From the IMG/VR virus record IMGVR_UViG_3300037502_001990, positions 1-29,846 of that record: a DNA stretch of 29,846 nucleotides; one strand, given 5' to 3'. The notes below the pieces were generated by a model that was given only the letters and a program-made list of their open reading frames with translations, ran no database searches and was not told the DNA's origin. Within the stretch, counting starts at the first letter, position 1. Each line of letters opens with the position of its first letter. Shown here piece by piece: positions 1-29,846 of this stretch. The translations under genes were made by a program, and so were the position numbers. Origin of the DNA: a virus.

Positions 1-42
1 GTGCCGTCCCCTTCCCAATGCTCCCCCCCCTACAGCGCAGCG

Positions 43-489
43 TCATCGTGCGCGCCCACCTTTGCCGATCATGCGCGGCGGTTGTCCCGCGATGCGCCTG
101 CTGCCTTGCCTTGCGCGTGCTGACTTGCCGCCGTCCACCCGACCATGACACACGCGGCACAGGGTCACTAGGTTGTCCATGTCCAGCGCCGACGCCATGT
201 CATCAGCGGCCGGGGTCAGGTGATGCACGGACAGGCGCTCTGTGCTACCGCACATGCGGCATGCACCATCGCGCTGCACCACGCGGGAACGCACGGCCCG
301 CCACTCCGGTGTGTCATACAGGGCGCGGCGTGCCTTGCCCCGCTGCGTTAGCCCGGCCTTGCGCCCACGGTACGCGCGCCTCACTTCCTCGCGGTGCAGT
401 TCATCCGCGCGCTCGCACGGCGCACACCGCTGGGCAGTCATGCCCACCACCAGCGTGCCGCAGCCCAGGCATATGCGACCGTCAGGCAT
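43..489 (-). CDS. HNH endonuclease
   Basis: Small HNH nuclease of 148 aa, probably involved in genome packaging. The C-terminal half has the HNH core: a CRMC pair (C77, C80), the double histidine VHHLTP (H89, H90), the asparagine in DNLVTLC (N106) and a CRVCH knuckle (C111, C114, H115). An N-terminal CLGC/CAPC pair (C7, C10, C22, C25) suggests a second zinc site. The ATG at 489 overlaps the upstream gene by 8 nt and follows a GGGGTGG stretch; a GTG two codons earlier is the alternative. HNH proteins next to terminase genes are known to assist DNA cleavage by the packaging motor. If the map is circular, this gene lies directly upstream of TerS. Confidence 0.9.
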   Translation of the reverse strand: MPDGRICLGCGTLVVGMTAQRCAPCERADELHREEVRRAYRGRKAGLTQRGKARRALYDTPEWRAVRSRVVQRDGACRMCGSTERLSVHHLTPAADDMASALDMDNLVTLCRVCHGRVDGGKSARARQGSRRIAGQPPRMIGKGGRAR

Positions 490-694
490 CGCCACCCCGC
501 GCGTCGGCCATGTCCTCCAGGTCCTCCAAGTCGGCGCGCAGTATCGCCACGCGCTCGCGCAAGGCGTCCACCTCGTCCAGCAGCCATGTCATGTCATGCC
601 CTGTGACGTAGTAATAGATGTCGCCTTCGGTTGCGTCGGGGTCGTTGCGCCACTCATCCAGCCGTGCGCGTATGGCCTCTATGCGGTCAGGCAT
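482..694 (-). CDS. small coiled-coil protein, function unknown
   Basis: A 70-aa acidic protein. From about residue 38 it has leucines and charged residues in a heptad-like pattern (DEVDALRERVAILRADLEDL), which predicts a coiled coil and perhaps oligomerisation. The N-terminus has a short helix and a YYY patch. The ATG overlaps the stop of the upstream gene by 8 nt (ATGCCTGA), and its own stop overlaps the HNH start in the same way, so it is coupled at both ends. I do not recognise a family; similar small proteins are common in early regions of actinobacterial phages. Confidence 0.7.
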   Translation of the reverse strand: MPDRIEAIRARLDEWRNDPDATEGDIYYYVTGHDMTWLLDEVDALRERVAILRADLEDLEDMADARGGDA

Positions 695-1106
695 ACGTCA
701 CCGTTCGGCATCCGTCGCAGTAGTGCGCGCCCTCGGACGGCAGCCACATCAGCACCGCGCCGCAGTTCGGGCGGCGGCATGTGCGGCCGCTGTCCTGCGC
801 CGACGTATCGCGCTCGGTGGCGCTACCGCGCTCACCGGCCAGCCGGTCGCGCCGGGCGGCAAGGATGCACCCCAGCACCTCACCGGGACCGGGCGGCGAT
901 GCAGGGCCACCATCATCCTGCTGCGCGCGCGCGGTCCTTATCAGCGTGTCCACGCCCGCATCCAGGTCGGATACCTCCAGCCGGTCGGCGTGGGCCATGA
1001 TCGCCCGGCCTATCTCGTCCCGCATGGTGTCGCGCTTGCGCAGGGTGGGCCATACGCCCGCCACCCGCTGGATGCAGTCACGCACCTGCACACGCGCCAC
1101 CATCAC
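687..1106 (-). CDS. hypothetical protein with C-terminal zinc ribbon
   Basis: A 139-aa protein. The N-terminal two thirds is helical and charged, with no recognised domain. The last 35 residues hold a four-cysteine zinc ribbon: C-x4-C (CRRPNC), then about 14 residues, then C-x2-C (CDGC). The start is a GTG at 1106 in a 4-nt GTGA overlap with the upstream gene; the next in-frame ATG immediately follows. An internal ATG at 1028 lacks a ribosome site. Its neighbours, a helix-turn-helix/zinc-ribbon protein and HNH, suggest nucleic-acid binding, but this is inference. Confidence 0.65.
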   Translation of the reverse strand: MMVARVQVRDCIQRVAGVWPTLRKRDTMRDEIGRAIMAHADRLEVSDLDAGVDTLIRTARAQQDDGGPASPPGPGEVLGCILAARRDRLAGERGSATERDTSAQDSGRTCRRPNCGAVLMWLPSEGAHYCDGCRTVTYA

Positions 1107-1411
1107 GCCCTGGCCTCGCGGTACGCCTTGCGCCGACGCTTGTACGCGATGCAGGCGCAGGTGTTCTTGCCGCAGGTGTACGCAGTCGGGCGAGCGGGGC
1201 TACCGCACACCACGCACCTAACTGAATCCCGCGCGCGCGCGAGTTCATAGATGGCATCGGCGTCATACGCAACGCGGTACACAGCGCGGCCGCCTTCGTA
1301 CTGGAGCATGCGCCCATGCCGGTGCTGGCCCACCAGTCGGTAGGTGTGCCCGACGCTGGTACCCAACACCCGCGCGCACTCGGTGATAGTCAGGAAGTGA
1401 CGGCGCACCAT
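1103..1411 (-). CDS. helix-turn-helix DNA-binding protein with zinc ribbon
   Basis: A 102-aa protein. The N-terminus reads LTITECARVLGTSVGHTYRLV, a MerR/excisionase-type helix-turn-helix, followed by a short wing-like strand region. The C-terminus has a CVVC...CGKNTC cysteine cluster and a basic tail (KRRRKAYREARA). The start at 1411 is chosen because GGGAGGGGGG sits about 5 nt upstream; an upstream in-frame GTG at 1519 has no such signal. It is a plausible phage regulator or excisionase-like protein. It is the first gene after a 208-nt gap, so it may open a transcription unit. Confidence 0.75.
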   Translation of the reverse strand: MVRRHFLTITECARVLGTSVGHTYRLVGQHRHGRMLQYEGGRAVYRVAYDADAIYELARARDSVRCVVCGSPARPTAYTCGKNTCACIAYKRRRKAYREARA

Positions 1412-1619
1412 CGAACCCCCCTCCCACCCTGGGTTATCCCCAGCCGTGCGTCCGTTTACCGTCGCAGCACGTCCCGCGACCATTGCGCCGTCGTTATCCT
1501 TCACCCGGCGCGCAGTCACCGGCCGCCGCCCATTCCATTCGGGCAGCCGTTGGCCACCCCTCTAACGGACCCCACCGGCTGCGAACCGGCGTGCGCGGCA
1601 CCGTAGCACATGCCCACCA
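1412..1619. other. 208-nt intergenic gap between SSB and the HTH gene
   Basis: No convincing gene is seen on either strand. The minus strand carries the strong ribosome site for the gene ending at 1103, next to position 1411. A CCGG-loop-CCGG hairpin at 1573-1591 resembles a T-arm but no tRNA can be folded around it. I see no good -35/-10 pair, although the size of the gap in a genome of overlapping genes suggests a regulatory region. Confidence 0.5.
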
Positions 1620-2036
1620 CTAGAACGGGATGTCATCGGTGGCATCCGGCACGGGCTGAACCGGCGCGGGCGCGATGGGCAGGTCGTTGGCCGGTGCGTC
1701 CTCGCGGCCGCGTGGTGCGCCCAGCAGTTGCACATCATCGGCCAGCACTTCGATGGACTGGCGCTTGCCATCCTTCGATTCCCACTCGCGCCACGACAAG
1801 CGGCCGGTGATGCCGATGCGGTCGCCCTTGTCCAGCAGCCCGGCCAGCACCTCGGCCCTGCGGCCGAACGTGGTCACGTCCACATAGTTCGGCTGGTCCT
1901 CCCAGCGGTCGCCCACCTTGCGCTGCGTGGTGAAGGCCAGGCGGATTTTCAGCACCGCCGTGTTGCCTGCCGCCTTCAGTTCCGGCGTGCGCGCGCAGCG
2001 CCCCACCAGGTTTACGGTGTTCATGTCAGCCGCCAT
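1620..2036 (-). CDS. ssb: single-stranded DNA-binding protein
   Basis: SSB of 138 aa that coats single-stranded DNA during replication and recombination. The OB fold is clear: MNTVNLVGRCARTPELK at the N-terminus, then LAFTTQR, NYVDVTTFGRRAEVLAGLLDKGDRIGITG and the YxWREWxxKDGKRQ-type strand near residues 88-100. A Pro/Ala-rich linker leads to the acidic tip DDIPF, which in this family recruits partner proteins. The start is set by GGGGAGGGACACA just before ATG 2036. It overlaps the upstream gene by 11 nt. With the resolvase and annealing protein it makes up the phage's own DNA metabolism. Confidence 0.96.
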   Translation of the reverse strand: MAADMNTVNLVGRCARTPELKAAGNTAVLKIRLAFTTQRKVGDRWEDQPNYVDVTTFGRRAEVLAGLLDKGDRIGITGRLSWREWESKDGKRQSIEVLADDVQLLGAPRGREDAPANDLPIAPAPVQPVPDATDDIPF

Positions 2037-2367
2037 TGTGTCCCTCCCCGGTCACGGCGTCGGTTTCCTCATGCCACAGGGACCAACGCAACGTCAGTAC
2101 CCTCATGGCGGTTTCATCATCGCACGCTAGCGCATCGGCTAGCAGGCGCTCACGGTCGGCCCGTAGGTCCGTGGTCGGCAGCCCCGCGACGAACTGCCGC
2201 CACCCGATTATCTCCACGCACAGTTCCGGCATGACCTCCCAACCGTAGTGCGCGACCATGTGCCCGCTGAACCGCAGGCCGGTCGGCGTGTGCGTCCATA
2301 CGTTGCGCGCCCCGTCGTGCGTCCATGACTTGCGACGCTCGCGGCGACGGGGCACGCGCTTACCCAT
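2026..2367 (-). CDS. hypothetical protein
   Basis: A 113-aa protein without a recognised family. The N-terminus is very basic (GKRVPRRRERRKSW) and the C-terminus acidic. The middle has a WTHTPTGLRFSGHMVAHYGW segment rich in aromatics and histidine. The ATG at 2367 overlaps the stop of the upstream zinc-ribbon gene (ATGGGTAAG), and its end overlaps SSB. The reading frame stays open further upstream, but that part is low-complexity Arg/Pro/Ala and overlaps a better gene, so the short form is preferred. Confidence 0.65.
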   Translation of the reverse strand: MGKRVPRRRERRKSWTHDGARNVWTHTPTGLRFSGHMVAHYGWEVMPELCVEIIGWRQFVAGLPTTDLRADRERLLADALACDDETAMRVLTLRWSLWHEETDAVTGEGHNGG

Positions 2368-2569
2368 CACGACGCGGGCCGCAATGCGGGCAGGTGACGG
2401 GCATGAACGTGCCGAAGGCATCCGATCGCTGCCATAGGACCTGCTGGCCCCAGCACCAATGGCATGTGCGCGGCTCGGTGCGCATCCAGTCCCGCAGGGA
2501 ATCCGCCCCGCGCTGATGCGTTGCCGTACCTTCGGGGGACCATCCACGGGGGCACATGGTGTCGCCCAT
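2360..2569 (-). CDS. small zinc-ribbon protein
   Basis: A 69-aa protein with a CHWC knuckle near residue 36, about 18 residues further a VTCPHC knuckle, and a basic end (GPRRDG). This is a typical treble-clef or zinc-ribbon spacing. The ATG at 2569 follows the resolvase stop by one nucleotide (TAGCATG), so translation is probably coupled; an ATG four codons later is also possible. Function is unknown. Its place between resolvase and SSB suggests a DNA-related role by context only. Confidence 0.65.
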   Translation of the reverse strand: MGDTMCPRGWSPEGTATHQRGADSLRDWMRTEPRTCHWCWGQQVLWQRSDAFGTFMPVTCPHCGPRRDG

Positions 2570-2570
2570 G

Positions 2571-3128
2571 CTAGTCCTGCCCCGCGACGGCGTGGACACT
2601 CTGCTGCCGGTCGGCCCATGCGATGCACAGCGCGTCGGCCACGTCCTGCCGCATGTCATCCAGGCCCGGCACGGTGACGTAGGTGCGACCGCGCCGGATG
2701 ATGTCGCCCGCGCACGCCCTTACCGCGTCCTTGCCAGCAATGCCCGACAGGTTGCACGCGCGCTTCCACTCCGCAGGCGTCGGCCGCCATAGCCCGGCCG
2801 TGTCGTAGCGATACGCCAGCACCCCAGCGACGACGCCCGCAGCGTTGGCCACGGCCAGCATGGACTGGACCCCGCGCCCACCGCCTACGCGCTCCACCGC
2901 GATCTGCACCGGCCGCACGTCGGCCGTGTCCAACTTGCCCGCCACGGTCTGCACCGCCATGACCGCCTCGCACTCCAACTGCTGGCCGCGTGCGAACGGC
3001 ACCCACCCGGCCGATGCCACGGCCCCGGTGTCCACTACGATGGCGGCGTACCCCATGCCGGTGGTCTGCACGTCGCAGCCCAGGTAGCACGGACGGCGGC
3101 TCAGTTCGATCATGTCGCGCGTCGTCAT
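2571..3128 (-). CDS. RuvC-like Holliday junction resolvase
   Basis: A 185-aa protein with an RNase H-like RuvC layout: first strand LGCDVQTTGMGYAAI with D19, then IAVERVGGGRG with E79, then the C-terminal helix DDMRQDVADALCIAW with D162 and D165. These match the four acidic metal ligands of RuvC-type nucleases. Such phage enzymes resolve branched DNA before packaging. The ATG at 3128 is chosen because it makes a 4-nt ATGA overlap with the upstream gene; an ATG five codons earlier lacks a well-placed ribosome site. The assignment rests on motif order, since overall similarity cannot be scored here. Confidence 0.8.
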   Translation of the reverse strand: MTTRDMIELSRRPCYLGCDVQTTGMGYAAIVVDTGAVASAGWVPFARGQQLECEAVMAVQTVAGKLDTADVRPVQIAVERVGGGRGVQSMLAVANAAGVVAGVLAYRYDTAGLWRPTPAEWKRACNLSGIAGKDAVRACAGDIIRRGRTYVTVPGLDDMRQDVADALCIAWADRQQSVHAVAGQD

Positions 3129-3361
3129 CGGTAGCCCACCCATGCACGCAGCCGCGCCACCTCACGTTCCAGCAGCGCCGCGCGTGCCTGTGTTGCCAGG
3201 CGTACCGCGTGCGCGTGCCGGTACTGCGCCAGCGCAGCGTCACGTTCCGCGATCAGCGCCCGCATGTCGGCCACGGCCTCACCGCCGTTTAGGTAGCCGC
3301 TCACATGCTCGGGCGTGCCGTCCAGCCGTATGCGGATGCGGTCGGCTATGTCCTCGGTCAT
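3125..3361 (-). CDS. small helical protein, function unknown
   Basis: A 78-aa protein. The N-terminus (MTEDIADRIRIRLDGTPEHVSGYLNGGEAVADMRALIAERD) is followed by an alanine- and arginine-rich helix with coiled-coil character (LATQARAALLEREVARLRAW). The ATG at 3361 sits in an ATGA overlap with the upstream gene, which argues against the ATG 11 codons earlier. No family is recognised. Small proteins of this style, with a short acidic head and a coiled coil, are common in early regions of actinobacterial phages. Confidence 0.65.
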   Translation of the reverse strand: MTEDIADRIRIRLDGTPEHVSGYLNGGEAVADMRALIAERDAALAQYRHAHAVRLATQARAALLEREVARLRAWVGYR

Positions 3362-3597
3362 GCTGGCCGCCTTTCCCACTTGCACGATGGGCACGGGCTA
3401 CCGGCGTGGATTAGGTCGGCGCACGCCGGGCACCGCATCAGGTCATCACCGGCCGCGACGTGACCGCGCACCGTGGGCAGCGTATTGCAGCCGCAGGTGT
3501 CGCACGGTGTCGCCCAGCCGACGCGCTGCCAACACGGGAACTCGCACGACCGATGGCAGCGGCAGCCCGTGGGCCGCGTCAGTATGTGGCCGGTCAT
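3358..3597 (-). CDS. cysteine-rich zinc-ribbon protein
   Basis: A 79-aa protein with about ten cysteines in pairs: CRCHRSC, a single Cys in FPCW, CDTCGC, CPAC and CPSC. The last two pairs, separated by about 10 residues, form a rubredoxin-like knuckle set; the earlier ones may bind a second zinc. The ATG at 3597 lies in an ATGA overlap with the Rpf-like gene upstream. The function is unknown; zinc-mediated folding is inferred from the cysteine pattern only. Confidence 0.65.
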   Translation of the reverse strand: MTGHILTRPTGCRCHRSCEFPCWQRVGWATPCDTCGCNTLPTVRGHVAAGDDLMRCPACADLIHAGSPCPSCKWERRPA

Positions 3598-4142
3598 CCG
3601 AAGCACCGCCACGCGCCCCATGCCGTGATGCCGAAACGGTCCCGAATCGCATCGCTGACCAGAATGGTTTCCCACTTGTCGCCGCTAAACACGGCGTAGG
3701 GCGAACCGGCCGCCAGCCAGGTGCCGCGATACAGGCCCACGCCGCCGCCCCATGTCGGGCCGGGGTGGTCCCACCGCACGCCGTCCCCGTACTTCGACGG
3801 CCCCGGCTGCTCGCACCGGCCCAGCCGCACGAAGCCCTGCCAGTCAGGGACACGCGCCTGCACATCCGCGCGCGTGGGGTTCGGCGGGAATCGCAGCCGC
3901 GCACGGGCGGCAAGGCACGCGGCGCGCGACACCTTGCCGGGCGTTGCCTTGACCGGGTGCGCCGCACATGGGCGCGGGTTCTCGGCGGCCGCGACGGGGG
4001 CGAACCCTAGCGCCGCCCCCATCGCAATGGCCACCGCCAGGCGGTCCCGATGGCCCCGCAGCCTGGTGACGGGTGAAGGGAGCGACCGGGGCAGCCGCGC
4101 CCCGGTCTTTCCTGCCTCGCGCTCGGTTTCCTCACGCATCAT
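3594..4142 (-). CDS. secreted Rpf/transglycosylase-like muralytic protein
   Basis: A 182-aa protein with a basic N-terminus, a hydrophobic segment at 35-53 ending in APVAAAEN (a signal peptide with an AxA-type site), and a C-terminal domain at about 100-182. That domain resembles the resuscitation-promoting-factor/transglycosylase fold: WQGFVRLGRCEQPG (candidate catalytic E111), GGGVGLYRGTWLAAG, and the closing ITAWGAWRCFG. C110 and C180 could form the family disulfide. Such enzymes cut the glycan of actinobacterial peptidoglycan. The ATG at 4142 is preceded by GGGAGGGGCTAGGC. It lies in the early block rather than with the endolysin, directly after a 25-aa membrane peptide. Confidence 0.75.
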   Translation of the reverse strand: MMREETEREAGKTGARLPRSLPSPVTRLRGHRDRLAVAIAMGAALGFAPVAAAENPRPCAAHPVKATPGKVSRAACLAARARLRFPPNPTRADVQARVPDWQGFVRLGRCEQPGPSKYGDGVRWDHPGPTWGGGVGLYRGTWLAAGSPYAVFSGDKWETILVSDAIRDRFGITAWGAWRCFG

Positions 4143-4144
4143 GC

Positions 4145-4222
4145 CTAGCCCCTCCCGCCTGCCACGGCCAGCCACACCATGACGATGGCCAGCATGAGTA
4201 TCAACAGCCCCAGCGGTTCCAT
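4145..4222 (-). CDS. 25-aa single-pass membrane peptide
   Basis: A 25-codon reading frame begins in a TAATG overlap with the gene upstream, 8 nt after GGAGGGGA, and stops 2 nt before the Rpf-like gene. The product is MEPLGLLILM, then a run of Leu/Ala/Ile/Val/Met to about residue 21, then AGGRG. This is one transmembrane helix with a short charged tail. Its tight fit between two genes, strong ribosome site and hydrophobic content support it as real. It could be a holin-like or spanin-like helper for the neighbouring lysozyme, but that is inference. Confidence 0.65.
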   Translation of the reverse strand: MEPLGLLILMLAIVMVWLAVAGGRG

Positions 4223-4488
4223 TAGTCCATCCCCTCCCGTACGTCGTCAGCCAGCATTAGGTACGCGCATGCGTCTACGAGGTCATCGCGGTTTATCCTG
4301 CCGCTGGCGCGTACCAGTTTCATGCCCGCCAGCATCAGGGCCACGGTGTCGGCCGGGATGGTGTCCATGCCCAGCAGTTCCGCCCACACCGCACCGATGG
4401 CGGCCAGGTTGTCGGCGGCGTCCCCGTAGTCGGCCTGCCGGTCGCGGTATGCCATCAGCGCGGCGTCAGCACCTAGCCGGGCACTCAC
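4222..4488 (-). CDS. DUF6378-like phage protein (MazG-like fold possible)
   Basis: An 88-aa helical protein with the pattern of DUF6378: YRDRQADYGDAADNLAAIGAVWAELLG, then DTVALMLAGMKLVRASG, then RDDLVDACAYLMLADDV. Conserved Tyr-Gly, Asn, Lys-Arg and Asp-Asp positions resemble the acidic face of nucleotide pyrophosphohydrolases, although enzyme activity for this family is not known to me. The start is a GTG in a GTGA overlap with the gene upstream; an ATG ten codons earlier is possible but lies inside that gene. It ends in TAATG, which starts the 25-aa membrane peptide. Confidence 0.75.
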   Translation of the reverse strand: MSARLGADAALMAYRDRQADYGDAADNLAAIGAVWAELLGMDTIPADTVALMLAGMKLVRASGRINRDDLVDACAYLMLADDVREGMD

Positions 4489-4760
4489 GATGCCACCGCC
4501 TCGGTGCTGCCCTTCCACAAGGACCGGACCACCGCCACCGGCTCGCCCGTCAGCCGTGACACCACCTCCAGCGCCTCGCGCTCGGTCAGCCCGATGTCAA
4601 TGGCCCGGCGCACGCGCGCGGCGATGGTCGGCGGCCGGTATTCGTTCACCGACGTGCCGCGCCGGGCGTACGTCCGACGGCAGCGCGGGTGCCCACAGGT
4701 AACGCGGCGCGCGCTCGGGCTGGGGATGGGCTGACCGCACACGGCGCACGGCCCGCCCAT
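4485..4760 (-). CDS. zinc-finger protein with C-terminal helical region
   Basis: A 91-aa protein. The N-terminus has CAVC, then 13 residues, then CGHPRC followed by RRTYARR. This C-x2-C/C-x4-C ribbon is frequent in phage proteins. The C-terminal half (PTIAARVRRAIDIGLTEREALEVVSRLTGEPVAVVRSLW) looks like a helix-turn-helix with a helix, a Gly-Leu turn and a recognition-like helix. DNA binding is plausible. The ATG at 4760 shares its A with the stop of a 30-aa membrane peptide; an ATG five codons earlier lacks a ribosome site. Confidence 0.65.
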   Translation of the reverse strand: MGGPCAVCGQPIPSPSARRVTCGHPRCRRTYARRGTSVNEYRPPTIAARVRRAIDIGLTEREALEVVSRLTGEPVAVVRSLWKGSTEAVAS

Positions 4761-4852
4761 CACGAAACCGCCCATAGGACGAGGACCACCACCAGCAGCG
4801 CGATGATGCCCACGCCCATGACGAACGCGGCAGCGTCCACGGCCTTACGCAT
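4760..4852 (-). CDS. 30-aa single-pass membrane peptide
   Basis: A 30-codon reading frame starts within the last codons of the methyltransferase (8-nt overlap) after a GGGGGTG stretch, and its stop shares a base with the next start. The product begins MRKAVDAAAF and continues with an almost uninterrupted Val/Leu/Ile/Gly stretch to VLVLWAVS. That is one transmembrane helix with a positively charged N-terminus, so an N-in orientation is likely. It is the second such peptide within 700 nt. Function is unknown; holin-like or membrane-stress roles are possible. Confidence 0.6.
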   Translation of the reverse strand: MRKAVDAAAFVMGVGIIALLVVVLVLWAVS

Positions 4853-5759
4853 CACGCACCCCCATCATGCGCGCCAACTGGTGCCCAACGTATTCGGCCA
4901 CCTGGGGGACCACGGCGTTACCTAGCGCGCGCAATCTGTCCACCCGGTTGGGAACCCCATCAGCCACTCTACCCACGTCGGGTTCAGGCGGCCATTGTCT
5001 GCGCTCACGACTTGCGAGAGATAGACCTGTTTCCCTCGTTGCATCCTGCGTTGCGTTACCCCGCTGGACAAGTTGCCGCGATCCCGAACGTCGTTCGCTT
5101 GCGGCGTAGGCCATAGCCTCGCTGTCTCGGCTGCCACATGGTCCGGCAGCGTCGGCGTGCCCTTTGAGCCCGGCCGGTTGCGCCAACTCGCCGCCGACAG
5201 TCCTATGTGATCGCGGGCCGCTGGTGTCCTCCATAGGGTTGGGCCACCCGTTGATGTCCCCGCCCGTGGCAACTTCGTATGGTGCAGCGATAACGAAAAC
5301 GCGGTCGCGGCGGTGAGGTGCGCCGACGGCTGCCGCCGGTATGCAATCCCATTCCGCGTCATACCCGCACGCGGCCAGTCCACCGATGACGTCATCGAAT
5401 CCGGCAGTAAAGAGACCTGGGACGTTCTCCAGCAACACGCCTCGGGGTCGTAGTGCGCGAATGATGTTTTCAACATGCGGCCACAGCCACCTCTCGTCGT
5501 CTTGTGCATTGCGCCGCCCGGCGTAACTGACCGGCTGGCATGGGAAACCGGCGGTAAGCACGTCCACGCGCTCCACATCGTCCGGCAGGTTCGTAGCGTC
5601 GTCGTAAATGGGCACGCCCGGCCAATGCTTCGCCAGCACGCGCTGGCAATACTCGTCACGCTCGCACATCCATGCGACGCGGAACCCAGCGCGCTCCAAG
5701 CCCAGATCTATGCCCCCGATGCCGGTGAACAGGGAACCGACGCTGGGGCTAGTCAGCAT
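4845..5759 (-). CDS. C5 cytosine-specific DNA methyltransferase
   Basis: A 304-aa DNA (cytosine-5-)-methyltransferase. It has motif I SLFTGIGGIDLGLERAG, the catalytic GFPCQPVS with C75 (motif IV), LLENVPG (motif VI, E112), APHRRDRVF (motif VIII) and ALGNAVVPQVAEYVG (motif X). Residues about 165-270 form the target-recognition region. The ATG at 5759 follows a GTG one codon earlier and overlaps the upstream gene. The phage probably uses it to protect its DNA from host restriction. Oddly, an overlapping frame from about 5240 to 4922 also reads like the C-terminal part of a related methyltransferase class (see findings). Confidence 0.95.
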   Translation of the reverse strand: MLTSPSVGSLFTGIGGIDLGLERAGFRVAWMCERDEYCQRVLAKHWPGVPIYDDATNLPDDVERVDVLTAGFPCQPVSYAGRRNAQDDERWLWPHVENIIRALRPRGVLLENVPGLFTAGFDDVIGGLAACGYDAEWDCIPAAAVGAPHRRDRVFVIAAPYEVATGGDINGWPNPMEDTSGPRSHRTVGGELAQPAGLKGHADAAGPCGSRDSEAMAYAASERRSGSRQLVQRGNATQDATRETGLSLASRERRQWPPEPDVGRVADGVPNRVDRLRALGNAVVPQVAEYVGHQLARMMGVRDA

Positions 5760-6168
5760 CACGCGGCACGATGGTCAGGGACGGCGTGGGCTGCGGCTCG
5801 TACACGATGGCCTCAAAGGGGACACCGTGCGCGGCAAGCGCGGCGGCGTTGGCCCGCAGGTCGGACACCTTCGGCCGCGTCCACGTCGTCACCTGTTCGG
5901 TGAGGCCCAGCCCGGCGATGGCCTCGCGGTACTTTTCCAGCCCGTCCTCGCGCACGCGCATGGATGGCCGACGCGCAGGCGGGGCCATGACGACCCAGCC
6001 CAGCGGCCCGGCGTCCACGGCCTCGCCCATTGTCATGGTGGCTACCAGGCTGCCGCGCAGTTCATCCGCGCGCCGTGTCAGTCGGGCCAGTTCGTCCTCG
6101 GCCTCCAGCCGCGCCAGTTCCACCTGTGCGAACTCGCGCGCCATACGCTCGCGGTCGTCGCTACTCAT
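5749..6168 (-). CDS. hypothetical protein with N-terminal coiled coil
   Basis: A 139-aa protein. Residues 1-40 are a charged coiled coil (MAREFAQVELARLEAEDELARLTRRADELR). Then follows a GPLGWVVMAP strand region and a C-terminal half ending VPFEAIVYEPQPTPSLTIVPRD. The overall shape, a coiled coil followed by a small domain ending in a proline-rich strand, resembles Gp157-type or Mu Gam-like early phage proteins, but I cannot assign a family. The start at 6168 is fixed by GGAGGAACGC directly upstream. A much longer open frame upstream is low-complexity and is rejected. It overlaps the methyltransferase start. Confidence 0.7.
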   Translation of the reverse strand: MSSDDRERMAREFAQVELARLEAEDELARLTRRADELRGSLVATMTMGEAVDAGPLGWVVMAPPARRPSMRVREDGLEKYREAIAGLGLTEQVTTWTRPKVSDLRANAAALAAHGVPFEAIVYEPQPTPSLTIVPRDAD

Positions 6169-6472
6169 GCGTTCCTCCCAGCATGTCGGCCAGCACGTCA
6201 GCCCCGGCCTCGTCGTCGTGCGCGTGCGTGCAGTCCTCGCACCACTCGCCAGGGTGCGCCATGAACCGGCGCGCGATGGTCTGATGCGTGAAGGCGCACA
6301 CAGCGCCGTGCGTGTCGCACAGCAGGGACCAGCGCCCGGCGTCGGTGTCCATGTCGGCCGCCTTGCCGTCCAGCAGGACGATGGCGGCCCCCGTGGTCTT
6401 TGCAACCCGGTGCGTCCGGTATCCGGTGTACCCCTGCGGGCCGGGCGTGTAGGTGATGGCGGGGACGCTCAC
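6161..6472 (-). CDS. hypothetical cysteine/histidine-containing protein
   Basis: A 103-aa protein. It opens with PAITYTPGPQGYTGYRTHRV and has a metal-binding style segment, WSLLCDTHGAVCAFTHQTIA...PGEWCEDC, giving C-x7-C plus C-x2-C and several histidines. A short acidic tail follows (HDDEAGADVLADMLGG). The start is a GTG at 6472, in a GTGA overlap with the upstream gene, after AGGTGGGCGC. The pattern of a Cys/His pair, an arginine helix and a WCxxC pair is one I have seen in unnamed proteins of actinobacterial phages and plasmids; no function is known to me. Confidence 0.7.
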   Translation of the reverse strand: MSVPAITYTPGPQGYTGYRTHRVAKTTGAAIVLLDGKAADMDTDAGRWSLLCDTHGAVCAFTHQTIARRFMAHPGEWCEDCTHAHDDEAGADVLADMLGGTHE

Positions 6473-6759
6473 GCGCCCACCTGACCAGGTGCCTCAACAG
6501 AGTCCACCGGCACCCAGCCGCGTCCGTGATTGTGGTATGGGCGTCCGTAGTTGTCGTGTTCAGTAACACGACCCTCAATGACGACCACCGCACCGCGCAC
6601 GCGGTACACCGGATCAGCGATGACGCCGCGCACGCGGTCGCTGTTGGCCAGTCTTTCAGCCGTCTTGCGCGCGGCGCTTATGCTGCTGCGGTACACCGGC
6701 TGTGTCTTTATTCCCCCGCCTATGTACCTGATGCTGATGCGGTAGCGGTCTGCGTTCAT
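6469..6759 (-). CDS. hypothetical protein behind its own promoter
   Basis: A 96-aa protein. The start RYRISIRYIGGGIKTQPVYR leads to a helix (ISAARKTAERLANS), strands (GVIADPVYRVRGAVVVIEGRVTEH) and a Tyr/His/Gly-rich end. No family is recognised. The ATG at 6759 follows AAGGGGGCAAGGAC. An in-frame ATG 11 codons earlier (6792) sits at the predicted transcription start of a promoter at 6799-6827, so a longer leaderless form is possible. It is the first gene after an 88-nt gap and probably heads a separate early transcript. Confidence 0.65.
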   Translation of the reverse strand: MNADRYRISIRYIGGGIKTQPVYRSSISAARKTAERLANSDRVRGVIADPVYRVRGAVVVIEGRVTEHDNYGRPYHNHGRGWVPVDSVEAPGQVGA

Positions 6760-6798
6760 GTCCTTGCCCCCTTCGTTCGGCGTTATTGCCATGCCGTG

Positions 6799-6827
6799 AA
6801 TGTACGCCCGCCCCCCGCTGGTGTCTA
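6799..6827 (-). promoter_or_regulatory. sigma-70-type promoter for the gene starting at 6759
   Basis: On the minus strand, TAGACA (6827-6822), 17 nt, TACATT (6804-6799). The seventh base after the -10 box is the A of an ATG at 6792. The upstream TAGCCCTAGAC matches the promoter at 27131-27141. A GTGTC/GACAC inverted repeat overlaps the -35 region and could be an operator. Confidence 0.55.
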
Positions 6828-6847
6828 GGGCTACGGACACCACGGGC

Positions 6848-7597
6848 CTACGACTTGCCCGCATTTTGCGGGTTTTCTGTGCCGAACGCTGCCGTAATCG
6901 CGGCCTTCGCGCGGTCGAACGTCGCCGCGTCCGTGAGGGCTGCGCGGTCTGCGATGCCTTCGGCCTTCAGCGCGGCGGCTACGTCGGCCATCGTCACGTC
7001 ACCACCGGCCGCCAGGTGCAGCGCCTTCAGTTCGGCGGTGCCCGGCGCGATCACCGGGTCAGCGGCGGGCAGGTCGGTGCTACTGCGCGGCTGCTTTGCG
7101 GCTTTGCGGCGCTGCGGCTTTGCGGCCTCGGTGTCGCTGCGGTCGGCCTTTGACCACAGGCCACCGGCTACCCCGAACCTCATCGCGCCATTGCGCAGGG
7201 CGTCCCCGATCAACTCTTTTACGGCGTCGCGCTTGCCCGACTCGCACGACCCGTAGGCCGGGCGCTCAACGCCGCACACCTGAATCCAAATCCACATCCC
7301 CACCGGCCGCCCGTGTTCGTCGCGGTCCAGCACCGGCAGCCCGTTGTCATCGGTGGCCATCGGCGTCCACGTCCAGCACGGGTCTGCCTCAATCAGCGCG
7401 CGCGTGGTGTCGGCGTGCCCCAGGTAGGACAGCGCCGGACCACCGCCCCGGCCTGGCAGCGTGCCGATCAGTTCGGCGGGCGGCTGCCACCAGTCGCGGG
7501 CCAGCGCCGTCAGCGCCGCCACCTGGTAGTCCCAATCCGGCTGGGCGGGCGGCACGGGCGGCATGGATGCCCCCGGCGTTGCGTTCTCGTCCTCCAC
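6848..7597 (-). CDS. putative single-strand annealing recombinase (ERF/Rad52-like)
   Basis: A 249-aa protein. The core (about residues 35-140) carries ALSYLGHADTTRALIEADPCW, then GMWIWIQVCGVERPAYG, then DAVKELIGDALRNGAMRFGVAGGLW. The last segment, with a DALRNGAMRFGVA helix, is the hallmark of phage annealing proteins of the ERF/Rad52-like type. The C-terminal third is low-complexity and then helical. The GTG at 7597 shares a base with the upstream stop (TAGTG) and follows GGGGAGGAAGTA. Such proteins pair complementary single strands and fit with SSB and the resolvase. Assignment by motif only. Confidence 0.6.
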   Translation of the reverse strand: MEDENATPGASMPPVPPAQPDWDYQVAALTALARDWWQPPAELIGTLPGRGGGPALSYLGHADTTRALIEADPCWTWTPMATDDNGLPVLDRDEHGRPVGMWIWIQVCGVERPAYGSCESGKRDAVKELIGDALRNGAMRFGVAGGLWSKADRSDTEAAKPQRRKAAKQPRSSTDLPAADPVIAPGTAELKALHLAAGGDVTMADVAAALKAEGIADRAALTDAATFDRAKAAITAAFGTENPQNAGKS

Positions 7598-7950
7598 TAC
7601 TTCCTCCCCATGTTGTCCAGCGCCGTAAGCCCGGCGCGGGTGATGATGCACACGCGCTGCGATTCCCCCGCGCGGCTTGTGCGTGTCTCGTCGGTGGCGC
7701 GGATGAACCCACCGGCCAACAGTTCTCCGCACCGTTTCCAGTAGCAGCAGCCGGGGGCCTCGGCCAGGCCGGTGACCACCCCCGCGCCGTCGTTCGTCAG
7801 CCCGTAGTCCCCGGCGTCGGCATACGCCGCCAGCAGGCGGGCACGCTGCGACCCGGCACGGATGACCACCGCGCGGGCGGCCTTGTGCGACGTGGCCGGG
7901 TCGGTGGTACGCACCGGCAGCGGAAGGTCGTCGAATGTCATGGCGATCAT
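7597..7950 (-). CDS. winged-helix-like phage protein
   Basis: A 117-aa protein with a common phage pattern: TDPATSHKAAR, then GSQRARLLAAYADAGDYGLTNDGAG, then CCYWKRCGELLAGGFIRATDETR, then SQRVCIITRAGL. The helix-helix-wing order and the closing ITxAG strand suggest a winged helix-turn-helix that binds DNA. The family is widespread in phages but unnamed as far as I know. The ATG lies in an ATGA overlap with the gene upstream; an ATG three codons later is possible. Confidence 0.7.
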   Translation of the reverse strand: MIAMTFDDLPLPVRTTDPATSHKAARAVVIRAGSQRARLLAAYADAGDYGLTNDGAGVVTGLAEAPGCCYWKRCGELLAGGFIRATDETRTSRAGESQRVCIITRAGLTALDNMGRK

Positions 7951-8162
7951 GCCGCCCCCCTCTTGCCGATGATTTGCGCCACCCGCTGATGCGACAGGCC
8001 GACGTGGGCGCTAATCGCCCGCAGGGACATGCCCGTGTCACGCGCCGCCGTCATGGTGTCGCGCAGCAGCCCGGCCGATAGGCGCTCGCGCGCCACCGCG
8101 TCCCGATGCGCCTCGGCTGCGGCGTGCAGCCATTCGGCGCGGTCGTCGTTCACAGTTGTCAC
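7947..8162 (-). CDS. small helix-turn-helix protein
   Basis: A 71-aa protein. The second half, MSLRAISAHVGLSHQRVAQIIGKRG, is a clear helix-turn-helix of the sigma-region-4 style; the first half is a charged helix. It starts with a GTG in a GTGA overlap and ends in an ATGA overlap, so it is coupled on both sides. It could be a small transcription regulator of early genes. The short length and basic end favour DNA binding without an effector domain. Confidence 0.75.
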   Translation of the reverse strand: MTTVNDDRAEWLHAAAEAHRDAVARERLSAGLLRDTMTAARDTGMSLRAISAHVGLSHQRVAQIIGKRGAA

Positions 8163-8362
8163 CCCTCCACCTCCCGCTGGGCCTTTGCCAGCGCGTCGAA
8201 CTCCTGCACGGTGATGCCCATGCAGTTGGCAGCGTGCGTCACGGCGCGCATGGCGTCGTGGTAGTCGTCCACGCCCTGCATGGCCCCGCCGTCATCCAGT
8301 CGGGTAAGGGCCACGCGCGCGTCCACCAGGAACGCGGCCACGGCTTCGCGGTTGCCGGTCAT
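8159..8362 (-). CDS. small helical protein, function unknown
   Basis: A 67-aa acidic protein predicted to be all helical (NREAVAAFLVDARVALTRLDD, YHDAMRAVTHAANCMG, VQEFDALAKAQREV). No family is recognised. Its ATG overlaps the upstream stop by 4 nt. It may be one of the host-takeover or anti-defence proteins that fill early regions, but nothing in the sequence shows this. Confidence 0.65.
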   Translation of the reverse strand: MTGNREAVAAFLVDARVALTRLDDGGAMQGVDDYHDAMRAVTHAANCMGITVQEFDALAKAQREVEG

Positions 8363-8571
8363 GCCCGCCCCGGCTTCACGCGGCGCACGGGCGGAATGTC
8401 CACGCGCTGTTCACCGTCATGCACAGGCGGCCACGGCCTTACGTCCTCCACCGGCACGCGGCGGGTGCTGTCACCGTGCCGCACGCGCGCCCACTTGTAC
8501 CCGCGCTCCATCAGGTGCCCGAAGTGTGCGCCGGTCTTGTCGCGGTAATACACCACGTCCCCGGTGTTCAT
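8359..8571 (-). CDS. small basic protein with KOW/SH3-like start
   Basis: A 70-aa protein. MNTGDVVYYRDKTGAHFGHL...YKWARVRHGDSTRRVPVEDVRPW reads as a short five-strand barrel of the KOW/SH3 type, followed by a Pro/Arg-rich tail. This is a fold suggestion only. The ATG at 8571 lies in an ATGA overlap with the gene upstream; the open frame extends further upstream as low-complexity Arg/Gly and is not used. Confidence 0.65.
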   Translation of the reverse strand: MNTGDVVYYRDKTGAHFGHLMERGYKWARVRHGDSTRRVPVEDVRPWPPVHDGEQRVDIPPVRRVKPGRA

Positions 8572-8873
8572 GCCTGCGCCCCCGCGTCCACAAGCGCCTG
8601 CACCAGCGCGGCGCAGCGGCGGGTGGTCACGCCGTCCTCGCGGCCGTCGTCGTGGTCCTCCAGCGTCAGCGCGCCTTCGTCGCTGCCGCGCACAACCTCG
8701 GCCAGCAGCGCGGCGCGGTGCCCGTCCAGCGCCGACTCCCAGCACGCTGCCGCGTCCTCCAGCGCGTCGGCAATCAGCGCCAGCGCGTCATCGTCCAGCA
8801 CGATCCGCACGCTGCCGGGGAAACGCACCAGGCGCACGCCCTCCATGCCGTCTGCCTTCGTGATGCTGTCCAC
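8568..8873 (-). CDS. acidic hypothetical protein
   Basis: A 101-aa acidic protein. It has strands at the N-terminus (VRLVRFPGSVRIVLDDDALALIADALED) and a helical, Asp/Glu-rich remainder (AAACWESALDGHRAALLAEVV, LTLEDHDDGRED). Acidic small early proteins of this kind sometimes mimic DNA, but no specific resemblance is seen. The GTG at 8873 is preferred because GGAGG lies about 7 nt upstream; another GTG two codons earlier overlaps the ribosome site. Confidence 0.65.
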   Translation of the reverse strand: MDSITKADGMEGVRLVRFPGSVRIVLDDDALALIADALEDAAACWESALDGHRAALLAEVVRGSDEGALTLEDHDDGREDGVTTRRCAALVQALVDAGAQA

Positions 8874-8875
8874 GG

Positions 8876-9118
8876 TCACACCTCCGCCTTCTCGTAGCGG
8901 TTCACGATGGCGCGAGCGTCGGCCAGCGTGCGACACACCACGCGGCCTCCGTAAGGGTTGCTGACCCACATGCGGCCGCCGTAGCGCCCGGTGAGGTTGC
9001 CATGCCACACCACCTCGTAGGCCCACTCATAGTTGCCCCACCAGGTCCGGTAACGCACACGCTCGGCGGTGAACGTGCCCGACGGACTGACGTAGTGGCC
9101 TTCCCGTATCTTCCTCAT
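8876..9118 (-). CDS. small aromatic-rich protein, first early gene
   Basis: An 80-aa protein rich in Tyr, Trp and Gly (HYVSPSGTFTAERVRYRTWWGNYEWAYEVVWHGN), so probably a small beta barrel, with a C-terminal helix (TLADARAIVNRYEKAEV). No family is recognised. The ATG at 9118 follows GGAGGGCAGCAGC. It is the first gene of the leftward early block, reading away from cassette A, so it is likely to be among the first phage genes expressed. Confidence 0.65.
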   Translation of the reverse strand: MRKIREGHYVSPSGTFTAERVRYRTWWGNYEWAYEVVWHGNLTGRYGGRMWVSNPYGGRVVCRTLADARAIVNRYEKAEV

Positions 9119-9336
9119 GCTGCTGCCCTCCATGTCGTCGGCGGTATTGCCGTGTCATGGACCCTAGACGACTGGCGGGGCACCTCGCTAGGGGTGCGGC
9201 GGCGGCATTGTCGCTATTTGCGGGCTTTTCTAGTTTTTCCCGCTATTTGCGACTTTTCGGCTGCGACAGGGGTAGCGGTGTCGTGGGCGGGCGTCTAGTG
9301 TTCTCGACATAAGGCAAGACCAACCGAAGGGAACAC
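9119..9336. other. divergent 218-nt control region
   Basis: The gap separates the leftward early block from plus-strand cassette A. It holds two copies of CGCTATTTGCG flanking a T-rich centre (9210-9253). Near 9294 there is a TAGTGT that could be a weak -10 for cassette A. No good -35/-10 pair is seen for the minus strand. It is the best candidate for the main early control region. Confidence 0.5.
9210..9253. repeat. dyad built from two CGCTATTTGCG elements
   Basis: GTCGCTATTTGCGGGC (9210-9225) and CCCGCTATTTGCGAC (9239-9253) lie 13 nt apart. The outer GTCGC/GCGAC and inner GCGGG/CCCGC arms are inverted, while TATTT is in the same orientation in both. The first copy recurs at 25719 and 27091. 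It could be a repressor operator or a replication element. Confidence 0.6.
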
Positions 9337-9540
9337 ATGATGGACAGCAAGCCCGACATCGCCGCGCACATAGCCACCACGGTGGCCGACCGCGCGCCGC
9401 AGCGTTACCGCCTGGCCGTGTACGCGGCGGCATACAAGATGGCCGCGCTCCACTTTGAGGGCACGGCCTACACCTACCACCTGGCGCTCGGTGAGGCATA
9501 CAAGGCGGGGGAGGATGCCATGCGCGACGTGACCGCGTAA
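9337..9540 (+). CDS. plus-strand cassette A protein
   Basis: A 67-aa, mostly helical protein (DIAAHIATTVADRAPQRYRLAVYAAAYKMAALHF, then YHLALGEAYKAGEDAMRDV). No family is recognised. It starts at ATGATG after CGAAGGGAACAC, the same ribosome site found in the other two plus-strand genes, and is followed by the same GGCCCGCC/GGCGGGCC hairpin. It is one of only three genes against the direction of the genome. It is probably an accessory (moron-like) gene, perhaps expressed separately from the lytic operons. Confidence 0.75.
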   Translation: MMDSKPDIAAHIATTVADRAPQRYRLAVYAAAYKMAALHFEGTAYTYHLALGEAYKAGEDAMRDVTA

Positions 9541-9567
9541 CCCACCACCACACCACGCGCACCACGC

Positions 9568-9590
9568 GGCCCGCCCTCACACGGCGGGCC
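9568..9590 (+). terminator. hairpin after cassette A
   Basis: GGCCCGCC (9568-9575), a 7-nt loop, GGCGGGCC (9583-9590): a perfect 8-bp stem. The following GTCGTGCGTT is only weakly T-rich. The same stem ends the other two cassettes. It may stop plus-strand transcripts before they oppose the late operon. Confidence 0.6.
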
Positions 9591-9598
9591 GTCGTGCG

Positions 9599-11143
9599 TT
9601 ATGGCCCCAGCACCTCTACAGGGGACTCGGTGCGACCTGCCACCAGCCGGACGCGGTGCAGGGCTGACATCCCGTACTCAGGGTGGATGACGAACACGTT
9701 TTGACTAGGCAGCGACGCGCCGCCGCGCCCTATGGATAGGTTCGTGCTACCCACCCACGCGCTGTTCCAATGCCGCTCGGAATCCGCCCCCACGGTGATG
9801 CTGGTCGCACGGTGGTAGTGGCCGCAGATGTGTAGGTCATGCTGCACGGCCGTGGACATCCGCACGGCGTAGTCATTGCGTAGGCCGGTGACCACGGGGA
9901 CGCCCACTAGTCCCCCGCCCCTGTCCTGGTCGCCGTGTGTCATCAGCACCAGCGCGCCGCACGTCTGGAAGTAGACGGCCAGCCGGGGTTCCTCATGCAT
10001 GGTTAGGTCCAGCGCGTCGGCGTGGTGCCGCAGCGCCTCGCACGTCAGCGCGTGGGCCAGGTAGTCATACGACAGGGCCACCGGCGTGGCCCCGGCACCG
10101 CGCCCGCCCTGCACCCCGTGGTTCCCGTTCACGGCCAGCAGCACGGTGCGCCCGCCGTGTTCCTGCGCCATGCGCGCCAGTTCCGCGACGGCCCGCGCCC
10201 ACAAGCGGCCCCACCTCACCACCTGTTCCCCGGCGTCAATCGCTAGATGCCACGACTGCCCACGGAACACGTCGTGGCCCTCAACGTGGTCACCGCCCGA
10301 CGCTATCCATAGCGTGCCCAGCGGCCGGGTGCTGCACGTCGCGGCCAGGATGCCGCGCACGGCCTCCAGGTAGCGCGGCAGGCGCTCGCCGTCCACGATG
10401 TCGGGGGAGAACCCGCCGCCCGGCACTTCCTCACCGTCCACCACCATGCCGTACTGCACATCCGACACATGGCACACCACGTCCACCGGCTGCCCCTCGC
10501 CGTAGTCATCACGGCGGGCCACGGGCGGCAGGGTCGGCACGGCGTCCCGTGCGGCATCCCGCAGCGCGCCCATCATGTCGGCTACGGCGGTTTCCTGCCG
10601 CTCCAGTTCCGCCACGCGGCGGGTCAGCATGGCCACGCGGGGATTACGCGCGGCCTGCGGGTCGGGGCGCACACCACGCCGGGACGCCTCGCGCCGCACG
10701 GTCGCGGTGGCCAGCCCCAAGGCTGCGGCTAGGTCGCCCGGCCCCATTGCCTCCATCAGCGCCCGTAGGTGTTCGTCCGACATGCGGGCCATGACGCCGC
10801 CGCCGTCGGTGCGCTTAGGCGCGGGCGGGGCTTCAGCGCCCAGCCGGACCATCCAGCGCCGGACGGTCTTTTCGTCGCGGCCCAACTGCCCGGCCAGCGC
10901 GGTGACGCTACCGGCCGCGTCCACCGCCGCGCGCATTTCGTCGGCGCTGCCGTAGGGACAATCCACCGGCCGCCCCATCTTGCCCGTGCGCGGGGGCACG
11001 CCGTGTTCCTTGCACCAGCGGCGCACGGTGTGGGGGCTGGCCCCGACTTCCAGGCCCAGCGATTCCACCGACCCGGCAGCGACTAACGCGGCGCGCAGGT
11101 CCTCCGGTGTATCGAACGGGCACGGCTTACGCGGTGCGGCCAT
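9599..11143 (-). CDS. metallophosphoesterase with three helix-turn-helix repeats
   Basis: A 514-aa protein. The C-terminal part (about 220-514) is a calcineurin-like phosphoesterase with its metal motifs in order: VSDVQYG (D228), GGDHVEG (D285, H286), NGNHG (N341, H342), MTHGDQ (H403) and GHYHRA (H442, H444). The N-terminal 160 residues contain three helix-turn-helix-like units (about 11-49, 64-103, 121-158), each ending in TVRRW or TVRRE; a short coiled coil links them to the enzyme. It is likely a DNA-binding phosphoesterase or nuclease. The ATG follows GGGGGAGGGCCAC. It is the last gene of the late block, after the holin. Confidence 0.85.
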   Translation of the reverse strand: MAAPRKPCPFDTPEDLRAALVAAGSVESLGLEVGASPHTVRRWCKEHGVPPRTGKMGRPVDCPYGSADEMRAAVDAAGSVTALAGQLGRDEKTVRRWMVRLGAEAPPAPKRTDGGGVMARMSDEHLRALMEAMGPGDLAAALGLATATVRREASRRGVRPDPQAARNPRVAMLTRRVAELERQETAVADMMGALRDAARDAVPTLPPVARRDDYGEGQPVDVVCHVSDVQYGMVVDGEEVPGGGFSPDIVDGERLPRYLEAVRGILAATCSTRPLGTLWIASGGDHVEGHDVFRGQSWHLAIDAGEQVVRWGRLWARAVAELARMAQEHGGRTVLLAVNGNHGVQGGRGAGATPVALSYDYLAHALTCEALRHHADALDLTMHEEPRLAVYFQTCGALVLMTHGDQDRGGGLVGVPVVTGLRNDYAVRMSTAVQHDLHICGHYHRATSITVGADSERHWNSAWVGSTNLSIGRGGASLPSQNVFVIHPEYGMSALHRVRLVAGRTESPVEVLGP

Positions 11144-11170
11144 GTGGCCCTCCCCCGCTAGTGGTTAGGG

Positions 11171-11434
11171 CTAGACGCCCTCGGGCACGTCGGATGCGGG
11201 CAGGTCGTCGGGGACCACCGGCCCCTCGTCCACCACGTCCACGGGCTGCTGGCCCATGTGGACTGCCTGCCATGAGCGCAGCACGCCCAGGATGGCGACC
11301 AGCGCGGCCGACACGACGGCAAGCCACGCGGGGGCGCTGCCGGTTTCGGCCCATGCCACGACGAACGCGGCGGCACCACCGATGGCGGCGGTCAGCAGGG
11401 CCAGGGTGCTAGGGCCTACGGGTACACGGTCCAC
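11171..11434 (-). CDS. holin
   Basis: An 87-aa protein with two predicted membrane helices (about 10-29 and 36-52) and an acidic, Pro/Val-rich cytoplasmic tail (PVDVVDEGPVVPDDLPASDVPEG). The size and two-helix layout are typical of class II-like phage holins, and it follows the endolysin gene by 14 nt. It should form membrane lesions that release the endolysin and time lysis. The start is a GTG at 11434 after the strong site GGGGAGGAACCC. Confidence 0.8.
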   Translation of the reverse strand: MDRVPVGPSTLALLTAAIGGAAAFVVAWAETGSAPAWLAVVSAALVAILGVLRSWQAVHMGQQPVDVVDEGPVVPDDLPASDVPEGV

Positions 11435-11448
11435 GGGTTCCTCCCCGG

Positions 11449-12255
11449 TTAGGTGGTCTTGCCCAGCGCGTCGGCGCTTAGGCGGCGGCCCTTCACGGGC
11501 GGCAGGGAATAGCGCCGCACGGGGCGGCCTAGACGGTTGGCGATGATCTTAGCGGCACCATCGCGGGCGGCAGGCGTCGCCCAGGGTCCATAGACCGGGC
11601 GCGGGCCGACCTCGTAGGCATACCGCTTGCCGATGCGCACACGCCGCACGCGCTCGCGGTCGGCCTTCGGCAGCCGGTTGATAGCGCGCTCGCGCATGGC
11701 CTTCGTGCGCCACGGGCCGTACCGCTTCGTAAGGCGGGCGGCGGCGGTGTCCTCAACGTAGTAGCGGCGCGACGCGGCAGGCTGACCCGCAATGCGGATA
11801 GCGGGCGAGGCGGCGATGATGGTGCCGGTGCCGCGTCCGTAGGCGCGCACGCGCTGGCGCGTCGCATCACCTGAGTTCCCCTCATAGGTCACGACGTGGC
11901 GGCCGTCGGGGGAATAGTCGGCGCATACGGCCACATGGGTGCCGGGCCAAATCAGGAACGCACCGGGGACCGGGTGCGCGATGGTCGCGCGCTGCGCCTT
12001 CGCACGGTCGGCCATGACCGCCGTGGATGGGTGGCCGATGGGCGGGCTACCCAGGCGCGGGTCGTCAATGTTGGCCTCGCGGCCGGTAATGCCCCATGCC
12101 ACCATCGCGGCGGCGTAGGCACCGCACCACGGCCAGCCGGTGCCCATCCCCCACGGTTCCTGCCAGCGCGACACATCCGGCCCGGTGTTCGTTCCCTGCT
12201 CACGCACGCCCAGGTAGGACGCCGCGCGCTGCGCCGTACGCTCGCCCGCCGTCAC
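11449..12255 (-). CDS. CHAP-domain endolysin
   Basis: A 268-aa peptidoglycan hydrolase. The N-terminal CHAP/NlpC-like domain (about 8-160) has YLGVREQG...GPDVSRW, the catalytic cysteine in WPWCGAYAAAMVAWG (C44), the histidine in PGTHVAVC (H107) and YEGNSGD (E125 or N127 as third residue). The C-terminal 100 residues are basic and contain KRYGPW and PVYGPWATPAARD segments, probably a wall-binding or repeat-like region. The start is a GTG in a GTGA overlap with the XhlA-like gene. It should degrade the host wall at the end of infection. Confidence 0.9.
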   Translation of the reverse strand: MTAGERTAQRAASYLGVREQGTNTGPDVSRWQEPWGMGTGWPWCGAYAAAMVAWGITGREANIDDPRLGSPPIGHPSTAVMADRAKAQRATIAHPVPGAFLIWPGTHVAVCADYSPDGRHVVTYEGNSGDATRQRVRAYGRGTGTIIAASPAIRIAGQPAASRRYYVEDTAAARLTKRYGPWRTKAMRERAINRLPKADRERVRRVRIGKRYAYEVGPRPVYGPWATPAARDGAAKIIANRLGRPVRRYSLPPVKGRRLSADALGKTT

Positions 12256-12482
12256 AGGATGCTCACCAGTACGCCGGTGACGGAACCCACGGCGGCGGCC
12301 ACCGCTGCGATGCCCAGGACGAACCGGCCGACGCTGCCGCGCCCCGCGCCCGTACCCTCGCGCCGGGCCTCCGCCAACTCCAGCGCCTTTAGCCGTCCGT
12401 TTAGGTCAGCACGGTAGCCGCGCACCTCGGCCGTGATTTCGGCCAGGCCGTTATACAGGCGGTCCACGTCGCTGGTGGTCAT
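12252..12482 (-). CDS. XhlA-like membrane protein (holin/lysis accessory)
   Basis: A 76-aa protein with an N-terminal amphipathic coiled coil (DVDRLYNGLAEITAEVRGYRADLNGRLKALELAEARR) and one C-terminal transmembrane helix (about 54-76). This is the layout of the hemolysin XhlA family and of some phage holins. It overlaps the stop of the gene upstream (TAATG) and the start of the endolysin (GTGA). With the two-helix holin downstream, it makes a lysis module with a membrane protein on each side of the endolysin. Confidence 0.75.
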   Translation of the reverse strand: MTTSDVDRLYNGLAEITAEVRGYRADLNGRLKALELAEARREGTGAGRGSVGRFVLGIAAVAAAVGSVTGVLVSIL

Positions 12483-13018
12483 TACGACGCCTGCCCCAGC
12501 CACGTCGCGGAAAGGAACGTGTAGCCGCTGCCGACGCTGTAGGCCAGGTTCGCGCCGCTGTTCTGGAATACGTCTACCGTTGCGTAGTCATTCGCGGCGC
12601 ATGACCACACCGACGAAAGGACGTTGTAGCCGCCGTAGGCAAGGTTATTTATGTGCCCGTTTTCGGCAATGACAGTGCTACCGTTGATGACAATGCGAGC
12701 GACGCGGATACCAGTTCCGACGGTTGCCATAGTCGCGGCTGCGGTGAATAGATAAACGCCCGCCGTCTTGATGGTGATGCGCGTGGGCGTTCCTGCGGCG
12801 TACATGTCGTCCGTGTTTGAAAATGTCTCGGTGTCAAACGTGACTGTTTGATAACCACCCGTGGAAGTGTGGTTGAGGGCGGCGGCGCGATGGATGCGAG
12901 CCATAGGCGGCACGCGGTAGTTGTTGGAGTTCGTGAATAGCGACGAGAAATCGCTGGCCAGGATAGCGTTTCCCGCCGTCGCATTAGCCACGGTGAGGGC
13001 GGTGTAGGTCTTAGGCAT
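12482..13018 (-). CDS. putative receptor-binding/tail-tip protein, C1q-like
   Basis: A 178-aa protein. An N-terminal linker (MPKTYTALTVANATAGNAILASDFSSLF) fits attachment to the tail. Residues 40-178 read as a jelly roll of the C1q/TNF type seen in phage fibre tips: TFDTETFSNTDDMYAAG, RITIKTAGVYLFTAAATM, RIVINGSTVIAENGHI, ANDYATVDVFQNSG, FLSATWLG. It probably contacts the host surface. Codon use is visibly richer in A and T than in its neighbours, which suggests recent acquisition or fast change. The ATG at 13018 follows GGAGGGCCGGAACCT. Confidence 0.75.
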   Translation of the reverse strand: MPKTYTALTVANATAGNAILASDFSSLFTNSNNYRVPPMARIHRAAALNHTSTGGYQTVTFDTETFSNTDDMYAAGTPTRITIKTAGVYLFTAAATMATVGTGIRVARIVINGSTVIAENGHINNLAYGGYNVLSSVWSCAANDYATVDVFQNSGANLAYSVGSGYTFLSATWLGQAS

Positions 13019-13033
13019 AGGTTCCGGCCCTCC

Positions 13034-13552
13034 TTAGAAGCCGTATGTAGCGTACGGCGGGGGCTCCGTAGGGGACGCCGCCGAATAGGTGGACAGGTCG
13101 TAGATAGTAGCGCCTGCCGGGTCGGTGCCCGGCGAATACACGCCCACCATACGCGCGCGCGCGGTCACGCTGATGGTGCAGGTATGCGATAGACCACCCT
13201 GGCTAATCCGGTGCGTGACCTGCTCCACGAACGCATCCAGGGTCGTGCCGGTCACGGACTCGGTGGCATACACGCGCTGGTTTAGGTCAATGTCGCGGAT
13301 GATGGCCGCGCGCGCGTCGCTGTCCACGTCCAGCGTGATGCTGACCAGCGGGCTGGTCGCGTTCGATGTGTTGGCCAGGTACGCGGCCAGGGCGTCGGCC
13401 GCCGCCGCGCTGTTGATGACGGGCGTACTGATGGCGGGCGACTCAATCCCCGAACCGTAGGTCAGTTCCGCGCTACGGTCGGCGGTCTTGTATGACAGGC
13501 CCGCGCCCGTGGTCGGGTTAGCGATGGTCGTTGCGGTGCGAAGGATGCCCAC
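13034..13552 (-). CDS. minor tail protein
   Basis: A 172-aa, beta-rich protein between the distal-tail gene and the receptor-binding protein. It has Thr/Ser-rich strands and a repeat-like ISTPVINSAAAADALAAYLANTSN...VSITLDVDSDARAAII segment, which is frequent in tail-tip proteins of actinobacterial phages. The C-terminus is Ser/Pro/Tyr-rich. The GTG start shares a base with the upstream stop (TAGTG) after GAGGT. It probably forms part of the tail tip; assignment by position and composition. Confidence 0.7.
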   Translation of the reverse strand: MGILRTATTIANPTTGAGLSYKTADRSAELTYGSGIESPAISTPVINSAAAADALAAYLANTSNATSPLVSITLDVDSDARAAIIRDIDLNQRVYATESVTGTTLDAFVEQVTHRISQGGLSHTCTISVTARARMVGVYSPGTDPAGATIYDLSTYSAASPTEPPPYATYGF

Positions 13553-14442
13553 TATTCGACCTCAAAGCCGGGGCTGTATTCCAACGCTACGTCCTCCAGC
13601 GTCACGTCGTACGCCTTACGCAGCGACCGCGCCGGGTAGTCCTCATGCCGGACGATGTTACCAGCGGCGAACACCAGCCCGCGCGACGCGGCCAGCAGTT
13701 CGTCCAGCAGTTGCAACCCGGACTTCTCCACACCGTCCGGGCTGAACGTGCCCACGGGCAGTACCTTGCCCACGCCGACGCTGACGCCTTGCACGGTCGG
13801 GTTAAGGGCGCGATCACTTGACGCCGACCACCCGGCAGCGTCCAGGATACGGCCGATGGCGCTAGCCGTAGTCTCGCCCACCGCCTGCGTGAATGACGGC
13901 AGCACCTTTGACAATTTCCACAGCACGTCGCGGGCCAGCACCTTTGCGGCCCCGGTGTCGCGGTTGTATTCCCATGAGGTGATGAACCCGTAGAACAGGA
14001 CGCGCGAGGTTCCAGCCACCGTCATGGTGACGCGCAGCGGGCGCAGGGGGACGATGCCGGGCTCAACCTGCGCCGGGCTGCTGCCGGTGTAGTAGGGCGA
14101 CAGCGGCGACGTGGTGGACGCGGGGTTGTAGAGTTCCCGGCCGCCCGGCCCCGGCGAGTCGGACCCGGTGGCAACGCGCTGAAGTACCAGGGTGCATTGG
14201 CCAGGACGAAATGGCCCGCCCACGTCGTCGCGCCCGCGCTGGATTTCCACCGATACCGTGTCTCGCGTCACGTCGTCGAAGGTGCCGCCGAACGTATCGG
14301 CCGCGCTGGTCGCATACGCCTGCGCCACCGTGTAGGTGGATGGCCCGGCGTAGGTGGTCGTGGTCTGCCCGGCCGCCATGTAGATGCCAGCGCCGCCCGT
14401 AGCGTTCTCAAAATCCACTTCCACCGTGTAGGTGGCGGCCAC
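13552..14442 (-). CDS. distal tail / tail-tip protein
   Basis: A 296-aa protein directly after the tape measure. That is the usual place of the distal tail or baseplate-hub protein. It has beta strands such as YTVEVDFENATG, DDVTRDTVSVEIQRGRDD, and the RPLRVTMTVAGTSRVLFYGFITSWEYNRDTGAAKVLARD motif. The latter pattern, a field definition followed by an FxGxIxxW strand and a short-turn loop, is common in tail-tip proteins. The GTG start shares a base with the tape-measure stop. Confidence 0.75.
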   Translation of the reverse strand: MAATYTVEVDFENATGGAGIYMAAGQTTTTYAGPSTYTVAQAYATSAADTFGGTFDDVTRDTVSVEIQRGRDDVGGPFRPGQCTLVLQRVATGSDSPGPGGRELYNPASTTSPLSPYYTGSSPAQVEPGIVPLRPLRVTMTVAGTSRVLFYGFITSWEYNRDTGAAKVLARDVLWKLSKVLPSFTQAVGETTASAIGRILDAAGWSASSDRALNPTVQGVSVGVGKVLPVGTFSPDGVEKSGLQLLDELLAASRGLVFAAGNIVRHEDYPARSLRKAYDVTLEDVALEYSPGFEVE

Positions 14443-16853
14443 TAAAACGACCCCGTGAGCGCGACCTGTCGGCGCAGTTCCGGCGCGACCTTGCGCGCGA
14501 ACTCCTCGGCGCTGAACTCATTGCCCGCCACGTTTACCACGATGGTCGGCGCACCGCTGACCATAGCCCCGGCGTCGCGCATGGCGCGGGCTAGCGCCGT
14601 GCGACCGCGTGAACCGTCCAGCGGGATGACCGCTTCGGGTCCAGCCTCACCCGCGAGGACGGCGCGGCGCAGGATGCCGCCTTCGGCCAACTTATTAATC
14701 CTAATGCCGTACTTGTAACTGCCCTCTTTGCCCGTGCGGGTCTTGCCCGCGCGGTCCTTCACTTCGGCACTCAACGCATTAAACGCACGGTCGCGGTTTT
14801 GCCTATCGGCCCACGGTCCCAGGTTTGCGCCATTCGGATACGCACGGGCGGCGGCGGCTGCGGCCGCTTCCTCGTCGGCGGTAGCCTGCGGGTTCACCAC
14901 GCCGGAATCGCCTACGCCGCGCTCACCGCCAAACCTGCCCACATTTAGTTTGTCTATCTGCTGCTTTATGTTCTCGGTGGCGCGGTTAAACGCATCTGAG
15001 AATGCCGCGCCCAGTTCGTCGCCCAGCGGTGCGCCGATGAGGTTTTGCATTTCGGTTTTAAACTGGTCTGCGGTCAGTTTGCCCCGGTTAAACTGCGCTA
15101 CCAGGTCATTCATTTGCCGCTCGGCGCTGGCCGCGGATTCATCGGCCGCGCGCTCCGCGTTGGTAATCCGTTCCTCGGTATAGAAGTCATTTAGCGCCTG
15201 CTGCGCTGCTTCCTTTTCCTCGGCCGTGCCTTCTGCGTTAGCGGCTGCCTTCAGTTCAGCCTCGCGGCGGTCGCGCAGCACCTTGTCCTGGGCCGCGCGC
15301 ATGGCGGCGGGTGTCAGCCCGGTGGTGGGGTCCACATAGGTGGACGCGCGACGCTGGGCGATCAGTCCTCCTAACTCACTACCGAACTGCTGCAACCGAG
15401 CGCGGGCGTCCCTAATGGACTGCCGCACTCCCGGGCTTAGAAGGTCATTAAAAATCTTAGACACGGCCGCGCGCACCGGACCGGGAACCAGCGACAGCAG
15501 GGCATCTTTCAGCGCGCCCGGCGATGCCTTGATCGCTGCTACCGCGCCGTCAATGATGGCCCGGCCGATTCCCTTAGCCTTCTCCAGCGCCCACGTCGCC
15601 GCCGTGGTGATCGCGCCGCCAATGGCGCTGGTTATCTTGCCAGGCAGGGACGCTACGAACTCGCCCACCTTTAGGATGCCGTTCGCCATTGCGCGAGCAA
15701 GGGCCAGGGCCGCGTTACCCACAGCCGCAGCGGTGTTGGTCACCAGGTTCACGATGCCGTTAAGCACGGTGCGAACGATGCCGGTCAGCGCGCGCCATGC
15801 GGCTGAAAAATCACCGCGCAGCAGGGCGGCCAGCCCCTCAAAGATTCCGCGCACCACGGCAAGGCTGGTGCCTACCACGGTCTGGATGTTGCGCATAATG
15901 GGCAGGATGATGCCGCTGAGTTGCGGCCACACGCTGCGCACGATGTCCACCACCGACCGGATGACGCTGATAGCCGTGGTGAAAATGGGCACCCACACGG
16001 TCTGCACATGATTGCGCACGATGTCGAACACGGTGCGAATGGTGCTACTGATTTGCGGCCAGTTCGCGCGCACCCATCCGATGACCTTTTCCAGCGCGCC
16101 CGCGATGTGTTCCGCGATGACCGGCAGGTACTTAGCGGCGAAGTTGCCCAGCGCGTTCATGGCCGGGGTCAGGGACACGCCGATGCGCTCAAAGGCGTTT
16201 TCGGCGGCGACCTTCGCGCGCTCCATGCCACCCGCCGCAGTCTCACCGAACGCCTTAGCCTGCCCCGCCACCTTCGTTTGCAACAGGCCCAGGGCTTGCG
16301 TGGGCGTCATGCCCTTTTCCACCGCGATGCCGTAGCGCTTCAGCCCGGTGACGTTGCCAGCCAGCACGCGCTCCACCAACTTACCCGCCGCGCCCACGTC
16401 CATCTGCCGGGCGCGGGCCAGGTCCAGCGTGACCGGCAGCGCCTTCAGCGCGGTATTCGCATCGCCCGACGAACGGGCCAGGCCGCTGAACGTGTCCTGG
16501 ATGTCCTCATCATCGAAGCCGGACATAAGCGACAGGCTGGTGACGGTCTGATCTACCCGGCTGCGCACCGCCGCCGTGTTTTGACCCAGCGCCTTCAGTT
16601 GCGCGGTCAGGCGCGCGTTAGACGCCTCGGCATCGGCGGCAGCCTTGCCCGCCTTGACAAGCCCCACGGCCAGGGTCGTGCCGACGGCGGCACCCGCGAC
16701 CAGTCCGACCTTGCCCAGCATGGCCAGCGCCGGGGCTGCCGCCCGCACCTTCCCGCCGAACCCGGCCGACGACGCCGACGCCGCAGCCATGCCACGGCGA
16801 AACCGCGACACGTCGGCGGTGATGATGGCTTTGAGTTCACGGGTAAGCGCCAC
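14442..16853 (-). CDS. tape measure protein
   Basis: An 803-aa protein, the longest in the window. It sets tail length and passes through the tail during DNA ejection. It has an N-terminal AKG-rich helix with a hydrophobic segment (ALAMLGKVGLVAGAAVG, about 44-60), long alanine-rich helices, several hydrophobic stretches in the middle (ISVIRSVVDIVRSVWPQLSG), a charged coiled coil (about 480-600) and a C-terminal VIPLDGSRGRTAL segment seen in many tape measures. At about 0.15 nm per residue (a known rule) the tail would be about 120 nm. The GTG start follows AAGGGATAGCACC. Confidence 0.93.
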   Translation of the reverse strand: MALTRELKAIITADVSRFRRGMAAASASSAGFGGKVRAAAPALAMLGKVGLVAGAAVGTTLAVGLVKAGKAAADAEASNARLTAQLKALGQNTAAVRSRVDQTVTSLSLMSGFDDEDIQDTFSGLARSSGDANTALKALPVTLDLARARQMDVGAAGKLVERVLAGNVTGLKRYGIAVEKGMTPTQALGLLQTKVAGQAKAFGETAAGGMERAKVAAENAFERIGVSLTPAMNALGNFAAKYLPVIAEHIAGALEKVIGWVRANWPQISSTIRTVFDIVRNHVQTVWVPIFTTAISVIRSVVDIVRSVWPQLSGIILPIMRNIQTVVGTSLAVVRGIFEGLAALLRGDFSAAWRALTGIVRTVLNGIVNLVTNTAAAVGNAALALARAMANGILKVGEFVASLPGKITSAIGGAITTAATWALEKAKGIGRAIIDGAVAAIKASPGALKDALLSLVPGPVRAAVSKIFNDLLSPGVRQSIRDARARLQQFGSELGGLIAQRRASTYVDPTTGLTPAAMRAAQDKVLRDRREAELKAAANAEGTAEEKEAAQQALNDFYTEERITNAERAADESAASAERQMNDLVAQFNRGKLTADQFKTEMQNLIGAPLGDELGAAFSDAFNRATENIKQQIDKLNVGRFGGERGVGDSGVVNPQATADEEAAAAAAARAYPNGANLGPWADRQNRDRAFNALSAEVKDRAGKTRTGKEGSYKYGIRINKLAEGGILRRAVLAGEAGPEAVIPLDGSRGRTALARAMRDAGAMVSGAPTIVVNVAGNEFSAEEFARKVAPELRRQVALTGSF

Positions 16854-16857
16854 GGTG

Positions 16858-16965
16858 CTATCCCTTCGCCGGTCGGTTCATGGCCTTGATGTCGGCCGCG
16901 ATGCGCTCCACCTCGGTGGGCGTCAGCCGGTGCATGTCCCACGGGGCTATGCCGTAGGTGCGCAT
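16858..16965 (-). CDS. second tail assembly chaperone (frameshift partner), 35-aa tail
   Basis: A 35-codon frame from an ATG that shares its first base with the preceding stop (TAATG). It reads MRTYGIAPWDMHRL, TPTEVERIAADIKAMNR. The same -1 frame continues upstream of the ATG with protein-like sequence (SDDPRQWWEPVL), so the more likely product is a -1 ribosomal frameshift fusion to the gene upstream, like gpGT in phage lambda. It ends 4 nt before the tape measure start. A possible slip site is CCCC at 17049-17052. Confidence 0.7.
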   Translation of the reverse strand: MRTYGIAPWDMHRLTPTEVERIAADIKAMNRPAKG

Positions 16966-17309
16966 TAGGACGGGTTCCCACCATTGTCGTGGGTCGTCGC
17001 TGGCGGCAGCGCGCTTGCGTCGGCTGCCTCCACGGTAGGGCGCTCGCCGGGGTCGTCCTCCACGGTGATGGCCCCGAACGGCAGGGCCTCTAGCGCGTGG
17101 GCGTCCACGTCGGTGCCGGTGCGTGCCGCGCTGATGACGGCCAGGGCGATGATGAAACCGCCGTCACCGTTCTCCAGCGCCTCATCCAACTGCGCGGGCA
17201 TCAAGCCGGTAAGCCCCTTGATGACCCGCATTTCCCCGTAGGTCAGTTCCTCGGGCAGCGGGTAGCGATCAGGCTCGCCCGCCCCGTTGTTAATCACGAT
17301 GCTAGGCAA
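16965..17309 (-). CDS. tail assembly chaperone (gpG-like)
   Basis: A 114-aa acidic protein upstream of the tape measure. It has a short beta start (PSIVINNGAGEPDRYPLPEELTYGEMRVIKGLTG), a helical middle and an Asp/Glu/Pro-rich tail. Chaperones of this kind bind the tape measure during tail assembly. The TTG at 17309 is chosen because GGGGAGGCGGCT lies 5 nt upstream; this gives an MPSIVI start and an 8-nt overlap with the gene before. An ATG at 17330 is the alternative. The C-terminus is read through in the -1 frame in the likely frameshift product. Confidence 0.75.
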   Translation of the reverse strand: MPSIVINNGAGEPDRYPLPEELTYGEMRVIKGLTGLMPAQLDEALENGDGGFIIALAVISAARTGTDVDAHALEALPFGAITVEDDPGERPTVEAADASALPPATTHDNGGNPS

Positions 17310-17853
17310 AGCCGCCTCCCCTAAATCCATGCTTACGCGCCACACGTTCGATGCCCTCGGCCAGCGTTTCCATTACCTCGTCCCGCTTGTCATTGAGCGC
17401 GGGATACAGGAAAGGCCGCTTCGGGTTCGTGTTGCGCTGACTGGTGCCGAACTCGTACATCCACGGATAGCGGAACCCGCCCCGCGCCGTAGCGCGCACG
17501 GTCACTATGCCGGTGTTCTTGCGAACGTACCCCTTGATGCTGCTGCCGCGTGTGGTGCGGCCGGGCTTGTAATACTTGCGCCGCTTGCCGTACGGGTTGC
17601 CGTCACGGTCCAGGCGGCGCGGCTGGTTACCGACCATGCCCGCCTCCGGTGCGGTGACCTCGCGGGCGTGCGTGGCCACCATGTCGGCGGCCTTCTGCAT
17701 TTCACGCTGTAGGGCCTTCACGCCCCCGGTGCCGAACTCGCGGTCCATCGCCCGCAGGTCGCGGTAGAGCGCATCCAGCCCGACGATGTAAACGCTGTTG
17801 CCAACGCTTGCACCGCCGCGACCGGATGCGCCCTTACCACCGAACAGGGCCAT
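17302..17853 (-). CDS. HK97 gp10-like neck/tail-completion protein
   Basis: A 183-aa basic protein. It has the gp10-family order: VYIVGLDALYRDLRAMDREFG, LQREMQKAADMVATHAREVTAPEAG (long helix), then a beta domain and YPWMYEFGTSQRNTNPKRPFLYPALNDKRDEVMETL. The FGTSxxxxxPxPFLxPAL segment is typical. These proteins join head and tail or complete the tail. The ATG is 1 codon after the stop of the tail tube gene. Confidence 0.85.
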   Translation of the reverse strand: MALFGGKGASGRGGASVGNSVYIVGLDALYRDLRAMDREFGTGGVKALQREMQKAADMVATHAREVTAPEAGMVGNQPRRLDRDGNPYGKRRKYYKPGRTTRGSSIKGYVRKNTGIVTVRATARGGFRYPWMYEFGTSQRNTNPKRPFLYPALNDKRDEVMETLAEGIERVARKHGFRGGGFA

Positions 17854-17856
17854 TGC

Positions 17857-18882
17857 TTACGAAAGGTTCTCGGACGACTGGTACTCCAGCGTAAGGGGCT
17901 GGTTCGTACCGTCATCGGTCGCCATGAGTTCCACCGTAAGCGCCACAATCTCAGGGCCGTCAATCGTCGGGGTTGCCGACGTGATGACCGCCTGCGGCAC
18001 CGTGGCCTTCAGGTACGGGTAATACGTCGAAGCGATCGCCGTGCCCCCGGTCCAGGTGCCGATGATGTCCGTGACCTTCGTGCCCGCGCGGAACTTGGAC
18101 ACGAAATCGCTAGTGGCCCACGTTGCGCCTGCCGCTGCGCCGTCGAAATCCATTTCCAGCGTCAGCGTGATTTCGTCCTTAGCGTTGATGATCGGCCGGG
18201 ACTTAAGGCTGGTGCTGTTGATCTGATACCGCTCCACGTCGTAGCCGTGGGTGACGGACAGTTCGTAGGACTTCAGCGGCACGGCGGTGCCGCCAACGGT
18301 GATCGCGCCCTGGTGGAACACCAGCGGCTCGGTGCCCGTCGCGTATGACACGGCGGTGACCGCCGACGCGCTGGGGATGTAGTCGCGGCCGTCCACGGTG
18401 AACGACCCGGTAAGGATGCCGTCCACCTCATTCGACAGGCTGAACTCAGTTACGAAGCATCCCACCGCGTCCATCCTGCGCACGTTCCCGGCAACGTCGG
18501 CCACGCCCGTCTGGATGGTCATGGATGCCAGCGATGCTGGGTCACCCAGGCGGGTGGTGTAGAGGTACACACCGCTGCTGGGGTTGGTCTTGATGTCGCC
18601 AATGGCGCGGCTGTCGCCCATCGCGTGAATCAGCCAGCGCGCCATAGCGTTACTGGTGACATCCATTTCGATGTCGCCGTTCACGCCCTTGCGGTTCACC
18701 ACGGTGCGGTCGCCGCGCTGCACGCGCAGGCCCGCCCGCAGCCCCTCGGACATGATGGACTCCACCTGGAGTTCCAGCCCAACGCTAGTGGCCTCCAGCG
18801 CCACCGTCGGGGTGACGGCGGTTCCATAAGTTACCTCGGTCCCAAACTGGACCTGTGAACCCAAACCCGACCCAATCGCCAC
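17857..18882 (-). CDS. major tail tube protein
   Basis: A 341-aa beta-rich protein. It begins GLGSQVQFGTEVTYGTAVTPT, a frequent start of tail tube proteins of this class, and then has alternating strands (RTVVNRKGVNGDIEMDVTSN, VDGILTGSFTVDGRDY, ELSVTHGYDVERYQINS). It is likely assembled as stacked hexameric rings round the tape measure. The size suggests an extra domain, as in many actinobacterial phages. The GTG start follows GAGGAAGGGGCC. It lies between the small connector genes and the gp10-like gene. Confidence 0.85.
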   Translation of the reverse strand: MAIGSGLGSQVQFGTEVTYGTAVTPTVALEATSVGLELQVESIMSEGLRAGLRVQRGDRTVVNRKGVNGDIEMDVTSNAMARWLIHAMGDSRAIGDIKTNPSSGVYLYTTRLGDPASLASMTIQTGVADVAGNVRRMDAVGCFVTEFSLSNEVDGILTGSFTVDGRDYIPSASAVTAVSYATGTEPLVFHQGAITVGGTAVPLKSYELSVTHGYDVERYQINSTSLKSRPIINAKDEITLTLEMDFDGAAAGATWATSDFVSKFRAGTKVTDIIGTWTGGTAIASTYYPYLKATVPQAVITSATPTIDGPEIVALTVELMATDDGTNQPLTLEYQSSENLS

Positions 18883-18884
18883 GG

Positions 18885-19118
18885 CTAGGCCCCTTCCTCG
18901 GCCTTAACGTCGGCCGGGTCGTCGTGCTTTGCGGTCTTAGCCTTCGCAGGCTTCGCCGCCTTGTCTGATGCTGGCGACCATGCGGCCGATTCCAGCAGGT
19001 TATCCGCGAGGGCGTCCGGCACTTCCACCGGCTCACCCTTCACGGCCTCAATGGTAGCGACACCATCCACCACCACGAACACGGCAGCATGGTCGCCGCC
19101 ATAAATCAGTCGCGCCAT
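18885..19118 (-). CDS. small head-tail region protein with Lys/Ala tail
   Basis: A 77-aa protein. The first 45 residues look like a small beta domain (RLIYGGDHAAVFVVVDGVATIEAVKGEPVEVPD) and a helix; the rest is low-complexity Lys/Ala/Pro ending in acidic residues. It lies between the tail terminator and the tail tube. Short proteins with such tails occur at this place in several phages, with unknown function. Confidence 0.65.
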   Translation of the reverse strand: MARLIYGGDHAAVFVVVDGVATIEAVKGEPVEVPDALADNLLESAAWSPASDKAAKPAKAKTAKHDDPADVKAEEGA

Positions 19119-19127
19119 GACAGCCTC

Positions 19128-19553
19128 CTAGATACGGGCACGGGTCTGGATTTCCACGGTAATGCGTGCCTCCCGCGTGGTATCGGATGCCAGCGGTTCC
19201 ATCCGGTAGCGCGCGAGTTCGGCGGTCAGCACCGTACCGCTAACGGTCGGGTTAGCGCGCAGGCAGGCGTCCACCTCGGCCAGCAGCGCCAGCGCGCGTT
19301 CGTCGGCCTGCTGCTGCTGCGTACCCTCGCGCGTCACGCTGATGAATAGGGCCACGGTGTAGTCCTCAAACTTGCGCACCGTGCCTATGGCCGCGTATTC
19401 CTGCGTGGCCTCCACCTGCCCCAGCAGGATGTGTTCCCGCTGTAGCGCGCCCGACGGCATGCCGTAGCCCAACTGCACGCCGGTCAGCCCGGTGCGAGCC
19501 TGTAGCAGCGCGATCAGCGCCGCGCGCATGGCTGTGATGGTCGTGGTAGCCAC
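19128..19553 (-). CDS. putative tail terminator / neck protein
   Basis: A 141-aa protein. It has a helix (MRAALIALLQARTGLTGVQ), strands (GYGMPSGAL, HILLGQVEATQEYAAI, FEDYTVALFISVTRE), a helix (ADERALALLAEVDACLRANP) and a last strand (ARITVEIQTRARI). This alternation matches the fold of gpU-type tail terminators. Position after the connector and before the tail tube agrees. The GTG start is 4 nt after the connector stop. Confidence 0.65.
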   Translation of the reverse strand: MATTTITAMRAALIALLQARTGLTGVQLGYGMPSGALQREHILLGQVEATQEYAAIGTVRKFEDYTVALFISVTREGTQQQQADERALALLAEVDACLRANPTVSGTVLTAELARYRMEPLASDTTREARITVEIQTRARI

Positions 19554-19556
19554 GGC

Positions 19557-20225
19557 CTAGAACACGCCCACGGTGCGACGGTAGGGCGCGAGTAGCGCCA
19601 GGGATGCGGTCGGCATTGCGAACGACGCGGCGCGTAGCGGCTGGATGCCCACGTCGGTGTCCACTAGGTCCTGCACGCTGCCGAAGGCGTCCAGCCTGCG
19701 GTCCACGTTCGCGGCCACGGCAAGGATGGCGGCGCGCTTCACGTCCTCGGGCACGGCGCTGAATCCCCAATGCTGAGAATGAACAGTGACCGGCGTGAAC
19801 CCGTACTTGCGCGCGTCCTCTCCGGCGTGCAGTTCGGATACATCGCGTGAAATCTGAATGCTGGTGTAGGTGCCGCCCGTGTTGCCCGCCGCGCCGTAGG
19901 GCAGCGCGTAGTAGTCCCGGCCCTGCTCCAGTTCGGTGCCGCCGCCCGCGTCCTCCACGTTGATGGTGACGCCCAGGGATGCGGTGCTGTGTACGTCGTA
20001 CGGGTTCAGGTCAAGCACATAGGTGCCGACCGGGATGCGGAACTTGCGGGTTGCCGTGCTGCTCGCCGCCTCGGTCTTAAACTCGCGCTGGCAGTAGGTG
20101 TGAATGGCGCGGCTGATGGCCGTGATGACGACGCCGATAAGCGTGTCCCGGCTGGTGTCTGAAACGGGCAGTTCCAGTTCACCGCGCACGTCGGCCAGGG
20201 TCACCAGGTCAATGGTGGCGGGCAC
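19557..20225 (-). CDS. head-tail connector (HK97 gp6-like)
   Basis: A 222-aa protein. The N-terminal helical part (LVTLADVRGELELPVSDTSRDTLIGVVITAISRAIHTYCQREF) is the typical start of gp6-like connectors, where it packs against the portal. The middle contains strands (KFRIPVGTYVLDLNPYDV) and the C-terminus a helix (VPEDVKRAAILAVAANVDRRLD). The GTG start lies after a short gap. It should form the ring that joins portal and tail. Confidence 0.8.
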   Translation of the reverse strand: MPATIDLVTLADVRGELELPVSDTSRDTLIGVVITAISRAIHTYCQREFKTEAASSTATRKFRIPVGTYVLDLNPYDVHSTASLGVTINVEDAGGGTELEQGRDYYALPYGAAGNTGGTYTSIQISRDVSELHAGEDARKYGFTPVTVHSQHWGFSAVPEDVKRAAILAVAANVDRRLDAFGSVQDLVDTDVGIQPLRAASFAMPTASLALLAPYRRTVGVF

Positions 20226-20234
20226 GGTCTAGCC

Positions 20235-20429
20235 CTAACGCTTTTCGGTCTTGCGGGCGGTCGCGGCCGGGCGCTTCGTCGCGCGCTTCGCGGGCGTTGC
20301 GCCCTCATGTCCTACCAGCGCCAGTTCCGCGTTGATGGCCTCCACGCGGTCGGGCTTACCGTTCACCTCGGCCGCGCGGCGTTCCTCCAGTAGCCCGGTG
20401 ATGTATGCCTGTCGCTGCTCGTTCGTCAT
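20235..20429 (-). CDS. small basic head-region protein
   Basis: A 64-aa protein. An N-terminal helix (NEQRQAYITGLLEERRAAEVNGKPDRVEAINAELALVG) is followed by a Lys/Arg/Ala-rich tail. Similar helix-plus-basic-tail proteins are often found between capsid and connector genes in actinobacterial phages. They may be head accessory proteins. The ATG lies about 80 nt after the capsid gene, beyond a hairpin. Confidence 0.65.
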   Translation of the reverse strand: MTNEQRQAYITGLLEERRAAEVNGKPDRVEAINAELALVGHEGATPAKRATKRPAATARKTEKR

Positions 20430-20456
20430 GTGCTGCCCTTCCTGCTAGGGGCTAGT

Positions 20457-20487
20457 GCCGGGGGCTAGCGTGATGCCAGCCCCCGGC
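20457..20487 (-). terminator. strong hairpin after the major capsid gene
   Basis: GCCGGGGGCT (20457-20466), an 11-nt loop and AGCCCCCGGC (20478-20487): a perfect 10-bp GC-rich stem in the 79-nt gap after the capsid gene. There is no T run, so it may be a partial terminator or an mRNA-stabilising structure that raises capsid relative to later genes. Confidence 0.5.
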
Positions 20488-20508
20488 GTAGCCGTTATGC
20501 GGTTACTG

Positions 20509-21831
20509 CTAGGCGAAGGCGGGCGTAGTCAGGCCGGTGCCCGACACCACGCTGATGGCCTTCGGCATACGCTCCGAAGCGAACGCGCTGAAGGCGTACG
20601 CCTGGATCCTGACTGTCAGATTTCCTGACAGCACCTCGGTGAGGACGCGCGTGCGCAGCGGCCCCTCCATCAGGCGCATCGTGTCGGCGCTGTAGGCAAT
20701 GATGCGGTCCTGGTTGGTGCCCGCGCCCAGGTTCGTCGGAATTCCCGTGGTCGTCACGACCGGCAGCCCGGCGAACGTCAGCAGCGTGCCGCCACCCTGC
20801 TCGCCCAGCGACTGCGGGTAGGTGCCGACCTGGAAAAGCGACGACGAGGACGAGACAGAGCCAGCGAGCCAGGCGGCCCTGCGAGGCGTCATGGCCAGAT
20901 GGGTGGCCGTGTAGCGCCCGGCAGTCTCCTGCTCAATCTGCGACACGGCATCGAACACCGGGCCGATAGTCTCGGCGGCCGTCGGGCTGGCGTCGGTGTA
21001 GGTGACGCCGTTGGTACCCGACACCTGGAGCAGGCCAACGTGCGAGTTAGCGCCGCTGGTGCCGTTCACCACGGCCGACTCCAGCGCGGCGTCATACGCC
21101 GAAACGAGGTCGGCCAGCACAATGGCGTCCATGTTCGTACGCTCGAAAAGCGCCACGCTGATGTCCTGCTGTCCGGCGAACAGGCGCACGTTGGCGGTGA
21201 CGGTGCTGGTGGTCGCGTCAGTCTCGGACACCGAACCGTTGTCGGCGGCGGCCGCGACGGACACGCCGCTGTCAAGCTTCGGCATGCTGATGGTCATGCC
21301 AGCGTCCGGCAGGGGCAGGGTCGGAATGGTGTTCACGACCTTACGGGCCTGGCGGTTCACCGGGACATACAGGGCCTCCAGGTACACCGGGGGCACGAAA
21401 TCCGCTCCGCCCGTGTCCGACGACGAGGACAGGTCACGGCCCTCGGTCTCCACCTTGTGACGGCCCAGCCGGTCCTGCGCGTCCCGCTCACCCTTGTGGG
21501 CGTGGTACAGGTCGCGGAAAAACGAGTACGGGCGGTCCGGGTGATACACGGACTCCTCGCGGGTCACCTTCACGGACACCTCGCGCACCTCCTGCTCCTG
21601 CGGCTCGTCGGCCGGGACCATGACGGGCTGCGCTGCGCGAGCCTCGGCGATGTCCTCCAGCCGCTTGACGATGTTCTGGCGGCGCTCAACCTCGGCCTCC
21701 AGGTCACGGGCGCGGCCCTCGGCGGCCTCCAGGTCATCGGCGTCAGCCTCGCCCACGGCGGTAACTGCTGCCTCAAACTCGTCCAGCGCAACCTCAACGG
21801 CCGCGCGCGCCTCTGAAATCTTGTCACTCAT
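20509..21831 (-). CDS. HK97-fold major capsid protein
   Basis: A 440-aa major capsid protein. Residues 3-75 are a strongly charged coiled coil (delta/scaffold region), followed by an acidic linker that is expected to be cut by the maturation protease. The mature part (from about 120) has the HK97 order: VPPVYLEALYVPVNRQARKVVN (N-arm), TISMPKLDSGVSVAAAADNG, FERTNMDAIVLADLVSAYDAALE, HLAMTPRRAAWLAG, LLTFAGLPVVTTTGIP, IIAYSADTMRLMEG and a final AYAFSAFASERMPKAISVV. The gene follows the protease and is preceded by an adequate ribosome site. Confidence 0.95.
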   Translation of the reverse strand: MSDKISEARAAVEVALDEFEAAVTAVGEADADDLEAAEGRARDLEAEVERRQNIVKRLEDIAEARAAQPVMVPADEPQEQEVREVSVKVTREESVYHPDRPYSFFRDLYHAHKGERDAQDRLGRHKVETEGRDLSSSSDTGGADFVPPVYLEALYVPVNRQARKVVNTIPTLPLPDAGMTISMPKLDSGVSVAAAADNGSVSETDATTSTVTANVRLFAGQQDISVALFERTNMDAIVLADLVSAYDAALESAVVNGTSGANSHVGLLQVSGTNGVTYTDASPTAAETIGPVFDAVSQIEQETAGRYTATHLAMTPRRAAWLAGSVSSSSSLFQVGTYPQSLGEQGGGTLLTFAGLPVVTTTGIPTNLGAGTNQDRIIAYSADTMRLMEGPLRTRVLTEVLSGNLTVRIQAYAFSAFASERMPKAISVVSGTGLTTPAFA

Positions 21832-21832
21832 G

Positions 21833-23509
21833 CTAGGTCAGTTCCTTACGCATCCTTGCGAGCCGGGCACGCCACCTGGCGGCCGCCTCGCGCTTTGCCT
21901 TGTCATCCGAACCCAGGCGCGCGGCCTGCGGCATACCGCCCACCGGCTGACCCGGTGCGGCGTCGGTGGCCCCCGCCGAAGGCAGGCGGCCGGTGGTAAT
22001 CGCATCCTCTAGGATAGCCGCGCGTGCGGCTAGCGTCGTCTGCCCGTACGCCGGACTGCCGACGGCGGAAACCTCGTACAGCATTTCCACGCGCTCTACC
22101 GAACGCATGGGCACGCCGCCGCTGTAGTCCCACCGCTCGCCCTTGCCATCGGCGGGCATGGTGAACGCGAAGGACATTTGCGACATGGCCCCGCTTCGCA
22201 ACTTCGCGTCCAGGCGTTGCGCGTCCGGGTCATCCAGCGCGATGCGCGCCCACACGCGCAGGCCGGTGTCATCCTCCACCAGTTCCAGCGACCCGTTAGA
22301 CGTGCGCGCCATCACGGTGTCCATGTCATGCCCCAGCACGAACCGGATGTCCTCGCCCGATGCCAGGGCGTCAGCGAACGCGCCGCGCTTGATGACCTCG
22401 CGGAACCCGCCCAAATCCTCGGACACGGCATCCCACACGGCGGCGTAACCCACCACGGTGCGGTAGTCAGGCCCGGCCCCGGACTCGCGCCATTCCACCC
22501 GGCCGGGCGACAGCGCGCGCTCCACGCGGGGCGCCGACGCCTGCTGGTCGGTAGGTGCCACCTCGTCGCCGGGCGGGGCGACGGCCGACGGCGGCGCGTC
22601 CTCGGTGTCGTCCTCGTCGTCCATCACCGGCATGTCATCGGCCGGGGCGTCGTGGTCGGGGACAATCCAAAACCGGCACAGCCCCTCGGGGTCCACCTGC
22701 TGCCCCACAATCTGGCACCCGCCGCCGCCGCGATAGAACGCGCAGCGCGCGCAGGCCAGGCCGTCATCCGCCCAGGGGTTGTCGGCCGGTCCCATGTAGT
22801 GCGCGCCGTTCGCGCCCACGCCCGCGTCCCACGGGCCAAAGGTTTCCGCGATGCCGTGCAACTTGTCGGCCAGCGCCCGCTGCCGGGCGGTCATCCATTC
22901 CGCGCCCTCGCCATTGCGGGTAGCCATGTCGTCGGTGTCCTTCCCGGCCGCGTTGTCGGCCTGTTGCCTATCGTCCTCGGCGCGGTCCAGTTCGCGCACC
23001 TTGCGGGCGGCCCACGTTGCGCCGGGGCTGCCGTCCTTACTGTCCACGCCCCACAGCAGCGCGGCGACGTAGCCCGGCGATTCCTCACCGGCCACGGTGT
23101 CCTCGGCCGTCCAGTCATTGCGGTGACGCGCCCACCACGCGGGCATCCGGCGTACCTTGTCATCCGACAGCGGCTCGCGGTTGGCCATGCGCCGGGCGTC
23201 GCGGATGGTCTGCTGTACCAGCCCGTCACCGCCCTTGCCTTCCTCGTACAGCCGCAGGCCCTTGCGCGCGGCGCGAGCGATGGCCTCCGTGGGCGTCAGG
23301 TCCACGTCACCGGGTGCCCGCACCTCGTCGGCGTAGGCGCGGGCCGCGTCATCGGCGGGGAGGTCACCGATAGCCACGGCCTGCGCCAGCGCCTTAGCGA
23401 CAGCGGCCGCGCGGCCCGCATCGTCGCCGGGTTGGTAGGTGTAGCAATATCCCGCATCGCCCCACTTCACGCCAGGACGCCCATTAGACTGGCAATCATT
23501 CAGCGGCAT
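21833..23509 (-). CDS. multi-domain head maturation protease
   Basis: A 558-aa protein, more than twice the size of a usual HK97 prohead protease. The C-terminal domain (about 335-500) is the S78/U35-type protease: TVVGYAAVWD, FREVIKRGAFADAL, FVLGHD (H394), MSFAFTM (S446) and YEVSAVGSPAYG. Upstream are a CQSNGRPG-KWGD-YCYTY start, a helical domain (about 70-170) and a four-cysteine cluster (C253, C256, C265, C278: CARC, GGCQIV, GLCRFW), which may bind zinc or an iron-sulfur centre. It should cleave the capsid delta domain. The start at 23509 overlaps the portal by 14 nt. Confidence 0.88.
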   Translation of the reverse strand: MPLNDCQSNGRPGVKWGDAGYCYTYQPGDDAGRAAAVAKALAQAVAIGDLPADDAARAYADEVRAPGDVDLTPTEAIARAARKGLRLYEEGKGGDGLVQQTIRDARRMANREPLSDDKVRRMPAWWARHRNDWTAEDTVAGEESPGYVAALLWGVDSKDGSPGATWAARKVRELDRAEDDRQQADNAAGKDTDDMATRNGEGAEWMTARQRALADKLHGIAETFGPWDAGVGANGAHYMGPADNPWADDGLACARCAFYRGGGGCQIVGQQVDPEGLCRFWIVPDHDAPADDMPVMDDEDDTEDAPPSAVAPPGDEVAPTDQQASAPRVERALSPGRVEWRESGAGPDYRTVVGYAAVWDAVSEDLGGFREVIKRGAFADALASGEDIRFVLGHDMDTVMARTSNGSLELVEDDTGLRVWARIALDDPDAQRLDAKLRSGAMSQMSFAFTMPADGKGERWDYSGGVPMRSVERVEMLYEVSAVGSPAYGQTTLAARAAILEDAITTGRLPSAGATDAAPGQPVGGMPQAARLGSDDKAKREAAARWRARLARMRKELT

Positions 23510-24701
23510 CAGCACCGCCCGGCTGGAGGTTCGGCGCACCGCCCACGGGCGTCACCTGCACGGTGTCGCCGTCCTCAATCGGCGGCAGGCTAAACACGCG
23601 CCGCGCGTCGTTGATGGACAGCCACCCCGCCTGCCGACCGGCCAGCACCGCTTGTGTCTTAGTCGGCGTGTCGGCGCGCAGTAGGTCGGTGGTATCGAAC
23701 TCAGGGCGCAGCGGCGTGCCGCCGCCGAACAGTTGCGGCAGCCCGTGGGCAATCGCCATTTCGATGCGGCGCAGTCGCGGCGTGAGGCTGAACGTGAGGA
23801 ACCGCAGCGATTCCTGTTCCGCCGTGGTGCCGGTCGGGTCGCCCACGCCCAGCATGTGCGGGGGCAGCCGCCAGATGCGCGCCACGTCCTCCACGCTCAT
23901 GCGCGCCTGTTGCACGAAGGCGGCATCCTCCAGGTTCACCGGCACGCGCTCCAGGTCGGCACCACCGGCCAGCACCGCAGGCTTGTGCGAGTTCATTACG
24001 CCACCGTGTGATGCGTTCCACACCCGCAGGATTTCCTGCGCCTGCTGCTGGGTGACGTTGCCGGGCACCTTGATGACCATGCCGGGCGCGGCGTCGTTCA
24101 GCCAGTACGCCGACTGGAAACGCTGAAGGGCCAGCCCGTTGCCCAGCGCGTTGCGATGCACGCCGATGGGCGACAGGCCCATGACGTGCCCCGGTGGTGT
24201 ATAGCCGGGAATGTGCAGGATGTCATCGGTGGTCAGGTCGCGGATGCCGTCAGGCCCGCCCACGTCGAACCGCTTGCGCTTGTCCTTCGGGTCGCGCCGC
24301 ACCATAACCGTGCTGGGGTCCATCGGCACCAGTTCCACGATGCGGCCGCCGCGCCGGATAATCTGGCAGTAGGCGTTTCCCCACATTTCCACGGACCCGG
24401 CCACCTGCACCATCCACCCGAACGGGTCCAGGTCGGCCGTGGGCGATTCCATCAGCAGCGCCCACGCGGGCGTCCCGGTTGCCTTTGTCTCACCGTCACG
24501 GACGTATAGCGGCAGGCTGCCGATGGTTTCCGCCACCAGGCGGATGGCCGCCGACACAGCGGGGAGGGCTTGCGCCGCCTCATGCGTGACGTTCACGCCG
24601 GAATAGGTCACGGCCCCCTGCGTCGGCCACGGGATAGCCGACGTGCCGAACTCACCCGCGCGGATTTCCACGCCCGCGCCCTTCGCGCCCCGGACGATCA
24701 C
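23496..24701 (-). CDS. portal protein
   Basis: A 401-aa HK97-type portal. It has the family's run of landmarks: VSAAIRLVAETIGSLPLYV, LMESPTADLDPFGWM, GNAYCQIIRRGGRIVELVPMDPSTV, DILHIPGYTPPGHVMGLSPIG, VEDVARIWRLPPHMLGVGDPTGTTAEQES and LRRIEMAIAHGLP. Twelve copies form the DNA entry channel and dock the terminase. The GTG at 24701 lies in a GTGA overlap with the gene upstream. It is followed directly by protease and capsid, as usual. Confidence 0.96.
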   Translation of the reverse strand: MIVRGAKGAGVEIRAGEFGTSAIPWPTQGAVTYSGVNVTHEAAQALPAVSAAIRLVAETIGSLPLYVRDGETKATGTPAWALLMESPTADLDPFGWMVQVAGSVEMWGNAYCQIIRRGGRIVELVPMDPSTVMVRRDPKDKRKRFDVGGPDGIRDLTTDDILHIPGYTPPGHVMGLSPIGVHRNALGNGLALQRFQSAYWLNDAAPGMVIKVPGNVTQQQAQEILRVWNASHGGVMNSHKPAVLAGGADLERVPVNLEDAAFVQQARMSVEDVARIWRLPPHMLGVGDPTGTTAEQESLRFLTFSLTPRLRRIEMAIAHGLPQLFGGGTPLRPEFDTTDLLRADTPTKTQAVLAGRQAGWLSINDARRVFSLPPIEDGDTVQVTPVGGAPNLQPGGADAAE

Positions 24702-24922
24702 CCGTCCACCACCTGGATGAACGCGACGCCCTCCACGGGAATAAGGGCGTAGCCCTCCAGGTCATGCGAGCGCTCGGCCGATTCGATCAGCGACGCCGCC
24801 TCCAGCCGGTAGTGCTTGCCGCCCACGCGCCCCATGAATACGCCTTCCAGGGACGGGGCATCGCCGCGCATGTGGATGCGGGCAAGGCGTTGCCGTCGCC
24901 ACGGCCACCAGCGCCACATCAC
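24698..24922 (-). CDS. small protein upstream of portal
   Basis: A 74-aa protein with a Trp/Arg-rich start (MWRWWPWRRQRLARI), then MRGDAPSLEGVFMGRVGGKHYRLEAASLIES and strands to the C-terminus. Small proteins with the SLEGVLxGRxxGHYxL-type pattern are frequent next to portal genes of actinobacterial phages; their role is not known to me. It starts with a GTG in a GTGA overlap with the glycosyltransferase-like gene. Confidence 0.7.
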   Translation of the reverse strand: MMWRWWPWRRQRLARIHMRGDAPSLEGVFMGRVGGKHYRLEAASLIESAERSHDLEGYALIPVEGVAFIQVVDG

Positions 24923-25698
24923 CGCGCCGCCTTCACGATGCTACGTCCGTCCTCGTCCGTGGTGGTCAGCCGTTCGATTCCTAGCGCCTCGCGCCGCTTG
25001 TAATACTCCCGCGCCGCCTCCCGTCGGTACAGGTCGCGCCACGCTGAACGATGCTCCACCGTGACATCGTGGAACATTACACCATCCTGCGGCGCTACAT
25101 GGGGCGGCCCCCATAGGTAGGTATACGTTCCGTCCTCCTGCACACCGGCATAGACGTAGTGCAGGCCCACGACCTGCATGCGGTCCAGGCACCGGAATAG
25201 CATCCGCATGGGCGCGGTGGTGGATGGCGGCAGGTTCATGGCGCGGGCTACGTCCGGCGCATCGGTGAGGTAATCCGACCGCGACCACAGCCCGACCTCC
25301 ACCACGTCGCCCGGCACGTCGGCCAGGCGCTCGCGCAGGTCGCCGGGGTACTCGGCCAGCACGCAATCCGCATCGAATACCCAAAGCCAATCGTGGTGCG
25401 CGCGCGCGTGGGCGTTGGCCAGCCGGAACATGAAATCGCGCTTTGCCACCTCGTCCCCCAGGAACGGCGCGGCCGGGCGGTGAATGGTGACCGACAGCCC
25501 CAGCGCGTTGGCCGTTGCCATCACGGTTTCCGCCTGCACGCGCTCCGATGATGCGCGGGCGTCGGGGTAGTGCGCGTACGCACCATCCACCGCGATAAGC
25601 CCATCCAGCGCGGGCGCGAATGATGCGACCGCCTCCGCTAGCCATGAAGGGGATTCGTCATACCACGACAGCAGCCCCCAAACCTTCGGCGTTTCCAT
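24919..25698 (-). CDS. glycosyltransferase-like protein (GT-A type)
   Basis: A 259-aa protein. It opens KVWGLLSWYDESPSWLAEAVASFAPALDGLIAVDGAY, the typical first strand and helix of a family-2-like glycosyltransferase. A conserved DWLWVFDADC gives a DxD metal site. A VGLHYVYAGVQEDG segment and a basic C-terminal helix follow. It could glycosylate capsid or tail proteins, or the host surface. The ATG follows GGAAGGAACGC. It is the first minus gene left of cassette B and is directly upstream of the portal-associated genes. Confidence 0.7.
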   Translation of the reverse strand: METPKVWGLLSWYDESPSWLAEAVASFAPALDGLIAVDGAYAHYPDARASSERVQAETVMATANALGLSVTIHRPAAPFLGDEVAKRDFMFRLANAHARAHHDWLWVFDADCVLAEYPGDLRERLADVPGDVVEVGLWSRSDYLTDAPDVARAMNLPPSTTAPMRMLFRCLDRMQVVGLHYVYAGVQEDGTYTYLWGPPHVAPQDGVMFHDVTVEHRSAWRDLYRREAAREYYKRREALGIERLTTTDEDGRSIVKAAR

Positions 25699-25709
25699 GC
25701 GTTCCTTCC

Positions 25710-25736
25710 CTAAAAAATGTCGCTATTTGCGGGCAT
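25710..25736 (-). pseudogene. eight-codon remnant of the 107-aa gene start
   Basis: Reading ATGCCCGCAAATAGCGACAT and then TTTTTAG gives MPANSDIF and a stop. The first seven codons match the start of the gene at 26785-27108. It is probably a leftover of duplication when the cassette flank was copied. A regulatory site that only happens to be translated in the other copy is the alternative. Confidence 0.45.
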
Positions 25737-25739
25737 TGT
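25714..25739. repeat. 26-nt repeat next to cassette B
   Basis: Identical to 27086-27111, with the core GTCGCTATTTGCGGGC at 25719-25734. It also shares the core with 9210-9225. It lies upstream of the cassette promoter and of the divergent minus-strand gene. Confidence 0.8.
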
Positions 25740-25762
25740 GCTGCCCGTTGCGTCTAGAACAC

Positions 25763-25791
25763 TTGACAGCATGACAGCGCGGGCGCATAAT
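25763..25791 (+). promoter_or_regulatory. strong sigma-70-type promoter of cassette B
   Basis: TTGACA (25763-25768), 17 nt, CATAAT (25786-25791). This is a near-consensus promoter. The seventh base after the -10 is the A of ATG 25798. It is the best promoter in the window and may work without phage factors. Confidence 0.8.
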
Positions 25792-25824
25792 CACACCATG
25801 AACACCGACCCGAAGGGAACCGAC

Positions 25825-26058
25825 GTGAACACCACCACATTCCAGCCCGGCGAGACTTACGCGGTCCGAAGCAACTGCGATTGGGACACGGTTTTCCGCT
25901 ACACGGTCATCAGCCGCACGGCGCGTTTCATCACGATTGACACCGGCTGGGAGACTAAGCGGGTGGGCGTGAAGGTCAGCGACGGCGTGGAGTACGCGCT
26001 GCCCGAAGGTTCCTACAGCATGGCCCCGGTGATTCGCGCAAGTCACCCGCAGGCGTAA
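25825..26058 (+). CDS. plus-strand cassette B protein
   Basis: A 77-aa protein: TFQPGETYAVRSNCDWDTVFRYTVISRTARFITIDTGWETKRVGVKVSDGVEYALPEGSYSMAPVIRAS, a small beta-rich fold. I recognise this pattern (FRYTVxxRTAKFVT, then GxYSMAPxIxA) from unnamed proteins in phages and plasmids; function unknown. The GTG at 25825 has GAAGGGAA 5 nt upstream. An in-frame ATG at 25798 lies on the predicted transcription start, so a form nine residues longer is possible. It is controlled by its own promoter and hairpin. Confidence 0.8.
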   Translation: MNTTTFQPGETYAVRSNCDWDTVFRYTVISRTARFITIDTGWETKRVGVKVSDGVEYALPEGSYSMAPVIRASHPQA

Positions 26059-26084
26059 CCCATCGCGCCACGCGCACCGCGAAC

Positions 26085-26104
26085 GGCCCGCCAGTCGGCG
26101 GGCC
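26085..26104 (+). terminator. terminator of cassette B
   Basis: GGCCCGCC (26085-26092), AGTC loop, GGCGGGCC (26097-26104), then TTCGTGTTTCT. An 8-bp GC stem with a moderately T-rich tail, a reasonable intrinsic terminator for plus-strand transcription. Confidence 0.75.
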
Positions 26105-26119
26105 TTCGTGTTTCTAGGG

Positions 26120-26788
26120 CTAGTCACGGATGACTTGCGGCGGTCGCTCGCCCACTAACAGGCGCTTGCGCGGGTCGCGGTCCAGTTCCAGCCAGCGTTC
26201 TTTTAGGTGTTCGCATCCGCCGTCGCGGGCGGCGACCATCGGAACGCCCGCATCCCGTAGCCGGTGCGACAGGTGGAAATCCGACGCCCACGACGACGAC
26301 GGCCCGCCGAACGCGCCGAACGGGAACCGCCGCCACAGGTCGCGCGGCATGCAAGTGAGGGCGAACCCCACGAAGCCGGTTTCGATGACCGGCGACGGGT
26401 GCGCCACCACGTCGCTGAACTTGCGGAAACGGTACGCACCGGGCGTCGGCTCGTCGCCCATCAGCGGCCCGTCCGTGATGTTTACCAGCGGGTGCGTGCT
26501 GTCCAGGCGGCACCACCCGGTAACGACCGGCCGCCCCTCGCGGGCCAGTTCCAGCACGGCATCCAGCGCGGGCTGCCTTACCACCACGTCATCCGCGACC
26601 ATGACCAGGTGCGTGAACGGCAGGTCAGGGTCATCTACCAGCGACCGCACCACGTCCATCAGTTGCCATTCGGTGTATCCCTGCATCCACGCCCGGCGCA
26701 CGTCCAGCGCGCGGAACGCGGCCACGGCGTCGGGGATTTCTCGCGGGTGCATGATGCACAGCAGCGGGTCAAACTCGTCCCCGGTCAC
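26120..26788 (-). CDS. second glycosyltransferase-like protein
   Basis: A 222-aa protein. It starts FDPLLCIMHPREIPDAVAAFRALDV, then PFTHLVMVADDVVV, a DDV motif in the place of the GT-A DxD. RPVVTGWCRLDSTHPLVNITDGPL and ETGFVGFALTCMPRDLWRRFPF are acceptor-side segments, and there is a C-terminal ASDFHLSHRLRDAGVPMVAARDGGCEHL. It is probably a glycosyltransferase, possibly working with the gene across cassette B. The GTG at 26788 lies in a GTGA overlap with the upstream gene; the longer open frame upstream is low-complexity and is not used. Confidence 0.65.
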   Translation of the reverse strand: MTGDEFDPLLCIMHPREIPDAVAAFRALDVRRAWMQGYTEWQLMDVVRSLVDDPDLPFTHLVMVADDVVVRQPALDAVLELAREGRPVVTGWCRLDSTHPLVNITDGPLMGDEPTPGAYRFRKFSDVVAHPSPVIETGFVGFALTCMPRDLWRRFPFGAFGGPSSSWASDFHLSHRLRDAGVPMVAARDGGCEHLKERWLELDRDPRKRLLVGERPPQVIRD

Positions 26789-27108
26789 GGTGCCCGCCCC
26801 GCCTCGGTGATCGCTGCCCATAGCGCGCCGCGCCTTTCCTCGGTTTCGTCGAATAGGTATTCCCGCGCCAGGTCCATGACGTTCTCCAGCGCCCGCAGGC
26901 GGGCCAGGGTCACGGTGCCGGGCGGTCCCGCCGCGTCGTCCCCGTGCGCCTCCAGCCGGGCGCGCAGTTCCAGCGTGACGGCCTCGGCCTCGGACCACTT
27001 CGCCACCATGTCGCGGTACATGGCCAGCGGCACGGTACTGGCATGCGGCACCGCCGATGGCGGCGTGTACGGCGGCACCCACGCCAAAATGTCGCTATTT
27101 GCGGGCAT
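26785..27108 (-). CDS. hypothetical protein with coiled-coil middle
   Basis: A 107-aa protein. MPANSDILAWVPPYTPPSAVPHA gives a flexible start, then a helix (LAMYRDMVAKWSEAEAVTLELRARLEAHG) and a second helix (LARLRALENVMDLAREYLFDETEERRGALWAAI). No family is recognised. The start follows AAAGGGAGACA and its first codons lie inside the 26-nt repeat. It is coupled to the glycosyltransferase-like gene downstream by GTGA. Confidence 0.65.
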   Translation of the reverse strand: MPANSDILAWVPPYTPPSAVPHASTVPLAMYRDMVAKWSEAEAVTLELRARLEAHGDDAAGPPGTVTLARLRALENVMDLAREYLFDETEERRGALWAAITEAGRAP

Positions 27109-27111
27109 TGT
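27086..27111. repeat. 26-nt repeat next to cassette C
   Basis: Identical to 25714-25739, with the core at 27091-27106. It overlaps the first eight codons of the minus-strand 107-aa gene. Confidence 0.8.
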
Positions 27112-27136
27112 CTCCCTTTGCGTTTGTCCATAGCCC

Positions 27137-27166
27137 TAGACGGTGCGCGGTCCTGCGGGGCATAAT
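27137..27166 (+). promoter_or_regulatory. promoter of cassette C
   Basis: TAGACG (27137-27142), 18 nt, CATAAT (27161-27166). The -10 is the same as in cassette B and the -35 is weaker. The seventh base after the -10 is the A of ATG 27173. The TAGCCCTAGAC just upstream is shared with the minus-strand promoter at 6799-6827. Confidence 0.65.
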
Positions 27167-27199
27167 CCACCTATGCACACCGACCCGAAGGGAACCGAC

Positions 27200-27658
27200 G
27201 TGAACACCACCACCGCATCCACCCCGCGCGTGTCCTACTGGGCGAAGCCCAACCGCTACGCGGCCGCCTGCTGCTACTGCGGCGATCAGGTCATCGCTGA
27301 CGGTGGCCTGTCGTGGAAGGATGGCGACCGCTGGGCTACGGCGCACGATGACTGCGCCATGCAGCACGCGCGCAGCATCCCCTACATCCGCCGCGACTAC
27401 ACGCGCGGCGCATACGGCGTCGGTGACCGCAGGGTGACCAGCGCCTACCCGGTCCACCTGCTGCGGCTGGACACCCGCGAGGACTGCGCCGCGCACCTGT
27501 GTTCCACATGCCGCGCGGTCGTCGGCCTCGTAAAGAATAAGCGCGGGCGCTGGTACCTGGCCGAAACAGTCGTCGCGGCCACCGCGCCCGGCAGCGACGC
27601 TATCCACACCGACCGGACGCGCTGCGAGCCGTGGCGACCACACACCTGCCGCCACTAG
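27200..27658 (+). CDS. plus-strand cassette C zinc-ribbon protein
   Basis: A 152-aa protein. It has CCYCGDQVIADGG...RWATAHDDCA, a Cys/His knuckle set, then an Arg/Tyr-rich middle and a second knuckle LCSTCRAVVG. The C-terminus is Cys/His/Arg-rich (RCEPWRPHTCRH). No family is recognised. The GTG at 27200 has GAAGGGAA 5 nt upstream. An in-frame ATG at 27173 lies on the predicted transcription start. The first five codons and leader match cassette B although the rest is unrelated. It is the longest plus-strand gene, next to TerL. Confidence 0.8.
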   Translation: MNTTTASTPRVSYWAKPNRYAAACCYCGDQVIADGGLSWKDGDRWATAHDDCAMQHARSIPYIRRDYTRGAYGVGDRRVTSAYPVHLLRLDTREDCAAHLCSTCRAVVGLVKNKRGRWYLAETVVAATAPGSDAIHTDRTRCEPWRPHTCRH

Positions 27659-27684
27659 ACCACGCGCAACGCTGCACCGCGAAC

Positions 27685-27704
27685 GGCCCGCCACATGGCG
27701 GGCC
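27685..27704 (+). terminator. terminator of cassette C
   Basis: GGCCCGCC (27685-27692), ACAT loop, GGCGGGCC (27697-27704), then TTCGTGTTTGT. Almost identical to the terminator of cassette B, including the preceding GCACCGCGAAC. Confidence 0.75.
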
Positions 27705-27719
27705 TTCGTGTTTGTGGGG

Positions 27720-29216
27720 CTAGTCATCGTCCAGCCCATCCCACGTTAGGACGTATTCAGCGGGCTGCTCGTCGCGGTCAGCGCGCCACAGGGCCATACA
27801 CATGGCAACGCAGGCATCAATACGCTGAAGCCGCTGGCGGCCGATGCGCCATCCGCGCTCGGTCATGGTCGCTTGCGTTGCCTCCACATGCGCCGACAAC
27901 ACCGGGTCCACCGGATGCACCACGCGCCCATCCTGCACGGCCGTGTAGAACGTCGCGTAAGCCTCGGCCATGCGACGCGATGCCTGGTCCACGGGCGCGG
28001 TGATGAACCCGGCCGCCGACAGCGCCGACGCCGACCGCTCAAAGAACCGGGGGTCGTACACCAACTCGCGCACGCTGTAGCGGTCGGCCAGCGATTCGAT
28101 GTAGTCCTCCACCACGCCCAGGTCCACGCGGCCGCCCGGCAGGATGATGTGGGCCACGGCGTCATCCCGCGCAGCCCACACGCGGCAATCCAGCGCGATG
28201 CGGCCATCGGGCAGGCGGCAACCGATGGCCACGGCGGTGCTGTCATGCACTAGCCCCACGTCCACCGCCACGACCACCTCGGACCCGTCGGGGATGGTGT
28301 AGCCCTCGGTGCCCAGCGCCTCCCACGCGCCAGCGGGCAGCCATGCATTACGGGTGCTGGTCCATTGGTTCGCATGCAGGCGGCGGAAGGCGTACTCGTC
28401 CACCGTGGGCGATTCGCGCTGGGCCTCCAGCACGGCCGACGTAATCCACGACGCCGGGTTAGCGGCCAGCACGTTTTCCGGCGTAGGCTCGTCGTCGTCG
28501 GCCAGCCCGTACCACCACATGAGGAACCCGGCCGCAGGGTCGCGGGCTATGGTCAGCATCCCGTCCCGGCGCACGTCCGGCAGGCGCATGGCATCCGCGT
28601 ACAGGCGGCCCAGAATGGTGTGGCGGTTATACCCCGCCGTGGTAATGGCCAGGTTCATGGGCTGCTCGCGCGCGCCGCTGGCCGTGTTCAGCGCCGCGTA
28701 CAGTTCCTCCTGCCGGGGCGTTTCCAGCGCGTGCAACTCGTCAAGGATGACGGCGCTGGGGCTGGTCCCGTGCTGCATCCGTCCGTCAGCCGCCACGCGC
28801 TTGATGGTGCTGCCGGTCGGCCCATAGATCACGAACCGCTGCGCGTCGAAGTGCTGGCCCAGATCCTCGGACGCCTCCACGAACGCGCGGGCCTGATCGA
28901 ACACAATGCCCGCCTGATCGCGCGAACCTGCGGCGATGATGACTTCCGCCCCGGCCTCACCGTCGGCCCCGGCATGGTAGAGGGCGAGCGTTGCGGCAAT
29001 GGTGGACTTGCCGTTTTTTCTCGGCAGCCCTAACAGGACATTGCGATAGACGCGGCGGCCGTCGTCGTCCAGCCTATATGCCTCGTCAATAAACGCCTGC
29101 TGCCACGGCTCAAAGGCCACCGGCTGACCGGCCCACCGGCCTTTGGTGTGGCGGCAGTATTCGCGGGCGAACGCGGCCAGGTGGCCGCCCTGCGTTGCCG
29201 GGCTACTCGTCGGCAT
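27720..29216 (-). CDS. terL: terminase large subunit
   Basis: A 498-aa packaging motor. The ATPase half has GLPRKNGKS (Walker A, 63-71) and VILDELHAL (Walker B with catalytic E160), followed by an ITTAG coupling motif (191-195). The nuclease half has D319 (VAVDVG), D388 (VYDPRFF) and D467 (RIDACVAM), the three metal-binding acids. It is of the Phage_terminase/YmfN-like HK97 type. The ATG at 29216 overlaps the 35-aa zinc-ribbon gene by 14 nt. It drives DNA into the prohead and cuts the concatemer. Confidence 0.96.
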   Translation of the reverse strand: MPTSSPATQGGHLAAFAREYCRHTKGRWAGQPVAFEPWQQAFIDEAYRLDDDGRRVYRNVLLGLPRKNGKSTIAATLALYHAGADGEAGAEVIIAAGSRDQAGIVFDQARAFVEASEDLGQHFDAQRFVIYGPTGSTIKRVAADGRMQHGTSPSAVILDELHALETPRQEELYAALNTASGAREQPMNLAITTAGYNRHTILGRLYADAMRLPDVRRDGMLTIARDPAAGFLMWWYGLADDDEPTPENVLAANPASWITSAVLEAQRESPTVDEYAFRRLHANQWTSTRNAWLPAGAWEALGTEGYTIPDGSEVVVAVDVGLVHDSTAVAIGCRLPDGRIALDCRVWAARDDAVAHIILPGGRVDLGVVEDYIESLADRYSVRELVYDPRFFERSASALSAAGFITAPVDQASRRMAEAYATFYTAVQDGRVVHPVDPVLSAHVEATQATMTERGWRIGRQRLQRIDACVAMCMALWRADRDEQPAEYVLTWDGLDDD

Positions 29217-29310
29217 CGTCCGGCCAATCCTCGGGCGGGCACACCGGGCACCAGTCGCGCACGTCCATCGGCGTGTGGCAGGTCGGGCAGCATCGGCGGT
29301 CGTCAGGCAT
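29203..29310 (-). CDS. 35-aa zinc-ribbon microprotein between TerS and TerL
   Basis: A 35-codon frame starts at ATG 29310 (8-nt overlap with TerS, the same ATGCCTGA junction as two early genes) and ends 14 nt inside TerL. It has CCPTC, about 10 residues, then CPVC, followed by an acidic tail (EDWPDDADE). This is a minimal zinc ribbon. It may be a packaging helper or a DNA adaptor. Support comes from junction fit and the paired cysteines. Confidence 0.6.
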   Translation of the reverse strand: MPDDRRCCPTCHTPMDVRDWCPVCPPEDWPDDADE

Positions 29311-29785
29311 TGCCGCCCGCCTTGCGCGGGCTGTCACCGATACGCGCGCCGATGTCCTGCGCCAGCGATTGACCCCGCAGGGACGCTAGCCCCAGGCTTA
29401 CCCGGTCCACGGGCGTAAGCCCCAGGCGCGCGCACCATGATCGGTACTCAGCCTGTGCCTTCGCCGCCACCGCTACGCACGGGTGCGCGTGGACACCGCC
29501 GTGGGCTTCGATGGTCAGGCCCTCGGCGTCCAGCGTGTCCTCCGCGCGCCGCCACCTGTCAATACACCGGGCGGCCGCCTCCAGCGCCGGGGCGGCGGCG
29601 CGGGCCAGTAGCCCCGCCGCCGCCATCGGCGTGGCAATCTCGCGCCACGCCCTACGCACACCAGCGGGCAGGGACTCAGGCGGCACCAGGTCGGTGACCG
29701 GCGAAGCGCCGACCGCATCGGCCCGCACGTTCCCCGCGTTGTCGCGCACCTTCGGCAGCGTGCCGCCACCGTTGGCCCTACCCAT
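29303..29785 (-). CDS. terS: terminase small subunit (P27 family)
   Basis: A 160-aa protein of the P27-type small terminase. It has a basic/Gly-rich start, ESLPAGVRRAWREIATPMAAAGLL, a long helix (APALEAAARCIDRWRRAEDTLDAEGLTIEA), HPCVAVAAKAQAEYRSWCARLGLTPVDRVSLGL (the family's most conserved segment) and a disordered end. It recognises the packaging site and recruits TerL. The ATG at 29785 has AAGGA 6 nt upstream; a TTG two codons earlier is rejected. Confidence 0.9.
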   Translation of the reverse strand: MGRANGGGTLPKVRDNAGNVRADAVGASPVTDLVPPESLPAGVRRAWREIATPMAAAGLLARAAAPALEAAARCIDRWRRAEDTLDAEGLTIEAHGGVHAHPCVAVAAKAQAEYRSWCARLGLTPVDRVSLGLASLRGQSLAQDIGARIGDSPRKAGGNA

Positions 29786-29846
29786 TAGCAATCCTTATGC
29801 GATGCATAACCCCCCCATAGGCCAGTCCCGTGCGTGAAAGACCGGA
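29786..29846. other. right-edge gap with a palindrome before TerS
   Basis: This 61-nt end, together with positions 1-42, would make a gap of about 100 nt between HNH and TerS if the map is circular. It contains the perfect dyad TTATGC-GAT-GCATAA (29795-29809), overlapping the TerS ribosome site, and C-runs on both sides of the joint. It is a likely place for a packaging or cos site, though no cohesive ends can be shown. Confidence 0.45.

What the first reader, a model, noticed from the sequence alone, without database searches (positions are those of the whole stretch)
4922..5240. Methyltransferase C-terminus readable as methyltransferase in two overlapping frames
The intact frame ends with QWPPEPDVGRVADGVPNRVD followed by RLRALGNAVVPQV, a usual C-terminus. 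The frame shifted by one base, over 5240-4922, reads LWPTPQANDVRDRGN, then LSQVVSADNGRLNPTWVEWL and MGFPTGWTDC, and ends in a stop. That resembles another common C-terminal class (xPTPxAxD ... LNPxWVEWLMGFPxGWTD). The same bases give GVPNRVD in one frame and GFPTGWTD in the other. Either the two classes are related by frameshift, or a pair of compensating shifts has overprinted the target-recognition region here, or frameshifting makes two forms.
Basis: partly seen in the sequence, partly recalled or inferred. Interest (0 to 1): 0.65.

Follow-up and report, generated by a model that had tools for sequence, protein, structure and literature searches.

The report
Methyltransferase subunit gene hidden inside another
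A phage DNA-methylating enzyme gene carries, in a second reading frame of the same DNA, a complete second gene that appears to encode the enzyme's missing DNA-recognition part, and hundreds of diverse phages and bacteria keep the same arrangement, which annotation usually reports as one gene or the other.

Summary
The 305-aa gene (alpha, 4845-5762, minus) is a cytosine-5 DNA methyltransferase with motifs I-VIII and X but no motif IX. Its +1 frame (beta, probably 4922-5476) encodes a ~184-aa protein with TP modules and LNPTWVEWLMGFPTGWTD, the missing motif IX. In 310 of 323 viral loci both frames are intact. In 252 non-redundant loci (GC 38-72%) the +1 frame has 4 stops where synonymous shuffling predicts about 747; outside beta counts show no depletion. 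Shine-Dalgarno plus start codon in the beta frame occurs in 98/252 loci (about 15 expected). Relatives carrying the same modules fused or as a second gene order them VIII-TRD-IX-X, so beta is best read as the target-recognition/motif-IX subunit. This is overprinting, not alternative C-termini and probably not frameshifting: a heterodimeric methyltransferase with a nested small subunit. M.EcoHK31I is the precedent (large subunit I-VIII, X; small subunit IX); its nesting is from memory, unverified here. What seems unreported is the scale and depth of conservation; Pfam and NCBIfam have no beta model. Subunit function is inferred; no biochemistry was possible.

The parts
4845..5762 (-). alpha: large subunit of a cytosine-5 DNA methyltransferase, 305 aa (GTG 5762 or ATG 5759)
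   Evidence: PF00145 E=1.6e-41, phrog_363 E=3.8e-77
4922..5476 (-). beta: nested +1-frame gene, target-recognition plus motif IX subunit, most likely 184 aa from ATG 5476 (open frame up to 5659; other ATGs at 5509 and 5578)
   Evidence: phrog_1008 E=1.6e-27; stop depletion and column constraint; start candidates
5487..5495 (-). possible Shine-Dalgarno sequence GAGAGGTGG for beta, 10 nt before ATG 5476
   Evidence: sequence; kept in L089/L090, GAAAGGTGG in L091; no shuffle test for this single site
5712..5735 (-). alpha motif I (SLFTGIGG)
   Evidence: sequence; alignment to M.HhaI
5526..5549 (-). alpha motif IV with catalytic Cys (GFPCQPVS)
   Evidence: sequence; invariant columns; M.HhaI alignment
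5421..5429 (-). alpha motif VI (ENV)
   Evidence: sequence; M.HhaI alignment
5286..5315 (-). alpha motif VIII region (HRRDRVFVIA)
   Evidence: sequence; M.HhaI alignment
4902..4934 (-). alpha motif X (LRALGNAVVPQ)
   Evidence: sequence; aligned with motif X of fused relatives
5210..5236 (-). beta TP module 1 (LWRTPAARD)
   Evidence: sequence; alignment of 85 betas
5090..5116 (-). beta TP module 2 (LWPTPQAND)
   Evidence: sequence; nearly invariant PTP columns
4934..4987 (-). beta motif IX (LNPTWVEWLMGFPTGWTD); ends at the base where alpha motif X begins
   Evidence: fused relatives; IX-X profile aligns with DRM-type m5C methyltransferases in the PDB

Best explanation
The locus encodes a two-subunit cytosine-5 DNA methyltransferase from one stretch of DNA. 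Alpha (frame 0) carries cofactor binding and catalysis (motifs I-VIII) and motif X. Beta, translated separately from an internal start in the +1 frame, carries the target-recognition region (TP modules) and motif IX, which in single-chain enzymes joins the recognition domain to the catalytic domain. The subunits assemble into one enzyme; in a tailed phage with no recognised restriction partner it most likely modifies phage DNA against host restriction. Shown: both frames are conserved proteins, beta is under selection of its own, beta has its own start sites in many relatives, relatives carry the same pieces fused or split in the order VIII-TRD-IX-X. Inferred: assembly, need for both subunits, TP modules as the DNA-reading part, anti-restriction role.
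For: Both frames match phage methyltransferase families. 310/323 loci nested; 155/159 from alpha-only and 147/150 from beta-only scans. +1 stops 4 vs ~747 expected, none depleted outside beta, +2 frame at expectation. Column constraint confined to positions 91-272. Wobble bases almost fixed, e.g. Gly GGT 99% vs 14%. Internal SD+start 98/252 vs ~15, control frame 12 vs 17; 20/56 vs 2.1 and 29/50 vs 2.4 in two other sets. Fused and split relatives; beta matches their C-termini at 97.6% probability, E=3.5e-12. IX-X profile finds DRM m5C methyltransferases in the PDB, E 0.012-0.057. Precedent: M.EcoHK31I, large subunit I-VIII and X, small subunit IX (PMC3404938).
Against: No expression, binding or activity data. 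The published TRD prediction for M.EcoHK31I lies in the large subunit, against a TRD in beta. The window's own beta lacks a strong SD at canonical spacing. The top hit of the IX-X profile is an unrelated polyprotein (E=0.001). AlphaFold models neither beta alone (pLDDT 65) nor the TP region of the fused relative, so no structure supports the recognition role.
Confidence: 0.8

Rival explanations
1. The +1 frame is not translated: an open frame due to base composition, with its resemblance forced by alpha's protein sequence.
For: The window is 65-73% GC, where long spurious frames are common; other overlapping frames exist nearby.
Against: Stop depletion, constraint and SD enrichment persist in loci of 38-72% GC and vanish outside beta and in the +2 frame; wobble bases are fixed where alpha leaves them free.
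Confidence: 0.02
2. Programmed ribosomal frameshifting joins an alpha N-terminus to the beta C-terminus, making a second form of the enzyme.
For: No single conserved start codon; +1 stops are already depleted from about position 58, upstream of the constrained region.
Against: Many loci have a good SD and start in the beta frame; no extra codon constraint marks a fixed slip site at 61-90; the fusion would lack motifs VI-VIII and X.
Confidence: 0.06
3. Alpha is a complete methyltransferase and beta is a separate protein with another role, for instance a regulator or an anti-defence protein.
For: Alpha's C-terminal frame is conserved too (VGRVADGVPNRVDR), and a TRD was predicted in the large subunit of M.EcoHK31I.
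Against: Alpha has no motif IX; the same beta elements sit between VIII and X of single-chain relatives; the title of Lee 1995, cited, says M.EcoHK31I needs two proteins.
Confidence: 0.1

Closest known systems
M.EcoHK31I (YGGCCR), and M.EaeI from memory
   Same: Two polypeptides; large one with I-VIII and X, small one with IX (PMC3404938). Sizes (309 and 176 aa) and beta nested in alpha in another frame agree, but these are from memory.
   Different: Belongs to a restriction-modification system; here an apparently orphan phage enzyme. Its TRD was predicted in the large subunit, here inferred in the small one. Sequences could not be compared.
M.AquI (CYCGRG)
   Same: Naturally split m5C methyltransferase.
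   Different: Small subunit holds part of the TRD, IX and X; in the window X is in the large subunit. Xena, Vash, PhluffyCoco and Micromonospora relatives resemble the AquI layout.
Single-chain m5C methyltransferases (M.HhaI, M.HaeIII)
   Same: Alpha aligns with M.HhaI through motif VIII (E=1.7e-31).
   Different: TRD and IX are not in alpha's frame.
Hidden HNH endonuclease in phage methylases (ShiLan domain, PMC11855218)
   Same: Out-of-frame gene inside a phage methylase gene.
   Different: A mobile insertion with patchy distribution, not a subunit encoded across the enzyme's own conserved sequence.

Membership tests
m5C DNA methyltransferase (PF00145) | Catalytic core with motifs I, IV (PCQ), VI (ENV), VIII | tested here: met
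   PF00145 1.6e-41, M.HhaI alignment
m5C DNA methyltransferase (PF00145) | Motifs IX and X present in the enzyme | tested here: met
   X in alpha, IX in beta only; complete only if both are counted
EcoHK31I-type heterodimeric methyltransferase | Large subunit I-VIII and X, small subunit IX | tested here: met
EcoHK31I-type heterodimeric methyltransferase | Small-subunit gene nested in the large-subunit gene in another frame (for EcoHK31I from memory) | tested here: met
   for the window and relatives; the EcoHK31I paper was not held
EcoHK31I-type heterodimeric methyltransferase | TRD in the large subunit | tested here: inconclusive
   Fused and split relatives place the TP region next to IX, hence in beta; not proven to bind DNA
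EcoHK31I-type heterodimeric methyltransferase | Both polypeptides required for activity | not testable with these tools
   needs biochemistry
EcoHK31I-type heterodimeric methyltransferase | Sequence kinship to M.EcoHK31I itself | not tested
AquI-type split methyltransferase | Small subunit carries TRD, IX and X | tested here: not met
   X is in alpha in the window; met in L420 and in the split actinophage genes

The most novel reading that the evidence does not exclude
A whole radiation of phage and prophage m5C methyltransferases, spread over many bacterial phyla, keeps its target-recognition part as a nested +1 gene of roughly 180-220 codons. The same modules move between frames and polypeptides over evolution (nested TRD+IX, nested TRD only, split TRD+IX+X, fused), and the variable number of TP modules (mostly 1-4, up to 6) may set recognition of several targets. 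It would be among the most widespread and deeply conserved overlapping gene pairs in prokaryotic viruses, missed because annotation keeps one frame.
Probability: 0.5. Interest if true: 0.85.

Novelty: new member of a known kind. Interest (0 to 1): 0.7.

Why it matters
Long nested genes with measurable selection in both frames are rarely documented in bacteria and phages. Here more than 350 non-redundant loci show one, so the origin and upkeep of overlapping genes can be measured with real statistical power. It also changes how phage methyltransferases should be expressed and annotated: codon-optimising alpha would destroy beta and could give an inactive enzyme, and many database proteins named 'DNA methyltransferase' would be the recognition subunit without catalytic motifs. 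The fused, split and nested forms are a natural series for split-methyltransferase engineering.

Tried and rejected
A single conserved beta start codon was looked for and not found; SD-supported starts cluster at alpha alignment positions 48-60 and 81-84. A fixed frameshift site: no extra codon constraint at positions 61-90. AlphaFold of beta alone gave a low-confidence model, so no fold search was run on it. PDB profile searches with beta and with the split C-termini gave only chance hits; only the IX-X profile was informative. The fold search with the fused relative L425 returned M.HhaI and M.HaeIII, best alignments limited to about 165 columns, so it confirms the core only. Loci first scored as lacking beta (L155, L161, L463, L483) have it with a diverged motif IX on reading. 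Literature searches on overlapping genes in methyltransferases found no report of this arrangement in phages; the library lacks most subscription papers. An early notebook entry quoting about 900 expected stops for positions 81-260 was imprecise; the summed value is about 747.

Full report
What was checked. The intact minus-strand gene 4845-5762 encodes a 305-aa cytosine-5 DNA methyltransferase (PF00145 E=1.6e-41; phrog_363 E=3.8e-77), here called alpha. The frame shifted by one base is open from 5659 to 4922 and matches phrog_1008, a phage family named DNA methyltransferase, at E=1.6e-27 over 204 residues. No Pfam or NCBIfam model matches that frame convincingly.

It is shared. Relatives in phages of Lacticaseibacillus, Paenibacillus, Mycobacterium and Acinetobacter and in environmental phages have an intact methyltransferase frame and an open +1 frame with the same motifs. 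In Paenibacillus phage Tadhana the annotators called both frames (TADHANA_54 and _55); in Acidovorax phage Alfacinha3 and Synechococcus phage Ssp-JY39 the annotated gene is the beta frame. Four scans of viral contigs, two with alpha and two with beta queries, supplied most of 323 loci; in 310 the beta motif is in +1 and alpha is one open frame through motif X. Alpha-only scans gave 155 of 159 nested; beta-only scans 147 of 150 loci that held the catalytic domain.

Statistics. On 252 loci below 80% identity (GC 38-72%), alpha's codons were shuffled among synonymous positions. Over alpha alignment positions 81-260 the +1 frame has 4 stops against about 747 expected; positions 1-60 have 609 against 549, positions 271 onward 413 against 329, and the +2 frame over 81-260 has 1693 against 1701 (sums). 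Translated +1 columns depart from the shuffles by 0.10-0.16 bits before position 91 and after 280, and by up to 1.24 bits (ten-position means) inside 91-272. The reverse shuffle, keeping beta, predicts 1160 stops in alpha where none occur, though these loci were required to have alpha open. At the motif the wobble base is almost fixed: Gly GGT 99% (14% elsewhere in the same genes), Ala GCT 97% (18%), Pro CCC 98% (32%). At DNA level the IX/X overlap is 81% identical over 95 bases to a Lacticaseibacillus phage.

Beta has its own start. A Shine-Dalgarno sequence with a start codon at the right distance occurs in the beta frame in 98 of 252 loci against about 15 in shuffles; the control frame has 12 against 17. 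Spacing peaks at 6-8 nt. A second subfamily (Kagunavirus-like alpha; 66 of the 72 loci in which the catalytic part was found are nested) gives 20 of 56 against 2.1, and bacterial genomes 29 of 50 against 2.4. In the window the likely start is ATG 5476 after GAGAGGTGG: the ATG is kept in the closest relatives examined, all of which have a +1 stop further upstream, and constraint begins at this point. This makes beta 184 aa. The window's own SD is weak by spacing (10 nt), so this start is a proposal.

What beta is. Alpha aligns with M.HhaI only through motif VIII and ends with motif X; nothing like motif IX lies in its frame. Relatives supply the key. In Mycobacterium phage Aggie gp53 and in loci L425 and L497, one chain runs I-VIII, TP modules, a xL..xFxEWMM-type IX, then GNxV (X). 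In actinophages Xena, PhluffyCoco and Vash the part after VIII is a second gene. Beta and these C-termini match at 97.6% probability, E=3.5e-12. L419 reads RRLNPDFPEWMMGFPTGWTACGLSRAQRLKAIGNSVQPQ in one chain; the window reads LNPTWVEWLMGFPTGWTD in beta, with LRALGNAVVPQ in alpha beginning at the base where it ends. A profile of the IX-X stretch finds DRM-type m5C methyltransferases in the PDB, aligned over both motifs (E 0.012-0.057, six of seven hits; the seventh, top-scoring hit at 0.001 is an unrelated polyprotein and taken as chance). Beta is therefore best read as the target-recognition plus motif-IX subunit.

Mechanism. The most likely product is a heterodimer: alpha binds AdoMet and catalyses, beta reads DNA and completes the fold through motif IX. 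Shown: two conserved proteins from one DNA, separate starts in many relatives, order of parts. Inferred: assembly, requirement of both, TP modules as the recognising part, role against host restriction. The window is a tailed phage fragment with terminase, portal, head and tail genes; no restriction enzyme was recognised among the genes scanned. Beta alone is predicted poorly by AlphaFold, which fits a partner-dependent protein but does not prove it.

Known precedents. PMC3404938 states that most characterised C5-methyltransferases are monomers, the exceptions being M.AquI and M.EcoHK31I; the large subunit of EcoHK31I has I-VIII and X and the small one IX. That EcoHK31I's beta gene is nested in alpha in another frame is my recollection; the 1995 paper is not held. 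On this basis the window is filed as a new member of that kind. The apparent novelty is the extent: a nested subunit gene across phages, prophages and bacterial genomes of many phyla, with nested, TRD-only nested, split and fused versions.

Limits. Loci are the best matches per scan, so frequencies describe relatives of this enzyme, not all m5C methyltransferases. Sequences in the tests are related, though identity was capped at 80% and expectations were computed within each gene. No experimental evidence was available.

Noticed in passing
L140 (about 1290-2046) and L395, inside the alpha gene after beta motif IX: Insertions that look like HNH homing endonucleases, in L140 starting right after the beta stop in the same +1 frame; resembles the hidden HNH elements described in PMC11855218.
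   Followed up: partly
L008 1498-2257 (Mycobacterium phage Seabastian; also Llama, OfUltron, Ochi17 and others): A one-base shift relative to SG4 breaks alpha and beta at the same point; the genes are annotated as two DNA methylases.
   Followed up: partly
L428, L439, L442, L445, L477, L478, L419, L465: Actinobacterial form with motif IX back in alpha's frame while the +1 frame keeps only the N-terminal part and TP modules, ending just before IX: the handover point between frames moves.
   Followed up: partly
L306 2522-3300: Alpha stops after motif VIII, and the +1 frame carries TRD, IX and X together: a transition to the AquI-like layout, or an indel.
   Followed up: no
L512 2501-3715 (Paenibacillus bovis plasmid): Under a 46.5%-identity alpha match the record lists only two short hypothetical proteins; the methyltransferase itself is not called.
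   Followed up: no
Window 24919-25698 and 24941-25645, minus: Two long overlapping same-strand frames in high-GC DNA; not tested for selection.
   Followed up: no

Follow-up and report, generated by a model that had tools for sequence, protein, structure and literature searches.

Fixed expression slots in which a group of related viruses probably trades small genes

Slots and genes in the window

The window, that is the whole stretch of 29,846 nucleotides of IMG/VR virus record IMGVR_UViG_3300037502_001990 that was analysed, carries HK97-type genes and a phiC31-like terminase, with terL at 33% to phiC31-like phages. An earlier sequence-only reading had placed everything but three genes on the minus strand; this holds for every function-assigned gene, and plus-strand ORFs beyond these three may exist. 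The three genes occupy slots A, B and C, and a further slot (D) lies on the minus strand (Table 1). As their GC3 is 0.82-0.88 against 0.56-0.64 in the antisense frames, the genes look coding. Among cellular sequences the closest match was found in L091, a metagenome-assembled genome of Actinomycetota that has a partial terL at 64%; the portal was unmatched there, an uninformative negative. A terL-like match (E <=1e-40) occurred in 15 of 399 genomes of the same class, and the upstream element described below was absent from eight inspected terL loci of about 4 kb each (ten were fetched). The virus belongs to a family of small, uncultured viruses whose hosts are probably actinobacteria. Rfam gave no match in the window.

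Table 1. Positions of slot features and of the candidate recombinase gene in the window.
Feature	Position	Strand	Remark
Slot D first gene with leader MAITPNEGGKD	6469..6792	-	gene differs in each relative
Slot D predicted promoter TAGACA-17-TACATT	6799..6827	-
Single-strand annealing protein ORF	6848..8041	-	candidate recombinase, E 3e-36
Slot D element CGCAAAATGCG	6860..6870	-	inside end of annealing-protein ORF
Slot A first element CGCTATTTGCG	9212..9222	+	between divergent promoters
Slot A second element CGCTATTTGCG	9241..9251	+
Slot A predicted -10 TAGTGT, P2 type	9296..9301	+	+1 without ATG
Cargo A, 67 aa	9337..9540	+	SD GAAGGGAA at 9326-9333
Hairpin behind cargo A	about 9566..9592	+	z -2.0
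Fossil start MPANSDIF* in slot B	25710..25736	-	remnant of slot C's 107-aa neighbour gene
Slot B 26-nt exact repeat	25714..25739	+	common to slot C; element 25721-25731
Slot B predicted promoter TTGACA-17-CATAAT (P1)	25763..25791	+
Slot B leader MNTDPKGTD from ATG at predicted +1	25798..25824	+	SD 25812-25819 inside
Cargo B, 77 aa from GTG	25825..26058	+	beta-rich
Hairpin behind cargo B	26085..26104	+	z -4.2 vs shuffles
107-aa neighbour gene of slot C	26785..27108	-	first codons overlap slot C element
Slot C 26-nt repeat	27086..27111	+	common to slot B; element 27093-27103
Slot C predicted promoter TAGACG-18-CATAAT (P1)	27137..27166	+
Slot C leader MHTDPKGTD	27173..27199	+	SD 27187-27194
Cargo C, 152 aa from GTG	27200..27658	+	cysteine-rich
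Hairpin behind cargo C	27685..27704	+	z -3.6 vs shuffles

The 26 nt that slots B and C had been said to share are an exact repeat, and together with an exact 37-nt repeat (25802-25838 and 27177-27213) they are by count the only exact direct repeats of at least 22 nt in the window. Both sit in longer similar stretches, of 57 nt at 89% and, at the terminator, of 53 nt at 91%. Of the five first codons described as common, four are identical and the fifth is merely synonymous (ACA/ACC); the genes were read from GTG, and may instead begin at the in-frame ATG of the leader. The hairpins noted behind the genes are present and fold better than shuffles, that of slot A more weakly. Generic scans of the region gave no overall excess: promoter-like sites numbered 3 against an expected 2.4, and terminator-like ones 7 against 8.7. 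Slot A has in common with B and C only the element, the ribosome site and a similar hairpin; its promoter differs in type, so that the plus-strand slots have two promoter types. The flanks had been presented as a feature of three plus-strand cassettes. These exist, but slots A-minus and D carry flanks too, their minus-strand genes also change between relatives, and because the slot D arrangement (at 6870) drives minus-strand genes it is not a plus-strand speciality.

We collected 23 slot proteins and compared 10 with Pfam, 19 with PHROGs and 10 with PADLOC. The 10 searched against Pfam gave no match above the cut-off, and weak matches to TPR_2 (E 0.012), DUF4054 (E 0.0095), an HNH phrog (E 0.022) and a virion-protein phrog (E 0.0016) were left unused. 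With tblastn against 50,697 phage records, cargo B matched six records, while cargo C of the window, of L005 and of L058 and cargo B of L082 had no match. AlphaFold reached a pLDDT of 68 for cargo B and 34 for cargo C. The cargo B model had no PDB match at E <=0.001 and matched two unnamed viral proteins; the PDB sequence search with cargo C gave a single weak zinc-finger match (E 0.035). A 39% homologue of cargo B in a Butyrivibrio phage forms part of a repeat-flanked promoter-gene-terminator unit.

The upstream element and the leader

Four exact copies of CGCTATTTGCG are present in the window (9212, 9241, 25721 and 27093), against a first-order Markov estimate of 0.017 for both strands. When two mismatches were allowed, 11 matches were found in the window, which is the chance level (34 of 100 shuffles reach 11), so only exact sites count. 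The element is one form of a dyad. Of the 25 promoters that were scored, 20 have this dyad 31-33 nt upstream of the -35 box, centred at about -73 relative to the predicted start. Left out of this promoter count were G003a 5853 and G012a 713, found by a one-base relaxed pattern, and the element of G013 (G013a 3476), for which no promoter was scored; within the 13 kb fetched of G013, no element accompanies its cysteine-rich cargo. The spacing is held although the gap sequences of five such promoters are just 23-48% alike, whereas in five slot A promoters a 32-nt spacing is not kept and the -35 boxes are weak. A dyad at fixed upstream spacing suggests an activator site. The slot C element falls within the opening codons of the opposing gene, the slot D element within the end of the upstream ORF, and therefore its conservation may be partly coding.

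Alternatively, a repressor could use the dyad as its operator, with the cassettes being strict morons, expressed from or upon induction of the prophage and not early in the lytic cycle. The cassettes do run opposite to the structural operon, and an integrase is encoded in G013, a 63% relative; it was not found in the window or in seven further records, close or related. Simple repressors do not usually have a site centred near -73, which counts against this reading, and we consider it rather unlikely.

In database searches with the flanks the element was not upheld as a general motif. Its exact 15-mer was found in 52 IMG/VR stretches, of which 8 (7 contigs) were slot-bearing relatives; the remaining 44 were discarded on reading their contexts, as were the unrelated stretches among the hits of two 17-mer searches (4 of 9 and 3 of 10). 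The 24-mer leader, terminator and MAITPN-leader patterns retrieved relatives exclusively (3/3, 9/9 and 3/3).

The ATG of the leader lies 6-7 nt downstream of the predicted -10 boxes, at a +1 predicted from sequence, and the shared leader probably opens, in most cases, with a 5'-terminal start codon. Of the 10 distinct leaders that have this ATG, 9 carry it in the frame of the Shine-Dalgarno-led start, compared to an in-frame counterpart in 1 of 5 leaders without ATG (Fisher p 0.017), but these counts are not independent, since leaders and promoters that belong to one type share ancestry. We infer that both starts are used. The constant N-terminal peptide (MNTDPKGTD, MAITPNEGG) might itself be functional, as a common tag marking the cargo proteins, and the in-frame majority would agree with that. 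We find this very doubtful: the peptides differ between leader types, five leaders without ATG are used in the same slots, and in-frame fusion is not obligatory, since L128 has its leader ATG in another frame (32 nt), where it opens a 13-codon ORF that overlaps the start of the cargo.

Empty, filled and exchanged slots

The comparison set consisted of 12 related virus records, window included, the relatives having been found by exact flank searches. The near-duplicates G005/G007 and G009/G010 inflate the record counts, and distinct cargo is given. Slot C was occupied in 9 of 9 records examined, by five unrelated gene families, and plus-strand slot A was filled in 3 of 4. Slot B was filled in 6 of 10 records, fused to slot C in one and empty in three (G005, G007 and G008), with 15 nt between the genes, as also in L061 and L062. 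Four cargo families occupy different slots or orientations across records. The idea of moron-like payloads swapped between common flanks was open to refutation by relatives carrying the same three genes; they carry other genes between the same flanks, and the multi-slot families, the empty slot B and one recombinant (below) bear out the swapping.

Among 120 pairs of 16 cassettes, cargo was related in 3 (z at least 56), and the remaining pairs had z of 4.3 or less, those at z 3.0-4.3 being near noise and not taken as homology. Likewise, tblastn matches of C_057 to cargo C of the window (E 6e-5) and to L087 (E 6e-6) were rejected as homology because they span the shared leader. Slot C of the window and of L005 are 0.97 identical in the promoter, 0.93 in the leader and 0.93 in the right flank, with a cargo z of 1.3. 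In the opposite combination, cargo C of the window and of L060 give z 97 with a promoter identity of 0.45, and slot B of L082 and slot C of L059 give z 56 with 0.54. By these sequence measures, flank and cargo vary independently. It could be argued that nothing is exchanged and that resident cargo evolves too fast for homology to be seen between flanks under selection; small phage genes do evolve fast, and within one slot the cargo of G005/G007 and G006 is still related (z 61). However, cargo is wholly different at 98-99% terL identity, related cargo is found in different slots, slot B may be empty, and dN/dS is below 1 in related cargo pairs, which makes this explanation extremely unlikely.

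In G003 a slot-B-type promoter and leader are joined to slot-C cargo and terminator, and across the leader it matches the slot-B proxy as well as the slot-C proxy. This looks like a leader-to-leader recombinant with its crossover in the leader. By sequence comparison, slot B of the window carries a copied flank, given the fossil start of slot C's neighbour gene. The records are all metagenomic, and mis-assembly might in principle explain fused or swapped junctions. A dedicated site-specific system of mobile cassettes, integron- or transposon-like, with the dyad or CTAGT ends as recombination sites, would account for the dyad at each slot, for slots that exactly adjoin stop codons and for the CTAGT found at both ends of filled slot B, the latter in just 3 of 5 examples. 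We regard it as very improbable, as the spacing between dyad and -35 box is constant and the sole placeable crossover falls in the leader and not at the dyad. Of nine records, eight had no tyrosine (PF00589) match, the exception being G013, and none had a resolvase (PF00239) match, so we do not speak of an integron; the records are fragments, in which absence is not proven.

We therefore favour, at a probability of roughly three in four, fixed expression slots whose small genes would be traded by homologous recombination in the constant flanks. This reading builds on sequence comparison, namely on the slot structure, the cargo differences, the empty slots, the multi-slot cargo families, the apparent leader-leader recombinant and the copied flank. 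Each slot would consist of the upstream dyad (CGCNANNNGCG), a host-type promoter and a short constant leader, usually opening with ATG at the predicted 5' end and containing a Shine-Dalgarno sequence for a second start; in plus-strand slots a predicted hairpin would finish beside the neighbouring gene's stop codon. The small accessory genes would move between slots and between phages, probably by the action of the phage annealing protein; an SSB is also encoded. A dyad-binding regulator, presumably an activator, would probably direct early expression. Exchange within expression flanks would leave incoming genes ready to be expressed. More tentatively, the leader may be an evolved docking port, in which a 5'-terminal AUG and an in-frame or coupled Shine-Dalgarno start translate any recombined frame and the same 27-48 nt serve as recombination arm, the family thus keeping a few regulated plug-in sites for gene trading, in a regulon defined by the dyad about 73 bp upstream of the start.

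Comparison with known systems and meaning

In lambdoid phages, a moron is an extra gene that brings its own promoter and terminator and sits between two genes which are neighbours in relatives. Slot B likewise holds an extra gene between genes adjacent in relatives, with promoter and terminator predicted from sequence, but lambdoid morons are separate insertions with their own signals, whereas here many cargo genes share a promoter, leader and terminator that are used repeatedly. PeSL cassettes have reportedly been described in T4-type phages by Arbiol in 2010 and Comeau in 2014. In the accessible part of one account they are mobile regulatory cassettes of these phages, in which small accessory genes lie between repeated promoter and stem-loop units and these units mediate gene shuffling (PMC4503421). 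Here, too, such repeated units flank unrelated genes, and G003 and the slot B fossil point to shuffling by recombination between them. Compared to that account, the present phage type is unrelated, there are few fixed slots, partly opposing the structural operon, and a distal dyad at fixed spacing is combined with a constant 5'-AUG leader as the apparent crossover site. The slots work like PeSL; we do not class them as one, the genome not being of T4 type.

In Cluster O mycobacteriophages a 17-bp dyad recurs in over 30 copies, of which roughly one in three is intragenic (PMC4351075). Besides a dyad repeat, features shared with the present slots are, in the accessible part of that paper, predicted leaderless SigA promoters, genes that run opposite to the structural operon in which they lie, among them one that has a promoter to itself, and gains or losses of genes flanked by repeats; that part does not describe cargo being exchanged behind a constant leader. 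The start-associated sequence of Cluster K mycobacteriophages is a 13-bp ribosome-site element, GGGATAGGAGCCC, 3-7 bp from the starts of different gene families, about half of the cases being preceded by an inverted repeat, and that source, as far as accessible, does not describe slots, terminators or exchange (PMC3203893). In E. coli, 5'-terminal AUGs occur on Shine-Dalgarno mRNAs, ahead of a downstream SD-led start (PMC4965119); against the accessible part of that work, the starts here are mostly in frame, at a predicted +1, and unrelated genes make use of the same module.

The resemblance to PeSL in an unrelated phage type, together with the Butyrivibrio phage unit, hints at repeated origins of such trading slots. 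Much of the accessory genome of phages consists of small unknown genes, and it can rarely be seen how a new one comes to be expressed. As close records present slots that are empty, filled, refilled, copied or fused, the exchange unit can be delimited here and one crossover placed within tens of bases. The slots list cargo families that are likely stand-alone effectors and testable in a laboratory actinobacterium, and their defined flanks can be used to fish for more. They show how viruses can gain accessory genes already set for expression.

Slots and their contents

Based on pattern scans and protein scans of IMG/VR we found 11 close records besides the window (G000), namely G002-G011 and L128 (G- and L-numbers denote virus records or stretches), with a terminase identity of 90-99% in the eight that were aligned. 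L061 (G012), L062 and L063 (G013) are more distant, at about 63%. On its minus strand the 29,846-base window encodes head and tail genes of the HK97 type, with terminase, portal, protease, major head protein, tape measure, methyltransferase, annealing protein and SSB. The closest named phages to its terminase are phiC31-kind Streptomyces phages (33% identity), and an Actinomycetota metagenome-assembled genome holds a partial terminase with 64% identity.

The shared flanks claimed by the sequence-only reading proved real and above chance; generic scans of the window region gave no excess. Its payload swapping was supported as well, as related records hold other genes in constant slots, in which a dyad element, predicted promoter, leader and often a terminator hairpin surround a small exchangeable gene (cargo), and flank and cargo vary independently. 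Slot C, between terL and a 107-aa gene, was occupied in all nine records examined, by five cargo families. Slot B, before the glycosyltransferase gene, was occupied in six of ten records with five different contents (G000, G002, G006, G009, G010, G011), empty in three (G005, G007, G008) and fused in G003. The plus-strand slot A was occupied in three of four records, with three different contents, and its cassette was absent from G003. On the minus strand, the first gene of slot D was different in each of four records (G000, G002, G004, L128), and that of slot A-minus, missing from G004, differed among G000, G002 and G003.

Features, their locations and details
Feature	Location	Detail
Glycosyltransferase gene	window 24919-25698	between portal and terL
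Second gene between portal and terL	window 26120-26788	222 aa from start at 26788, not 320-aa ORF
Slot C, cysteine-rich protein	G000	also G003, in fused slot
Slot C, MDTITT family	G002	
Slot C, RITYSTY family	G005, G006, G007	
Slot C, STITV family	G008	
Slot C, KIKW family	G009, G010	
P1 (predicted)	plus-strand slots	TTGACA-17-GATAAT-6-ATG and variants
P2 (predicted)	plus-strand slots	TTCACA-16-TAGTGT-7-+1 and variants
Slot D promoter (predicted)	slot D	TAGACA-17-TACATT-6-ATG
Bo-Finn similar stretches (~180 nt)	L126 about 1454-1634 and 2327-2507	terminator, promoter, ribosome site; different genes behind
Tape measure gene	window 14442-16853	
Gene next to tape measure	window 13552-14442	
tRNA-Leu(caa)	L112 2685-2759	L112 is a stretch of G013
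Tyrosine integrase match	G013 25824-26315	
HTH_17 match	window 1103-1519	E 0.025

Judged by sequence comparison, what a slot holds does not depend on its flank. When 16 cassettes were compared with one another, three of the 120 pairs had related cargo (z 97, 61 and 56), the highest remaining z being 4.3. At slot C, unrelated cargo (z 1.3) in the window and L005 sit within closely similar flanks (identity 0.97 for the promoter, 0.93 for the leader and 0.93 for the right flank). Related cargo stood behind dissimilar promoters in window slot C and L060 (z 97; promoters 0.45), and in slot B of L082 and slot C of L059 (z 56; promoters 0.54).

Four cargo families were found at more than one place. 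The cysteine-rich cargo of slot C and the G003 fused slot has a counterpart in G013 (~34%), which lies where slot A would be, opposite the exonuclease gene; no element was found with it in the 13 kb covered. The STITV cargo also lay in slot B of G011, and the KIKW cargo, on the plus strand in slot C, was encoded in G013 and L062 (48-57%) on the same strand as terL. The RFAYVGDYTL cargo occupied slot A-minus in G002, and was the first gene of slot D in L128 (68%) and the second in G004 (51%). The dN/dS of four related cargo pairs (0.40, 0.26, 0.07 and 0.69) is consistent with translated genes, the 0.69 pair weakly so.

A tRNA-Leu(caa) gene lies near the cysteine-rich cargo of G013, which also has a tyrosine integrase match; the other eight of nine records searched had none. 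Five other virus contigs (L003, L007, L016, L037, L043) have one longer context around TCGCTATTTGCGGGC in common; no slot was seen in them, and they are evidently a different phage group.

Promoters, element and leaders

Two promoter types, P1 and P2, are predicted in the plus-strand slots. The element lies 31-33 nt ahead of the -35 in 20 of 25 scored slot promoters (G000-G011; G011 was counted by its second-best promoter fit), and at 32 nt in L128, read by eye. All five off-spacing cases are slot A promoters (plus strand in G000, G002 and G004, minus strand in G000 and G002); four have a weak -35 and 21 nt to the nearer element, about one helical turn shorter than 32, and the plus promoter of G000 has its best fits elsewhere, not at 21 nt. 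The gap sequences of five promoters were 23-48% alike, and therefore the spacing is kept, not the sequence. Taking the ATG as the predicted +1 puts the centre of the element near -73, where class I activators can bind. No regulator was identified; the window has one weak HTH_17 match. At slot C the element shares sequence with codons of the 107-aa gene, and at slot D with the end of the annealing-protein ORF.

Ten distinct leaders have an ATG at the predicted +1, and in nine this ATG lies a multiple of three nt (27, 33 or 48) from the SD-linked start, as compared to one of the five ATG-less leaders (28, 33, 31, 32, 32; Fisher p 0.017, relatedness ignored). The exception is L128, where a 13-codon leader ORF overlaps the cargo start and stops just behind it, an arrangement that looks as in translational coupling. 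Leaderless translation in mycobacteria requires a 5' ATG or GTG and needs nothing more (PMC4633059), and E. coli mRNAs with a 5' AUG plus SD are readable both ways (PMC4965119). Both leader starts are probably used in these phages. Constant 5'-AUG leaders with exchanged cargo were not found described among the open-licence papers searched on leaders and leaderless starts. As the plus-strand cassettes run against the direction of the structural operon, late transcription would cross them antisense, and early or prophage expression appears more likely.

Probable crossovers and exchange

CTAGT occurs once in the empty slot B, and at both ends in three of five filled examples (L005, L056, L058); the window has it at the right end only and L082 at the left end only. 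The right-end copy contains the stop codon of the adjoining minus-strand gene. In G003, a slot-B-type promoter and leader are fused to slot-C cargo, terminator and terL, and the neighbour gene between the two slots and most of the glycosyltransferase were not found. G003 matches the slot-B proxy (G002) through the leader end, and its match to the slot-C proxy (G000) starts at the leader ATG; because these matches overlap across the leader, the crossover is placed in the leader or first codons. Additionally, in window slot B the 26-nt repeat carries the beginning of the gene next to slot C. At slot C itself this start has a ribosome-site-like sequence and leads into a frame of 107 codons, but the slot-B copy is a fossil of 8 codons, MPANSDIF*. 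Because of this fossil, the window slot-B promoter is most simply explained as a copy from slot C.

The recombination-type genes encoded are an annealing protein (E 3e-36), SSB and a RuvC-like match (E 1e-5). In lambdoid phages, mosaicism with diverged arms is driven by annealing recombinases (PMC3945230). The phage's own annealing protein may act in slot exchange. The exchange model for slots and cargo is well supported by these comparisons, with a probability of roughly three in four. Two points slightly lower our confidence in it, and in the bolder reading of the constant leader as an evolved docking port for incoming genes (about one in three): CTAGT is at both ends in just three of five filled slots, and the G013 cargo stands without an element.

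The tape measure has 90% identity in G002, but in G003 and G004 the identity across aa 3-416 is ~25%; the gene next to it has ~30-37% in all three. The tail module looks to be exchanged too, besides the slots. The glycosyltransferase gene and the second gene between portal and terL might modify the virion; no counterpart of the second was found in G003.

Relation to known cassettes

The mobile promoter and stem-loop (PeSL) cassettes of T4-type phages work in outline as these slots do (PMC4503421), and Cluster O mycobacteriophages have likewise predicted leaderless promoters and opposite-strand genes within the structural operon, as well as repeat-flanked gene gains or losses (PMC4351075). Butyrivibrio phage Bo-Finn (L126) carries a 39% homologue of cargo B with annotated promoter and terminator, and the ~180-nt flank before it recurs before another gene, a possible independent analogue of the exchange flanks. 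Shared flanks with changing cargo are real, and are a variant on already known cassette exchange. What is surprising is how finely the exchange can be followed, that the crossover site is a leader that stays constant, and that the distal dyad keeps an almost fixed distance.

Follow-up and report, generated by a model that had tools for sequence, protein, structure and literature searches.

The lambda cI mRNA made from PRM is leaderless, with an AUG at its first base and a single gene to serve. It was named as a leaderless control by Beck, Fleming and Janssen (2016, PMC4965119), whose subject was a group of E. coli mRNAs (ptrB, rcnR, iscR and others) in which an AUG stands at the 5' end of a message led by a Shine-Dalgarno (SD) sequence, the 5'-uAUG mRNAs. 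About a dozen E. coli genes were tested for the usefulness of such an AUG, with mixed outcomes; in ptrB, where a 26-nt leader follows it, the proposed role of the 5'-AUG was to bring ribosomes to the SD start, and its mutation lowered expression by 93% (PMC4965119). Leaderless starts are common in actinobacteria, and in mycobacteria a 5' RTG is both necessary and sufficient (PMC4633059). The mycobacterial leaderless genes and "isoform" starts have that RTG at the RNA 5' end (Shell 2015, PMC4633059; Smith 2022, PMC9094748), and in-frame starts a little upstream or downstream of the annotated one have also been reported, those within 10 codons being partly put down to misannotation (PMC4633059, PMC9094748). 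CA repeats after the start aid leaderless initiation, and conditions affect leaderless and SD initiation differently (PMC9031893). Finally, the Cluster K mycobacteriophages have a start-associated sequence (SAS), the 13-bp motif GGGATAGGAGCCC, just ahead of their starts (PMC3203893).

The window analyzed here, the whole of a 29,846-base IMG/VR virus record with 68% G+C, and its relatives contain small gene cassettes that share features with each of these systems. As in the E. coli 5'-uAUG mRNAs, a (predicted) 5' AUG is paired with an SD-led gene start, but each E. coli upstream frame closes at a stop of its own, in some cases within the gene and out of its frame, whereas the phage AUG shares the frame of the gene in 15 of the 16 cassettes and a separate upstream frame with its own stop (13 codons) is present only in the one designated L083. 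The phage layout also recurs over many cassettes and its RNA start is predicted, unlike the mapped 5' ends of the E. coli messages, whose class is defined by an AUG at or within 2 nt of that end which binds 70S ribosomes and changes gene expression. The likeness to lambda cI is that of a phage mRNA with a first-base AUG, cI having no SD-led second start in frame. Actinobacterial leaderless genes, which have an ATG or GTG at +1 behind a TANNNT-type -10 box, are matched in sequence geometry (again with a predicted RNA start), but they have neither an SD nor a 5' UTR, and the phage cassettes instead keep an SD-led inner start. The mycobacterial cases concern individual host genes, for which the cited papers describe no pairing with a shared SD block, in contrast to the phage pair, whose SD start is fixed and which moves as a module. 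The Cluster K SAS is likewise a repeated phage sequence beside the starts of unrelated genes that is tied to translation initiation (PMC3203893), but it has no 5'-terminal AUG and no promoter geometry; GGGATAGGAGCCC was absent from the cassette start regions inspected, which have blocks of the GAAGGGAA type instead.

The Source Phage and Its Relatives

The minus strand of the window encodes a single-strand annealing protein (6848-8041), head protease (21833-23539), portal protein (23496-24701), glycosyltransferase (24919-25698) and large terminase subunit (TerL, 27720-29216). A near-identity DNA search with the window found no match among annotated phages. Its terminase is at best ~33-34% identical to those of Streptomyces phages of the phiC31 type or group. 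A copy in a metagenome-assembled genome of the Actinomycetota (L061) is closer, at 64% identity, and no +1-ATG cassette was found at that locus. Judged by sequence, an actinobacterial host is likely. The relatives are metagenome contigs, some of them incomplete, and the proteins encoded by the cassettes (the cargo) had no significant family match in PHROGs or Pfam.

Cassettes of the Window

The transcription starts (+1) of all cassettes are predictions, placed 6 or 7 nt after the -10 box. The earlier note, made from the DNA of the window, had put an ATG at the seventh base after a CATAAT box in two plus-strand cassettes, B and C, in frame with an SD-led GTG 27 nt later, and both the coordinates and the frame proved exact. 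In cassette B, the promoter TTGACA-17 nt-CATAAT (25763..25791, with CATAAT at 25786-25791) matches the consensus at 11 of 12 positions and is separated by CACACC from the ATG at 25798. The 27-nt leader (25798..25824) is open as MNTDPKGTD and contains the SD-like GAAGGGAA (25812..25819); behind it, the GTG at 25825 begins a gene of 77 codons without known family (25825..26058), followed by a terminator stem, GGCCCGCC/GGCGGGCC (26085..26104). Cassette C has the promoter TAGACG-18 nt-CATAAT (27137..27166, with CATAAT at 27161-27166), CCACCT ahead of the ATG at 27173, and a leader of the same length (27173..27199) that reads MHTDPKGTD and holds an identical GAAGGGAA (27187..27194). Its GTG at 27200 opens a cysteine-rich gene of 152 codons (27200..27658), with a terminator stem at 27685..27704. 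Homologues of the cassette C protein, which has zinc-ribbon-like CxxC pairs, occur in L041 (16053-16511, 77%) and, more distantly, in L044 (8347-7979, 33%). CATAAT-N6-ATG occurs exactly twice in the window, at B and C, and the two cassettes are 89% alike over a 57-nt block and 91% alike in their terminators; as such copies, they count as one case within the window, not two independent ones.

An equivalent layout that had been pointed out on the minus strand was also found as described, behind the promoter TAGACA-17 nt-TACATT (6799..6827). Here CACGGC follows TACATT, the ATG at 6792 opens a 33-nt leader (6760..6792, MAITPNEGGKD), and a second ATG at 6759, with GAAGGGGG ahead of it, starts a gene of 96 codons (6469..6759). 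The slot of this site holds other cargo in L039, L082, L083 and L084. Cassette A (9296..9540, plus strand) served as a leadered comparator: it reads TAGTGT-N7-ATA, has the SD GAAGGGAAC and starts at 9337/9340, and has no +1 ATG.

Recurrence across the Family

The layout was formalized as a scan for TANNNT or [CG]ATAAT, 6 or 7 nt, an ATG, and an SD-led start 18-63 nt on with an open frame of at least 50 codons. The window gave three matches, and 200 shuffles of it gave a mean of 0.15, none reaching three. Across the family (126 kb) there were 13 non-redundant matches, all 13 in frame, versus a mean of 0.65 and a maximum of 3 in first-order Markov shuffles. When the spacer between the -10 box and the ATG was varied from 0 to 20 nt, nine matches fell at 6 nt, four at 7 nt, and zero to two at each other length. 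In 80 kb of more distant relatives (four loci) the identical scan returned no match, and in a 509-kb control of thirty-odd loci from other phages or genomes it returned 13, spread over the three frames as 6/2/5. The pairing of a +1 ATG with an SD-led start is not a product of chance. Pattern scans for the block outside the family gave chance matches alone, in unrelated and mostly low-GC contigs (L047-L057), and the ACCGACCCGAAGGGAAC matches in L030, L033 and L034 were likewise taken as chance, there being no matching promoter or leader.

With L082, L083 and L084 added to the 13 found by scan, the non-redundant cassettes with a +1 ATG number 16. Their spacers are solely 6 or 7 nt, their leaders are 27, 33 or 48 nt, and the leaders fall into four unrelated types. 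The first (27 nt, MNTDPKGTD) is present in window B, L003/L004, L006/L045, L040 and, twice, L041, with MHTDPKGTD in window C and a diverged form, MNTDHKGNE, in L046. The second (48 nt, MNTAPATxTxTSxEGI) is MNTAPATHTHTSPEGI in L040 and MNTAPATYTTTSQEGI in L037; the third (33 nt) is MPSTTYLKGHT in L008; and the fourth (33 nt, MAITPN...) is shared by window 6792, L039, L082 and L084. The 27-nt leader is a single block reused in seven cassettes, and since a few blocks have been copied repeatedly, the independent leaders are few (4 to 9). Three spellings of the -10 box are used: a 6-nt spacer goes with CATAAT/GATAAT and with TACATT, and a 7-nt spacer with TAGTGT/TAGACT. The cassette C gene itself has CATAAT as its box in the window and TAGTGT in L041, and in each case the ATG falls at the expected start. 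An SD-like block and an inner start at a workable spacing are present in all 16 cassettes despite the swaps of leader and cargo, and nothing but the ATG, the frame and the SD is common to all the in-frame members. The four leader types are otherwise little alike, and the idea that the ATG belongs to a longer conserved DNA or RNA motif at +1 was therefore rejected. The leaders are mostly A+C-rich, and the leader plus 30 nt is more weakly folded than nearly all genome windows of the same length.

Like morons, the cassettes are small genes with their own promoter and terminator that lie among structural genes and vary between relatives; B and C are on the strand opposite to their neighbors, and the cargo varies within one slot among L003, L006, L008, L040 and L046. 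We favor the view that they are small moron-like genes that share a portable start block.

Window 25700-27720 and the relatives L003, L006, L008, L037, L040 and L046 have two fixed slots, one by the glycosyltransferase genes and one by the terminase. In both, the small cargo differs between phages and the promoter and terminator ends are conserved. Promoter, leader and cargo appear to have been swapped separately, and one of the boundaries is the predicted +1 base (L041 599 versus L084 3079).

The Frame Rule

A comparison set was provided by 14 sister cassettes of the family and its distant relatives, in which a like promoter and an SD-led start occur without a +1 ATG (e.g., window 9296, L039 9499, L003 3057 and L046 6324, and several in L042-L044 and L084); the SD-like GAAGGGAA occurs among these sisters too. 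Their +1 position is an A in 13 of 14 and a G in the other, in a genome with 15% A, which supports that position as the true RNA start and makes it, on sequence grounds, a credible one. The existence of many sisters without a +1 AUG also means that the AUG is not essential. Promoters of this kind can be followed from +1 by ACA, ATA or ACG, and the frame is then random. The distance from +1 to the start is random modulo 3 in the sisters (3/6/5), three of the 14 being in frame, versus 15 of the 16 cassettes with a +1 ATG. A Fisher test on all cassettes, which are not independent, gave p = 9e-5; with the cassettes collapsed to lineages, a division that was our own judgement, it gave p = 0.003 (8/9 versus 3/14), and the strictest collapse gave p = 0.011 (4/4 versus 3/14).

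The single exception, L083, shares its promoter and ATG with window 6792 but has the inner start 32 nt after the ATG; its +1 frame reads MAITPNEGVWQWN, 13 codons with a stop just inside the gene, so that a longer form of this protein is impossible. The earlier note had named frame-breaking changes in the leaders of relatives as a refutation of its proposal, and L083 is a relative with such a leader that retains its +1 ATG; the other 15 of the 16 cassettes have an unbroken frame, and the frame rule is therefore strong without being absolute.

The Start of the Gene

Homologous cargo proteins indicated which of the two codons is the gene start. The L003 cargo is 60% identical to a homologue in L043 whose ATG aligns to the inner GTG, and the L044 homologue of the cassette C gene also begins near the inner GTG; both of these homologues are leadered, with no 5'-AUG. 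Between L008 and L037 the cargo proteins show 83% identity, beginning at about the inner start, although their leaders, MPSTTYLKGHT and MNTAPATYTTTSQEGI, are unrelated. Codon conservation in the leaders, a comparison that had been suggested at the outset, gave no sign of constraint: by our count, related leaders differ at about ten codons (few data), with the residue altered at about nine and one change silent. A conserved leader peptide was rejected on these grounds and because homologous cargo has unrelated leaders. The homology from the SD-led codon, the differing leaders and the unconserved peptide together mark the inner start as the real gene start; read from these alignments, the SD-led codon is the ancestral start and the leader an added, exchangeable part. 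In annotation, such genes could be given either of two starts, which differ by 9 to 16 residues.

Proposed Mechanism and Alternatives

That a leaderless-type start and an SD start could occupy one mRNA had been proposed from the window, and their coexistence is now probable, given a +1 ATG that survives swaps of promoter and leader and whose frame is kept in 15 of the 16 cassettes, against 3 of 14 sisters that lack the ATG. As to its function, on balance we lean towards a reading in which the 5'-AUG would be a ribosome-entry site with its frame kept so that entering ribosomes still make protein. This ribosome-entry reading builds on the observed geometry, its recurrence, the frame bias, the exchange of leaders and cargo and the homology from the inner start, and would further have transcription begin at the predicted base, both starts used, the AUG in a recruiting role and the host actinobacterial. 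The portable block would consist of the A of the AUG at the transcription start, a short and weakly folded leader, the SD and the real start codon, and would offer ribosomes two routes, the leaderless one at the 5'-terminal AUG and the canonical one at the SD. Most product would come from, or be equivalent to, the SD-start protein, and the 5'-AUG would mainly serve to load more ribosomes, the role proposed for it in E. coli ptrB. Were the frame not kept, a ribosome that started at the 5'-AUG in an actinobacterial host would run through the real start in a useless overlapping frame, which would explain why it is kept; the 9 to 16 residues added at the N terminus would be tolerated, not selected. 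The ptrB precedent and the CA-repeat effect, together with the A+C-rich and weakly folded leaders, favor entry at the 5'-AUG. A rather unlikely variant is that each cargo gene has two independent entry routes, 5'-AUG and SD, with selection holding the frame; if true, the cargo would be made whatever the state of initiation in the host, e.g., with the SD route impaired during infection.

Lambda-type holins are dual-start proteins with long and short forms that differ in role, and the 15 of 16 cassettes that have both starts in one frame would suit such a pair here. Two protein forms had indeed been suggested from the window, and purposeful products of this kind, a long one from the 5'-AUG and a short one from the SD with different roles or with a ratio that follows the ribosome state, would gain from the different responses of leaderless and SD initiation to conditions (PMC9031893). 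As the purpose of the layout, though, they fit poorly with a leader peptide that is not conserved (about nine in ten codon changes alter a residue), with homologous cargo that has unrelated extensions (L008, L037) or none (L043, L044), and with L083, from which no long form could be made; we consider them improbable. It is most doubtful of all that these are plain leaderless genes, with the +1 ATG as true start and the inner SD and GTG or ATG as a relic of a leadered ancestor. The +1 ATG is exact in all cases, leaderless starts are common in actinobacteria (PMC4633059) and an annotator would pick the longer frame, but a relic would hardly have been retained in 16 of 16 cassettes through swaps of leader and cargo, and homology runs from the inner codon, where the distant homologues begin. 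The ATG could alternatively have hitch-hiked, untranslated, within a copied promoter and early-transcript block, with the frame agreement a matter of chance over few blocks. B and C are near copies, seven cassettes have a single 27-nt leader block and L083 retains its ATG out of frame, all as this would predict; nevertheless, differing promoters and leaders share little besides the +1 ATG, the same kind of promoter tolerates ACA, ATA and ACG from +1 with random frame, and the frame bias outlasts the collapse to lineages (p = 0.003 to 0.011), which leaves hitch-hiking an unlikely account. The family itself is a natural comparison set: the AUG is present behind some promoters and absent behind similar ones, one cargo can stand behind different leaders, and one member has a broken frame. 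Such a set could separate recruitment from two-product ideas directly.

Elements beside the Cassettes

The element CGCTATTTGCG (in reverse, CGCAAATAGCG) recurs by the cassettes, at window 9213-9252, 25722-25733 and 27094-27105, L003 3114 and L041 669, and is possibly an operator. At 27094-27108 it supplies the opening codons of a minus-strand gene (26785-27108, MPANSDI...), and at 25714-25739 its DNA lies ahead of the glycosyltransferase gene as a short open frame. A GTCTAG/CTAGAC-type sequence, a possible regulator site, is in or near most cassette promoters (window 9294-9299, 25753-25758, 27135-27140 and 6824-6829, and in relatives too), at a varying distance from the -10 box. In L040 (12150-12180), a second cargo gene follows the slot B gene with its own GAAGGGAAC block, and it has an in-frame ATG 21 nt upstream, directly after a terminator-like GC-rich repeat.
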